NCBI GenBank assembly: GCA_900095095.1
Contig: FMBT01000151.1
Location: forward strand, 1-64,000
Source of the DNA: Fragilariopsis cylindrus CCMP1102
Lineage: Eukaryota > Bacillariophyta > Bacillariophyceae > Bacillariales > Bacillariaceae
Direction: 5' to 3'
DNA length: 64,000 bases
Part shown: positions 1 through 64,000 of the stretch, one piece after another
Position numbering within the stretch: position 1 is the stretch's first letter
Layout of the letters: every line of letters starts with the position of its first letter
Translations under genes and position numbers: made by a program
The notes under the pieces: generated by a model
Database searches by the model: none
What the model was told of the DNA's origin: nothing
Seen by the model: the letters and a program-made list of their open reading frames with translations, nothing else

Positions 1-519
1 AGTGGGAAGACGATGGAGTTTGAAAGAGTTGGGTCCGTAACGGTGTGTGGTATTACTCTCTAAATCCTTAGGCAAATTGATAATATTGATGGCCTCGAAG
101 GGACATTTTTTGACGCAAATACCGCATCCTATATAAAAGAGAAAGTTTAATGGTGTGAAATGGGGGAAAGAAAATATACAGCTGAAACAGTGAGATAATT
201 ATTCCATACAAATAATCATTACCGTACTTCTACAACAATTCGTATTTTACTGTACTACTTGTACAGTGAATTGAAATGATGAATGGATCATAATCACCAT
301 GCACGCACGTACCGATACATAGAGGTTCCGCGATGAATGCCAATTTGCTTTTAGGTCCAACTTCGATACAAAGTTTTCCCAATTGACAACAGGACATGAT
401 TTTTTACACTCTTGATTACATTTCTTAGGTTTGCATTTTTGAGAGTTCACAATGGCGATACGTGTCAATGCGCCATCTCCTTTATCTTTACTGACGGAAC
501 TCTTCTTCTTTGGTGGCAT
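1..519 (-). CDS. ABCE1: ABCE1/RLI1 ribosome-recycling ATPase, N-terminal part (gene continues off the left edge)
   Basis: ABCE1 splits post-termination and stalled ribosomes in the cytosol and has N-terminal iron-sulfur clusters followed by two ABC ATPase domains. Only the ferredoxin-like part is in the window. Exon 1 (519-313) starts with a basic, Ser-rich tail and then reads [17 protein letters not shown] and KSCPVV. Exon 2 (128-1) reads [15 protein letters not shown] and then [15 protein letters not shown], which leads into NBD1. These are the family's cysteine-rich cluster motifs. The intron is 312-129 (GTACGT...TATAG) and joins LCIG to CGIC. After CPVV at about 382 the frame breaks: the conserved LGKLCIEV segment is present but one base out of phase, as if one base were missing. 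In such an essential gene I read this as a sequence error. It is transcribed away from the VTT gene at 988. Confidence 0.93.
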
Positions 520-987
520 ATTGATTTGATGCTATTCTATTCTATTCGACTCGTTTCGTTCTTTGTTGTCTTTTCGTCAAAATTCTCTTCAGGACTATTG
601 CTATCCCTTTTCCATTTGATGGTGTATGAGGGCAACCAACTAACGTTAGGTAACAAGAATACAAGAACAACTTGTAATTTAGAACTTCATTTTCGCCTAC
701 CTAGCTACCGCACTTCCATGTGTACAAAACATGCCACACAAAAATCTAACGCGAATCAATTGAGAGGAGGGTGGGTGGGGGTGGCCCGTCTGTCCTTATG
801 TCAACCATTAATTACGTCAATACCCGCGGGATTAAAAGATACGAATTATTTATGTGAATATTCGTGAAGATAGACGTATTATGAATTACAAGAAGGAGTA
901 GCGCAAGCAGCAATTAAAAGAAAAAAGAATAAAGAATACAGTACAAGAATATACAATATTATATTATGGTATTTCCTTGCCGTAACT
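520..987. other. Divergent intergenic spacer between ABCE1 and the VTT gene
   Basis: This 468-bp spacer must contain both promoters. It is AT-rich towards the right end, with short A-rich runs before 988. A long open frame at 412-867 overlaps the ABCE1 exon on the other strand and looks like a shadow. No TATA box or repeat stands out. Confidence 0.5.
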
Positions 988-2556
988 ATGATTTCTGCTT
1001 CGTCAAGTGATCAACTCTCACCGACAACAAGAATTACCGACTCAACGGCTAACGAGGAGGACGATGATGATGTTGACACTGAAGATCCTCATTGTGCATA
1101 CCTGTAAATCCTAATATCGAAAGACAACATGACAGCGAACAAATTCGGCAGCAGCAGCAGCAGCAGCAACACCAGCATCCCATGCGGAGTTATCCATGTA
1201 GACATATTCTACGGTGGTTGATTGCCATCGGGTTAATGTCGTGTATAATATACGTTGTAATTGATTTCTGTGGAAATCGAACGATTGAATCAAAACTATC
1301 AATGTTCTTAGAATGGGTTCATCGAAATCCTTATAAAGGAATTTTTGCTATAACGTTGTGTTACATAGTCGCAACGATACTTTTTGTTCCTGGTTCTATT
1401 CTAACTTTAGGAGCCGGATATGCCATAGGATCGGCCATTGAAAACACGTTCGGCGGCGTCCTCCTCGCAACAGCTGTAAGTACTGTAATGAAACCCGTAT
1501 GATTGTCTTCTTCTAAACGATAACAATCAGTTAATCCCTGCTACGGTTACAGTATCTATAACTTAACAACATATTGTACAACAATTTGATTTCCCTTGCC
1601 TTGTGGAATATTTATCTACAGTCAGTGTTTATAGGAGCTTCGATTGGTTCGATCTGTTCATTTCTATTGGGTAGATATCTATTTCGTGATTGCGTATTGC
1701 AGCTCGCATTTTCCTATCCGATCTTCCAAGCAATTGAACGGTAAGAAATATTCAAGCCATAATGATACTCGATAGTGGTAGCTTACATATTTAGATTTTG
1801 TATTTTGTATTTTCTTTCAGAATGTATCTGACGGTTCAGTATTTCCTTTCATTTCTGTATCCATATATATATCTTCTAATCAACATTTATTTGCTGATTC
1901 GATTCAAAGAGCCCTTGAAGAAAATGGCCTCAAGATCATGATTCTCTTGCGGCTCAGTCCTCTCATTCCATTCAACGCCTTGGACTACATAAGTGGAGTG
2001 ACAAGTATCTCCTTAAGAGATTATACTGTAGCTTTAGTGGCTCTTTTGCCAGGGCACTTCTATTATGTTTTGTTGGTGCCAGTGCCTCTAGCCTGTCCGA
2101 CGCAACGACTACTTCGACCGGTAAGACGGTCAAGATATTCACCATAGTCTCAGGTATACTATTTGGAGGGTGCGGAGTTTGGATGGCATCGTATTATTCC
2201 AAACAAGAGCTAGATCTGGTAAGTTTACCATTCCTTCCAATTTAAACCGACTGTAAAACTTAATTACGGCATGAGCGACCAAATAATAATTAAATGCTTC
2301 AATGTATGTGTGTGTGCTAAATTGAATACAGGAATACATGTGTCCTCAATGTTATATTTTCAAACCTTCATTCATCTCTATACTTTATGCGATGCGATGC
2401 ATCATTTTTCAACAGATTTTAACAGCTCAATCTGAAATTTATTCTAACATGGATGATGCTGATGCCGATGATAATTACAGTGAAGAGCTACCTTTAACCA
2501 ACGGAGTCATTTCGCACGATGCTGAAGAAAGCATTGAAATCAATCAAGTCGTGTAA
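988..2556 (+). CDS. VTT-domain (TVP38/TMEM64, SNARE-associated Golgi family) membrane protein
   Basis: Members of this family are multi-pass Golgi or ER membrane proteins, some with lipid scramblase activity. The reading is: acidic and Gln-rich N-terminus, a TM near IAIGLMSCIIYVVI, the VTT core with LFVPGSILTLGAGYAIG, then RLSPLIPFNALDYISG, then FVGASASSLSD and a last TM, ending in an acidic cytosolic-type tail. Introns are 1476-1621, 1741-1909 and 2219-2415, all GT-AG with correct phase. Two irregularities exist. The ATG at 988 is one frame away from the core; either an 80-bp intron at 1072-1151 or a one-base deletion joins them (otherwise the first in-frame ATG is 1182). At about 2055, between LLPG and FVGASASS, the frame shifts and one added base restores it. 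The family call is firm; the substrate is unknown. Confidence 0.82.
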
Positions 2557-3203
2557 AAATTATAGTGCCGAGACTCTCGTAACATGACAATAGCTATATA
2601 ATAATAAATATAGGGATAGGTGTCGTTATGTATATATATTATTAACCAGTTGGCGTTAGTATACATCATATATGTACTTATATGCAAGTAAGCAGTATGA
2701 AGATAGATCATGTGTTACTTGATGCAACGAGGTGTTTACACTCAGAAATTAAGAATCTAAGTTACAGTAGTAATAGAAAGTTTTTGCTCGAACAAATATA
2801 CAGATATAATTAATTAATATTCTAATAGTAACAATAAATAAACGAGAAGAAAGAAAAGAAGACTTTCCTGTTTTCATTCTCTGTCTCTCCTCAGTAAAAA
2901 CGCTCGAAAATATAAAGTTGTTTTTTCATACCAAACAACAACCATAATATTTTGATGTATTAAGCCGCATTAAGCCGCGAACAAACGACGGTACCTAACA
3001 ATCCGCTCCACTTTGCGACCAAGTAGTAAGTATATCAAATCTCCGCCATCAACTTCATCGCCATTCTCAAACTCATCATCGTCAAATCATCCTGTCTGGC
3101 ACTGCTGCATTTTGTTCGTAAAGTATGACAAGTCACCGTTATTTCAAATTGAATAAAAAGTCGGAAATTGTGATTTTATGATTGCGCGTGCTGTGTGATG
3201 TGA
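2557..3203. other. Convergent 3' spacer
   Basis: A gene-free stretch between two genes that end towards each other. It is AT-rich, with AATAAATA-type sequence near 2590 and 2833 that could serve as polyadenylation signals on the + strand. I see no further gene or repeat. Confidence 0.5.
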
Positions 3204-4624
3204 TTAGGTGAAAACACCTTCTGACTTCCCTGATGATCCTCTACTTTTACTTTTTGATCTACTTTTACTTTTCGATCGTGATGATGATTTTCTTGTTGCT
3301 GAATCACGTCCTTTATCTCTTTTTGCTTTTTTAGCCTGACGATATTTTCTCATCATCATTGCTCTACGTCGTCTTCGATTTGTAAATAGGATACCAGTAA
3401 ACATGATGAATGATGCTAGTAAGAAACCACCACCAACAACATACTTTAATTTTGTTACCCATGAATGGTATCCACCATTCATACCTGAACTCCATGATTT
3501 AGGAACACCAGATGCACTTGATACACCATTACTACGTTTATTAAAGTTATTATCATCAGTACAAAGTTGGAAGTCGTACGATGTACATGGTGTGGAATAA
3601 TAGATTAGACTTGCAATTAATGAACCTTGATTGCCATCTTCATCTCCACCACCACCATTATTGTTGCCTGATGAGGTTCCGGTACATTGCATGTAATTGC
3701 CCATCATATTATTGATTCCATTTAATGTATCGTATGTTGTACCTGTACGGGACATACAGTATTGATCATTGTAATAACTAAGAGTAAAAGCACCCTCTGA
3801 ACAATCTACACCGACATAACCATTATCACCACCATAACATTCAGGTAGTTCATCATATCCGTAACCATCATCACCACTATTAAAGTTTTGATCGTAACTT
3901 TCTAGATTGTATAGAAATTCGGAAACACCCGTGGTTGTCATAAACTAAAAGAGTAGAGTATAGTAGAATAATAGTATAACATGTATTATGTGAGAAAACT
4001 GAATTGAAATTGAAACTGAAACCAATTTACAAAGAAGAAGAACACAAAGACACAAACAAGAACAAAATATAGGAATAAACTCACCGAACCAACAAATGTA
4101 TTTGTACCACAGGATGAACTACCAGAATCGGATGCATAAACCGAATATGCAACCTGTGGTCGACGACAATTCGCCATCATATACCAATTGTATGTACCAT
4201 CTTCTGATTCATCTTCTAAGCAACCAGCCTCTTCGGAATCATATACCATCCCCCAAACACATCCAAGTACCTCAAATGATAATGTACTACCATCGTACAA
4301 CCAATCACGTGTATATCCATTACCATAAATAGAATAACTATCTTCATAATTAGTATTACCACTATTCCCCCAAGCTTGAACTTGGAGTATACTACTACTG
4401 TTCAGTAATAATAACTGAGAACAAACTAATACTTGGAATATAATATTTTTCATCAGTGACGATGATGACGATGACGATGACGAGGAGGGTAGTAGCATCG
4501 CTATTCTTTCCTTCCTTTTCCTATTATTTGTTTGTTGTGTATTTTTTCTGTTACTGTTACTGCTACTTTTGTCGTTGTCTTTATTATCGATCATTATTTC
4601 ATTCTCCTCTACCAAGGGTATCAT
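3204..4624 (-). CDS. Cysteine-rich type I membrane protein, unknown function
   Basis: I do not recognise a named family. Two exons, 4624-4085 and 3944-3204, are joined by a 140-bp GT-AG intron (4084-3945) in phase 0, giving about 426 aa. The N-terminus is polar and Ser-rich; a typical signal peptide starts only at the internal Met at 4453 ([18 protein letters not shown]...), so the true start may be there. The ectodomain is rich in Gly, Asn, Tyr and paired Cys (for example [32 protein letters not shown]). One TM ([20 protein letters not shown]) is followed by an Arg run and a 50-residue tail of Arg/Lys/Ser repeats ([13 protein letters not shown]). This suggests a surface or endomembrane protein with a basic cytosolic tail. 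The architecture resembles the unrelated gene at 34308. Confidence 0.75.
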
Positions 4625-6397
4625 CGTGTATAAATATCGTGTATGTATCGTATCAATCGTTTCAAATAATCGGTAGGTATGAATAAGTATCTTTTTCTTT
4701 CTTTCTTTCTTTTCGGGTCAACGAATAAATACTATCATCAACTGGTCTATCTTCCTGCCTAGTATGTTGTGGGTTTGGTTTGTTTGTTTTGGGTTGTTGA
4801 TGTTGATTTGCACTTGTGTTAATAAAAGTCCTATCTCCTCATCGATAACAACAACAATACTCAATAGCGAATAATAGATGATACGGTAGATGCTGATAAG
4901 ATAAAATGTCGAAAACGGTTAGATTATTGTCTTTTTCTTTACGTTCATGCACGTGCCAAAGTTTTACAATGGACGAGACCTGCCAATCCATAGTACTAGA
5001 AGTCGTCACATACAAATTGTTTACCTGTGCAAGGCTGTTCGGCTTGTGGCTGACTTGCGCGTCCATAAATAATACTGGTACTCATTGGTGCGTAATACAA
5101 ACGCCTTATTGGCGATCATAACGGATTTATCGAGCATACAAAACTTGAGTATTGCTGTTTTTGTATAAAATTGTACGGTACGTGTCGTATTATATGGCAC
5201 TAAAATAATACATTCGATACAAAAATCGCTCTTGAGCATCCGTACGAAGAACAGAAGAACATTACTCTCAGTGGTCGAATGAGTCGAATATCGAGGACAG
5301 AAAAATCAAACCTACTAGCGTAGCACTACTCCAAGTACGGTAGTAATAAACAGAGTAGTACTAGCAGTAGTACTTTTGTTATTAGACAGCAGGAAGCATC
5401 ATCATCAATCCGGCAGTGGATAGTAGGTTTTGATTTTTTCTACATACATATGGGAAAATCACATTATTTTTAATATACAGTAAAGTGGTGTTTAGCTTGT
5501 GGTGTTAGGTAGAAGTGGTACACTCTAGGTACAGTTAAATTTTTCACTAAATTTGGATTTTATGCTCAGTGTAGTGCATTCTCTATTAGTAGTCAGACCA
5601 ACACTTCCAATGCAACAGAACTGGGAACATTGTCTGACAGAAACTTGGTTACAAATAGGCACAGTAAAAATAACTTAGTGATGTGTGTGTGTGTGTGTGT
5701 GTAGTGTGTGTGTGTGTGTGTGATTGAAGCTTACTATCCATGACACAACACTTACCACAAAACCTCACAATGGGACTCACTATTCAATCCCTAAGAGCAA
5801 GTTTCTCTTTAGTTACTATACAACAACTGCAGTACAAATAAATGATATGATGATTATTCATTGTCTTTGTCATGAATTTATTTCTCTACTTCTTTGCGGT
5901 ACTCCGTAGAAGACTAGAGGATGATTCTATCGTGATAGAGCGGCATAAATGAAAGAAACAGCGAGTGCGGAAACAATGTCAATGAATTTATTTGTTGTGA
6001 ATCATGATAGTCTTTTACTGGACGTATTTAACAGTATTCTCCACGACTACCTGTGGGAAAATTCTAACGGGCGTTTGGGCAGTTCAACTGCTCTAAAATA
6101 CAAAATTATATATGCCCAAAAAAATTACTTAAAGGGTATGACAAATCTACTTAGCGAATTGATTGTGTGCTATTTCTCGCTGTTTCCTATTTATCCTTCC
6201 TCTATCGCTCACAAAATTAAAGAGAAGGTTGAACACGTTCCAGTACGCATTTAGAAAGCGTTCTCGTACAAACTCAGTATTTTCACTCTTCAACAACCGG
6301 TTGTGATCAGCTCATATCCGTACATCAGCTCGTCTCTCGGAACCTTCTGTTACCAAAGCTTAATCTGTTACTTCAGCTACTAAGTTAAATATCGACG
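4625..6397. other. Long intergenic region between divergent genes
   Basis: About 1.8 kb with no supported gene. It contains short open frames on both strands (for example 5949-6254) with no recognisable motif or neighbouring exon support, and a TG microsatellite at 5681-5722. Promoters of the genes at 4624 (-) and 6398 (+) must lie here. Confidence 0.45.
5681..5722. repeat. TG dinucleotide microsatellite
   Basis: A run of TG interrupted once by TAG. It lies in the divergent spacer, 676 bp upstream of the fasciclin-LRR gene. Confidence 0.95.
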
Positions 6398-8690
6398 ATG
6401 AAGTTACTGTTCACAGTGACATTCCTTGCCTCTTTGGCATTTGGTTCTGCTTCTAATTCGAAACTAGGGAAGAATAATCATGCCTCGAATCGCGACGATG
6501 AGGACTTTGAATACTGGAGAAATTTGGTCGATACAGTTGGTAGTTTGACAACAAATGCACCCACTAAATCGCCTGTTGACAGTCCTACACCACCACCTGT
6601 TACTGATCCTACTTCTGCACCAGTTGCTACTACTCTTGCACCATCTGCACCATCGACAGAGGTTTGCAAACCAATTGGTACGTGCTACTACAATGCAAGA
6701 TACAAAATTTCCACCACACCAATCAAAATTGGAATTGAGGGTTGTGTTATGTTTCTTTCTTTCTTGAAGTTGAGTTATCCCTTCTGTATCTTACGCCTTT
6801 ATATATCATTCCTCATTTAACCTTCATTTTTTCTATACTTTAGCCGAGGTTCTCTGTACCACACCAGAATTTGCAACACTTTGTTCGCTGGTGACTGCAG
6901 CTGGTCTTACCGATATCCTTACCACCGACACTTTGACTCTCTTCGCTCCAACTGTTGCAGCATTTGAAGAGCTACCCGAAGAACTTGTTGCTGCTGCACT
7001 TGCGGACACAGATCTCCTCACATTCATCCTCTTGGGACATGCTGTTGCACGTCAGGAAATTCTTACCAAAGACTTAATATGCGATGGTGGGCCGATCGAT
7101 GCTTTAAATATGGCAAACGAAGAAGAAACAACAATTACATGCACCTCCTCCATCGATAGTGACGGCAATACTGAATCTAACACATTTATTGCTGGAGGTG
7201 GAAATTTAGAGATACTCCCGCGAATTATTGGACCGGATGGTTTGGCCTGTAACGGTATTGTCCATGCCATTGATTATGTGATTCTTCCAGCACCTGCAGT
7301 CACAGATGCACCTGTAGCTGCACCTGTGGCCGACCCAACATCTGCACCAGTTGCACCTGTTGCCGACCCGACACTTGCTCCAGTTGTTGATCCTACATCT
7401 GCACCGGTAGCACCTGTTGCCGATCCAACACCTGCTCCTGTGGCACCAACCGCAGCACCTGTCGTACCAACTGCAGCACCTATAGCACCTACCGAAGCTC
7501 CCACTTCTGGAACCTCGGGAATTGAAGCAAGACTTGCTCCATTCACGCTTAATGGCGGAGCTGAATTTGCAGACACTAGCAGTTACCAGTACCAAGCTCT
7601 CAAGCAAACTGAACTTCAAGTCGGCGTTGAAGACTTTAGTGACGCTAAGTTAACACAATATTATGCACTATACTGCATTTATTTCGCAACAAACGGAGTC
7701 CCAAATCAAATCACAGATGCTGATCCTCGATTTGTAGGTATCCCCTTTCCATCCTGGTTGCAGAACGGTGGATGGGACGCAACAGACGTTGATCCATGTA
7801 GCTTTTACGGTATCATTTGCGATTCTGAGTCAAGAGTCAGCACAATTGATCTCTTTGAGAACTTGTTGACTGGAGCGTTTCCTCCAGAAATTAAGATACT
7901 ATCTCTTGATGGTCCCGATTCAACAGGGGCAGGAAACTTATTCCGTATCGATGTATTCCGAAACGAATTTCTTTATAACAATGCCGATAGCTCCTGGATG
8001 ACGGACCTTGGGTCTAACATGACTACTATCATCGCTGAGGAAACTGCCTTTGCTGGTGATATCCCTCGCCTTCCTGATTCCCTCGTGAACTTCGATATTT
8101 CTTTCGCGTATTACACGGGAGGTCTCTTAGATGCAAATTTTGAGGGACTTGATAAGCTAAGCTTTGTTGATCTTGATGGAAACGCTTTCAACAGTACTAT
8201 CCCAGCTGTCTTTGGTAGACTTCCCAGTCTTGAATTTCTTTACCTCTCTGATTCTTTCCTCTCGGGGGATCTTTCATACATGGACGGAATGAGTTCTATT
8301 CGTGAGCATTGGATAGACACAAATCCAGGCCTCAAAGGTCCAATTTTCGATTTCATTGGAGGTCTCAGCACCTTGGAATCTTGGTCTATGACTTTCAACT
8401 CTGTCACTGGAACCCTTCCTTCAACACTTGGAAACCTCCAAAACATGCAGCAAATGTGGCTGTACTCCAATTTGCTGACAGGAACAATCCCATCTGAGCT
8501 TGGAAATCTTAGCAGCATGAAAATTCTTCAGCTTGAAGGCAATAGTTTCGTAGGAAGTATGCCGGATGAAGTATGCGCAAACACAGCGTTCCCAACCCAG
8601 GTCATCGAAACTTTGGGTGCGGACTGCGACGATGAGGGCTTTGTGCAAACTTGTGAGACGTGCTGTAGTGTATTAGAATGCACATCCTAA
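6398..8690 (+). CDS. Secreted fasciclin (FAS1)-LRR protein
   Basis: A 708-aa predicted secreted protein, two exons (6398-6677, 6844-8690) around a 166-bp GT-AG intron. Order of parts: signal peptide (about residues 1-19, MKLLFTVTFLASLAFGSA), a Pro/Thr/Ala linker with TDPTSAPV-type units, one fasciclin domain (about 92-245; EVLCTTPEFATLCSLVTAAGL, LTLFAPTVAAFEELP, GIVHAIDYVILP), a second APVADPT/APTA linker (about 250-310), then a plant-type LRR block. The LRR block has a cap-like segment (WDATDVDPCSFYGIIC) and repeats such as LQNMQQMWLYSNLLTGTIP, ending in a Cys-rich tail (CETCCSVLEC). FAS1 domains are known adhesion modules and extracellular LRRs bind ligands; a cell-surface adhesion or frustule-matrix role is inference. 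No TM or GPI signal is evident. Confidence 0.88.
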
Positions 8691-9267
8691 ACTATTATCT
8701 TAAAATAGGAGGACGCGGATACACCACACCACACACCAAACCAAACAATCACAAAACAAATGGACGGGAATCAGATACATCCCTACTAGAATATTTGTAT
8801 ACATCCGTCATTTGTGAGAGAGATACACCCGTAATTATTTTCATAACATATCCCATACCTATTTTGGGATTTATCTGTTTAATTGAGAAAGAAGAGAATG
8901 CAACTGTGACATTCATTCAATTCAAAAAGTATTGCAAATGTAAGCAAATTAAAAAGTAAAAAAAGATGATATTATCTTGTTTCTAGTTTTACCTTTAGCT
9001 ATTGTACCTATCTGAATAGATCTACTGAAATGCTCTACTTTCAATAGCTTCGTCTACAATACGTCCGAGAGCCGAGGAGCAAATGTAATTAAATTTTAAA
9101 AAATTACATCGTCCGTCCTTCGTTCGTTCACCTTTGGCCGAAATTCTCATTTCAATTGACATTACATTACAATTAAATGTTGGAAGTCGTTTTTCATTCG
9201 ATCATTTACTTCCCATCACTACATCACCAATTAAAACTGGCAATACTGTTAGTTACCTTGCAACATC
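8691..9267. other. Intergenic spacer
   Basis: 577 bp between two + strand genes; AT-rich, no open frame with recognisable motifs, no repeat beyond short CGTCCGTCCTTCGTTCGTTC runs near 9110. Confidence 0.5.
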
Positions 9268-10079
9268 ATGGAAGAAGAAATAGGAAAGGAACAGACCGAA
9301 TACGACAATGAAAAAGATTACCGTACATCTGACGAGTCTTCCATCGATATCTTTGATATGGAAGATATAATGGAATCTATGGTTAAAATTTCTTTCTGTG
9401 GTTTGGGAGGTACTGTGATCGGATTAAGTCTTGAGAAACGATTGGAATCAATGAAACTTACAACGGCGGAGGGTATAGCGGCAGCCGCAAGAAGGAAACG
9501 TGGTGGGATGAGAACTGCTCATCAGTCAAATTTAGTCACTGCATGGGCGTTATCTTGTATCGCTTTCTCATCCATAATTGAGGTAAGAACTTTTTCATCG
9601 GCTTTGTGTGCTTTGTGCTACTTCTTCTTCTTATTGCCGTAAAGAATATCCATCGTTCTTCTTATGCTGTTTGTAACATTCTCATCTTTTCTTTCTTCGA
9701 CATTGGTTGATTCAATTCCTGGGATTTCGGATGCTTCGTTTAGATATCGAGACTAACATCACCATCAACTTGGATCTTAAACCAAGCGGATGCCATGAAC
9801 GGTACAACATCATACAGTACTATCGGCGGCGATTTTAAAACCACGAAATCCCCTGTTATTACTGTTGCTGATCATTCAATTGGAGGAGCTATAGCCGGCG
9901 TAACTTGTTCATTTGGTCGGAGGATGTACTCCAAAAATTTGACCGTTGTGAAACTAGGTAGATCTCGAACGATCTCCGGATTTCTATCAGGACTTGCTCT
10001 TGGTATTGCAGCAGGAACCGCCCAAGCAGCAATCGACTATGGAACGACAATGTTACAAACATCTAATGACTCGGAATGA
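9268..10079 (+). CDS. Tim17/Tim22/Tim23-family-like membrane protein
   Basis: A 216-aa protein from two exons (9268-9582, 9744-10079) with a 161-bp phase-0 intron. An acidic N-terminal third precedes four short glycine-rich hydrophobic segments: SMVKISFCGLGGTVIGLSLEKR, TAWALSCIAFSSIIE, HSIGGAIAGVTCSFGRRM and GFLSGLALGIAAGTAQAAIDYG. The pattern of paired small-residue (G/A) hydrophobic helices each followed by basic residues is that of the Tim17/22/23/PMP24 superfamily, whose members are translocase or assembly proteins of the mitochondrial inner membrane and relatives in other organelles. I cannot assign it to a particular subunit. No cleavable presequence is visible, as is usual for the family. 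Confidence 0.62.
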
Positions 10080-11090
10080 TTTTTACTGACATTAGTCCGT
10101 CATTTTTTGATGTATTTACACAATGCACAGTATACTAAGTAAAGTCTACGATTCATTCGATTCATCGACGCACTTCATTTGTCAGAGTTGTTGTCCACTT
10201 TTTTACACTGTCGATATTGTATTGGACAATCCTCGTGATAGAAAAATTTGATCTCCTCTCGAGTTGAATGATACAGTAGAGATGGCAACCATGCCGACTC
10301 AAATATTATTTACAGTAGCCAGCTGGAATCGACAATACAAAGCAACGGGCTTATTATACATACATACATGCATACATATATACATACATATATGTATGAA
10401 GACTACTTGACAAAATATACCACATAAAAGAAGTAGATGCAGCAGCTTTAGTAAATTATAGATAGCGAATCTCGAACACGTATACATCCCACGAAATTGT
10501 GTTGCTGCAAGTCACTACTGTCTATAAAAAAATATCACTACTAAGGAACTGGTTTGCTTTGTTCTATTATTCCTACTATCTATCTGTTAGTACGAACTGG
10601 TGCTTATTTTTTGACTTGGACATCTTGCAGTTCGACTACCCAGCAACTTTTCATACATTGTAGGACCGACTAACCGAACTCATCATTCTACTGAAATTAG
10701 TTCATCTAATCTCTAGCAGTACTATTTTCACTGTTTTGGAGATGTAATTGTTAATTCTTCATGCAAATATCTACCTTATTCATACAAGCTTATTACAAGC
10801 TTATTTAAATAGGAGATAAAGTATCAACAGAAAGAAGCAGTACTATATATTGTAGGATGTCACCACCTACTACTAACTAACGTTAGAGCTACCGTTCAAT
10901 TGGCAGATAAGAATTCGTGACTTAGCTCGTGACTAAATTGAAAAGAATTCTTTGTACACAAAATATGAAAACAAATTCGAGACTCGCGACTTCTTACAAA
11001 CCAACGATAAACGATGATAGTACCGGTAACAACACAAAATGAAACCATTCCGATGATAAGCCGCAGTAGTAAAATACAGTACATAAAATC
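10080..11090. other. Intergenic spacer with short TACA repeats
   Basis: About 1 kb without a supported gene. An imperfect TACA/TATG run lies at 10354-10398. Open frames on the minus strand at 10896-11334 are antisense shadows of the next gene's repetitive N-terminus. Confidence 0.45.
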
Positions 11091-12319
11091 ATGAATACAA
11101 GCATGCCTCGTCGTAGTAGAAAGCGTCCTGATCCAGATGACCAACCCGAAATATCCGAAGATCGCAGTCCCTCTCGCCAGCAGCGTCGGGGGCAATCCTC
11201 GCATCAGAATCAGCAGAAAGGTCGACAAAAACAGCGAAAACAGCAACATAGACAGGACGATGTCCCGAACCCACCAAATCAAGTAGAGGTAAAGCGAGAG
11301 CACCAGCACCAGCAGCATCAGCAGCAATCCTCACACCAGACCAGAATCAGCTGAAAGGACGACAGAAAAAGCGAAAACAGCAACATAGACGGGACGATGT
11401 CCCGAACCCACCAAATCAAGTAGAATTACAGCGAGAGCATCAGCATCAGCAGCATCGGAAGCAATCTTCGCGCCAGAATCAGCAGAAAGGACGACAGAAA
11501 CAGCGAAAACAGCAACCTAGAAAGGATGTTCCGAACCCATCAAATCAAGTAGCAGTCGAAAATGAAAAGAATGTCCTTTGTTGGAATAGTTCGTCCGAGT
11601 ACGTGCCGTTATGCGAGGAAGAAGCTATGGTACGAATGATGATGGAACGAAACGGTCCCCGAGAACGTGGTATGATATTCGAAAAGCCACCGTTTCTTCT
11701 CAAGAAGTTTAAATCGGCTTTACAACAACACGCACAAACTATGTGTCTACCACAAGCATTATCGCTCCGAAGGCATCACATCAAACTATTGAATCCTTAC
11801 AAACGAATGTCTCAACTTCGATTAGGCGAGGAGGATTGTGTTAGGGAGTCAGCACAGATCTTTGAAGTGGCAGTCGAGAAGTTCTTAAAAGAACGTTCGA
11901 TCGAGTACCTAACGGAGGAAGATCAAAAGGAACAGGCGAAAGCAAACCAGGAGCGCCTCACAGCTACTCCAGATTTTGTTTTACCTAGTCCAACATTGTT
12001 GCGAAAGATCCAGAACGGAGTACTAGAGGAACGAAAAATTCATTGGATTGAAGCAAAGATGTATTTTGGAGCATCTAGCATTCCTCATGGATCTAAAGGT
12101 GCTGTTGGATCTTTAATGAAAACGGCACAACGCTACGTCAATCAGTTTGGCAATGGAGCGTTTGTGTTCATGATGGGATGCGGAGACAAACTAGCTGGAG
12201 AATTGAACGAAATCGGTATCTCGGTTCTAGATTGTTCCGGAAACACAGTCTCTCTCGAAGAAGTTCACGAGCACCAACGTACTTGGTGTGCCAACCAGAA
12301 GGGAGAGATATTACCATGA
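11091..12319 (+). CDS. CDIN1: CDIN1 (C15orf41)-like TPD-motif nuclease
   Basis: CDIN1 is a predicted PD-(D/E)XK-type nuclease that in humans partners codanin-1 and is mutated in congenital dyserythropoietic anaemia I. The C-terminal half here carries the family signature: TPDFVLPSPT, then IHWIEAKMYFG, with the D and E-x-K spacing of a nuclease core, then YVNQFGNGAFVFMMG. The N-terminal region is Gln/Arg/His-rich and made of tandem copies of a roughly 130-bp unit (11190-11530). The N-terminal frame from the ATG at 11091 stops at 11354 and the conserved part is in another frame. A five-base duplication (accagaccag, about 11335-11344) or a one-base loss explains this; a 56-bp GT-AG intron (11289-11344) is also formally possible. 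Without the N-terminus the first in-frame ATG is at about 11627. About 407-409 aa. Confidence 0.8.
11190..11530 (+). repeat. Tandem repeat coding a Gln/His/Arg-rich N-terminus
   Basis: About two and a half diverged copies of a roughly 130-bp unit encoding GRQKQRKQQ, RDDVPNPPNQVE and Q/H-rich segments, inside the CDIN1-like gene. The apparent frame break of that gene lies in the junction between copies. Confidence 0.85.
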
Positions 12320-13298
12320 GCAAAACCACAGCGATCAAGGGAATTGTATTATTAGTGGTGGTCGAGGTAGCAGTCATATTGTGTAGCATATTGTTTTGGA
12401 CGAACAAGTAACTTATATTGTAGTTTAAGAGCTGTACTTTTTGGATATGTCGTTACATAGTACTATTAATGTTAATATACTTTCCTTGGTTCGGTATTAT
12501 TCTTATTTGATAGACACATTAATTGCGATTATATATCTCCAATTGTAACCAGCGCTTCCCCCTCCCATCTTTTGTATTACATTTAAAACAATAATAAGTG
12601 CTGATATGGTTATATAGTAATAATTCCGAATCAATACATAGAGTGGGACTATATATCATGTTAACTTACCTACAAGAAGCAGAACTCACCAGAATGAGCC
12701 GAATATTTGCTTCTACTACTCTGCCTGATAATCTCAGATCAGTTACTGAAGTGGTTGACAAGGAGAAGTGTGAATGCTAGTATTGGCAAACAATGATGAT
12801 CCTACTGATCCTTTTCAGTATGAAAATGAAACCTCAATAAGTAGTTACTTCTATTGATCAACCTTATATTATAATCTATAGTATAATGATTAATAATATA
12901 TGAGCATATGATGATAATGTTTATGATGATGATTGTATGTAAGAAAGACTTGAGATTTTATATTCCTTTCGCGCCAAAATTAATTTGTGTGCGTCATTGG
13001 CGCGCCGCCCCCGCCCTCATTAAAACAACTTGAATATTACACGTACAAAAAAAAGCAGGAAACAAACGAACACTAAATCTACCGTATCTATTAAAAAAAA
13101 CGGTATGATAGCTACATTACACTGATTTGAAGTACCATCAGTACACATTGAATTAATATACAGTAATAGTAACCTAAGTTCAGAATATCTGATATTGAAT
13201 AACATAGCCAGAGAGGGACGGGGATCAGCAAAAGACGAATCGAGGAATCGACCAATCGAATCGAATCAATCAATCAATCAATCAATATAATACATACG
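12320..13298. other. Intergenic spacer
   Basis: Nearly 1 kb, very AT-rich, with short frames that I do not support (for example 12598-12780). A 31-codon hydrophobic frame starts at the ATG overlapping the CDIN1 stop (12317-12412). Near 13005 there is a GC-rich patch (GGCGCGCCGCCCCCGCCC), and an AATC repeat at 13263-13287 lies just before the CTF18 start. Confidence 0.45.
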
Positions 13299-16200
13299 AT
13301 GAACACGAATCATCCGCCACGACCACCATCTCCGCCACCGTATTTTGATGATGATGAAATGCTGGACGATTATATCGACGATGATGACTTCGGCGGCGGA
13401 CCACCTCCACCTCCACCACCTGCTGCTGCTGCTGCAACGGCTACGGCTACCGGCAACGTCACACGTCCCTCAAATGACGACAACTTCGGATACGATGATT
13501 ACGACGAAGATTTTTTGGAAGAAATGATGGCGATCGAAGGGCAACCACCTAAAGATCAGAATCAGAATCAGCAGCAACCACAGGCGGAGGCTACGACGAC
13601 TGCTAGAACAACGACAAACACGACCAGTGCTACAACAACACCACCACACCAACAACAACGACAACGAACAACACGGCAAATGTCACTACTACTACTAATA
13701 ATAATAATGGCAGCAATGACAATAGCACCGTAGAGGAATATCTCGCTGCACGTCAGCAAGACCACAGTATTTATAATTTTGAACGGTACGTATGTTTATA
13801 CGTATTCATAGGCAACCAAGCAAGTGATGCTGTCAGAACCACGTCTTCTCTTTCTACTTCTTGTTGCGACTATCTCTTATCGTTATTTATTTGTTGATAT
13901 TATTTGCTTTACTACTATATTATAATATCAGGTACAAGAAAAATTCCGATTGGAGAACGGTGGATGCCTCTTCATCTTCGACGAATCAACAACAACAGCA
14001 ACAACGACGATCACAACTTTTGACAATGAAAATGAGAACTGGTGGTACTACTGCCAAAACTGTTGCTCCCGAAGCAAGATTCCTTCGTTTATTGGAAATT
14101 AGTAATCGTGCTTGTACTAGTAGTAACAATAACAGCAGTCGCAATAATAACGAGGCACAAAAAATATGGCTCAAACGATCATCATCATCATCTTACGGTG
14201 ATGGTAGTGGTGGTAGTGGTGGTGTATTCAGAACTCCCAAGGAGAATATTCCAACAGTTCCTATTACGTTAGCAGATGGTAGTAGAGTTTATGTTCGTTG
14301 TGATAATACTAAAAAGAACAACAACAAAAACAATGATAACAGTAGTAGTAGTACCAATAACGAAGTACGTGCGATGTCGTCGAAAAAATCTTGTTCTTTG
14401 GGAGTAAGTATGCAAGAATTGTTCCGTCGAGTTGACGTTATGAAACGGAGAAACATAACAAATACTATCGCTGCTGCTCGAAGACGTGATAATAAGTCAC
14501 TCAACAACAACCACAACAACGCGGGCAATAATAATAAGAATGATGATGATATGTTATGGGTCGACAAACACGCTCCTGCATCGTTTCCGCATTTGCTATC
14601 TGACGAAAAGACTAATCGAGAAGTACTAAGGTCGTTACGGGGATGGGATCCGTACGTCTTTGATCGTGATCCACCTCTCCGACCTCTGTATCAGCGACAA
14701 TGGGAAGCAGAACGAGAAGAACAACAGAAGCTGAAACAACAGAACAATGGTAGCAACAATAACTGGAACAACAACAACAAAAATAATAATAAGGACAAAG
14801 ATGACAAAAATAATAATAGTAACAACAATCCGTCCGATAAACGGCCTGAGGAAAATGCTAGAGTGATCTTGTTAAGTGGTCCTCCAGGAGTTGGTAAGTG
14901 AAATATTTGTATTAATGGACTACAACAGTTTCGTTCGTTTGTTCTTTCATTATATTATACTGAACATACATACATACATACATACATTCACAAACTCAAA
15001 AAGTAAATGTATTTTATAAAATAATACCGTCTGACTTGTTTCTCTCCTGTCTCGTTTTTTCGTCAATAATTGCATTTAGGTAAGACAACATTAGCCCACA
15101 TCGTAGCACGTCATGCCGGTTACCGACCAGTAGAAGTCAACGCGTCGGACGAACGATCGTCTGGAGTACTAAAAGATCGTATTCAAAGGGCTATGGAATC
15201 CACCACGATTAATTTCAAACCTGGCGCTACTAATGATGCTGCAATCAACAAGAGCAGCAACAACGACAACAACAACGACAACAACAGAAGAAATAATAGT
15301 CTCATAAACAAGGACGACTACGGGAGACCAAATTGTCTAATTCTCGATGAAATCGATGGAGCTGATGCAAGGGGTGCCATACAGGCATTGGTAGACATCG
15401 TTAAAGCGGAAATCCCATCCAAAAGTAACTCAAAACAAAAGCAAACAAATAATACGTATTTGAGACGTCCCATCATCTGTATTTGCAATCATAAGTATGC
15501 TCCCGCCCTTCGACCACTTTTGCCCTACGCAGCTCATTTCAATGTCGACCCACCGTCGTCCGCTAGACTCGTCGCCCGTCTCAAGGCCATTCTCAACCAG
15601 GAAAAATTATCGATGATGAGTGGAGGGTCACTGTTGAATCAATTGGTTGTTTCCAGTGGAGGAGACATTCGGTCGTCTTTGTTTACTTTGCAATTTGCTG
15701 CCACCGAGGCGGAAGATTCCAATGATCTATCACAAGCTCTGATGAATTCTCTTTCCGGCACCGGACTTAAGGACAATCGAAACGATATAGCGTCCACCAT
15801 TACCACCGTCTTTCGTAAAACCAAATCGAGAAATGCAGATTTTACGACCGGAGGAATGACCTCCGCGAGAGAGAACGATCGTGCCAGCGTATCCCGTGTG
15901 ATGGATGCTGTTGAAAGTTTGGGAGACGACTCAGCGGCAGTCAACGCTATGTTTATGAACGTTCTTCGTGTCTCCTATATCGATCCAGCGTTCGATCGGT
16001 GTTCGGCAGTGCATGAACTATTAAGTTTTGCTGCCGACTCTCATCAGTCTGGATATTCTATCCCGATTGTAACGGCAGGCATTCATTTGCTCTGTCGTGT
16101 CGAAACTAAGCCGAACCTTACCTTTTCTAATCGAGAGATGACAGATATTAAATATAGACGAGAGTCTAACTTAGGGCTCGTTCAAAAATTCATGGAGGCA

Positions 16201-17195
16201 TTGCCTACGAAGGCTAAGAATATAAAATGTAATTCGTTGCTTACCGAAGAATTTATTCCATTGGCTCTATGGATCTTATCAGCGGGAGACGGTTCAGCAT
16301 CCCTCTCCCGTCCTGCCTCATCGATGGACATTCTCACCAATATGGAAAGGGATGCAGCCAATAATCACGTAGCGGCACTTCGTGCATTAGGTCTCACCTA
16401 CACAGTTGATCACGAACAAAAAAGTAACAGCTTTTCATCTTTCCAAGCGAGTGAGATGCGATTGGAACCACCGATTCATCGACTGGTTGAGTTCAAGTTC
16501 TTGAATAATCCTGTGTATAGAAAAGAGATTCCAACCAAAATGAAAGAATTGCTCGCTCATCAGGTTCTGCTGGAAGGATTTCGAAGTCACGATGAATTAT
16601 CATCATCCGAGCCCTCCGGTTTGGAGAAAGGACAACAAAAAAGGAAAGAAATTAACCCAATTGAAAAAAATAAAACGCCTACAACCAACCGTATCGAGTC
16701 GACAATCGCGGAATCGTTGCTCTCACCCGCTAAGGTCACCCCAAGAAAGTTGGATCAACTCGCTGCTTCTGTGACTTTACCCTCGGCAAAACGCGCTAAG
16801 GTAAGTTTTTTTCTTCCCCCGTATTATTTGGAAGGGGAAAGAAATGAGTAATCTATAATACTTGATGGTACGATACTCACACAACAAAATAGAGATATGC
16901 GCACGGCTTACCTTCTTTTTCTATTCTAATTTTCTTAAATACGATTCTCTTCATCCCTTAGTCCACACCATCCCCCACGGCCGGTAACTTCTTGGTAATC
17001 GGCGCCAAAAAGGGCAAGGCTGCTAAATCAGCAAGGCGAGCAGCAGCCTTAGGACTGAACCGTTCCTCGTCTCAAAAAATAAAACTAGCTCACACTGGAA
17101 GCGGTTTCCTTCTGAGTCACGTGGTTCGAATGAAGTACGTGAAGGGATTTACCCAAGCAGTTCGTACCCGCGCGTCGTTGAACGACTTAGAATGA
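13299..17195 (+). CDS. CTF18: CTF18, large subunit of the alternative RFC clamp loader
   Basis: Ctf18-RFC loads PCNA and supports sister-chromatid cohesion and leading-strand synthesis in the nucleus. Four exons: 13299-13785, 13932-14893, 15080-16800, 16962-17195, all GT-AG; about 1134 aa. An acidic N-terminus with Pro and Ala runs leads to HSIYNFERYKKNSDWRTVD. Then come LWVDKHAPASFPHLLSDEKTNREVL and WDPYVFDRDPPLRP, typical of CTF18, Walker A GPPGVGKTT split by intron 2, VEVNASDERS, Walker B CLILDEIDGAD and a sensor-like ICNHKYAPALR. The C-terminus ends KGFTQAVRTRASLNDL, like the tail that contacts Ctf8/Dcc1. Long Asn-rich insertions break up the core. The start ATG is out of frame with VEEYLAARQQ; one missing base within the Thr/Gln-rich tract (about 13600-13672) restores it. 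Confidence 0.92.
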
Positions 17196-17321
17196 TGGAA
17201 AGATACAAATATGTTGACGTTACACGCATAAAACATTATTACTAGAAAAGCATTTAATTATAGAAAAAATTCCAAATAGTAAATAGTTTTATTTTCTTTA
17301 TAGTTTATCATACTATTGTCT

Positions 17322-18473
17322 CTATCTCGATCCCGTCCCAAAGACGTGCTCAGCTTCGAGGATAACAGAAAACTGATTTGGGAACTTCTTTCCCTTGTTT
17401 CGAATCTTTTGCTTCGTAAACATAGGATCTAACGTCGTCGACTTCGTGCGTTCCTCCATAGGTCGTTCTAGAATAAAAAAAGACAATTTTGGCGAGTCCT
17501 TCGTCGATTTCATTTCGAAACCAACACCTCCGCTACCTAGCATTTTTCGAAATATAGCTGGTGTTAAAAACGCGGATTTTGTCAGACAAAACTTTGGAAT
17601 TGTCCTACCGTATGAGAATTTGCCAAAACAAAATGAGAGGAATACAAATGACGTTAATTGTTAGCATTAAAATTAATTTGAAGTTCCATCAGAAAAAAAA
17701 GGAAGAGGACTTATTCTAGAACCATCTCGTAGAATCTTGAGGATCAATAAAACTTACAAAAAACATAACCCCCCGGGTCGTAATTGATGATACAGCAAAG
17801 CTAACATCTTCCCTCTATCTTCCTTTGTCGTGACACAATTCAATACCATAGAACAGACAATAACGTCGTATTTCGGACTCATTAAAGGTAACTGTAAAAA
17901 GTCCTGTTCCTCGATACGTTCTTCCATTGAATGTATATCAATCGCACGAACGTGTATATTATATTTGGATCTCTTGTCTGTTGTTTTTGTGGTTGAGGGA
18001 GACGGAGACAATGATGTATCATCAGCTACTTTTTCTACTTCCGCTGCATCTAATAGCTCCGTATTAATCGCACCAACTTCTAAAACTTTTGTCGTCCGTC
18101 TTGGTGCTCGATTTTTTCTGCTTTCGCTATTGTTACAAGTATCGTCGTTGTCAGGTCTTGTATTCTGTTTTGTCCCGTACAGCCAACCATTATTTGCCAT
18201 ATAACCAAGCACCCATTTCGATGTTGAATGGAATGAGGTGGACAGCTGACTCGCCCTTTGATACTCTTTTCGACCTCCCATCTCCTCCAAATTCTCTTCC
18301 AATGATTTGACAAGTTTCGTGTCACCATCTTCTAGAGCAACGTCGCGTTGACTTGTTAGCTTGTGAAACATGGTAGTGACTTTCCGTGCACGTTTTCTTG
18401 ACGTCATCGGTCGGCATTCGTTCAGAGACGCCAGAGGTATGGGACGACCACGTTTGTTCTTTTTATTCGGCAT
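17322..18473 (-). CDS. BMT2: BMT2/SAMTOR-type SAM-dependent methyltransferase
   Basis: Yeast Bmt2 makes an m1A in 25S rRNA; the animal homologue SAMTOR is a SAM sensor upstream of mTORC1. Two exons (18473-17758 and 17604-17322) joined by a 153-bp GT-AG intron give 332 aa. Visible motifs: basic N-terminus with RKRARK, KEYQRASQLSTSFHSTSKWVLGYM, the SAM-binding loop VLEVGAINTELL, VRAIDIHSMEERIEEQDFLQLP, then YDVIVCSMVLNCVTTKEDRGKML, RPGGLCFL, and after the intron IPKFCLTKSAFL and MKSTKDSPKLSFFIL. Order and motifs match the family over its whole length. It converges with CTF18, leaving 126 bp between stops. Which role applies here, rRNA modification or SAM sensing, cannot be read from sequence. 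Confidence 0.88.
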
Positions 18474-19706
18474 CGTCGTTCAGATTTTGATATAAGCTAC
18501 GATTACGCTTGACGTCTGTGGGTAGCAAAACTATTGGTATACAACAAATTCTTGGTATTTGACCGGACTCTCAGCTAACGTAACTCTGGAACACAACAAG
18601 GACAAAGTTCAAAAGTTATGTACATTTCAACAAAAAAATTGTTACTAATAATAATCTCTCGTTTCGTAATTCATGCATTCGATTCGATGAATTCGATTCC
18701 ATTCATTCCCTCCTCGAAACTTGAGTGGAGGTGGAATGTGCACGACTGGAAATTAAGAATAGTTTTTTTGAATATCAAATTTTTCATTTCCTCATAAAAT
18801 GATTGAAGCTTGTTGCTTTCCGCTGATAGATAAGACAAACTTTTGATGGGTAAGTGCCAATGGTGCATATAAGCTTTGAACATCTTATATTGGACTACTG
18901 TAACTACTTCAAAGCCAAAATATAATATAAGCTTTTGTGTTTTGAAATGAATGGTTTAATTAAATGCATATTTATTTATGTTGGAAGGCGGAAGCGAAAA
19001 TAGATATTTAAAAATGAAATGTAATTGTACAAGTGTTGTAGTTGTGCCTTTGCCCGAGGTAGAAAATGCGATGTATGCTTAGTTTTCGATTGATTTATAT
19101 GTACATTCGAGCATCATCGCACGTCTTGCATTCTCAAGCCTTGTTATCATATTGATAAAATTCTTAAGTCTTATTTACAGTAATACAAGATGCAGATTTA
19201 GGCCTTTGCCCCAGGTAGAAAGGTGCGCTGGATACTCAGTTTTCTATTGTTTATATGTACATTCGAGCACCATCGCACGTCTTGTATTCTCAAGCATTGT
19301 TATCATATTGATAAAATTCTTAAGTCTTATTTACAGTAATACAAGATGCAGATTTAGCAGTACCAACTGATTGACATTGGTGTTGTCGATGGAGAGAGTG
19401 GATCGGAAAGTTAGATAGCGTTCATAGATCTGATATTTTTTGCACACACAGCTTTCACCAACTGTCCGTTCTATCCCCGAAGAGTATGATGTATTAGTTA
19501 TCTATTATTTGTTTCTTGAGGAATTATGGTCAACCTACAGGGAAATCCATCTTGTAATATGTACAGAAAGGAGATGATGGATGAGAAGAAGAAGATTTGG
19601 TTTTGGTTTTGCCAGCTATTGATGATAACCGTTCGATGGGAAATCCATCTTGTAATATGTACAGAAAGGGGATGAGAAGAAGAAGATTTGGTTTTGGTTT
19701 TGCCAA
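18474..19706. other. Intergenic region with two tandem duplications
   Basis: About 1.2 kb between the BMT2 start and the end of the fibrillin gene. No supported gene; most short frames fall inside the two duplications described separately (19046-19356 and 19540-19724). Confidence 0.5.
19046..19356. repeat. Direct tandem duplication, about 155-bp unit, two copies
   Basis: Copies at about 19046-19200 and 19202-19356. Both start GCCTTTGCCC and end ACAAGATGCAGATTTA. The right two thirds are nearly identical; the left third has diverged. Non-coding. Confidence 0.9.
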
Positions 19707-19724
19707 TTATACGTTCGATGCAGA
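19540..19724. repeat. Direct duplication spanning the 3' end of the fibrillin gene
   Basis: Copies at about 19540-19637 and 19638-19724 share GGGAAATCCATCTTGTAATA, a GAGAAGAAGAAGATTTGG stretch and TTTTGGTTTTGCCA. The second copy has lost about 10 bp inside and includes the stop codon region of the minus-strand fibrillin gene, so the first copy is a duplicated 3' flank. Confidence 0.85.
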
Positions 19725-20770
19725 ACGCTCTAGGACGCAAATAGTACCCCGATTGCCTTTGGTGATGCGAAAGTCGTGATCTAAATACAGCACATCAAAA
19801 TACCCTTTGGGAGGTCTCTTTATGTCAAAATGGAAAACATTTTCACAGATACTATCACCATCCGAATTCTCAACGTCGATTGGCATATTGAGTCCAAGAA
19901 ATAACTTAAGAAAGTATCGATATATCCAACCAAAATAGGATCGTTCTTTGTCGGCTTTCCCGTAGGCTTTGGCAAAAGTTTTACCCCACAATTTGAGCAT
20001 CTTCGTATCATTGTTAACGGCGAGAGATGGAACGAGAGTACCTCCAGTAAATGTACACATTATACGGTTATTTACACCATCGCTTTCTCGGCAGCTTCCC
20101 CTATTGATCAATGTGGCCCCTAGGTCACCATCGGGCGTGTGAATAGTAATATCAACGATAATATTATAGCTAAATGATTTTGCTGCGGCATCCGTGCCGT
20201 CGTTATTATCCTTGCTTTCTGTCATAATGCTTGTTGTATTCGATAGTGGACGTATTGGGTTTCGTATAGATCTCACCGTACAAACAAGATCATTGGGTTG
20301 AAAGATATTGAAAGATAATCGACCGAGAGTGTATTGGACAATTTCTTTTTGATTTATATCACAATTGATTGGTTTGACTCTACCGGGGAAGGTTGGGGCA
20401 GTTAGAGTGTAGTATTCACCATGAAACAAATCAAGCCGAGCACAATCTTTAGGATATGGATTCAGCTTGGCTAGTTCATTCACAACTTTATCAACTTCCT
20501 TAGCTTTTGTGCAGCCATTGTATTTACATAGCACAGATCTTAGTTTGAGTTTCAGATTATTACGGGTAGTAGAATTAGAATCGTTGTTCTCGATTTGTTG
20601 AACATGTAGGACTTCCTGCTCGTACTCCTGAGACGGAGACGAAGCAGCTGTATTCACTTCCTCAATATTGCTTGCACTTGCACTTGCGCTTGTAACCCGA
20701 TTCTTCTTCTTCGTCTCTTTCGCATTTAAACCAAGAATCGCTTTGGAGAGATTGATCGAGCCAAGCCCAT
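19707..20770 (-). CDS. PAP/fibrillin (plastid lipid-associated) family protein
   Basis: Fibrillins are lipid-binding proteins of plastoglobules and thylakoids. The frame at 20657-19707 has the family's two ends: AKEVDKVVNELAKLNPYPKDC followed by LFHGEYYTLTAPTFPGR, and near the C-terminus GYFDVLYLDHDFRITKGNRGTICVLER. The family call rests on these. The frame is open back to about 20780 but has no ATG before the middle of the protein. An ATG at 20770 (MGLARSI...) lies one frame away, and one added base between about 20768 and 20730 would join it to SKAILGLNAKETKKKNRV. With that start no plastid signal peptide is visible, so the 5' end may include an unseen exon. Asn/Asp/Ser-rich insertion near the middle. 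Confidence 0.72.
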
Positions 20771-22014
20771 TACTATTTCATTTCATTTAATATGATATGA
20801 TGTATCGAAAATAAAGATCTTCTTGCTATCGATTATTGGGTGGCTACAGTATTTTTTTCGCCTAAAGTAGATTACTGGTATGTTGATGTTTGATTTGATG
20901 TCTTTGATGTTGTGTTTTGTCATCTTTTTGATACGTTATTTACCGTGTCCTCCAACGACGTATTCGATTGGCTGAATGTATGGAATTTAGTATCATAATA
21001 TCAATTTCCAATGAAAAAGAAGAACAGCTGTGACGCGAGCCTTAACAAAATGCGCGCACAACAAATGGATTTTAAGTACGAAGAATGATGTCATTATGAA
21101 GCTTCAAAATGGAAAAGCTTTTATTATTTGTCCGAGTAGCTAAATACAGTATTTTCACTATCTACTTCTACTTTCTTCAAATAAATAATGGCATGCCACA
21201 AAATGTTGCGGGTCTATTATTTGTTGTGTTTGGTTGCAACACTACCTCCATAAAGATTTTGTCCCATGTGGGCTAGCTGCCTGACAAATGTGCTGACCTC
21301 GCCCCTATGCCAACTAGAATTTTTTTTGACATGACACCGCCAATGTATGATAATGCATCTTATAAATAGTCATTGATGGTTTGTGATGGTACTTTCCAAG
21401 AAGAATCCCCTTTCAGCTTCCCTTCAGTAATCTTAGCAACCTCTTTCTCAAACACTGTACACACTGCACTTGCTTGGTGGTTTTCAAATCTGAGATCAGA
21501 TGTGATTCCTTTCCTACATCACTTATTATAATGTCAAATTTGGACTGAAGTGTTATTAGGCACAACATAAAAGAGGCGGTCTGTTCTGTCACATCACTTT
21601 TCTGTACTTATTTTTATTCTGGTTCTGTTTGTTTGCTAATCAGATGACACACTTCCTCGTCAAGATCTTCTCAGCTTCGTTGCTTTCTGGAACTTGAGAT
21701 GGATCATACTAGTACAGGCTCTGAATTGAGTCTTGTGCTTATGATGGTGTTGTGTTTGTTGTCTGGAAATCAACTCATACGTCCGTCCTTCGTTCTGGCA
21801 TGTCTGAAAACACTCAATAAACACAAGCAAAACTTGATTTCGATTCATTTCTCCATTCGATTATTCGTGACATAACACAAAACAAACATTAAACACCAAC
21901 ATAAAACAACAAACAAACAAACAAAACACGAGGACTTCAGAAATATTAAATTAATGATATTAAGTCAACCTCGCCCGCCAAATAGACGTACAGTAGAAAG
22001 AAATAATCTTAAAG
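20771..22014. other. Divergent intergenic region
   Basis: About 1.2 kb that should hold the promoters of the fibrillin gene (-) and FTO (+). AT-rich; AAACAAACAAACAAACAAAA-type runs precede the FTO start. No supported gene. Confidence 0.45.
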
Positions 22015-23649
22015 ATGAAAGGAAGTAAAAGAAAGCGAGAGGGTAATCCAACACGAGAAGAGCAAGAACCATCATCTACTTCCGACCCAACAGTAAATCA
22101 ATTATATTTAACACCTGAAGATGGTGTGTACTTTCAAAAGCATCTTCAAGATCACTACAAGGGATTTGTTCACCTTCCAGTCGATCGTCTAGAACCTCGT
22201 GACTTTCACGAAGAATTCAAGAACTCATTAGAACGTTTGCGTGATGCAGGATATTACCAATACGATGTTGTGATGGCTGGAGGGAAATATTCTAGTAGGA
22301 CATTTGTCAAGCGTACTCTCGTTGGAAATCCTGGAATCACTTACAAGTATTTAGGACTGAGACTATTTGCCCACGCATGGTCGGGACCTGGCTGTACACC
22401 GCTAATGAAATCCATCGGAGATATGAATCAAAGTATGATAAAAATGACTGAGCAATTTCCAGAAAACGAAAGATGCGACTATAATTTGACGTTGATTAAT
22501 TACATGGAACCGACAACTCATACAAAGGTTGGATTTAAAGATGAAGCAAATTATGGTATGGGAAAGGTTAGTGTTAGCTGGCATGCCGACTCATCGTTAG
22601 TGGATAATTCGTCGATTGGAGTATACCATTGTTTGCCAACGCAACGAAACTCCAAATGGGACTGGAAGATCGCTCTAAGACCATTGGCAATAGAAAGTAA
22701 AGACAATACAGGTAGCACTAAACGTGACAATAAGTCCACTACACCAAAGCCGGTTGTGGTCAATACTAAGGACGGAGATGCCTATTTTTTGCTAGGGAAT
22801 TTCAATATGAAACATCAACATTGTGTCCTTGCGGGAAGTCAAGCCAATCGTATCAGTAGCACTCACCGAGTGGCAGTCACTATAGAGGATACATACGATT
22901 ATATCTTGAAACGCGTCAAGATTGCTAGAAAAAGGTTTCGTCTTCAAATGGAAACAATTCCGCCGTCGTTGCAGTCTCCTGTTGTTGGATTAGATGCAAA
23001 GGTTATTCGTTACTGTCAAAGAATTCTGACGGAGGTAGAAATGGAATGGATCGCTCAATATTGGTTGCAAGGTGATCAGCATGACAAGATGCGCGTATGG
23101 TGGCAAAAACCTATGAAAACTCTCGAGGCATATTGGTGTGCCTTAGAAGTATACACGTACAGACTATTTGAATTCCTGTTATCTAGAATTGCAAGTAATG
23201 ATACGGTTCCGATAGATGTCGTCAAAGTATTGATAATTGAATTTAAAACGAGACAGTCTTTCCGAGAACAATGGGACGAACGAAGATCCGATAAAATTTA
23301 CCAAAGACGTGTCAGCGAAGAATTCCGACCAGTAGCAAGACCAATTTTTGAAAACAATGACGAAGTCAAAATAGACGAACGGCGTTTGCCCAAGGATTTG
23401 ACTTCGGCTATTCAAGCGCTATCCATATTTCTCGAAAAGGACTCTAAAGGAACAAAGTCGAAGAAAGTGGAGCAGGTAATTGACGACCATCCTCTGCCAC
23501 CCCCGTCAAAATCATGTCAATCCAAAATTAGTTCAATTGTCAAGGAAGATATAGATACGGTCACGACCAAAATGAGCAAGCAACAACCAAAAGAAGAACA
23601 TAGTTCAAATGCGAAGAAGAGGAAAAAGAAGAAGAGGAATAAAAAATAG
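22015..23649 (+). CDS. FTO: FTO-family Fe(II)/2-oxoglutarate dioxygenase
   Basis: FTO demethylates m6A, m6Am and related N-methylated bases in RNA. This is an intronless 544-aa frame. The catalytic core is intact: HxD iron ligands in VSWHADSSL (H190, D192), the distal iron histidine in KHQHCVLAGSQ (H269), and the 2-oxoglutarate arginines in NRISSTHRV (R279, R285). The recognition-loop region GGKYSSRTFVKR and VGNPGITYKYLGLRLFAHAW correspond to the human N-terminal part around Arg96. The C-terminal helical domain follows (VIRYCQRILTEVEMEWIAQYWLQG; KMRVWWQKPMKTLEAYW), as in vertebrate FTO. N- and C-termini are Lys/Arg-rich (KRKREG; KKRKKKKRNKK), suggesting nuclear targeting. The family is known from vertebrates and marine algae. 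In-frame throughout. Confidence 0.95.
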   Translation: MKGSKRKREGNPTREEQEPSSTSDPTVNQLYLTPEDGVYFQKHLQDHYKGFVHLPVDRLEPRDFHEEFKNSLERLRDAGYYQYDVVMAGGKYSSRTFVKRTLVGNPGITYKYLGLRLFAHAWSGPGCTPLMKSIGDMNQSMIKMTEQFPENERCDYNLTLINYMEPTTHTKVGFKDEANYGMGKVSVSWHADSSLVDNSSIGVYHCLPTQRNSKWDWKIALRPLAIESKDNTGSTKRDNKSTTPKPVVVNTKDGDAYFLLGNFNMKHQHCVLAGSQANRISSTHRVAVTIEDTYDYILKRVKIARKRFRLQMETIPPSLQSPVVGLDAKVIRYCQRILTEVEMEWIAQYWLQGDQHDKMRVWWQKPMKTLEAYWCALEVYTYRLFEFLLSRIASNDTVPIDVVKVLIIEFKTRQSFREQWDERRSDKIYQRRVSEEFRPVARPIFENNDEVKIDERRLPKDLTSAIQALSIFLEKDSKGTKSKKVEQVIDDHPLPPPSKSCQSKISSIVKEDIDTVTTKMSKQQPKEEHSSNAKKRKKKKRNKK

Positions 23650-23958
23650 AAAGCGTATATGCTATGTTGATGAATCGGATGCCTAACATTGATTGTTGAC
23701 CAATTACAGTCGTGGAAGGATTTGGTTCGTGTTCTCAGTCCAGCTTTCGCCAGACACCAAAGAAAAGATAAAACAAAAAGGGAATGAATCGAATCGACGA
23801 TCGTGAGGCGCATATCATGGTGTTAATAAAGACTAAAGGAATTTTACGTTGCCTCAAAGAGAGTACCATCAGACCATAACATAGCTAATTAATTACTATT
23901 AATATCGTACCCAATATAAGACAGCTTGAAGCACGATAGCTCACATTTTTAGCTCTCT

Positions 23959-23990
<32 letters not shown>

Positions 23991-24023
23991 TGTGTGTGCG
24001 TGCGTGTGTGTGTGTGTGTGTGT
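23959..24023. repeat. Compound TG/GA/TG microsatellite
   Basis: TG run, then GA run, then TG run with TGCG interruptions, immediately left of a tandem duplication. Confidence 0.95.
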
Positions 24024-24030
24024 TTATAAT

Positions 24031-24226
24031 ATTATAATGTATTATGTTGTAGCCTATGCATACGGTACTATTATTATCATCACTTCACCAATAAAATTCT
24101 ATTTTTTATTCTACGTTAGTTGAGCTGAATTATAATGTATTATGTTGTAGCCTATATCATACAGTACTATTATTATTATCACTTCACAATACAATTCTAT
24201 TTTTTATTCTACGTTAGTTGAGCTTA
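24031..24226. repeat. Tandem duplication, 98-bp unit
   Basis: Copies at about 24031-24128 and 24129-24226 share ATTATAATGTATTATGTTGT at the left and TTCTACGTTAGTTGAGCT at the right with a few differences. A shorter AGCTTAATTGTAATTATTTA repeat follows to about 24270. Confidence 0.9.
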
Positions 24227-24795
24227 ATTGTAATTATTTAATTGTGTTTGAGCTTAATTGTAATTATTTATTTGTGTTTTGATACTCCGAAATGTTCTCT
24301 TGCTGTCGTACGTGATGATTAAGCAGATTTCGATCTTATCGTTTTGTTCCACGATTTGATTGATGTTCTCTTTTCTGCTCAGGATGGTTTGTGATGTGTT
24401 TGTGTTGTGTTTGTGTTCGACCATTCAGCAACATACGGCAGAACAATGCGTAGAGTAATAGGTAGGCGATTAAATCATCTTATTATTTCTATTATTTCTA
24501 TCTTTATCATCACATTGATCATCATCTACACGATAGTAGACAATATACACCCGTTCCGATCGTTTACTTCTCCTCGTCGATCCTGATTTTGCTTGAAACA
24601 CACACACACAAAATTATTTCCTTTGGAAAAAACGTAAAATCAAAAAAATAGCAGAGAGCAACGCTCTTGTCTTTTTCTTAGTGTAAGCCAAAGCCTTCTT
24701 TTTCTTTGCCGATGGGCAGAGTAAGAGTAGACATCCAAACCACACTAAAACAAGCAATCATTGACCTTATTTGATCTTTATTATAAATTAGCTTT

Positions 24796-26472
24796 ATGGT
24801 GCCCCTTCTTGATGCTCCATTAATTACATACAACAACAACGCTAATCATGAAATAACAGCAGTCCCAGGACCAATCGCTTCCATGTATAGTTTCCTAACT
24901 ATGAAAAAGAATTGCACAGAGGAGCCTTCGCGATTTCGTAAGTACAAATTAAAAACAGTTCTCCACGCTGATGATGGTTCGAACGGTCGAAAAATAAAAC
25001 GTCTTTTTTTCTACTCATCTCACACACGTTCTCTTTCGCTCCTCCATCTCTATATCTCACACAGAACACTATGTTGGGCCTAATGGCATGCCAGATACCG
25101 TGACCGACTCATTTGACGAAAGCGAAAACCAAGGCAAAAGCGAAACCCGAGCAAAGTACAAAAAGCAGTTAGGTTTACGAACCTTCAACACGATGACTGT
25201 TGAGAATAATAATCATGGCAGTTTAGTAGAAGAGAGAGAAACACAAAATCGTGACAATAATTCAACAACAAGCACACAATCAGCGACATTAAACTTTCAC
25301 ATTCCTTCTCATAATTCTCATCATAATCATCACAAGAATCTTTGTTCCTACAATACAATTACTCGCCTCAATATTACTATCTGTTCTGATTACGAAGACA
25401 AGGTAAACTTGAATATTAACAACAACAGCAACAGCAACTGCGATATCAACAACAATAGTAACAGCAGTATGTCTACCTCCAAGATTTACATTAGTGATAA
25501 TCCTTGGGAGACTCGTTGGGAAGAAACGCAATCTCCTAACGCCAACGCCAACGAGGATAGACGATTCTCAACAGCATCACCAGAGTTGTTTGAGACCGTC
25601 GTCACGAATGTGAATGAGAGAAGAATTACAATTCCATCAGACCCTTGGGAATTAGACAAACTCTTCGATGTTGGTAGTAGTACAGTAGTAGCAGCCGACG
25701 ACGACGAGACTGGACCAACTACCGTGGAAATATTCGCTCTAAGCGACAAGAAAAACGAAACATCCTTATTCTTTGTCGACTCTGAAACTGACACTTCTGT
25801 GGATGGTTTCTGGATGGAGGATAAGTTGAAATATTTGGCTATCGAATTCGATATCGATGAAGAGAACTCTGCGTGTTCTAGTAAGGATGGTCTCTTTGCT
25901 ACTCCCCACGATGACGATGTAGATGACTACGACGACGAGGAGGAGGAGATGATGATGATGATGTAGACGACGATGATGATGACGTTGAAGATGATGATTA
26001 TGATGATGATGACAAGAGTCATAGTTACGCTTCGTCTCTTGAAGATACTTTTGAAAACTTCGAGACCATATCTATGTTAACAGAAGAAAGTTTGGGTGAG
26101 AAGTCTACAACTAGCGAGGAAATGGACGTGGACACTAACGTGCATAGTATGAACTTATATACCATTGTACCATCGGATGACGTCTCTGTAATTACAGAAG
26201 ATGGCAGCTTTCTCGTTCTTCAACCTTTTTCTGTTGATGAAGGTGAGGATGTATACTTTGATCAAGAATCACAGGACTCTCACGTCGTTGATATCATGTT
26301 TCTTTTGAATTTGAATCAAAATGATGAGAAGGAAGTCGATGACGACGACGAAGAAGAAGAAGAGAAAGGAAATCAATTACTTCTTGATTTTAGCAATAAT
26401 GATAATGGAATGTTTTTCACCCCTCAGTTCCCTGTTGGAATCTGGAACGTCACTTATGAGGAAGCGTGGTAA
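24796..26472 (+). CDS. Acidic low-complexity protein, unknown function
   Basis: I do not recognise the family. Exon 1 (24796-24937) and exon 2 (25065-26472) are joined by a 127-bp GT-AG intron, giving SRF-QHYVGPNGMPD. The protein (about 516 aa) is rich in Asn, Ser, Asp and Glu. Two short similar segments, ISDNPWETRWEE and IPSDPWELDKLFD, may be a repeated linear motif. The frame from 25065 runs into a stop at 25964 in a GAG/GAT repeat, but the next frame continues as DDDVEDDDYDDDDKSHSYASSLEDTFENF and on to 26472 with similar composition. One missing base in the repeat (about 25935-25965) explains this. No TM or signal peptide is visible. The assignment as one gene is inference from composition. 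Confidence 0.62.
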
Positions 26473-26911
26473 AAATAGCTCTTCCGCCCTGGGATAGCTT
26501 TCTGATCGGAACAAAGTACTACCACGAGTCGATTGGATCGTCACGTGAGGGGAAAATAAAAAGACCAAAGCATTAAGACTCAGACAGAATTTATGTGAAA
26601 AAAGAAAAGTTTCCAAGATAAAATAAAAAGATGAAATAATCGATAATATTCAAAATACGGATCATTCAAATGAATCGAATCCCTGCCCTGCATTCTGATG
26701 TGTAGGCCAACTACAGTACAGTCAAGTCGTTACACGCAACGATAAGCACTCGTGGAATAATACTTGCATAGAGTTTACAATGTACATAATACACTTAAAT
26801 ATTTAAAAAATATAGACTCAATATATCAATATCAATCAGTTCAAAAATCTATATTTTTTTTATTTTTTACAAAAACTTAAAACAACGATCGCTCTTTGCC
26901 CCTTACTTCAT
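26473..26911. other. Convergent spacer
   Basis: 439 bp between two convergent genes; AT-rich (TATATTTTTTTTATTTTTT near 26850). No further feature seen. Confidence 0.5.
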
Positions 26912-27639
26912 CTACTTGTATTTTGGGAATCCTCCAACGGCTGAATTCATACTAGATGCCTCACCAGGACCCTACAGTGGCGATGAACGAAGAAGAATAC
27001 AACAACAAAATTGTCAGATTTTTAAGAATTGATGTTTTATTTTTACAGGAACAAATGGGGAAAATTCCATGACTATATAAATGGATAGAATCAAATCAAA
27101 TCAAATCAAATCAAATCAAATACTACACTCACCCATTTGTAACTACTGGAAAATCCTGGTATTGAATTACCTGTAACGTCGTTTGAACGACCATACACAG
27201 ACGGCAAGGCCATTAATGTATCACTACATTTATTCTCCATCAGTGGACTAACAGCAGCTGACGCTCCATTTGGACAGAAGATTTTTGAACCCTCATTGTT
27301 TTCTGGGACGAGTTCCGCTAATTGTTTTCGTAGATTTTTAGCATTCGAGATTTGGATCTCTCCCTTACTTTTCCGTTCATCCCAATCTTTCTCACGACGT
27401 GCGTAATCTGAATATTTCGCTTCGGCCGGTTCGGGGTGGGAGACAAGAGTAGTAGTAGAGACAGTCATTATACCAATTGCCATACCGAAGAACGCATCTC
27501 TCCGACCGCACGTTGCATCAAGCGAAGTAGACGATGTAGTGACGTGATGATGCTTGGACGATGATGCTTGAGATATGAACGCCGTACATTCAAGACTCAA
27601 CACACAAAAAAGTAGGATTGCGAAGGAAACGTGCATCAT
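26912..27639 (-). CDS. Thylakoid-lumen protein with tripartite plastid presequence (photosystem-associated candidate)
   Basis: Exons 27639-27133 and 26971-26912 around a 161-bp intron give 188 aa. The N-terminus shows three targeting layers: an ER signal peptide (MMHVSFAILLFCVLSLECTA), a plastid motif with Phe after the cleavage site (CTAFISQAS, like the ASAFAP motif of diatoms), and a twin-arginine thylakoid signal (CGRRDAFFGMAIGIMTV... ending PAEA-K). The mature part, about 110 residues, starts KYSDYARREKDWDERK and contains IFCPNGASAAVSPLMENKC and a C-terminal GGFPKYK. Two cysteines may form a disulfide. Size and route fit a small extrinsic subunit of a photosystem, but I cannot name it; diatom-specific lumenal photosystem subunits are the class to test. 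The intron contains an ATCAA pentanucleotide repeat (27088-27120). Confidence 0.82.
27088..27120. repeat. ATCAA pentanucleotide microsatellite in an intron
   Basis: Six or so copies of ATCAA inside the intron of the lumen-protein gene, close to its 5' splice site. Confidence 0.9.
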
Positions 27640-28223
27640 TTCTCTTATATATATACTTCTTTACTGTAGGATGAAGTGGGAGAAGAATGAGAGTATTTTA
27701 TTGTGCAACAACGTTTTTGTGAAAGAGACCGAGGTATCCTTTCTATAAAAGCAGCAACTGAATGGTGATGCGAAAGAAAATTGAAGGTTTAATCATTTTT
27801 TATATTTCTCATGGACACGTTGGTTGCATGCAATACATGTTTGTTGCACCCACGTCATCGATTCGCAGCTTTTGTATCAATTAGGGTTAGAGTTGATGAT
27901 AATTCATTCCCACGTTTGAAACTTCGTTCTTCAGTTACGAGTATATTCAGTCACATTTCAGAAATGATCATTGCAACAAGTGTAACCTATTGTAATAACT
28001 ATCACACACTATTTCCTATTTACATGCTAGTAACTAGAGCTTAAAGCTAGGGGCTCCATGCGCAGTACTTAGATCAAGAAATTAAAATGTTTGCATATTT
28101 AACAAGTATTTAGGACTACTGAGATGACTTATTTATGTTTAGAGTAGTAGAATTAATAATCCTCCTCCACGGAGAATAAAAGACTTAACAATACATCACG
28201 ATTTCCATTCGCATTTTCATCAG
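27640..28223. other. Intergenic spacer
   Basis: 584 bp between two minus-strand genes; holds the promoter of the lumen-protein gene. A 77-codon frame at 27811-28044 has no recognisable feature. Confidence 0.45.
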
Positions 28224-30404
28224 TTAGTGAACGAAAGAGAGGTTGTCTGTATGAAACAATTGTTCTCTACATAACATATTATATGGTTGAAGTGAGATAG
28301 ATGTATCTGCTGTGCTGGGAGTATGCATATTATCTGACTCATATTCGAAACAGTCAGTATATTCGTCGAACGATGTTTCTTGTTCTTGATCAGCATTTCT
28401 AACGCAACCAAAATCATCATCTAAGCGATTCTTCTCCTTTGACTTTCCATTATCAATGTAATGTTTTCTCATCGAACCTTTTTCTTCGGAAACATCATAT
28501 TCGATGGATGTTTCATCATCGGGATGAAAACAAATTTCAATTTCTTCTGATGGAACACTACTCGGATATCTTTCGGTATCAAAATGAAATCCTAATTCGA
28601 AATTATCAACGCAGTTTTTCTCCTTCACTACCATGGGATGAAAATTGTGATGATTTTTAGACGATCGTAAATCGAGTATAGGGTCACTGATAGAGAACAT
28701 TAATTCCTCTAGTGACGACGAAGATAATAACAATTCTGATTCATGGTTCGATATTAAACCTGCGAACATATCTACTAGTATTGACTCATCATTGGACGAT
28801 TCCTCTGCTGAAATCTTTCCAAGCAACGAGTCTGCATAGTTCTCGATCTCGTGAAACTTTTTCAATCTTGACCTGACCATGATTGATGTTGTATGATCTA
28901 TAGGACCTGTCTCTTCTGTAAGTAGATCCCATGTAGGATCAAAGGATATAACCATACCAATAACATTATCATCACAATCGCAGTCGGAAGATCTTTCCTT
29001 CGTTTCTTTGCATTTGGAAGGATTACAAGCATATTTATTTTTGGGTTTCGTCGTTTCTAACACTTTCTCCTCCCGTCCATGTTGCTGATGATCGACGTCG
29101 CTTGAAGTTGCTATTGTGTCAAAAGTAGGAGAATATTGTACTTTCAACGATGACGAATTAATATCACGACGACACGGCGTAGAAAGGAAATTTCTCTGCT
29201 TATTGTTAGTGTGTATATCCTCCTTAACGATGAGGAAAGAATTAGATCCTGACTCTTGTTTTTTGCGAATATCATTGGGGTGACCCATTGGAAACAAGGA
29301 ACTGATTATCTCTGATCTATCAAACGATGTAGAAATTGATGTTGCTTTGGAGGCTTCGTCCTCCTCTTTTTCCGATATTGGTGGTTCCAGTTTTGTTCTC
29401 GTAATTATTGATTCATCTGTTATCCTTGAATTCAGATTCTGTCGATGATGATCAGCAGATGAAATCATATCTGATGATTTGAATCTATTTGGATAACCCA
29501 TAGGAAATAATTTACCAATGATCTCGGATCTAGGAATTGGTAATTCCTGTAGATTATGATCATGATCATGATCATCGTCATCTTTTTGTGGTTCCTTATT
29601 TTTGATAGACTCCTCCTCTGTACGATAATCCTGCTGATCCCGATGATGAACGTCGGCACATTCATATCTATCATCGTTAGGGTTATCAGGGTCAGGGTCA
29701 TATTTATCATCATCGTTATCACCATCCTCACAACAACGAAGATCCACTTTATCTATCGACTTGTTATTGTTGAATCGAAAGATATCCCGAAAAGTCAACA
29801 ATGACCCTGATGACATCATATTCTGAATACCACGAGGACTACTTTCCTCATTGTTACTACTACTACTACGACTACGGCAATTATATTGAGTAGACGATGA
29901 TTCATCGGTGACCGTCGTTCTTCCGCATAAGGTAGTGGTCGGAGACTGTTGAACATTGTTGTTCGTTGTGACTTTACTTTTTGTCTTAGTCTTCCTCCGT
30001 GGCCATTTCTTAATGAATGGTCCATATCTCGTCTTATCGATCTCATTATCATTAACATTAACATCAACGACATCGTCAAGATTATCGTCATATGTTGGTA
30101 GTTTTGGATCCTTCTTACGGAAGGGCTGATGATCATTGTTATTATTGATTGTTATAGTATCGTGTTCATGACAATGTATACCTTCTTCTGCCCTTCGTAC
30201 CATTGACCTCTTTATAATACTATATTCAGTATCCATTTGATTTTGTCTACGTCGTCTATCATTATACGGTGGTATCAACAGTATGTCGACAAAAGATTTA
30301 CGCCGCCGTGGCTTATTATGATTGTTCTTCACATTCTTGCCACTGTCGTGCTGCGAGGTACTACTGCATCTAGTACTTCCACGAAAAAGAGGCAGTCGTA
30401 CCAT
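28224..30404 (-). CDS. 726-aa polar protein with repeated RSEII..LFPMG.PN motif, unknown function
   Basis: A single uninterrupted frame with an ATG at 30404. The protein has no TM and is rich in Asp, Ser, Asn and Arg. The first 60 residues are basic (RRRKSFVDILLIPPYNDRRRR). A related short motif occurs twice: IPRSEIIGKLFPMGYPN and FDRSEIISSLFPMGHPN, about 70 residues apart. A third hydrophobic patch, SGSLLTFRDIFRFNNN, lies before them. The C-terminal part is acidic (LLTEETGPID, LEELMFSISDPILDLRS). Such an arrangement of conserved short hydrophobic motifs in disordered sequence suggests a scaffold or regulatory protein; that is inference. I do not recognise the family. Intact, long and intron-free, so likely a real gene. 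Confidence 0.7.
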   Translation of the reverse strand: MVRLPLFRGSTRCSSTSQHDSGKNVKNNHNKPRRRKSFVDILLIPPYNDRRRRQNQMDTEYSIIKRSMVRRAEEGIHCHEHDTITINNNNDHQPFRKKDPKLPTYDDNLDDVVDVNVNDNEIDKTRYGPFIKKWPRRKTKTKSKVTTNNNVQQSPTTTLCGRTTVTDESSSTQYNCRSRSSSSNNEESSPRGIQNMMSSGSLLTFRDIFRFNNNKSIDKVDLRCCEDGDNDDDKYDPDPDNPNDDRYECADVHHRDQQDYRTEEESIKNKEPQKDDDDHDHDHNLQELPIPRSEIIGKLFPMGYPNRFKSSDMISSADHHRQNLNSRITDESIITRTKLEPPISEKEEDEASKATSISTSFDRSEIISSLFPMGHPNDIRKKQESGSNSFLIVKEDIHTNNKQRNFLSTPCRRDINSSSLKVQYSPTFDTIATSSDVDHQQHGREEKVLETTKPKNKYACNPSKCKETKERSSDCDCDDNVIGMVISFDPTWDLLTEETGPIDHTTSIMVRSRLKKFHEIENYADSLLGKISAEESSNDESILVDMFAGLISNHESELLLSSSSLEELMFSISDPILDLRSSKNHHNFHPMVVKEKNCVDNFELGFHFDTERYPSSVPSEEIEICFHPDDETSIEYDVSEEKGSMRKHYIDNGKSKEKNRLDDDFGCVRNADQEQETSFDEYTDCFEYESDNMHTPSTADTSISLQPYNMLCREQLFHTDNLSFVH

Positions 30405-31174
30405 GAATATCGAGAAATTTATATATATATAATAGAAATGTGAACGGCGATCGAGTAAGTATTACTTATTTTCTGTGTGGTGCTACAGTAGACAGCGATT
30501 AAGTGCGGAACTCTTAGTTATACATCGTATGTTTTGTGAAGTAAAAGTAGAAGAGTTCCAGCACGGTTTGTTCATCTATTTAATATCGATCGTTCGCAAC
30601 TAAGTGTAAGTGGGTACAGTACCAGGTATGATGATTAAACCATTCGGTAGTAAGTCAGGTCCTATTATCATCTTGTACTCTCTACTAAAAAAGATCTCAG
30701 AAATTGAATTAATTCAACTTATTGTTTTAAACAAGTTGAATTTTGATCGCGCGCGAAAAACATTTGTTACGCTCGCTCGCTAAATTTTTATCCCTATCTT
30801 GAATTCAATCGTGTTTAGTACACGACTGACTTACTAACGGAAGGCCCTTGGGGATCAAAAAACAAACTTCAAATAATAATATAGTGAACCAATCAAAGAC
30901 AAATTAATCAACTAGGTATAACAGCTGCTGAACAAGCACAAAACAACAAACAATTATTGTGTGTCTAACAAAGAGGAGGTCGAAGCTACAGTAATCAATT
31001 GTAGTCGGGACGTGATGGTCTAAAATGTACGCTGTCCAAAAGAAATAACTAGGTGAATAATTGGAACAATTTTTCTGGAAAAATTCGTTTAAATTGACTA
31101 ACTACTTGTAGCACGCCAATGAATGTATGAGTAACAGTACAGTGGATCAATAATTATCCATCGACGAGAGGTTA
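30405..31174. other. Intergenic spacer
   Basis: 770 bp with the promoter of the 30404 gene and the 3' flank of the BT1 gene. A TATATATATA stretch lies at 30420-30431 just upstream of the start codon. No gene supported. Confidence 0.45.
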
Positions 31175-33471
31175 TTATGATTCTCCACTCCAACCTGGTG
31201 CAACCACATTGAGAATACTGATAGTCATGGTGTACAAAATCGAGGCAAATGTTATTATCAAAAAGATCAGTCCACCAATTTTCGACGATCCAAATTCTTT
31301 CTCTCGTAATTCGAACAATTCGTCCTTTGTTCGTGGAAGCATTCGAACAAATAGAATACCACACAATTGTAAACCCGTCGTTAGGATTGTCAAATTTACC
31401 ATTCCCTGTAGCTCATGCTTAGCTAACGTATCTTTCGAAACATCCCATATGCGCAATAATTGCGTTGAAATTGCTCTGCTCACCTGACCAGCAGAATTGT
31501 TGATCGTTGTAAACATCGCATAACTTGCTCCCTCTGATCCCACGGGACAGAGATTTACCATCTGAGAGATGAAAAAGAGAAAGACCATACATGGTTATAA
31601 TATATAGTAGTAAGTTTGAAAGTAGGCGATGAGACAAGAAAATAGAACAAAAAACAAGAGGACAATACGGTAACGAACATACGACGGATTTTAATACTGT
31701 TCATACATACCATTATAGTGGTCGGAAGAAATTGAACACCCGCAAGAAATTCGCTAAAGGCATCATCTCCTAAAGCAAAAGCGAAGTTAGGTAGACCAAA
31801 GGTAATCCCCTTTATTAATAGAACTTGCATTGCACTGAAGATTACACTTAAGATCGTACACACTATGTAAACAAATCGCCAAGACCAATTTATCATGTAG
31901 TGTTTATACGTCATAACCCCAACATAGAGTAACACACTTGATGCGATGTAGATAAGATTAATTTGAGTACTTGTGAATTCTAGCGTAGTTTTCAAATATT
32001 GATTCCAAGCCGAATTACCGACCTGTAAGACGTTGTAAATATATACGAAGGCTAAGGGTTGCCATACGGCTCTGAAATTAATTTTGTGTGCGAGTGAATA
32101 AGAAAAAGTGACGAAATTGAGTAACCCATTTTGTTCATTCATTACACTAATACGAATCCAGGAAAACGCACTACACACACATACACGACGAATATATATA
32201 TATATATATATATACTGTATACTCACCTTGAACAAACTGTGTTCCATATTTCTTTACATTGGTCTTTCGTCGACGCAACTTGACCGTATCGTACCTCCCC
32301 CAAAGTACAAACCAATGGAAGGATGGAAAATGGTAGGGCAGATAAAAGGAAGATGACCACCTTTGGACCGAAATACTTATACAGTCCAGTTGAAACAGGG
32401 CCAGCGACCATATATCCAAAGAATCGGTAACTATAACACGATGACTGTGTAATACCTTTGGCGAATGTTGGCTCTAATCTTGCTTTTTCAGCCACAACAC
32501 TATCACCCATAACGTCAGCCAACCAGAAACCTATAAATACATAAAGCCAATGATGAGTGGGAGATGCGTTTTCAGTTGTAATTTTGTGAGTGAGCGAGTG
32601 AGTGAGTTGAGAGTATCCAATTCGTGTAAACAATGCATGCATTGTGTATGTATGCGAGGATAGATGGGATTCTTAATAGAAAATTATTAAAGACTTCTTC
32701 TTGGTTCGTCCACTTACCTGAACCGTACAAGAATGTAGTTAAACAAAGAAAGGGTATCGATGGAGCACCGAATGGTGCTATTGTATTCGTCCCTATACTC
32801 CCATCATCTTTTTCATATGTTTCTTCTGACAATGTAAGATCAGTAGTCAATAAAAGAGAACCATAAGATAATGCAGCCAAGCACCAACCAATCAGCATAT
32901 ATGATTTACGTCTGTATCCCAATATAGGAAAATTATCTGATATGAAACCAAATATTAATTTTAATGATGCTGGTAAAGATTTTAATGTTGATATCGTTGT
33001 TTGTTGTGCTTCTGTTGCATTAAGATCTAATGGATATACATTCAATAACGGCCCAGACAAGCCCTGTAATATACCAACTAATAAATAACATGCTGGTATA
33101 GCAATATTTTCTTTTCTTAATAATTGTAATTCTGGTGGTAACTGTGGCGGATACAAAAAATCTTGTATATTCCATGGTTTTTCGAGCTGATGTACGTAGT
33201 CCTTGTTGCTGTTGCTGTTGCTATCATCGATCATAATACCATCATTTTCCAGATCTGAATTTGAAGCTTTTATTGGATCTCGTCCTCCTCCTAGACTTAG
33301 TTTATCCCCGTTGCTATCATTATTATCGCCAGCACCGTATTGTGTCAGCGGTTGCATTTCGATCGATTTGCTGTTTCGCCCAGCATCATTATTATTATTA
33401 TTATCGACCACATTATCAAGATCATCATGTGAATGATCATGACGATCACGTAATCCGTGATCTTCGACCAT
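31175..33471 (-). CDS. BT1/folate-biopterin transporter family (FBT) membrane protein
   Basis: FBT proteins are major-facilitator-like carriers for folates, pterins or related compounds in kinetoplastids, plants and algae. Four exons (33471-32718, 32530-32227, 32071-31711, 31561-31175), all GT-AG and in phase, give 601 aa with no frame break. The first 120 residues are polar (Asn, Asp, His runs). Membrane segments then follow with family features: IAIPACYLLVGILQGLSGPLLNVYPLDLNATEAQ, SLPASLKLIFGFISDNFPILGYRRKSYM, GFWLADVMGDSVVAEKARLEP, SYRFFGYMVAGPVSTGLYKYFGP, NVLQVGNSAWNQYLK and MVNLCPVGSEGASYAMFTTINNSAGQVSRAI. The loop ISDNFPILGYRRKSY and the VNLCPxGSEGxxYA motif are characteristic. Substrate and membrane cannot be told from sequence. 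Confidence 0.92.
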
Positions 33472-34307
33472 GATGATGTTGGGGTATGTAATAGATTAAA
33501 AGTACTGGTCTAGCCTGGATGTACTTTTTGTTAATGCGATAGATAAGAATGTGCTTGCATAGTTATGTCACTTGAGCATTTAATTTGTCATGCAAACAAT
33601 CGGCGGTAGCTACCATGATACAGTATGCGGCTCCTTACTATGGCCCTTCCTTTGCTTTGGTCCACAAATTACAAATTCAAATTCAAAATCAAAGCGAAAG
33701 TCAGGAAAAAAAGTCTTTACTGTACTGTACTTGCTTTTGTTCTAGAATTGGGGGATTCATAGTTTGCTTTGATTAAAGGGGGATTTATTCATATTCCCTC
33801 TTTTAAAATGCGGGTTCGGATTGGATTGGAGGGAATTGGGGCTATTATGTCAAAACAAAAACCGAACCGCTTACGCTAAACAGACGAACAACAAAAGGCA
33901 TAATTTATCCCCACGATTACTGATTCTGTGCAAGTACTTTTGATTAACTTAACGTTACGCATTATTGATCGACTGAAGCTTAAGAGAACAATCGCCATGA
34001 TATTAAATTCTATTCCTGGAGTATACTGCAGACTACGGCGCACACTTGTAAAAGTTTAGCTACTACATACTGTAATACAATTATGGAAGTATCATCATTA
34101 GAGGAGAGGAGAGTTAGTCGCTCACTCGAAATCATTGCATGCCTTACCTTTAACTGATTCGATTCTCTTATTACATTTCATTAGAGGAGAGGATACTCAC
34201 TCACTTTTTCGTAATCACTGCAGGCCTAGCTTATTAACTGGCTGATTCTCTTGTTAACAAATCTAATTTATGATATTCATATATTCATATCAAAACAAAA
34301 ACAAAAA
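33472..34307. other. Divergent intergenic region
   Basis: 836 bp between the BT1 start (-) and the gene at 34308 (+). Contains the 83-bp duplication at 34095-34256; nothing else recognised. Confidence 0.45.
34095..34256. repeat. Diverged tandem duplication upstream of the polyQ membrane-protein gene
   Basis: Copies at about 34095-34177 and 34178-34256 both begin TCATTAGAGGAGAGGA and share CTCACTC, a T/A spacer and TGATTCTCTT-type ends. They sit within 220 bp of the start codon, so may duplicate a promoter element. Confidence 0.75.
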
Positions 34308-35383
34308 ATGGTTATTATTCGCAAACGTTCTAGTTCTAGTTCTAGTTCTTGTAGATGTTGGTGCAACTGCAACTCCAACTCTAACAAGCTACACGTACTG
34401 GTAACAACGGTGTTAATTCTCTTGACGACGAATGTTCGATTTACTATCGGTCAGAACAATACCGAAGCACCTACTGCTGAAAGTGTGGATTGGGATTATG
34501 AAAATATAGTTGCATTACGATGGGCGATTCAAAATCCACCAACTGTGGATTATGAACAATTACAGTTCGATATACATTTTACAGTTAGTGATTACATCCA
34601 GGCAGATAAGCATGTACGATATGATATCTATAGTAGTATCGATTGTGGAAATGTGAATGATCTTATTACGAATAATGATATAATGGAAACATCGGTAACC
34701 GAAGACGATACTACACCTGGAATGGGAATTGATCCGAATAGTCAACGAATCGTTACAATATCGAATAGTCTTGTGACAACAAATATAACACAGTCAAATT
34801 CATATACATCGCAAGGAGAAGGTACAGCAGATGCATTTATTTCACATTGTGTTCGATTTAGTCTTTGGAATGGTGAGGGTCCTAATGATCCAAATTCGAC
34901 CGAGATTAATCATCAAGCGACTAGTATCAAATTATCATTAGACTTCACCGATGAAGATTTTTCAATTAATGGTCAAAATGTAGAAGCAAAAGAGCGTAGT
35001 ATAGAAACAACTGAAGATGAATTCTTTGTACAAGCATTTGTATGTAATGATATTGGACAACCTCCAGGTGACGTTGTTCCAATGCGACAGGGTGAATTAG
35101 TTCGGGTATGTATTGAACCAACTGAACAGGCAAAAGAAGTTGGATTTCGGATGAGAAATATTGATTCATTTACATTCAACCAGGATACAGTATCTCAGGA
35201 TGCGGTACAGAATGAAATTGCAGCACCTAATTTATTAACAGAACTTACATGTAATCCAGGATCTGAACAATGTTCATTTTCCACTTTACTATTTGCTGAT
35301 TTTTATATAAACAATCCTCAAGGGAATGTTGCTGGTACTGGTATAGCAACATTGCAATGGGGTTATACAGAGAATCGACTATT

Positions 35384-35416
<33 letters not shown>

Positions 35417-35735
35417 AGAAGAAGGAAGGTGGTTGCAAAAGCGGTCCTCCTCTAAAGCCATTCAGCTTCCTATTTTTGCTATTCTAGCCGAGAATGAAAG
35501 AGAACGCTACTATGTGAGTTCAAATAAGCCGTCGTCGTCTTCATCGTCGTCGACACGGACAGGATTAATAATTACGATATCATTATTTGTTATTCTTGGT
35601 GTCAGTTTGATACTTCTGGGGTCATTCCAATACTTTCGACGACGTCAGCAGCAGCAGCAGCAACAGCTACTGCCTGGTCTACAGCATCATCTAGCGATTG
35701 ATGATAAACTAACAACAATTTCCGAAGGGAGATAA
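34308..35735 (+). CDS. PolyQ type I membrane protein, unknown function
   Basis: Single-exon frame; I use the first ATG (34308), preceded by an A-rich leader, giving 475 aa. A Ser/Cys-rich start leads into a signal-anchor or signal peptide (KLHVLVTTVLILLTTNVRFTIGQ). The ectodomain of about 370 residues has Asn-linked glycosylation-type sites (NNTE, NITQ) and spaced cysteines (SSIDCGN, SHCVRFSLWNGEG, FVCNDIGQPPGD, LTCNPGSEQCSF). A polyQ tract (CAG repeat 35388-35412) precedes the TM (GLIITISLFVILGVSLILLGSF), and a second polyQ follows it in the short tail. I know this kind of protein only as a diatom-type hypothetical surface protein; no function can be given. Its layout parallels the gene at 3204-4624. 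Confidence 0.75.
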
Positions 35736-35960
35736 TAAAATAGTGTGTAGCATAATTAATGCAATAAGAATATTATGCTTGTATCAACTCGTTATTATGA
35801 ATCACAATAGATACTCTAGCTACGCGTTTATTTATTATTTCTAGTCGGGCCGACCATTGTCTCTGATAGCCTTTTCAAGGCGGTGAGGAGCGGCGCTGCA
35901 TGGCAGCAGCTTATAAATGACAAGTTACATATATTTAATATCATTATTCTCTATCTTTAT

Positions 35961-37024
35961 TTAGTTGCAATGAATACAATGTCCCTTAAATGTTCGAGTC
36001 CAAAATTTATTTCCACGAAACTCTACACCTTCACCTTTTCGAAATTCCAAAAAGGATATCCCACATTTTGGACATTTAGTATCGTCGTTCAGTCTTTCAT
36101 TCTGATCACCCCCATGATGGTCGGTTGCTGCTGCGGTTGGAAAGGGTTCTTCTATGCCGACCTTGTAATTGATATTTTTCGTACAAACAAACAAATATCC
36201 CGGAGTACTAGACGACGGTAATGTAATGTTAGAATCATCAACATTATCCCACGTAATATTGTTGTTGTTCTCGTTATTATTATTATTGCTCTTATTGTTG
36301 ATGTTGTTTTTCTTCCCCTCCAATTCTGCTCGATAATTTCCGGGCAATGGGTAGCGTCGTACAGAGGAGAATCCAGCGTAGTCTCTCACCGCCTTCACCT
36401 TTGATCTTGGTGAAATGAATATATAGCAGCCTACTCTTCTATTTCTTACTACTACTTCTTCTTTTCTTTTCTTTTTCTAATCGTTCACCGCCATCATCAG
36501 ATGATGATAATGATAATGAGGTTGATAATGAGGTTGATGATGATGGTGATGATTTCGTTGATGATGAAAGCCAACCATGGATATTGTCTAATAATTTCCG
36601 AACTGATTCAGGATAGATTCTGTTAGTACCTTGCTTTTTACTACGAAACATAAACGTATCTAAACAACCTTTGTCAATAATTAAATCCCAATTTCCTCGA
36701 TGATGGAAGGATAATGATGATAATGAAGATGATGATGATGATAGTTGTTCTCCGTTATCGTTGCCGTTGTTGTCCTCTAAGCAATTCAGTACTTCGTACC
36801 ACAAATCACCAGAATTATGACCGTCTCGTTCTTGATTGACGTCGATACAGACTTGTGATACATCAGTTCCACAGGCAATGACCTTATTTATTATCCGAGG
36901 ATAGTAATACGTATTTTCAATATGTATTTTCATATCTCTTACTAATGTTGATGTTCCGCATCCAATTTCAAGTAATTTTATTATTTTATCATTGTTCTTT
37001 ACTATGCCGTTTATGAGTGCGTCG

Positions 37025-37065
<41 letters not shown>

Positions 37066-37224
37066 AACTTTTATATTACTAGTATGACGATGATCTTGAT
37101 CTTGATTCCAATAATGGTGAAAGATCATCGCGAGTAGCTCTCCACCAGGTTTGGATATCCATTCTTGTGAATCATTTTCGTTATGATATTCGTCCCAGAA
37201 TTGGAGTGTCGTATCCCTTTGCAT
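35961..37224 (-). CDS. METTL13/EEF1AKMT4-like methyltransferase with C-terminal zinc-ribbon-like tail
   Basis: A seven-beta-strand SAM methyltransferase, related to enzymes that methylate lysines of eEF1A or citrate synthase. The frame from 37224 has FWDEYHNENDSQEW, an Asn run coded by a GTT repeat, SAM motif I KLLEIGCGTSTL, then DVSQVCIDVN and the family hallmark DLIIDKGCLDTF. It ends in Ser- and Lys-rich sequence at 36439, but the missing C-terminal strands follow in another frame: GCYIFISPRSKVKAVRDYAGF and TPGYLFVCTKN. The break lies in an A-rich run (about 36466-36480) and is restored by removing one base or adding two. After the last strand comes an extension with CPKCGISF and HCIHC, a likely four-cysteine zinc ribbon, unusual for this family. 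About 420 aa. Confidence 0.8.
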
Positions 37225-37759
37225 AACGGTACTGTACTTGCTTTTTTCTAAAAGATCTCTAGATGTTCATCGTACTTTCAACTTGGTGTACTTGTATGAA
37301 TTCGGTGTACATAATTTGAATATATTCAGTGTCGCGAGATAAGAAATAAGAATCATCAATCAATCGAACAATCAGATATTAATCATAGCAGAAGATAAAT
37401 AATTCGATCAGCTCGCGGTAGGTGCGTTGAGCGTAGTTACTTAAGTAGAGAGTGAAAATGCAATCTGCATCGAAATTTTTTTACATAACGAATTTTGATT
37501 ATGCATGCAGGAATTTTACTTAAGCGAGCTTTTGTCGGAGTTGGAACAAGATGTTTATTTTTTGATGACAAGCAAAACAAACGAGCACACGAATTGAAGA
37601 TTTGTTTTTGTTCTCATCCTTTCGTTTTGTCTCACATAAATAACTTTAAAAACAACCTGTCAGCATTCTTGCATTTACTGTACAATACTTTTTGCGACTT
37701 CTGGACTTCTGGATTCTGGACTTACGCTGGTCTCATAAATTATAAGTCAATTCCTAACA
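37225..37759. other. Divergent intergenic spacer
   Basis: 535 bp with promoters of the methyltransferase (-) and POT transporter (+). A frame at 37495-37767 has no recognisable content. Confidence 0.45.
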
Positions 37760-39167
37760 ATGGCTAAAACATATACCAAAAAGGTAACAACAAAGACTGG
37801 TACAACCATCAGCAGTACTGATGATGGTCGACGACAAGAAATTTTGAACGGTGATCTTCCTACAAACGTATCAGATGAAAGTCAACTAGCAAATCTTCCA
37901 CCTGAATGTCTCGCTTCTTACACTACCGGTATTTCCCTTGTCGGCGGCGGTAACGAATATGGTAGCAGTGGAAGTGATATGTCCCTTGTCGGCGGCGGTA
38001 ACGAATATGGTAGTAGTGGAAGTGATATTACAACCGACGACAGCAACGACGACAGCGACGAGATGATCAAAATAGAACGACCACTTCGTCATGTGGATGA
38101 TATGGGGAATGAATATTTCTATAGTTTAAAACCTATGCAATATTCTGTTATATTTATTCTGATAGTCGAACTCTTCGAACGATTCGCATTCTATGGAATA
38201 TATTATACACAAACATTATTTCTCACCGGTGCATACAACGAAGATTGGAATGCAGGATTTACTAGTGTGAAGGCGGCGTCGTTTGTTAGTATGAGTACTA
38301 TGGTCGCATATACGACACCCTTTATTGGTGCATTTGTTTCTGATTCGTTGTTCGGGGATTACAAATCATTGATGGTTGGTTTATTGGTGTTTTACATACC
38401 CGGAGTATCCCTTATTCTTTTAACGACCATACCAAATCTACTCGGTGATGAGTTCAATGAAACTTTATTAACATTCGGATTTCTATTTCTTTGGCCACTC
38501 GGTACGGGAATAGTTAAATCTATCGTCAATGGTGAGTTTGTTCTACTATTCTTTCATCTTTTAAACGTACAATGTATTTGTAAATGTGCCTCGTGTACCT
38601 CTTGTGTGCGTTTATGTGTCTGTGTCTGTGATTCGTATCATTTCCTTTTTGCTCCATCCATTTCTCAATTTATTGGTTGTTTATCTCCAATGTTTTCTTC
38701 TTCTTATTTTAGTATTTGGTGCGAAACAATATCATCCATTGTTGCAAAGTTCGTTTATCGAGTCTTATTACGTCTCATTTTACACAGTAATCAACGTCGG
38801 AGCACTTGCTGGAATTTGTATCATCCCAATAGTCGCACAAAGAAGCATATTTATTGCATATCTTATACCGTTGTGTTTGTTAATTATCGGTGGAATATGT
38901 TTTCTATCAGGAACTCCACGTTACATTCGCACTCCACCCCGTCAACGTCGTGACAATGAACAATTATTTCTATGTGGTGGTAAAGATGGGAGAAAACCGA
39001 ATCCCAGAAAACCAAAATCTACATCACTTTTCGATATCTTCAGTATCTGCCTCTTGGCCGTTCCGTTCAACGTTGGATACAATCAAATGCCAACAACATT
39101 CATCGTACAAGGATCTGTTATGTCAAAGGCATTCGGATTTTTAGATGTTGCCAGCTTGTAAGTCCAG

Positions 39168-39206
<39 letters not shown>

Positions 39207-40143
39207 CGTCGATGTTTAGCTTAATTTAGTTTAGTTTAGTTTGGATGCCTGAATAATACCCTCTCTAATCTTTGTTCTTCTTCTTTCTCTACCATGAAAT
39301 CTTAGGAATAGCCTTGATGCTATTAGTGTGCTGGTATTTGGATCTATCACGGCCAACTGTATTTATCCGTACTTATTGAAGCGCGGTATTAAGATCCCAA
39401 CGACGTATAAATTTGCCATTGGTTCTGTATTAGGTTCCGTAGCCCTTGCATGGGCTATCGTAGTTGATAAAATGATCCATTCTACATTCGAGCAAACTGG
39501 AGAACAAGTTAATGTCCTTTGGCAAGCACCATCCTATATTCTCATCGGATTTGGTGAAATATTTACCGTTAGCACTGCTTATGAGGTGGCCTTTACTGCT
39601 GCACCTCCCGATAAGAAAGTTTTGGCTAGTGCCACCAACATTTTTTGTGTCGGTGGTCTTCCAAACATGATATGCATTGCGTTGATTCATTTCTGTAGAA
39701 GATGGTTCACCAATAGTCACGGCAATGAAAACATTGGACACGTCGAAGATTACGCATCTGCTCACGTCGGAAAGTATTTCGTTGTCTTACTCAGTATTAT
39801 GATGTTCGGTGTATTTATCAACGTATTACCATGGGTGAAAGAATTCGTAGAATCTATTGAAGAACGAGCGTCAGATTTGGCCAAGACGCCTTCCAATACG
39901 CCCACTTCTATTTTAAGGAGACGGAATGACGAAGAAAATTCTCCGTTGTTGCTAAAAATTACTCCACGAACCAAAAAGCACAGACAATACCTGAAGTATG
40001 GAAGTGGTCCGATCTATAGTCGTACTAGTTCTATGAGAGCAGGTACTTCGTTTAGTCGAAAAGACGGTCCCGATAAAATAAAAAGATCCAATATAAGGCC
40101 ATATCGAAACTTTATGGTAAGGAACCAAAAATACGTAAGATAA
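37760..40143 (+). CDS. POT/PTR-family proton-coupled transporter
   Basis: POT carriers move di- and tripeptides (or nitrate and other solutes in plants) with protons. Three exons (37760-38531, 38713-39157, 39306-40143) joined by GT-AG introns give 684 aa, in frame throughout. The first 115 residues are polar and contain a perfect-looking 16-residue tandem repeat (SLVGGGNEYGSSGSDM / SLVGGGNEYGSSGSDI). Membrane core: VELFERFAFYGIYYTQTLF (E-x-x-E-R-like motif), PFIGAFVSDSLFGDYKSLMVG (PTR signature 1), ESYYVSFYTVINVGALAG (signature 2, F-Y-x-x-I-N-x-G) and YILIGFGEIFTVSTAYEVAFTAAPP. A basic C-terminal tail follows. Intron 2 contains a TG repeat. Substrate unknown. Confidence 0.92.
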
Positions 40144-40706
40144 AAGTTGCTACTGGGGTGGATGGACAACCGATCAAGGTTGGATCTTTTGATATGTGAA
40201 CGAGCACCCGTAGTACTATCAGGAACAAATATTATTTTACTATGTATAGTCTTGAACTCCTGGGATATAAAAAAAGTGAATGAATTAAAATAAAGAAACT
40301 GCAATAGAATAGCAGATCCTAGAAGTTTATGTTGATGACAGTAGGAAATTTGAAATACTTGAAGTGTATTCAAACAGGATTTATGCTGGTTGACAGATAC
40401 ACATTTTTTGATTCCTACCTAATAGGCGTAAAAGTTGCGGGAGTAGCATGACATTGTTGCGTTGAAAAATTCAACCAACTCTCAAATAGACACACTAAAA
40501 AAAATTGGAACATACATAGTGGAAATTTAGCGTATATAAAGGAAGTCATTCTCAAACTAGTACTGATTTTATTAACACGCATTTATTGTTGAACCTTGCT
40601 ACCTGTACTCTTTGCTCTCTCTTTCTCTCATATCATTATGCGGAGATGCGTACAGTGTAGTAACTTACACAACTCGATTAGATCTATTGTTTTTTTTTGT
40701 GGTCCA
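40144..40706. other. Convergent spacer
   Basis: 563 bp between the stops of the POT and ABCC genes. AT-rich; no gene or repeat recognised. Short frames at 40596-40824 are antisense to the last ABCC exon. Confidence 0.5.
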
Positions 40707-43700
40707 TTATTCGTGTTCTTCTTCCCACTTGTCGACAAGGTCTTTGAAGAGACCACCTTTTGCCAAAAGAGCGGTTGGTGAATCGAATTCAACGGCTTTT
40801 CCATCCGACATGACAAGGATGTGAGTCGAATCTAAGATAGTGTTGAGTCTATGGGCTATAGTCAAAGTCGTAGAACCAGCAAAGTCGTCGCGGAAGACAC
40901 GTTGGACGCGAGAGTCAGCTTCAGCGTCAATTGAGGACTAAAGCCAAACGGAAATGGGGAGGGAAGACAACGATGTTAGAAAATAATGATCAAGATTTAA
41001 TCGAAAACGAAACGATGAGGACGAATCAGATCATAGTATAATGAACTTCATGGGGGCAACAATAATCGTTGTGCCGTGGCAGCAAAGCTGAGCAGAAGCG
41101 GACAAGTTTTGATTTACACGATCGAATACGAAACATAATAAAACTTTCCAGCGAATGCGACAACTATATCACAGAATATAAGACTTACCGTCGCCTCGTC
41201 ACAAATAACAACCGAAGCACCGTCTAACAAAGCGCGAGCAATTACGAGTAACTGCCGTTGACCTGAACTGAAGTTATTTCCATCTACTTCGACAGGGTCG
41301 TCCAATGACTTGATGGCGCAAGAAGAATCAGTACTACTAGTATATAGTCCAACACGACCCAGCACATCCATCAATTTACCTTCCAAATACTGATTAAATG
41401 GATCAAGGTTTGTCCTAACTGTTCCCGAGAAAAGTACAGGGTCTTGAGGAATCACTGCGATGTTCGAGCGAAGTTTATTTAACCCAATTGTCTTGATGTC
41501 GACGCCATCCAAAATAATCTGTCCACTGTCCAGCTCATTTAGACGCGTAAGAGCATTCACAATTGTGCTCTTCCCGGCACTGCATCGTCGTAAGTAAGTT
41601 GTTGAAGTAAATATACAAAAGCAGGACAAATAATGCGTAAGCACAAAACATATTGATCTTAACTATATACCCAGCTGTAGTAGCAAAGGCAAATTGGGGG
41701 GATGGTAGTTACTCACCCAGTCCTTCCGACGATACCGACCCTAGATTTACTAGGTACGGTGAAGTTTAAGCCTTTCAGAACCAAGGGAGTCTCAGTTCGG
41801 TACCTAAGCTTTACATCCTTAAACTCGACCAATCCTCTCGATGGCCACCCTTTTTCCATTAGTTTATCAGCTGGAATGTCGTGGGGTGCCTCCTTTTCAC
41901 AATCTGTGTACTGCCGTATCCGTTCTACAGAAACCATGTCGGCTTCAAAATCGCTTGAAGATCGGACGGCATATAGTAATGCACTTGAGATAGTAAGCAG
42001 ATACGTAAGTGCCATACCACTATAATTGGCGGATGATTGTAGCTCGTCCTCATCTACAATAGTTTCCTTTTTTAGAACGAAGCTAAGACAACCAAAGAAA
42101 ATGAGAACCGATCCTACAAATTCAAGTCTAACTCCAAGCCAGCATTTTCCTACTTTGAATAGATAAGAAGCATGTATTTGTTTGTCAACGAGGACTTTTA
42201 CCCGATCTAACAGAGCTGGCTCAGCTTCAAAAGCACGGATTGTGCTACAGGGACGTGGAATGGTGGGGAAAACGAAGTGTAAGCAGTACAAAACAAAAAA
42301 AATCGGATCTTAAATAATAGCCAATTCAAGGCTTGAAATGAGTATGAACACTGAAAAAGGGTTTAGACTCACCAGAAACCATTTAAAGCTTCCCCGAAGA
42401 GAGCATAAGTTGGACTTTTGATTGCTGAAACTATTCGTTGAAGTTCTCTATTAGATTGACTAAAATAATCATACTGCTGCTTGTAGAATATTAACAAAAA
42501 TGGGAGGACGATAGAAACACTTGGAGACGCTGTCACAACGGTGAATATCGCAGTTAATAGTACGGAAATCTGTCCCATTAACTGTACAAAGTCTGACATC
42601 AACGTTTCATCAACTGTATTGACATCTAGTAGGGGGTGGGGGGAGTCAAAAGTTAGTACGACAGGAAGAATGGGGACATCTTCGTTATTTTTCGCAAGTA
42701 TCTGCAAACATACCTTTACTGAAACGATTCAAAATTCTTCCTGTAGGTGTCGTATCGTAGAAAGACATTGGAGCCATTAATAGAGAATCCAGTAAGGCTG
42801 AGAAGAGCTTGAGAAGAAGAAATGTAGTGAGTTTTGAGTAAGTCACAGACATAAAAGTTTGAACGAGATAAGAGCACATATAATACTTCCAAAACTTACT
42901 TTGACAGCAGCTCTCAATGCAAAAATCACAGGTACAATCGATTTGGTAACACCCAATAATATTCCAGTAAGATTGATAAGTGCATAGATCTTCAAGTAGT
43001 AGAGCTGACTATTTTCAACAGCATCGGGTCCCCAATATTTTGATACCCAAATCATTCCCAAATAATCTGTTATTTGTGGAGCTATAAATACCAAAAACAC
43101 TGGAACGATTACCCATACACCACCAGCGGCCTTTGCCCATAACATGTATAGTTCCCATCCGACTTTTCCTGTTTTACGTTCGGCCATCTCATCTGTCATA
43201 AGTTTGGCAGGTTTCTTTAGAATTTCGGTATCTCTTGTAGAAGATTTTCGTAATGATTTCCGTAAAGACATTCTTTTGTTTGAAGAAATGGATAGTATTG
43301 AGGATCTCCTGCGCTCATCAATGTACTCAGGTGGAGAAAAATCATCAAGTATGTCTTCTACAGCTTCTTCAACTATACCCTGTTCATCTTCTTCGAGAAC
43401 TTCATCTTTACTCTCGTTTGCCATGGATTCATTGAAGATATCCAAATAAGACCTGAAGTGCGAATCTTTAAGGGAAAACAGTTCTTCGAAAGATCCAGAT
43501 TCCACTATCGATCCATCTTTCAAAACAACGATCCGATCTAGCATAGGATGACTTAAATACTGAAGCGCGTTCGTGACAAGAATTACTGTCCTTTTTCTTT
43601 TCGTTTCCTTTTCTTTTCTATCTAAAAGAACGTCAACAATGCACTTATCGAACAAGTCTCGTCCTACGTGTGCATCAACTGCACTCAAGCAGTCATCTAA

Positions 43701-45893
43701 GAGTGATATATCAGCATCCTTGTATACAACCCTTCCAATCGAGATCCGTGCTTTTTGACCACCACTTAAGATTTTAGGAAATAAAGGACAGTTAGAGCAG
43801 ACTTAATGTTTACCTTTAAAATGACAATATGAATGTGCATCAAGGAATATTAACTCAATAATACCCAGGTAAATCCTTCTCCTGACGAACATATCAATCA
43901 CGGACGTATCATGATATCACCATATAACAACATCATCGCATTCCTCACGACAACAATGACAAAGCCATTTAGCATTAGGACCAAAGAACTTACCTCATAT
44001 TGATTCCCTTTTCTCCTATTTCAGTTTGGTCTCCGTCTGAAAACATTTCTAGATCATGTTCCAAGCAAGCAGATCTAACAGCCCGTCGGTACAAGTCATC
44101 GTCTACCTTTTCGTTGCTCTTTCCAAACAAGATATTACCCTTAACAGTATCGTTCATTATGAATGGATCTTGGCTAAAGTATGCAACGCTCCCTCCCACT
44201 CTCGCCTCTCCGGAGACTTTTTGCAGCTCCCCTAAAATTGCTTTTAACAGACTAGATTTGCCTGAGCCTACTTCTCCGACAATAGCAACGAATTCTCCCT
44301 CATAGCACTTAAAGTTGACACTTCTAAGGGAGAGGGTCTTATTGAATTCGTCTTGAAGATCCCTTGATTTGTCATCATTTGCATCGATGGATCCATACTG
44401 CGCACTATCCTTGATAAGAAGCGCCTCTTGTTCTAAGTTGTCAGGTTGATTCAGTAGGGTGGTGTGTTTTGTCTCGTTTATATCTTGATTGATTCTTTTG
44501 TAACTGAAGGTTCCATCCTTGATGTCAATGATAGCCCGAACGTTATTTTCGATGGTATTATCTCCTCCGTTCGTTATTCTATCTGGTCGCTCAAAGTTAG
44601 GTGCCATCAAAAAATCTCGAATACGATCGAGAGCCACGCGACATTCGATAGCAAAATTCAAAAGAAATGAAAACATGATTAACGGGGTTTTGATCATATT
44701 AAAGAGAGAAACAGAAGTTAATGCCGTCGGTGTGTCAAGTGTCTGACCAGCAAACGTCACATATAAACCAAAGGACGTGAGTTCAACCAGCATCGGAATT
44801 GCATTATACAGTATACCAATAGCGGTGTTGGCGATTTTATACGAAAGGAGCTGTTTAATTTCAGCCTCACGTAAATCTTCAGTCTTCTTTCGAAACGGCT
44901 CTTCCCATGCTTGATATTTCACAGTTTTCATATTGGAGAGAACTTCTTGATTGCAGTTGATACGTTCATCCTTCAATTTCATTAGTTTCTTCATGAACTT
45001 CCTCATCCAATTAGCCGCACTAGTAGTTACAGGAACGCTAATAATAATAACGAACGTTCCAGCTAGACTCGAGAACCCTAACAGATTCCACAACGCGACA
45101 AGAGCAATAGTAATGGTTACTGGAGTTGTAAAAATTATTAACAAGTACTCAATAATGAGAGTAATCTTGCTGACGTCAACACTCATTAAATTAATGACTT
45201 GACCAATCGGGTGGTCATCGTAGTATGTTGAATCGATTTGCAACGATTTTTGAAATATAGCAGTTGTTAAAGCGGTTTGAACTCGAAGACCAACACGAAA
45301 ACACAGATAAGATGAGTGTCGTGTGCATAAACTCGTCGTGACTTGAGCCATAAATAATGCCATCGTTAGATACAAACCATATGCAATGGATAGCGACGAA
45401 TCTTGCAAATACGAGATCATCAAATTCAGAACCACTGGCCCGACAAACGATGCACTCGTAGCCACAATATTGAGGATAAAAGCACCGAGAAACGGTCGCG
45501 AAAAAGCCTTAAAAAGACATTTCTCCAAGTTTGGATCTTTTGGGTAATCGATAAGTTCCTGTTTCCAGATGGTCCCAAATAAATCATCTACCTGAGCCAC
45601 GGAATCTTCCTTCGGCAACTGCGGTATGCCCTCTTCTTTTCCAAGGTTAGGAGACTCCCCCATATCGATCTTAGATTGTATGTGTACCAAAACGGGCGTG
45701 TACCTTAAAAATTATAAAAGTAATATTTTTAGAAAAGATTTTAAAAAGCAGTGAGAGTGATGAACGACTAACCAGAAAAAACGACATTTTCTTCCTTTTC
45801 ATCAACTCACCATCCAAATATTAATGACGACCACCACGATGTAGATCGGGGCATCCCCTTATCTCCCCCACTGGAATCATCATACTGACCCAT
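40707..45893 (-). CDS. ABCC/MRP-type ABC exporter, full-length (TMD1-NBD1-TMD2-NBD2)
   Basis: Eight exons: 45893-45811, 45703-43994, 43764-42900, 42807-42714, 42625-42373, 42244-41717, 41579-41189, 40937-40707. All junctions are GT-AG, in phase, giving 1384 aa with no frame break. No TMD0, so a short MRP (ABCC4-like layout). N-terminus: [20 protein letters not shown], as in the family's lasso. NBD1: Walker [12 protein letters not shown], signature SGGQKARI, Walker B end [11 protein letters not shown] with Asp in place of the catalytic Glu, as is typical of ABCC NBD1. TMD2 has [27 protein letters not shown]2: [14 protein letters not shown], signature SSGQRQL, VICDEATSSID with the canonical Glu. 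The R-linker is acidic then Ser/Arg-rich with RRSSI and RKSLRKSS phosphosite-like motifs. Substrates (conjugates, organic anions, metals) cannot be deduced. Confidence 0.95.
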
Positions 45894-46674
45894 CTTTCTC
45901 GTTGTCTCGTCGCTAGAAGTTATTACAATAGATGTTGGTAAATACCTTCTTAGAATTCTTTTCGTGTAGTCCTATTGATCTCGTACAATGAATGTATAAT
46001 TATGTGCGACTCTCGAAATAACCAATACTATCCAATTGTCTTATCACGTATCCTATCTTCTTTTTATGGACACAAAAACTGTATGATGTTTCATTTTCAA
46101 TACTAAATAAATAAGTAATAAAAGAAAAATCGGAATGTAATCTTTCGCACATTTTCAATTTCACACGATCTTCGCGGATATCACGTGTAACGTGTGAATT
46201 TTTTGTTCTGTACGTACTGAATACGTTACTGAATACATACGTTCAACGGAAATGAAAATTCAATTTTTCTTCTTTTTCTTTTTCCATAAATACGCATCTA
46301 CCGGTTGTCACTACTAACAAACTACTAGTAAGACATTTTAGCCTAGTTCTAAAAAAACCACGCTTTTCCAGATTTTCATAATATTACAAATTGTTAACAA
46401 ACAACACATCAACGACAACGACAACAACAACTAATAATAATAATATTAACAAAGCAACACAACACAACACAACACAACAACAACAACAACAACATGTCAT
46501 ATTTCCTCTATCTCTACATCTCTTTTGTTGGAACCTGACACAACATTATCAGCCTGTAGGCAGTGTTGTCCGTTAGTTTGAAAACAGTTGGTTGTTTGGG
46601 TAAGGACAGTATCATGATGCTAATAATAATAATAACAAAACAACACAACATAACAACAACACAACAACAACACC
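45894..46674. other. Divergent intergenic region with duplicated AACA-rich leader
   Basis: 781 bp upstream of the ABCC gene (-) and the small ORF at 46675 (+). An A/C-rich leader of TAATAATAAT plus AACAACAACA repeats ending in ATGTCATAT occurs twice, at about 46431-46502 and 46618-46683. The first copy opens only a 14-codon frame. Confidence 0.6.
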
Positions 46675-46842
46675 ATGTCATATGACAGAGCTGAGTTTGC
46701 TAGCAGCAAATTCGTGAATGCTATTGGGGATAAGAAGGATGTACAGTTTGCTGGAAAGGATCTTCGATCGTTCCGCACATCTCTTGACAATCTCCATGGC
46801 GCGTCATATGATGAAGTCAGGCAATTAAACACAATCGTATAA
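46675..46842 (+). CDS. Possible 55-aa small protein
   Basis: An ATG in good context (CACCATG) opens 55 codons with balanced, non-repetitive composition, unlike the surrounding DNA: MSYDRAEFASSKFVNAIGD, then a Lys/Asp-rich middle (KDVQFAGKDLRSF), ending in DEVRQLNTIV. It has no TM or signal peptide and predicts a soluble, partly helical peptide. The 5' leader is a second copy of a sequence found about 190 bp upstream, suggesting local duplication. I do not recognise it. It could be a real small gene, the remnant of a longer one, or chance. Confidence 0.42.
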   Translation: MSYDRAEFASSKFVNAIGDKKDVQFAGKDLRSFRTSLDNLHGASYDEVRQLNTIV

Positions 46843-47384
46843 GACTCATCATAAGTTATAATTAATAAATACTATTTAGAAAAAGAGGGAGGAATCCCAT
46901 GGTCAGTATTTTCTCTTCTTCTTCTTCTTCTTAACTTAAATATCCATCGATCGCTTGTTCACATAACTTTTCGAACAGTATGTGCCTCCGGGTTACGATT
47001 GGTCCATTGAGTCAAAGATATGTTTAACCTTATCCTTGTATTATGACTGATGTATTTTGTCTGTGACTCGAAACTCATGATACTGAAATCAGTCCCATGA
47101 GTTGCGAGTCATGGATTGTATATCATCGATGATCGACGATTGGAATAATGATAGAGAGTGCGGAAACGATTTGCGTAATTGCGATTGCAATCATCATGAT
47201 TTACGCAATCACTGCATTGCCATTTTGAAATAATTGAGCACGGTAACGCGCTATCGCTTGGTGAGAAGCAAAAAATATCTCTTCTTGAGAAAACTTCTTC
47301 GCTTCTTGTATTATATTAACATTGTCATATCAACATTGTACAGTACAATACTATATTATCTTCAATCAAAACAAACAACAAAGG
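46843..47384. other. Intergenic spacer with imperfect hairpins
   Basis: 542 bp between the small ORF and the DUF6824 gene. It contains a CTT run (46913-46931), a hairpin with 16-nt arms at 47064-47111, and a cluster of GATTGCG/CGCAATC sequences near 47170-47215. The AT-rich stretch before 47385 is the likely promoter and leader. Confidence 0.5.
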
Positions 47385-50300
47385 ATGAGTGATAATACGA
47401 ACACCAATGATGCCGCTACTATCACTGCTGCTACCGATTCTGCTGCCGATTCTATTGTGGCTGTTGCTGTTGGCAACAATAATAACGACGCTAATAGTAG
47501 CATCGATACCATAAATCGTTCATGGGGAAGTACGATTAGAAGTATATTATTATCAGCGATTGCAAATGAATCAACTACAACTACAACTACAAGTGCATGT
47601 AGTACAACTACCACCACCAGCATTAACACTAATGCTAATAATGAAAATGAAAGTACTAATATGACTAATATGATTACTACCGATATCAGTAATGGTGATA
47701 CTACTACTACTAATAATAATAATACTGCTACTAACAACAACAATAGCAACAACAACAACAGCAACGACAACAACAATAGCAATAACTCTGATATGGGTCT
47801 TCTTACTGATATTATAAATCGTCTTGAAAATATTTCCGGTACAGTCTTTGAGGAAGCGGAACGTGTCATCGATGAACACAGCAGTACGAATGTAAATGCA
47901 AATGCAAATGTAAATACAGCAAGCAGTCAAAGAAGAAGTTCTACTAGTAGTAGTCCAACAGAAGCGGAATCAAGACGACGAGCATATAATGTTGCTAGTA
48001 GACTTCAAGAAGGAGAAATGATGACAATACCAACCGCATCCACATTTTCATCTTCCTCCATTGACAATGGGAACGACGAATATGAAGATGAAGACGACAA
48101 CAACAACGAAGACGCAGACGACGACGAATACGACGACGACGATGATACCATTGCTGGTAATATTGCTGCTGCTGCTGCTGAATTTGCTGCCGGTGATGCT
48201 GCTGCTGTTGTTTACGACGGCTATGTTGAAGGAGAAGACGACGAAGTTGAAGTTACTTCGTTGTCGTCATCATCATCATCATCATCAACAACATCGTATC
48301 CACCAATGTCAAGCATAGCACCGTCAAAAAATCCATTCGGCAATGCTACAACTACTACTACAGCTACACCTGTTACTACAGTTACTACTACGTCAGGCAA
48401 TGATAACGACAACAATGATAACGACAACAATGACAAAGAAAATGACGTCAACAAGACCACTTCGACCTTACCTTCCGGTAATAATGGAATGTCTTGTATA
48501 CATCCTCCTCCTCGTGCCATTAAGAGAGAAGCATCCTTAACATTAGATCCCTATATTTCTCCTCCTCCTCCTGCGAGTATTAATAAGAGAGACGCATCAT
48601 CAGCATCATCATCGAGTGCGAATGCTAATGTTAATGTTAATCGGGATGCCTTCCTCCTTCCTCATCCTCGTCATTCTCCCATCATTAAGAGAGAAGAATC
48701 CCGTCCATTGAGTGCAAACGTCGACAAAGTCCTAGAGATTCTTCATAGTAGTGGTAAGGATGATGAGGATGACAAAGATGAAGATGGAGCTGAAGATAAC
48801 AATGATGATGACACGATCATTATGAAGATGAAGATGCCATCCCCTATACAATTGAAACGAAAATTTGATCAAGAAACTCTTCGTCATTATTACGAGAACA
48901 ACAAAAACAACAATAATAGTTCTGGTGCTGGTGCTGGTGCACGTCGGGTATTAAAGTACCATAATAATGAAAATATTAATCATGAATCGTTACCTATCGA
49001 ACAAGGTGACGAAGAAAATAAAAACAATTATGATGATGAAAAGGATGTCCATCATGGTTCTTTTGCTTCTTTTCAAGACTTAAACAACAACGACAATATG
49101 AGTATTGAGTCCGTCGCTTCTTCTTCTGCACCATCGTTGCTGGCTACTGAGTCCGTCGCTTCTTCTATTCGGGACGACAAGAGAGCAGAACAGGACGACA
49201 ATATAGCAGAACAGGACGACAAGAGAGCAGAGATGAAATCCGTCGCTTCTTCTTCTGATAAGGATTGGAAATCGATCCGTTCCGAAGTTAAGGCTATCGT
49301 TGAAAATCGAAACAAGAAAAAGAAGTTGTCAGAGTCAGGACCAGAGTCAAAGTCAAAAATGATTCCACCAAAATCATCGCACTCATTACCATCACTACCA
49401 CTACCACTACGTCAAAAAATGAAAGAGATTGTATTCCATACAGAACAGTTAGGATTATTATTGGACAAGAAAAGAATTAATATTAATAATACTAAGAATG
49501 AGGAAGAAAAAGAAGAAGTGTTTGTTGTTTGTGGTGTTGCAAATAATCAGAATCATACATTCAAAGGCGAAGAAGGAATTTCTTTTGGTGATATATTAAT
49601 TTCTATTGGAAACATTGATGTTAGGAATACGAAAAAAGCTCTATCTAATAAAGATATTGAAAGGATTATTTCTTCCACGGCAAGACCAATAATAATAAAA
49701 CTTTTAACTTCCTCCTCCTCCGCAGCAGCAGACAACAACAATACCAAGAGGCTTCCGCTTCCGCGTTTCAACTGTGATATCTGTAACTCTCCATGGGGGG
49801 GGGAAAGCGGACGTTGTAACAATGTTTTAGCTTGTGGAATAAGATGCAAGAGGAGAGCAGAAGAACAGAAAAAAAATGACAAGATGCAGAAGGTGCGAGA
49901 AGAAAAGAAAAGAGAGACAGCAGAAAGGAAAAGAAAGGAAACAGCTCAGGCCTATGCAAGAGAAAGGAAAAGAAAGGAAACAGCTCAGGCCTATGCAAGA
50001 AATAATAGAGATCAACCGGCACCTAGTGAATCAGCTGTTCGTCCGTAAGTTATTACTACAATTGTACACGTATCTTGTTTCTTTTTCACAAACATACCAG
50101 AGTGTATTGTTTGGTTACATTCAATATTGTTACTCACATACATACATTTTACATGCTGTCACAAAATTTCATTTATTTATCTTTAAAGGAACAATCAGGA
50201 TGTTTTATTGGCCGAGGAAAGCCAGTTCGGAATCATAATGGAAATCGTAAGATGGCAGGTCTAATTGTTCAGTACAGACGGCAATATAATGAATCTAAAA

Positions 50301-51617
50301 ACGGTCAAAAAGGAGCGATCGTGGAAGAAATCTTAGGTATCTTATCTACTGATGGTGGAAGATTCTTACGAAGATACAACGAAGATTCAACCTGGTGGAC
50401 GGAAGTTCCACAACAAGTTGCATTTAAAAAAGTCTGTGATGCATTTCGTTCTCAGGGAAAAATAGCCAAAGCAGAGGCGGAAAGAAGAAGAGCAGAAAAA
50501 GAGAAAATCCGTGACGACAAGAAACAAGACGTAGCGGCGGAACGGAAGAAAATGAAAATGGCACAAGCACTAGCAAAGAAAATATTGCAAGAACAACGGA
50601 AGAAAATGAAAATGGCACAAGCACTAGCAAAGAAAATATTGCAAGAACAAAAGGTAAGTCAATGTAATACAAATTATTGTAGTGAATGTTTGTGTATCAT
50701 ATGTATTATACTCAAATCGGTATTATACTCTAATCCATATTATATTATATTCTTTTGTTTTTGTTGTTGTTGTTGTTGTTGTTGTTGTTTCCAAGAAACA
50801 AGAAGCCGTGGACTGGAAGGAAGTAGACAACCTAACAAAACTAAGCAAGGACGGCATCACACTTTCCACTGGTAATCATCTCTGGTTGGATACCTTCAAT
50901 ACTCTCAGAAACGAAGTGAAAGACTTTGTGGAGAAATCAGCGGGGAAACCAGAAGGTTTATTAATAGCATTTGCTATAGATGGAACTAACATGAGTTCCT
51001 CTGGGTTGTTCAAGTTCAAGATTCCCAATGGTGAAGCTACAGCAAATTCTATACTTCACCAATGTGAACCCATCGAAAATTGCGTTTATCGTAATCCAAA
51101 TGCAACAACTTCCAGTCTGCAAGTAGTAGGTGAGTTTACCTCCAAACTACCTCAACCTTTTTTGGCTAATCGTGTTGCGGTAGCTAAAACTGGTACCCTC
51201 TTTGGAAAGACAATAATAGCCCGCACTGATAATCTCAAAGTGCAGAAGTACAAAGGACCCGGGGGAGAGCACAGCGATGATAAATTCAAACACATCATTA
51301 CGAAGCCACTATTTGGCTTACCTAACAAGTCTCTCCTTCTTTGTAGAGTCCTAGAAAAACCTGACGGAGGTGTCCTCCAGTTATTCAGGGAACCTGATAA
51401 GAAGAAGTTTTCGATTCGAATTGAAAAAGGAGAATTGTTGATAATGATGGCACATGCAGGTCTGTGCAACCACAAGTGTGAAAAAGGTTTATACACAATT
51501 GTGACTGATTTTGTTCTACCATATGATGCACACAGAGAAATGAAAATCACTGGTGGTCTGAAGGGGAAATTTGAGAAATTTATTAGCGATTATGCGACAT
51601 CAATTTCACATTTATAA
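47385..51617 (+). CDS. Large multidomain protein with DUF6824-like domain, PDZ-like segment and CxxC cluster
   Basis: Three exons: 47385-50044, 50189-50653, 50796-51617; about 1315 aa. Residues 1-650 are Asn/Ser/Thr/Asp-rich. A PDZ-like segment follows (about 675-780; VVCGVANNQNHTF, GISFGDILISIGNIDV). Next is a Cys cluster (about 796-820; CDICNSPWGGESGRC, ACGIRC), then Lys/Glu coiled repeats (ERKRKETAQAYAR twice). Exon 2 encodes a stramenopile DUF6824-like domain: NQDVLL, GRGKPVRNHNGNR, GGRFLRRYNEDSTWWTEVP, VAFKKVCDAFR. An 18-codon tandem repeat (KMKMAQALAKKILQEQ) follows. Exon 3 encodes a 270-residue unrecognised globular domain. Between DVLL and GRGKP one G appears missing (GG for GGG at 50210-50211). 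Zinc finger, PDZ and DUF6824 together suggest a chromatin or signalling role; that is inference. Confidence 0.75.
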
Positions 51618-51883
51618 ATTTATACTAGTATTATTATGAGTAGAAAAAAAAAACACTTCTAATATTTACTTTTTATTTCCTATAAATTTATGCGCTTTCG
51701 CTTCATGCAATTTTGCCAATTTTGGGGAGATGCATCGCTTTATTAACATTCTCCCCTGTATTAACATTCTCCCCCTTTATTGTGTTCGATTTTTATTACA
51801 TTTATAACATTGTTAATGAACGATTAATATACCCGTAGATAAAAGTAAAGACTAAAAGACAGAATACCAAACGATCAAATATA

Positions 51884-53085
51884 ATGGCATCGGCAGCTTC
51901 TGCCAATGGCTCTACTCATTCCCTTTCTGCGGGTCCGGCGACTCCGGGAAACTCATCCGGTGGAGGAGGCATGGAAGAATTGTTGCCGTTAGTGTTACAA
52001 TTAACGAATGCAGAAAGTGTGAGTGCTGCATTGTGCTGTGGTGTTACGTTGTGTGCTTACCGTAAAGCTGTGTACGAGGAATTCCAACTTTTGGTGCTCT
52101 TCCCTGAATTTTCGAGCTTGATTTCTGTTGAATCGATTGGATTTATAAAAATAAACACTAACAAAACACTAACATTAACAAACATCGTATTACTGAATAA
52201 CAACAAAAACAAATAATAATCCGAACGATCAACAACACTTTCTTCATTTTTTGGCAGCGCGAGGTGGTACTTTTAGAATTATCTAAAAAGCGTGAATCTT
52301 TCGCCGATTTGGCTCCCATCCTATGGCATTCGACTGGAACTGTGGCAGCGCTTTTGCAGGAAATTGTTTCCATTTACCCGCTGCTAACTCCACCAACATT
52401 GACAGCGCACGCATCGAACCGGGTTTGTAACGCTCTAGCCTTGCTTCAATGTGTCGCATCCCATGCCGATACTCGACAACCATTTTTGGCAGCACAGATT
52501 CCTTTATATCTATATCCGTTCTTGAATACACAAAGTAAATCCAGACCATTCGAATATTTACGACTAACGAGTTTGGGTGTTATCGGCGCACTAGTAAAAG
52601 TCGACGACACGGAAGTTATTAGCTTCCTCTTAAGCACAGAAATTATTCCACTCTGTTTGAGAATCATGGAAACTGGGTCAGAACTATCAAAAACCGTTGC
52701 TACATTTATCGTGCAAAAGATTCTGTTGGAAGAAACAGGTTTGAACTACGTGTGTGCAACGGCTGAACGATTTTATGCAGTATCAACCGTTTTAGCTAAC
52801 ATGGTACACCTCCTACAAGTTCATCCATCTGTGCGATTGTTAAAGCATGTAGTGAGATGTTATTTGAGACTAGCGGACCATCCGCGAGCTAGAGAGGCAC
52901 TTAAGACTTGTTTACCAACCTCACTTAAAGATGGGACGTTCGGACCGCATTTACACAACGATCCGACTGTACAAAAATGGCTATCTCAGCTCCTGACGAT
53001 TGTTGGCAGAGAGGACGACCCAGCAGGAGAAAATGGCAGTAAAGAAGCCAATCCGTTGTTGATGCCAACTAACGCAGGACCATGA
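51884..53085 (+). CDS. CNOT9: CNOT9 (RCD1/CAF40), CCR4-NOT complex subunit
   Basis: CNOT9 is the armadillo-repeat platform of the CCR4-NOT deadenylase that receives RNA-binding proteins, GW182 and NOT4. Exon 1 (51884-52018) gives a Gly/Ser/Ala leader and [16 protein letters not shown]; exon 2 (52258-53085) continues [28 protein letters not shown]. The 239-bp intron is GT-AG, phase 0. The rest is near-canonical: [101 protein letters not shown]. Total 320 aa, the family's usual length. Cytoplasmic mRNA decay and translational repression. Confidence 0.97.
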
Positions 53086-54005
53086 TATGTATAGATCTAT
53101 ATATAAATCAAATCGGGAACAATCCATAATTAATTTAGTGGAATGGAATATAATGAAATAAAAAGAAACGAAATATAATGACCAAGCAACAGAGGAAAAA
53201 ATATAAAGATACTGGTGCAATTCAAATAATGAAGCTATACTAGCTGAAGTTGTTGCACGAGTCCTGTAGAGACGAAGTAAGATATAACCTTGTCTTCGTC
53301 GAACTAATAAATTTAGTAGAGTAAATAATAATGAAATTATCGACGATATCTTCAATTACTAGTAAATTCTAATCATTCCAATAAATTTCCAATTGAGATC
53401 CTCTCCGAAGCGAAGTTGACGATGCTCTTGTATATTTCTATGGACTGATGGAGATCATTCGTTGTCATTATTACCATCCACCCTGGACTGACTTGACATA
53501 TTTTAATAGAGACAACTGAACAATCAGCTATAAAAGAACTCCAATCCATAGTGCTTCCTTCCAACCAAATCACATAATTAATTGGCACGTATTTATCACC
53601 AGGAAGTAATGCTATTATGTACTGTAGGGTTATTTTGATAGCATACTAGTACATCCTTACTCCTGTTTCACTTGTTTTGTTAATAATTCATACTAGTCGT
53701 ACATCCGTCAGGGTTATTGTTAATACCACTCGCCTTTGTTTTCAACATCCCATGAACAAAAACTGATGTTATTTTTGTTTTGAATCCTTTTCTGTTTACA
53801 GAAAGCGATAAAGAGAAGTTCTTTTTCCTCTTCAGGAACAACGTCCTACGTCGTATTTGCGTGTTGTTATTCTTTATGTGAGTCGAAACAATGATGCGGA
53901 CTCGTGCACTTTTATTAATTCGAACAGGATTTTTTCCCCCTTCGAACCGAAGAGTTTAGTGATTTTTATCTTTTTAGAGATGCAGCACCTTCACGAGTTT
54001 CGTTC
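53086..54005. other. Convergent spacer with an orphan minus-strand open frame
   Basis: 920 bp between CNOT9 (+) and the SET gene (-). Apart from the orphan frame at 53373-53646 (listed separately) I see AT-rich sequence only. Confidence 0.45.
53373..53646 (-). pseudogene. Orphan protein-like open frame, no start codon at its 5' end
   Basis: About 90 codons open on the minus strand with protein-like, non-repetitive composition (LLPGDKYVPINYVIWLEGS, MDWSSFIADC, SPGWMVIMTTNDLHQSI) ending in a stop at 53373. The only in-frame ATG is internal. It might be the last exon of an unseen gene, a gene fragment, or chance. No family recognised. Confidence 0.25.
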
Positions 54006-55584
54006 TCAAACCCACCAGGATCTTCTTGCCCAGGCCCCGGAGGTTCGTCTTGCGACGATGTTTGCGATCCTGCTTGCTTCTCTTCTCCGAAACTCCGAAA
54101 GTGTGTCTTCCAGGAGTCGAATGTGTTCCCCATAAGAGGCTTCCAAAGCTTCGTCTCCGGCAATGACAGCGGCTTCTATAGTTTCATCCGCCCTTTTTTT
54201 TTGGACGCCTGGATGGGCATTTAGGGCCTCGAGCGCTGCATCGAATTCGTTCTCGTACTCAAACGACTTGCCAAGCCAGTAACCGAGACCGTAGGACGCC
54301 AGGAATTCTTCGCCTCGCAAGACCGGTTTGGTCGTCACGTAAACCATGAGCGGGGCAGGCCCGAACCCGCACATCACCACGTTGAAGACGCTTCGGTTGT
54401 TGTCGTCGGAACGATCGTACCTTCTCTCTTCCGCTGTTGTCGTTCCGGTGCTCGATTGGAGGTAGTCAAACGCCAATTGCGCAGCGGACATCTCAATCTC
54501 GTTTGCCTTCTCCGCGAAACAATAGTCGTTTTTTCCCCGACCGCTTCGTGTTTGTTGTTGTTGTTCCTTTTGTAGTTCTCTGGAGGCGGCGACTACCGGC
54601 GAAAAGTCCGCAAAGGACGCATCGTTGACGTAGTGGGCGAGAAATAGCCCTTGGTCGGCATGATGGATTGCGGGTGGTTCTGGAGGTTCTCTTTTGGTTG
54701 GAAAGCAAGACCGCTCCGGGTTGACATCGAAGACATAGGTATCAGAGGGATCGACCATGGCAAACGAAAAATCGTCCTGGGTTTCTCCAAAGACCCCCGA
54801 CTCGTCCTCGAAGTATACCTGGTCACTGGTCCCGATGATTCCGTTGCCATTACTGGTAGTTCTTGTTGCTGGTGACCGTCGGTTCGTTTTGGTGGTCGTC
54901 GTTGTTGGTGTTTTGTTGTAGGAAGGATCCGTACACTTTGTCCGATCGTTCGTGAATCTTTGGTGGACACCTGCCGTGCGCATAGCCAAGTGCGTGAATC
55001 CTTGTTGTGGAACGAATGAATGTGTGTGTGCACGTGGGATGTTCGTTGGATCGTGTATGGACCCGAGTGGTGGTGTGGGCAAAGGCAATAGAGAACAATT
55101 CGTCAGTAGTAGCTAGGTGCAAGGTAAACAATCGAAGAGATAGCACAAGATGAATTCATTCGACACTATAATACGTAGTATACATGCCATCGTAACCAAC
55201 ATCGCAACAGCACGACAAAAAAATAGTCCAAAAAGACGTACGGGTAAAAAGACACGATCTCGCCTTTCGAAAAGTCTCGTTTCGCGACCAATCCTTTCCC
55301 TTCCACCACTCCCTCGGAGGTGACCTCCACGCCCTCGAGGATGTCCCGAAAGGTAAATTTCCATCGCTTGGACGATTCTAGAAATGTTGGATCCTGTAAA
55401 ATGTCATAGATTTCGAGTAGATCGGAAATATGCTTGGTCGATGAGGGCCGGAAACGATTAGCGAGTCCGAGGCGAACACTATTCCAATTGGTGGCGATCT
55501 CCGGAACGAAAAGGATTCGGCGTGTTGTAATTGCCGCTGTGTCCAAACGAAACTACAAAGGAGCAACCGAGTGAACCTTGTCAT
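54006..55584 (-). CDS. SET-domain protein (putative lysine methyltransferase)
   Basis: SET enzymes methylate lysines of histones or other proteins. Exon 1 (55584-55242) holds GVEVTSEGVVEGKGLVAKRDFSKGEIVSFYP; a 241-bp GT-AG intron joins it to exon 2 (55000-54006), which begins IHALGYAHGRCPPK. Later parts are VDPSDTYVFDVNPERSCF, LAHYVNDASFAD (the NH-x-C-like core, here HYVNDAS) and VTTKPVLRGEEFLASYGLGYWLG (motif GEE-x-x-x-SYG), followed by a helical Ala/Glu-rich tail. Two frame breaks occur: near 55550, between the ATG and TAAITTRRILFV (one base missing), and at about 54860-54920 in a Thr/Asn-rich stretch (one extra or two missing). The first residues (MTRFTRLLLCSFVW) look like a signal peptide, but the break makes the N-terminus uncertain. 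About 445 aa. Confidence 0.78.
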
Positions 55585-56071
55585 TTGTTATGCTCCTTCC
55601 AAGAAATCCGTTTTGAGGCGTGATGATGAAGAGTCTGCAGTTCGTCGTCCGTCCAATGTTCCATCAAATACAGTATCCAATTTTCCAACAATCAATACCA
55701 AAAGTAGTGAAAGGGACGATATGATGGATACCATAAGATGATGGGAACAAAGGGAACATCATCGATTTAAAAAAAATCGAAAATTAGCAATATTCACATC
55801 CTCCACCTGGCGCGCGCTTCATTTTAACGGCTAAAATTGATTCGACTCATAAATATTTGAGTCCATGAGTCGAATGATGAGTCGAACGTTCGACTCATGA
55901 GTCGAACGTTCAACTCACTGTTTGACATTACCGATATGCACATACATCTTCAACGAATCGAATGAATCAATCTCCATTCGCAGAACACGCATACACATTA
56001 CAGAGTACTTGACAACTTATAATAGTAGTATTTCTTGTAATTGTTCTTTATGAAATAAATGTAAATGTTTG
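55585..56071. other. Divergent spacer with GAGTCG/CGACTC cluster
   Basis: 487 bp between the SET gene (-) and the LRR gene (+). Between 55840 and 55916 there are repeated TGAGTCG/CGACTCA elements in both orientations, including a perfect 22-bp palindrome (55877-55898). Confidence 0.6.
55840..55916. promoter_or_regulatory. Clustered TGAGTCG elements around a 22-bp perfect palindrome
   Basis: At least five GAGTCG or CGACTC hexamers in 77 bp, in both orientations; the centre reads ATGAGTCGAAC and its exact reverse complement. The core resembles bZIP half-sites (TGA[C/G]TCA type). It lies 169 bp before the LRR start and 255 bp before the SET start, so it could act on either. Regulatory role is inference. 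Confidence 0.45.
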
Positions 56072-57403
56072 ATGAGAAAAGAAGGTAACTACTACGACAA
56101 CTGTTCCATCGACTCCTCCCCTCATACTACTAGCAGTAATATGGATCATTTAAGCACCAGTACTTGTGTATATCAGGCAATGATGGAATCTGGATTGATA
56201 TCGAGAATGGAGAACTTAAGGTATGACGTTAATTGCCGGTAGAGACTCAGGTGATATCATTGGACTTAGTGCACGTAGTTGTAGCAATGAACACATGGGA
56301 AGCTTAATGCCCTCTCTAAAAGAATACTCATCGACCCTACGAGTTGTTGATCTACACAATTATCGATACATTAGAAACCTTCATGAATCTATCGTTCTAC
56401 AGAGGTTGATACTTTCACGTTGTGATCGTCTTGAAAAATTACCAGATTCTATTGGAAAACTTCATAACTTGATTGAGGTATGTATGTGAAAACTTTTTGG
56501 TTCGAATTTGTGTGCATCATTGAAACACGTATACTACTCATCGTCGTATCTATCATCTTTTTTGTTTTGTCCATCCATTCGTTTTTAGCTTGATCTGTTT
56601 GATTCGTTCCAGGTATCAGAGCTTCCAGAAGGTATCTCAGGATTACAAAGGTAAGTCATCTAGGCGCTATTATTTTGTTGATCAGTCTTTGATATACAGA
56701 GATAGAACTCCGACTGACACATTGTTCTCTCTCTATCTCTCATTCGAATATATCTTCCACACACAGTCTGAAACGATTACGTATTGGAGGATCATCTGGT
56801 ATTGCCAATAAAAGCCTACAACGTCTACCAGAATCTTTTGGCGAGTTAACCTCTCTCGAAGATCTTCAGCTTGACAAATGTAAAGCATTGAAGAGTCTCC
56901 CCGCCTCTTTTGGTGGACTTAAAAACTTGACCAGATTATCATTACGAGAATGTAAAGCGTTGAAGTTTCTACCACCGTCTATCGTACGATGTACAAATCT
57001 GATAGAACTTAATTTGCTCAAATGTGTCTCTTTGAAGTATCTTCCACCAGATTTTGGATCCCTTGTACTACTCGAAGACTTGAACATGTTTAAATGTAAG
57101 ACCGTGAAGGAAGTTCCTCACAGTATCGGTTGTTGTGGATTTTTAGCATTTATTGATTTAAGGAAGTGTAAGAATCTTTCCAACCTACCCGATGAAATTG
57201 GAACTCTTAGTCGGTTGCGGATGCTCCATATCAGTGACTGCACTGGTATTGTTGAAATTCCTGATCTCATCGGAGAATTACCCAAGTTGGAGGTATTTCA
57301 ATTTGAGAATTGTACTTCATTGAAATCTATCCCATCATCATGTTACAAATTTCTTGATGATACAATGAAATCAAGGATGTTGGGACACGAATTCAACGAA
57401 TGA
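56072..57403 (+). CDS. Leucine-rich repeat protein, intracellular type
   Basis: Four exons (56072-56084, 56177-56477, 56589-56650, 56767-57403) with GT-AG introns give about 337 aa. The start MRKEGNDGIWIDIENGELKV is followed by VVDLHNYRYIRNLHESIV and then about ten repeats of roughly 23-24 residues, such as LEKLPDSIGKLHNLIEL, LQRLPESFGELTSLEDLQLDKC and LKSLPASFGGLKNLTRLSLREC. The L-x-x-L-P-x-S-I/F-G-x-L pattern with a C at the strand end is that of cytosolic plant-type LRRs (Ras-group or NBS-LRR-like). No NB-ARC, TIR or kinase domain, signal peptide or TM is present. At 56221-56223 the frame shifts between GELKV and MTLIAG; one added base restores it. The tiny first exon (13 nt) is inferred from phase and could be wrong. 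Confidence 0.8.
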
Positions 57404-57991
57404 TCTTGATTTTGAATCTATTTTCATATTCCATATGAACTCTCTATTCCATATTACTTTTTCCTTTTTCCCTTTTTTGTTTCCTCTGCACATATAAATC
57501 TGCGCATAAACAACTTTTAAATCTCCGCACTGTACAGTGCTGTACTGTACTATGGAGTTAGCTAAGTTAAACATTAGTCTATATTGTTGTTATATAAAGT
57601 CTCTATTAGTGCTAGTTTTAAAAGTATGCTGTGTGAAAGCATCGGGCCAGAACACGTGGTGAATATCGCAATAGTGTATATATTTTAAAAATTATTACAG
57701 TATGAAAGTCTAGTTATGGTTGGAATATTATCATTTTCTGAAATACACTCCCCCTGAAGGTCTGTGTAGCACATTCTCTCTATTTTACAATATATTTAAG
57801 CTATAACTGCTCAAGTTTAGTCTGAATAGTAGCTAGGCACAATATTAATCAATCATGCTTCTGCTACCATTGATATTGATGTTTCTTTTGCTTTGATTCC
57901 TTCCCCAGCCTCGGCGTCAGACCATTATCACTATCAGCCAACTCTGTAGTGAGCTCTTGAGTCTCACAGAGAGTAGATATACACGAACTTT
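57404..57991. other. Convergent spacer
   Basis: 588 bp between LRR and FTR1 stops; contains a CTGTACAGTGCTGTACTGTAC repeat near 57530. No gene recognised. Confidence 0.5.
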
Positions 57992-58965
57992 TCACGCATC
58001 GGGAACGTATTCGATACCAAGTTCCTCGTTAGTAATTTCTTCCCGCTCATCGGTAGTGACTTCAGATAAAGCAGATGACGGTTTTACGCATTTTTTGTAT
58101 TTAATATAGTGCAAAAGAAGGCAAGATGCTATCCAAACCCAGAAGCAGCACATCTGTAGTACAGTTCTTGTATCGCTGTATCCAAAGGGTTTGAAGATGG
58201 TCATCGGTAGACGATCGATAGACCAGAAGTCTCCCTCGATGGTATAGATGGTTGGAGTTTTACCGAGAACCTTTTCAAAGTTATTACAGCCACCGGTGAA
58301 TAGTCCAGTAGAAAGGAGAATGAAAAGGCCAACAGTAAATATCGTCAAAGCTTTGGTACTTTTGAAATGTCGGTTTGCATAGTAAATTAGGACAACAATG
58401 AATCCACCAACAAGTAATCCGATAACGGCTGAAAGAGGTATGGCAACGATACCTTCTCCGTAAGGAAAAATGGAATCAAAAAGACACCACATTCAGCAAC
58501 TTCACGCCAAATATTCCAAGCTATGTTGAAACGGATAGACTTAAGGGTTATCCCGTGCGAGTCTATCGACTCGTCAATTGTTTCACCGTTCTTGATCTTC
58601 TTTACTTGAGCCTTACTGTAGTATAGGCCAAAAAACTTGGGCATTTTTAATGACAACTGAAGAAGGCATATCGCAGCAACGATCTTCGATACCCCCTCAA
58701 TGATCTTAGCAGTTCTTGGATCGAAATCTCGAGACATGATTGCTAACGGTACTGCAACTGCAGCACAAATGACAACCGCTACCAATGCGGCCAGAAGAGA
58801 TGATACGGTCACCGCTCGTAGAGCTTGGTTTTGCGTAATCGGTGAATTGTCCCAATTAGTCCGCAGAATGACAGTTCTGTACTCACCAATGATAATTCCA
58901 CCCTCCAGAGTTTCTCTGGTAAAGATTGTTATTACAGCGAAATCGAGTAGGGAAGGGGCCGACAT
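57992..58965 (-). CDS. FTR1: FTR1-like high-affinity iron permease
   Basis: FTR1 moves ferric iron across the plasma membrane, in fungi together with a multicopper oxidase. Two R-E-x-x-E iron motifs are present: [15 protein letters not shown] in the first helix and [16 protein letters not shown] in the fourth. They are separated by helices ([39 protein letters not shown]). The frame breaks just after IPFF: the following [21 protein letters not shown] and the last TMs are one base out, and adding one T to the T5 run (plus-strand aaaaa at 58466-58470) restores them. About 324 aa with about seven TMs and an acidic C-terminal tail ([17 protein letters not shown]). No ferroxidase gene lies next to it in the window. 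Iron limitation is a known diatom stress, so iron-dependent expression is likely but not shown here. Confidence 0.88.
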
Positions 58966-59891
58966 TCTGTTTTGTGGTTGTTTCTATTATCAAGGGAGGA
59001 ATGATTAACTTTCCCGGTGCGTGTTCTATCAATTTGTTTCGTCCCGTTTAGTAGTATGCAAATGCGATGGTTGTCAAAGGCAAATATTACATAAATCTTC
59101 TCTTCCTTCTACACTTCACCCAGCAATCCAAGCTAATTCATATAACACTCTCGCAATGAATGCTTGCTTTTGCCGACATAGCATACAGTATATTATAATA
59201 TTATTATGTATCATGCACATGTGGGACTGATGTATCATGGCATGTCACAACTTCGAAAAAACACGATTACCGGTACAGAAAAATACTTGTTCACTTATTC
59301 TTCAGTTTTTTCATTTGCATTTGTGGTTAGTTAGCACGTGCATTATTAATAATCTCGGCCACATAGGACGCGTGCATATATATTATTATTCGTTGTGTAA
59401 TTTAATTTCCGATCGAGGGCTGTGTGGGAACTTATTTGACGCGTGGGCACAAAACAACAATAAATAATGCTAGTACTTGAAGTAGGCTACTTCGAAGTAC
59501 AGTACTTACGTAGGGAGTGTGTATAAAAACCACTTCGCTCGAGTAAATAAAAATTGTCACATTTTTATCCACGTATGAACAGAAATGTTCGGAAAAATAA
59601 TATTATTTTTCGTAGAAAGGACGGACGTGATTAAATAGAAATCTAAATAAAATAACATACTGTACACTCCTTCACGGTGATACGTTACACTCTTCGATTT
59701 CAGCATAAGTACTCGTATTACATATTATATTCATTGTCCCGACTCTGCTTTCAAATAAAGCTTATTATTTGTATCGTTTTCATTCTTTAGGAACGATACC
59801 ATTCGAAAATAGTTGTACAAGATTACTAGCACAGAAATTGCTGCTTTTTAATTAATAGGGAGGGAAATTAAAAAAAAGGTAGAAGTAAAAA
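58966..59891. other. Divergent intergenic region
   Basis: 926 bp between FTR1 (-) and BCAS2 (+). AT-rich, with short frames (59021-59467) I do not support. Likely holds the FTR1 promoter; no recognisable iron-response element seen. Confidence 0.45.
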
Positions 59892-60569
59892 ATGAATGAC
59901 GGCAACAACGATGGACAACCGGTCGTTTTGCTTGACTCACTTCCCTATGTGGAAACGGTTCATGAAGATTATGAGGAGTATGCTCTAGCTTTAATCGAGG
60001 AGGAGATGAAGGCGAGTGTACCACGATCTCTCAAAAAGATGCAACCGTTGAATTTCCGAACATCGATGATGCAAAAAGAGTACGAATCATTGATAGTTAA
60101 AGATGGTGGTGTTGAGGGGACATTGATATCAGTACAACGTCCGAAAGAACAACTTCTTTCATTTCAACCAAAGAAAATTGTAAAACCGACTACGATCGAA
60201 GAATGGAATGATAGTAATGCAATTGAACAGGCGAAGTCACAGTTTGAATCGGAAAGGATTCGTAGTCAAGTAATAGAAGTTGAAAAGGAAGAGGGGGTTG
60301 CAAACTGGAAGGATCATATTACCAGCCTTGATAAGTTGGTATCATTCTGGACAAAATCATTACAAAAACAGGCAGAAATTGTTGAGGAAATTAACTTTCA
60401 ACGACAACAGTCACAGGAAAAACAAACTGGACCAGAATTAGAACGATTAAATCAAGATTATCAACAAGCATTATATCGAAGGAATCAATTGGAACATACT
60501 ATCGAGGGATTGAAAAGGGAAAGTAATAATAATACTAGTACTAATAATGATCGGAAACGGAAAGCTTGA
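59892..60569 (+). CDS. BCAS2: BCAS2/SPF27, PRP19-complex splicing factor
   Basis: BCAS2 (Spf27, Snt309-related) is a core subunit of the PRP19/NTC complex that activates the spliceosome, in the nucleus. Single-exon frame of 225 aa, the family's usual length. The N-terminus LLDSLPYVETVHEDYEEYALALIEEEMKA matches the conserved D-x-L-P-Y start and the helix with EEE-M. Then LNFRTSMMQKEYESL and AKSQFESERIRSQVIEVE, and a long C-terminal coiled coil (NWKDHITSLDKLVSFW onward to LEHTIEGLKRE). The tail is Asn/Thr-rich then basic (DRKRKA). No frame problems. Confidence 0.93.
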   Translation: MNDGNNDGQPVVLLDSLPYVETVHEDYEEYALALIEEEMKASVPRSLKKMQPLNFRTSMMQKEYESLIVKDGGVEGTLISVQRPKEQLLSFQPKKIVKPTTIEEWNDSNAIEQAKSQFESERIRSQVIEVEKEEGVANWKDHITSLDKLVSFWTKSLQKQAEIVEEINFQRQQSQEKQTGPELERLNQDYQQALYRRNQLEHTIEGLKRESNNNTSTNNDRKRKA

Positions 60570-60763
60570 TGGAATTTGAAAGCAAATACAACAAGAATAT
60601 TTATAGATAATAGCTTGAAATATGCTCATTAATTCTTCTCAAGAGTTTCGATATTTTAAATGAAGGGAAAATAAAAGGAAGTATCAACTACAAATTATGC
60701 TAGCAGTAACGTCAGAAGTATTAACACGACTCCTCTACTACAATATGTTTTTCAACTATCTAT

Positions 60764-63700
60764 TTATTCTTCCAAAATAGAAAGCATTTGTTGCAGAATA
60801 GGTTCCATTCTCATTCGTGTTCTATACTGTGCTTGATTTAGTAGTATTTTGGTGGATTTAACAACATCTTCACCAAGCACATTCGATTCGGTTTCGTTTA
60901 ATGAATATTCCAAGGAAGATTCGGTCTCAGACGTCGGAAGATATCTCAAGCATGCTATCATATCATCTTTCAATAATCCTTTGAATTCCTCTGAAACATC
61001 AGCCATAGCAACCGATAGTTTCTTCGTCTTTCGTATGCCCCATCCGTAGGCAGTACATACGGTGGAACACATTCGGAATACGGCAAAAATCGGTAAGATA
61101 TAATTAGGAAGAGCGGAACCCACTGTTTTAGGACCAGTAGATACAGACGAAAAATTTTCACGAGCTATCTTCAATCGCATCAAGACTTGGTCCTGGATAA
61201 TCTTAATTGATTCTTGCTCTCGCTGCTCCATTGAATCCTCGTCCATCTTTGGCATTCCGGCGTTGACTACAGCCAATACACGGCACAAGCTCAAAAATAC
61301 ATGCAACAACTCGCGACATCCAATCACATAGTTACTATCGCCATCTTCTCTTCCGTTGTGGAAAAATTCGGAAGCTTCCAAAATAGAGTTTAGGAGACTT
61401 TGAGTTCTTTTTTCCAGAACAGGACTTGGTTTGACAACCTTGCCTTTTTTGGGTCCTTTCATTGCATCGATGCACAAGGCAGCTCGGATCAGTAGCCCAT
61501 GAATATGGCCTCGTCTCAATGTCGCTTGTACCATACTATTTTTGCTCTCTATATTAGGTTTCAACAAAATTGAATTTTGGTTCAAAATTGATTTATCACG
61601 ATTATCAGACAAATCATCGTCGTCGGCAAAGTTACAACGACCGGTACACGAAACAACGCTGAAGGCAGCGTAAGGATTATGTATTTCAGCCACCATTTGA
61701 ATAACCCGCTCAATGTCCTCATTTCCTCCTACGATACCTTGTGCTATTCCAATACCACCCTTCAGTATTGGATCTTCATCATAATCCATCCTCGGTACTG
61801 CAGATGCTAACAAGGGGGCAGCGTCTAATATCAACCCTTTGGAATAGAGAGATGTAAGGCTTTGATTCATCTTTTGTCTTTGAAAGACCATAAATTCATC
61901 AGCCTTCGTCAAAATACCAGTATTCATAGCCCTACCAGCGAAGTCACCACAATCACGAGCTGTTCCTCCCTGAAAGCGTAAGAGTGCCGTACAAATATCG
62001 ATAGCTTCATTGTACAAACCTCCCTCAAAGAGGTATGGAAAGATCGCAAAGCTACAGGAATCGAGTTGGATGTGCTTCAGACCGATCGTCTGATAGAGTT
62101 CCCAGGAACGAGTGGTTGCATTTAATTGATGAAACACTTCTATGGCTAAAAATTTTAGATATGCATTGTCTGGTGAATGTTGGATGCCTGATTCTAAAAG
62201 AACAGCCGAAATAAATGTTGCATCACCACAATTGTTTCGAGAATCTTTTGTAAGAGTAGCTGTTGAACTGCCAATAAAACCAAATCGTCGCCAGGTTTGA
62301 GCTCCCTTTGCGACTCCTCACCTTCGTTTGATGAGGTCAATGTCAAAGTTGCCTGCCATTCTCTAATTATCTCTACCCAATCGGGAAGATATTTATCTGC
62401 GAGATCGATATTTGCGGACAACAGTTTATGGGTTAACTTAAGAGCAAAGATGTATGCTCTAAGTTTCGCTTGACGTTCCTTATTACTACTAGAAGAAGTA
62501 GTATTTCCAGACGTCAGATTGGTTCTGCGCAAAGACTCAGCAAACTCTAGCAGCGAGACTGTGACGTCTTTATTTACATCATCGTTTTCGTTACAAATTA
62601 AAATGCTAAGATAATGATCAAGATCCGTGAAGGTGCAGTTGGCACGATGTGCAAATGTTTCGGCGTATTGGCGAATGGCATCCCCAAGGGCCCTTATGGC
62701 GTCGTCTGACGCATCCTGTCGTAAACGTCCAGTTGCTATTTCAACGATCATTAAATGGGGACCCCGTAGCGGATAACGCGAGTCTACTCTATCCTTGATA
62801 ATATTTTCCACTAATGCCTGCGTCAAACCAAGATCGTTGTTGCTTCCCGACATAGAGCACTCTAGATGCGCCTTCCAGCAAGACCAGTCATCCGGACTCG
62901 TCTGTAAAAGATTTTCGTATAAGAAACGTGCATCATCGAAACGATCCAACTTTTTCAATACTTCAGCAGTTTGTAGTTTTATCTGACTTTGTGACATAGT
63001 AACTCCAAACTCTAACGGACCTCCAACAGCATTGTCGGTATTGGGATCTGTGCAATCGGTTATAGGAATATTTTCCAAGATCTGGAGCATTTCATCCCAT
63101 TTTGATTGTCGTTCTAATGCTCGTAAGCACAACATACTGATTTCTTTCGACCGCTGGTTCCGTTCATCTTCTTGTTTGAGTAGACGCATTCCCATCGATT
63201 CCGCCAATCGAGGCAATATCGATGATCGTTGGTCGTCTTCCGGTAACCATTCTAGTTGCCATAGGGCCGATTGACAAGCCCACGCGGTGGCGAACATTAG
63301 GGATGACTCGTCTTGCAAAGAAACGGCAATTCGGGCCAGCTGTAGGGAGACGGTTTGCATATGCGATAGGACATGTATTTCCAGTCTCGTTCTAGATTCG
63401 GTGCTCAATCTCGATGGTGCCGCGAGAAAAGAGAGTCCAAATTTGAAGGTTTTGGTCAGTGCTAAGTCTGTCGGCACAGCATCAGCAGCTAGAGCGTACA
63501 TCTGAAAGGCCGTCAGTGGTAAGTTTAGACTTTTGAGACTTATCGCTAGCGTGGCGAGAGTCGTTTCGTCCGTTATGATATCAGTCGGCTGATTCTCAGC
63601 AGAAAGTGAAGACAAAATATCTATTTTCTCCGGTAGAGATGGTAGAATATCCAATCGATCTATCAAGTCCGATTGTGGTTGAATTTCATTCGTGGGTCGT

Positions 63701-64000
63701 TGTTGTTGTTGTTGTTGTTTCGGTGCCGGTTTCTTTTTTCCTTTCTTTCCCTTTTTCCCAGACACAGTCGCCGGTTCTACTTTGGGTGCTGCGGATGGAA
63801 ACTTTAATAATGACGAAGAGGATTCATCCACACTTTGTTGTTCCAGCATTGATTGAAGCTCAAAAAAGGAAGAAGGTGAAGCCGTCCTTCGTATTAGTAC
63901 TTTGTTGAGTGTGATCAAAGCTAGATGTTTTTGTCCTGTTTTCGTATACGAGTGCGCCAAGAGAGCACTCCCCAAAACATTGGAATCGGGAAGTACTACT
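60764..64000 (-). CDS. NAA25: NAA25/MDM20, auxiliary subunit of N-terminal acetyltransferase B (5' end outside window)
   Basis: NatB acetylates protein N-termini starting Met-Asp/Glu/Asn/Gln; NAA25 is its TPR-like ribosome-binding scaffold. The part in the window (about 1080 aa) is helical throughout: GSALLAHSYTKTGQKHLALITL, DARFLYENLLQTSPDDWSCWKAHLE, YPLRGPHLMIVEIA (R-G-P motif of the family), DKYLPDWVEIIREW, then SPDNAYLKFLAIEVFHQLNATTRSWELYQTIGLKHIQLDSCSF, which is the best family match. A Lys-rich linker (GKKGKKGKKKPAPK plus polyQ) is inserted early. At about 62250-62256 the frame breaks between AVQQLLL and TKDSRNNCGDATFISAVLL; one added base restores it. It ends at 60764, converging with BCAS2 (194 bp between stops). 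The N-terminus lies beyond position 64000. Confidence 0.85.

Follow-up and report, generated by a model that had tools for sequence, protein, structure and literature searches.

The window analysed here is the whole stretch of bases 1-64000 (64,000 nucleotides) of contig FMBT01000151.1 (C317, 93,613 bp in total) from the Fragilariopsis cylindrus assembly GCA_900095095.1. An earlier note, made from the letters alone, listed 14 frame breaks in its genes, twelve of them (two tentatively) restored by adding one base, and ascribed them to long-read assembly and not to pseudogenes. When the genome (67.88 Mb, 818 contigs) was searched with bases 1-600 of the window, the region proved to be present a second time, on contig C341 (285,301 bp) of the same assembly, and positions 156001 to 236000 of that contig were compared with the window. 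The sites and the matching blocks are as follows.

382..383, minus strand: ABCE1 gene, frame break, one base short; identical in C341
2055..2056, plus strand: VTT-domain gene, frame break; C341 one base longer
11341..11345, plus strand: TPD/CDIN1-like gene; second tandem copy of CCAGA in the window, single in C341
13648..13649, plus strand: CTF18-like gene, frame break in the low-complexity N-terminus; C341 one base longer
20730..20768, minus strand: fibrillin gene, 5' end; contigs identical
25949..25950, plus strand: gene of an acidic protein, frame break; stop-to-stop frame of 491 residues in C341
36467..36468, minus strand: gene of unknown function; one T longer in C341, whose frame there is still one short
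50210..50211, plus strand: DUF6824 gene, frame break at the domain start; two paralogues one base longer
54857 and 54885, minus strand: window two bases short relative to C341, inside the block inverted between the contigs
55498..55499, minus strand: "SET" gene, break; C341 has an additional C at 55498 and its open frame joins there
56220..56221, plus strand: LRR gene, frame break; C341 intact here, yet broken at the equivalent of 57138
57921 and 57995, minus strand: two more bases absent from the window inside the C341 FTR1 frame, from the C341 comparison
58460..58461, minus strand: FTR1-like gene, frame break; stop-to-stop frame of 407 residues in C341
62230..62256, minus strand: NAA25 gene, frame break inside NatB_MDM20; identical in C341
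Blocks shared by C317 and C341: window 1-9119, 9140-46188, 51685-53518, 53917-55715 (inverted in C341) and 56006-64000

The window also carries an FTO-like gene at 21997-23646 (Pfam FTO_NTD, E 3.9e-61; FTO_CTD, E 6.4e-32); the FTO family is known for RNA m6A demethylation.

Results

The two contigs are collinear in the five blocks at 96.7-99.8% identity (BLAST rows below 200 bits were left out). The 5.5 kb segment at window 46189-51684 has no counterpart in C341 156001-236000. It holds an open frame of 919 aa and the DUF6824 gene, and parts of it are repeated on C337, C412, C185, C89 and C675 at 89-94%. The inverted block of 1.8 kb corresponds to C341 215438-217268. A long inverted repeat around it was sought in the window and none was found; near the block there is only a short self-complementary stretch (55870-55917) within a repeat (55753-55917) that is present on many contigs.

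Thirteen of the listed sites have a counterpart in C341. At eight of them C341 is longer by one or two bases, at one it has one copy fewer of a 5-bp repeat, and at the remaining four the contigs are identical.

At 2055, 13648, 25949, 55498, 56220 and 58460 a comparison of the frames side by side shows the extra base in C341, where the frame is open, an intact second copy being what long-read error would leave; for ABCE1 and NAA25 the second copy is not intact. The one-base breaks proposed for the VTT, CTF18-like, acidic-protein, LRR and FTR1-like genes are thereby confirmed. The stop-to-stop frame of C341 extends over 154 residues in the VTT gene, 237 in the CTF18-like gene and 142 in the LRR gene. 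The profile matches improve as well: Pfam VTT passes from E 2.4e-9 in the window to 1.8e-11 in C341, LRR_14 from 0.0011 to 8.3e-6, and FTR1 from profile positions 2-153 (E 1.4e-4) to 2-215 (E 1.1e-10). It had been noted that no second damage is seen in these genes; this does not hold for the FTR1-like gene, in which the window is also short at 57921 and 57995 relative to the C341 frame.

The break in the "SET" gene is real, and its place is 55498 by the C341 frame and not 55550 as first assigned; C341 also has 12 additional bases at 55542, and its frame of 164 residues is cut by the end of the locus. The name itself finds no confirmation, the gene having no Pfam match whatever. Pfam profiles gave zero matches for the acidic protein and the gene at 36466 too, and the N-terminus of CTF18 gave just one weak, sub-threshold and unrelated match. 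Because Pfam is uninformative for these four, the evidence for their breaks comes from C341 and from codon usage.

The DUF6824 break at 50210 is supported by two paralogues, on C675 (94%) and C192 (86%), each one base longer than the window; the extra base differs in letter between them. The Pfam DUF6824 profile matches the window from about 50207 on.

The second copy does not rescue ABCE1 or NAA25. In ABCE1, residues 4-37 of the solved structure 5lzv match one frame (E 6.3e-10) and residues 32-60 the next (E 1.2e-5), so that the loss of one base at about 382 is borne out by the switch of frame. In NAA25, Pfam NatB_MDM20 positions 1-194 fall in one frame and 202-326 in the next, and the split match substantiates the break placed at 62250-62256. 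For both genes and for the fibrillin 5' end, C317 and C341 are the same, and the genome search gave these two copies only. The fibrillin match to Pfam is confined to the last 28 profile positions and the start codon is ambiguous; a frame break there is possible.

Several sites depart in detail from a simple loss of one base. The length difference in the TPD/CDIN1-like gene, listed at 11340 as a possible lost base, is real, and consists of the extra copy of the 5-bp repeat in the window; the C341 frame is open for 413 aa. At 36467 the codon model described below gives "two missing or one extra" for the window and "one missing" for C341, so the break listed at 36466-36480 is real and the window probably lost two bases. 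At 54860-54920 the window does have two bases fewer than C341, as had been guessed; its own frame is also open across 54857-54885, and either frame could be true. In the VTT gene at 1072-1151 the contigs are identical apart from a 3-bp repeat difference at 1168. Overall, eight of the 14 listed breaks are as originally described, four are real with different details, and two (fibrillin and VTT 1072-1151) stay possible.

C341 has damage of its own. It is one base short at the position corresponding to 57138, although the window has an intact LRR frame there, and a 7-bp repeat at 52041 breaks its Rcd1-like gene, the frame of which is continuous in the window. Between the ABCE1 and VTT genes (equivalent of window 855-986), C341 is nine bases short at eight places within 130 bp; this patch could be either a poor local consensus or true divergence.

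Over 57,796 aligned bases, C317 and C341 show 134 SNPs, and at 74 places one of them is a single base shorter than the other. The shorter one is the window in 53 cases and C341 in 21 (sign test, p 0.00026). In coding regions the window is short 15 times and C341 twice (p 0.0023), as against 38 and 19 outside them (p 0.016); the coding regions were drawn roughly by hand for this count, omitting 57921 and including 58980, which precedes the likely FTR1 start. Only 17 of the 74 differences are coding, though 64% of what was aligned is coding sequence; this is rarer than uniform error predicts, and we presume that many of the non-coding differences are, probably, true allelic variants.

The earlier note pointed to homopolymers and simple repeats at several sites, and these explain a part of the losses. 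A concentration in homopolymers, which is typical of long-read error although not required by it, was not observed: of the 53 bases lost from the window, 37 are either single (23) or one of two like bases (14), and the remaining 16 belong to runs of 3 to 5.

A codon model, for which other stretches served as training material, marks 57% of the window as coding, with eight same-strand switches of frame; C341 has five. Chance as the source of this signal was rejected, since the reversed window gives 0.4% and no switches. Three of the eight switches are listed breaks (acidic protein, 36466 and NAA25), so the model detects just three of the 14 listed sites; the switch at 54092 is ambiguous. Inspection of the frames suggests that the other four, at 6773, 32650, 50684 and 52213, are introns. 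It might be proposed on these grounds that some of the listed breaks are likewise unrecognised introns or wrong starts and no damage at all, which could apply to the fibrillin 5' end and to VTT 1072-1151. However, there is no space for an intron at ABCE1, NAA25, VTT 2055, LRR, FTR1 and DUF6824, to judge from homologous residues, from the second copy or from paralogues, and we give this proposal practically no weight.

It could also be supposed that the sequence is correct as it stands and that the genes work, the sites being passed by -1 frameshifting or RNA editing. The similarity to known proteins picks up immediately in the new frame, and the ABCE1 and NAA25 breaks are the same in both contigs, as recoding would have it. 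An in-frame slippery heptamer of the form X_XXY_YYZ was sought from -24 to +12 nt around ten breaks (the frame for DUF6824 and the position for fibrillin being set by hand) and was found at none, and the ten sequence contexts have no common pattern. Moreover, C341 or a paralogue carries the intact frame in its DNA at seven sites. A literature search by title brought up nothing relevant on programmed frameshifting in diatoms. We therefore consider recoding at these sites highly improbable. In bacteria, the frameshift in the release-factor 2 gene is a means of autoregulation, and it is tempting to imagine the same for ABCE1, a ribosome-recycling factor: if its break were real and read by -1 recoding, it could serve autoregulation. 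By this analogy the idea is attractive; that it is true of ABCE1 seems to us scarcely credible.

Breaks of the same kind occur elsewhere in the assembly. A genome profile search gave 22 matches to the chaperonin profile PF00118 and 35 to the HSP70 profile PF00012. Among them, breaks that leave no space for an intron were found on C347, C655, C451 and C693; three of these contigs are of 36.0, 50.3 and 37.7 kb, and one break lies in the first 371 bases of a contig of 416 kb. Read by eye, the chaperonin gene on C655 changes frame four times, each time with the same sign, and the first of these changes is supported by the profile match itself; the genome search found no second copy of the gene. 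The HSP70 gene on C693 differs in the opposite direction, with a T that C612 (97% identical) lacks, and a further possible HSP70 break on C70 is, by its coordinates, of the opposite sign.

The comparison of C347 (36 kb) with C90 (1,265,703 bp) over 4,004 columns gave no SNPs and four one-base losses, all in C347; over a further 9,943 columns there were again no SNPs, and one loss on each side. Differences in length without SNPs are what long-read error would produce. C498 against C221 gave one loss in the short contig and three in the long one, with 43 SNPs, and C317 64001-74000 against C341 gave losses of 4 and 1 with 2 SNPs (in these last two comparisons and in the 9,943 columns, BLAST pieces of less than 400 bases were left out). 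Two comparisons clearly show a bias of losses to the short contig; in others there is none, or it runs the other way. Lopsided losses, as expected of long-read consensus error, are thus observed, with C693, C498/C221 and a part of C347/C90 as exceptions.

In the PF11999 ice-binding family the genome has 53 matches, one of them identical over 234 residues to PDB 6a8k, which we take to be an F. cylindrus protein. Copies with broken frames lie on C445, C590, C202 and C307, and some of them may be true pseudogenes.

Without selection, about one quarter of coding SNPs is expected to be synonymous. In all 42 segments that the codon model marks as coding there are 28 SNPs, of which 12 (a modestly higher share) are synonymous, 16 non-synonymous and none nonsense; four of the 16 sit in one messy repeat at 13450-13462. 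The count for 29 of the 42 segments had been 12 synonymous, 9 non-synonymous and no nonsense (21 SNPs), and the full count weakens the argument for constraint drawn from it.

These figures bear on the possibility that the haplotype of the window consists of real loss-of-function alleles, one chromosome copy having decayed and the other being intact. Diverged haplotypes have been published for F. cylindrus (PMC5634323), and the contigs do differ as alleles may, by the 134 SNPs, the 5.5 kb segment of the window alone and the inverted block; the excess of non-synonymous over synonymous SNPs (16 to 12) is also in the spirit of decay. Nonetheless, the absence of nonsense changes among the 28 coding SNPs argues against a decayed copy, and the ratio of synonymous to non-synonymous SNPs does so weakly. 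Decay would leave no working copy of ABCE1 or of NAA25, C341 is itself broken at 57138 and 52041, and lost bases also separate the SNP-free contigs C347 and C90. Decay of one haplotype appears to us very unlikely.

Discussion

As judged from the sequences compared here, we believe with high confidence that the genome is that of a diploid polar diatom assembled from PacBio long reads, that errors left in the consensus account for the breaks, and that the genes are most likely intact in the organism. This interpretation is favoured because C341 holds the extra base at most comparable sites and the losses are lopsided, and because C341 has breaks of its own where the window is intact and similar breaks occur on other contigs. 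The claim of the earlier note that one-base assembly deletions and not pseudogenes are involved is supported by the same C341 bases and lopsided losses, and by the length differences free of SNPs. Counter-evidence comes from the breaks in ABCE1 and NAA25, which both contigs share, from the rarity of one-base differences in coding sequence, from the breaks and losses of opposite direction on other contigs, and from the small number of listed sites that the codon model detects.

Single bases would have been lost from the consensus of C317 both within homopolymers and outside them, and each base dropped within a gene would appear as a frame break. Lower coverage of the haplotype, or polishing with the reads of both haplotypes, may have caused the drops; the breaks shared by both contigs in ABCE1 and NAA25 could go back to shared reads or to shared polishing.

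The published description of the F. cylindrus PacBio assembly is in line with such a course of events. RSII reads, FALCON and Quiver were used, and short-read polishing is nowhere described; the primary contigs number 745 and total 59.7 Mb, the longest being of 1.26 Mb, and the 288 alternate contigs total 9.1 Mb, with none above 127 kb (PMC5634323). The window very probably belongs to this assembly, and C317, which is short enough for an alternate contig, has the look of one. On one scaffold, consensus reads cover the alternate contigs about half as deeply as the primary ones (2.51 versus 4.59), and the authors note that polishing may have erased differences between the copies (PMC5634323). 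They also report residual indels relative to Sanger fosmids: among 13 of them, four with 0-3 SNPs have 0, 1, 2 and 14 indels in 32-43 kb, and the other nine, with 20-387 SNPs, have 7-135 indels; the Sanger assembly is recommended for detailed genetic studies (PMC5634323).

Anyone who takes gene models directly from the present assembly would obtain truncated versions of essential genes, among them ABCE1, NAA25 and a chaperonin subunit, and a comparison of alleles based on it would yield false loss-of-function alleles. C317 and C341 taken together serve as an internal control, which reveals the faulty contig at most sites. This is an ordinary artefact; it warns against gene models from such contigs and says nothing new on the biology of the organism.

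Comparison with known systems

The closest case is the F. cylindrus assembly study itself, which shares with our observations the length errors relative to Sanger fosmids and the division into primary and alternate contigs; the difference is that its counts are given per fosmid, without the direction of the error or the genes broken (PMC5634323). Kastor, in the part of its description that concerns this point, likewise treats long-read frameshifts that give intact genes the look of pseudogenes (PMC12007338). The genomes considered in that part are small; here the genome is that of a diploid eukaryote, and the second contig provides the internal control.
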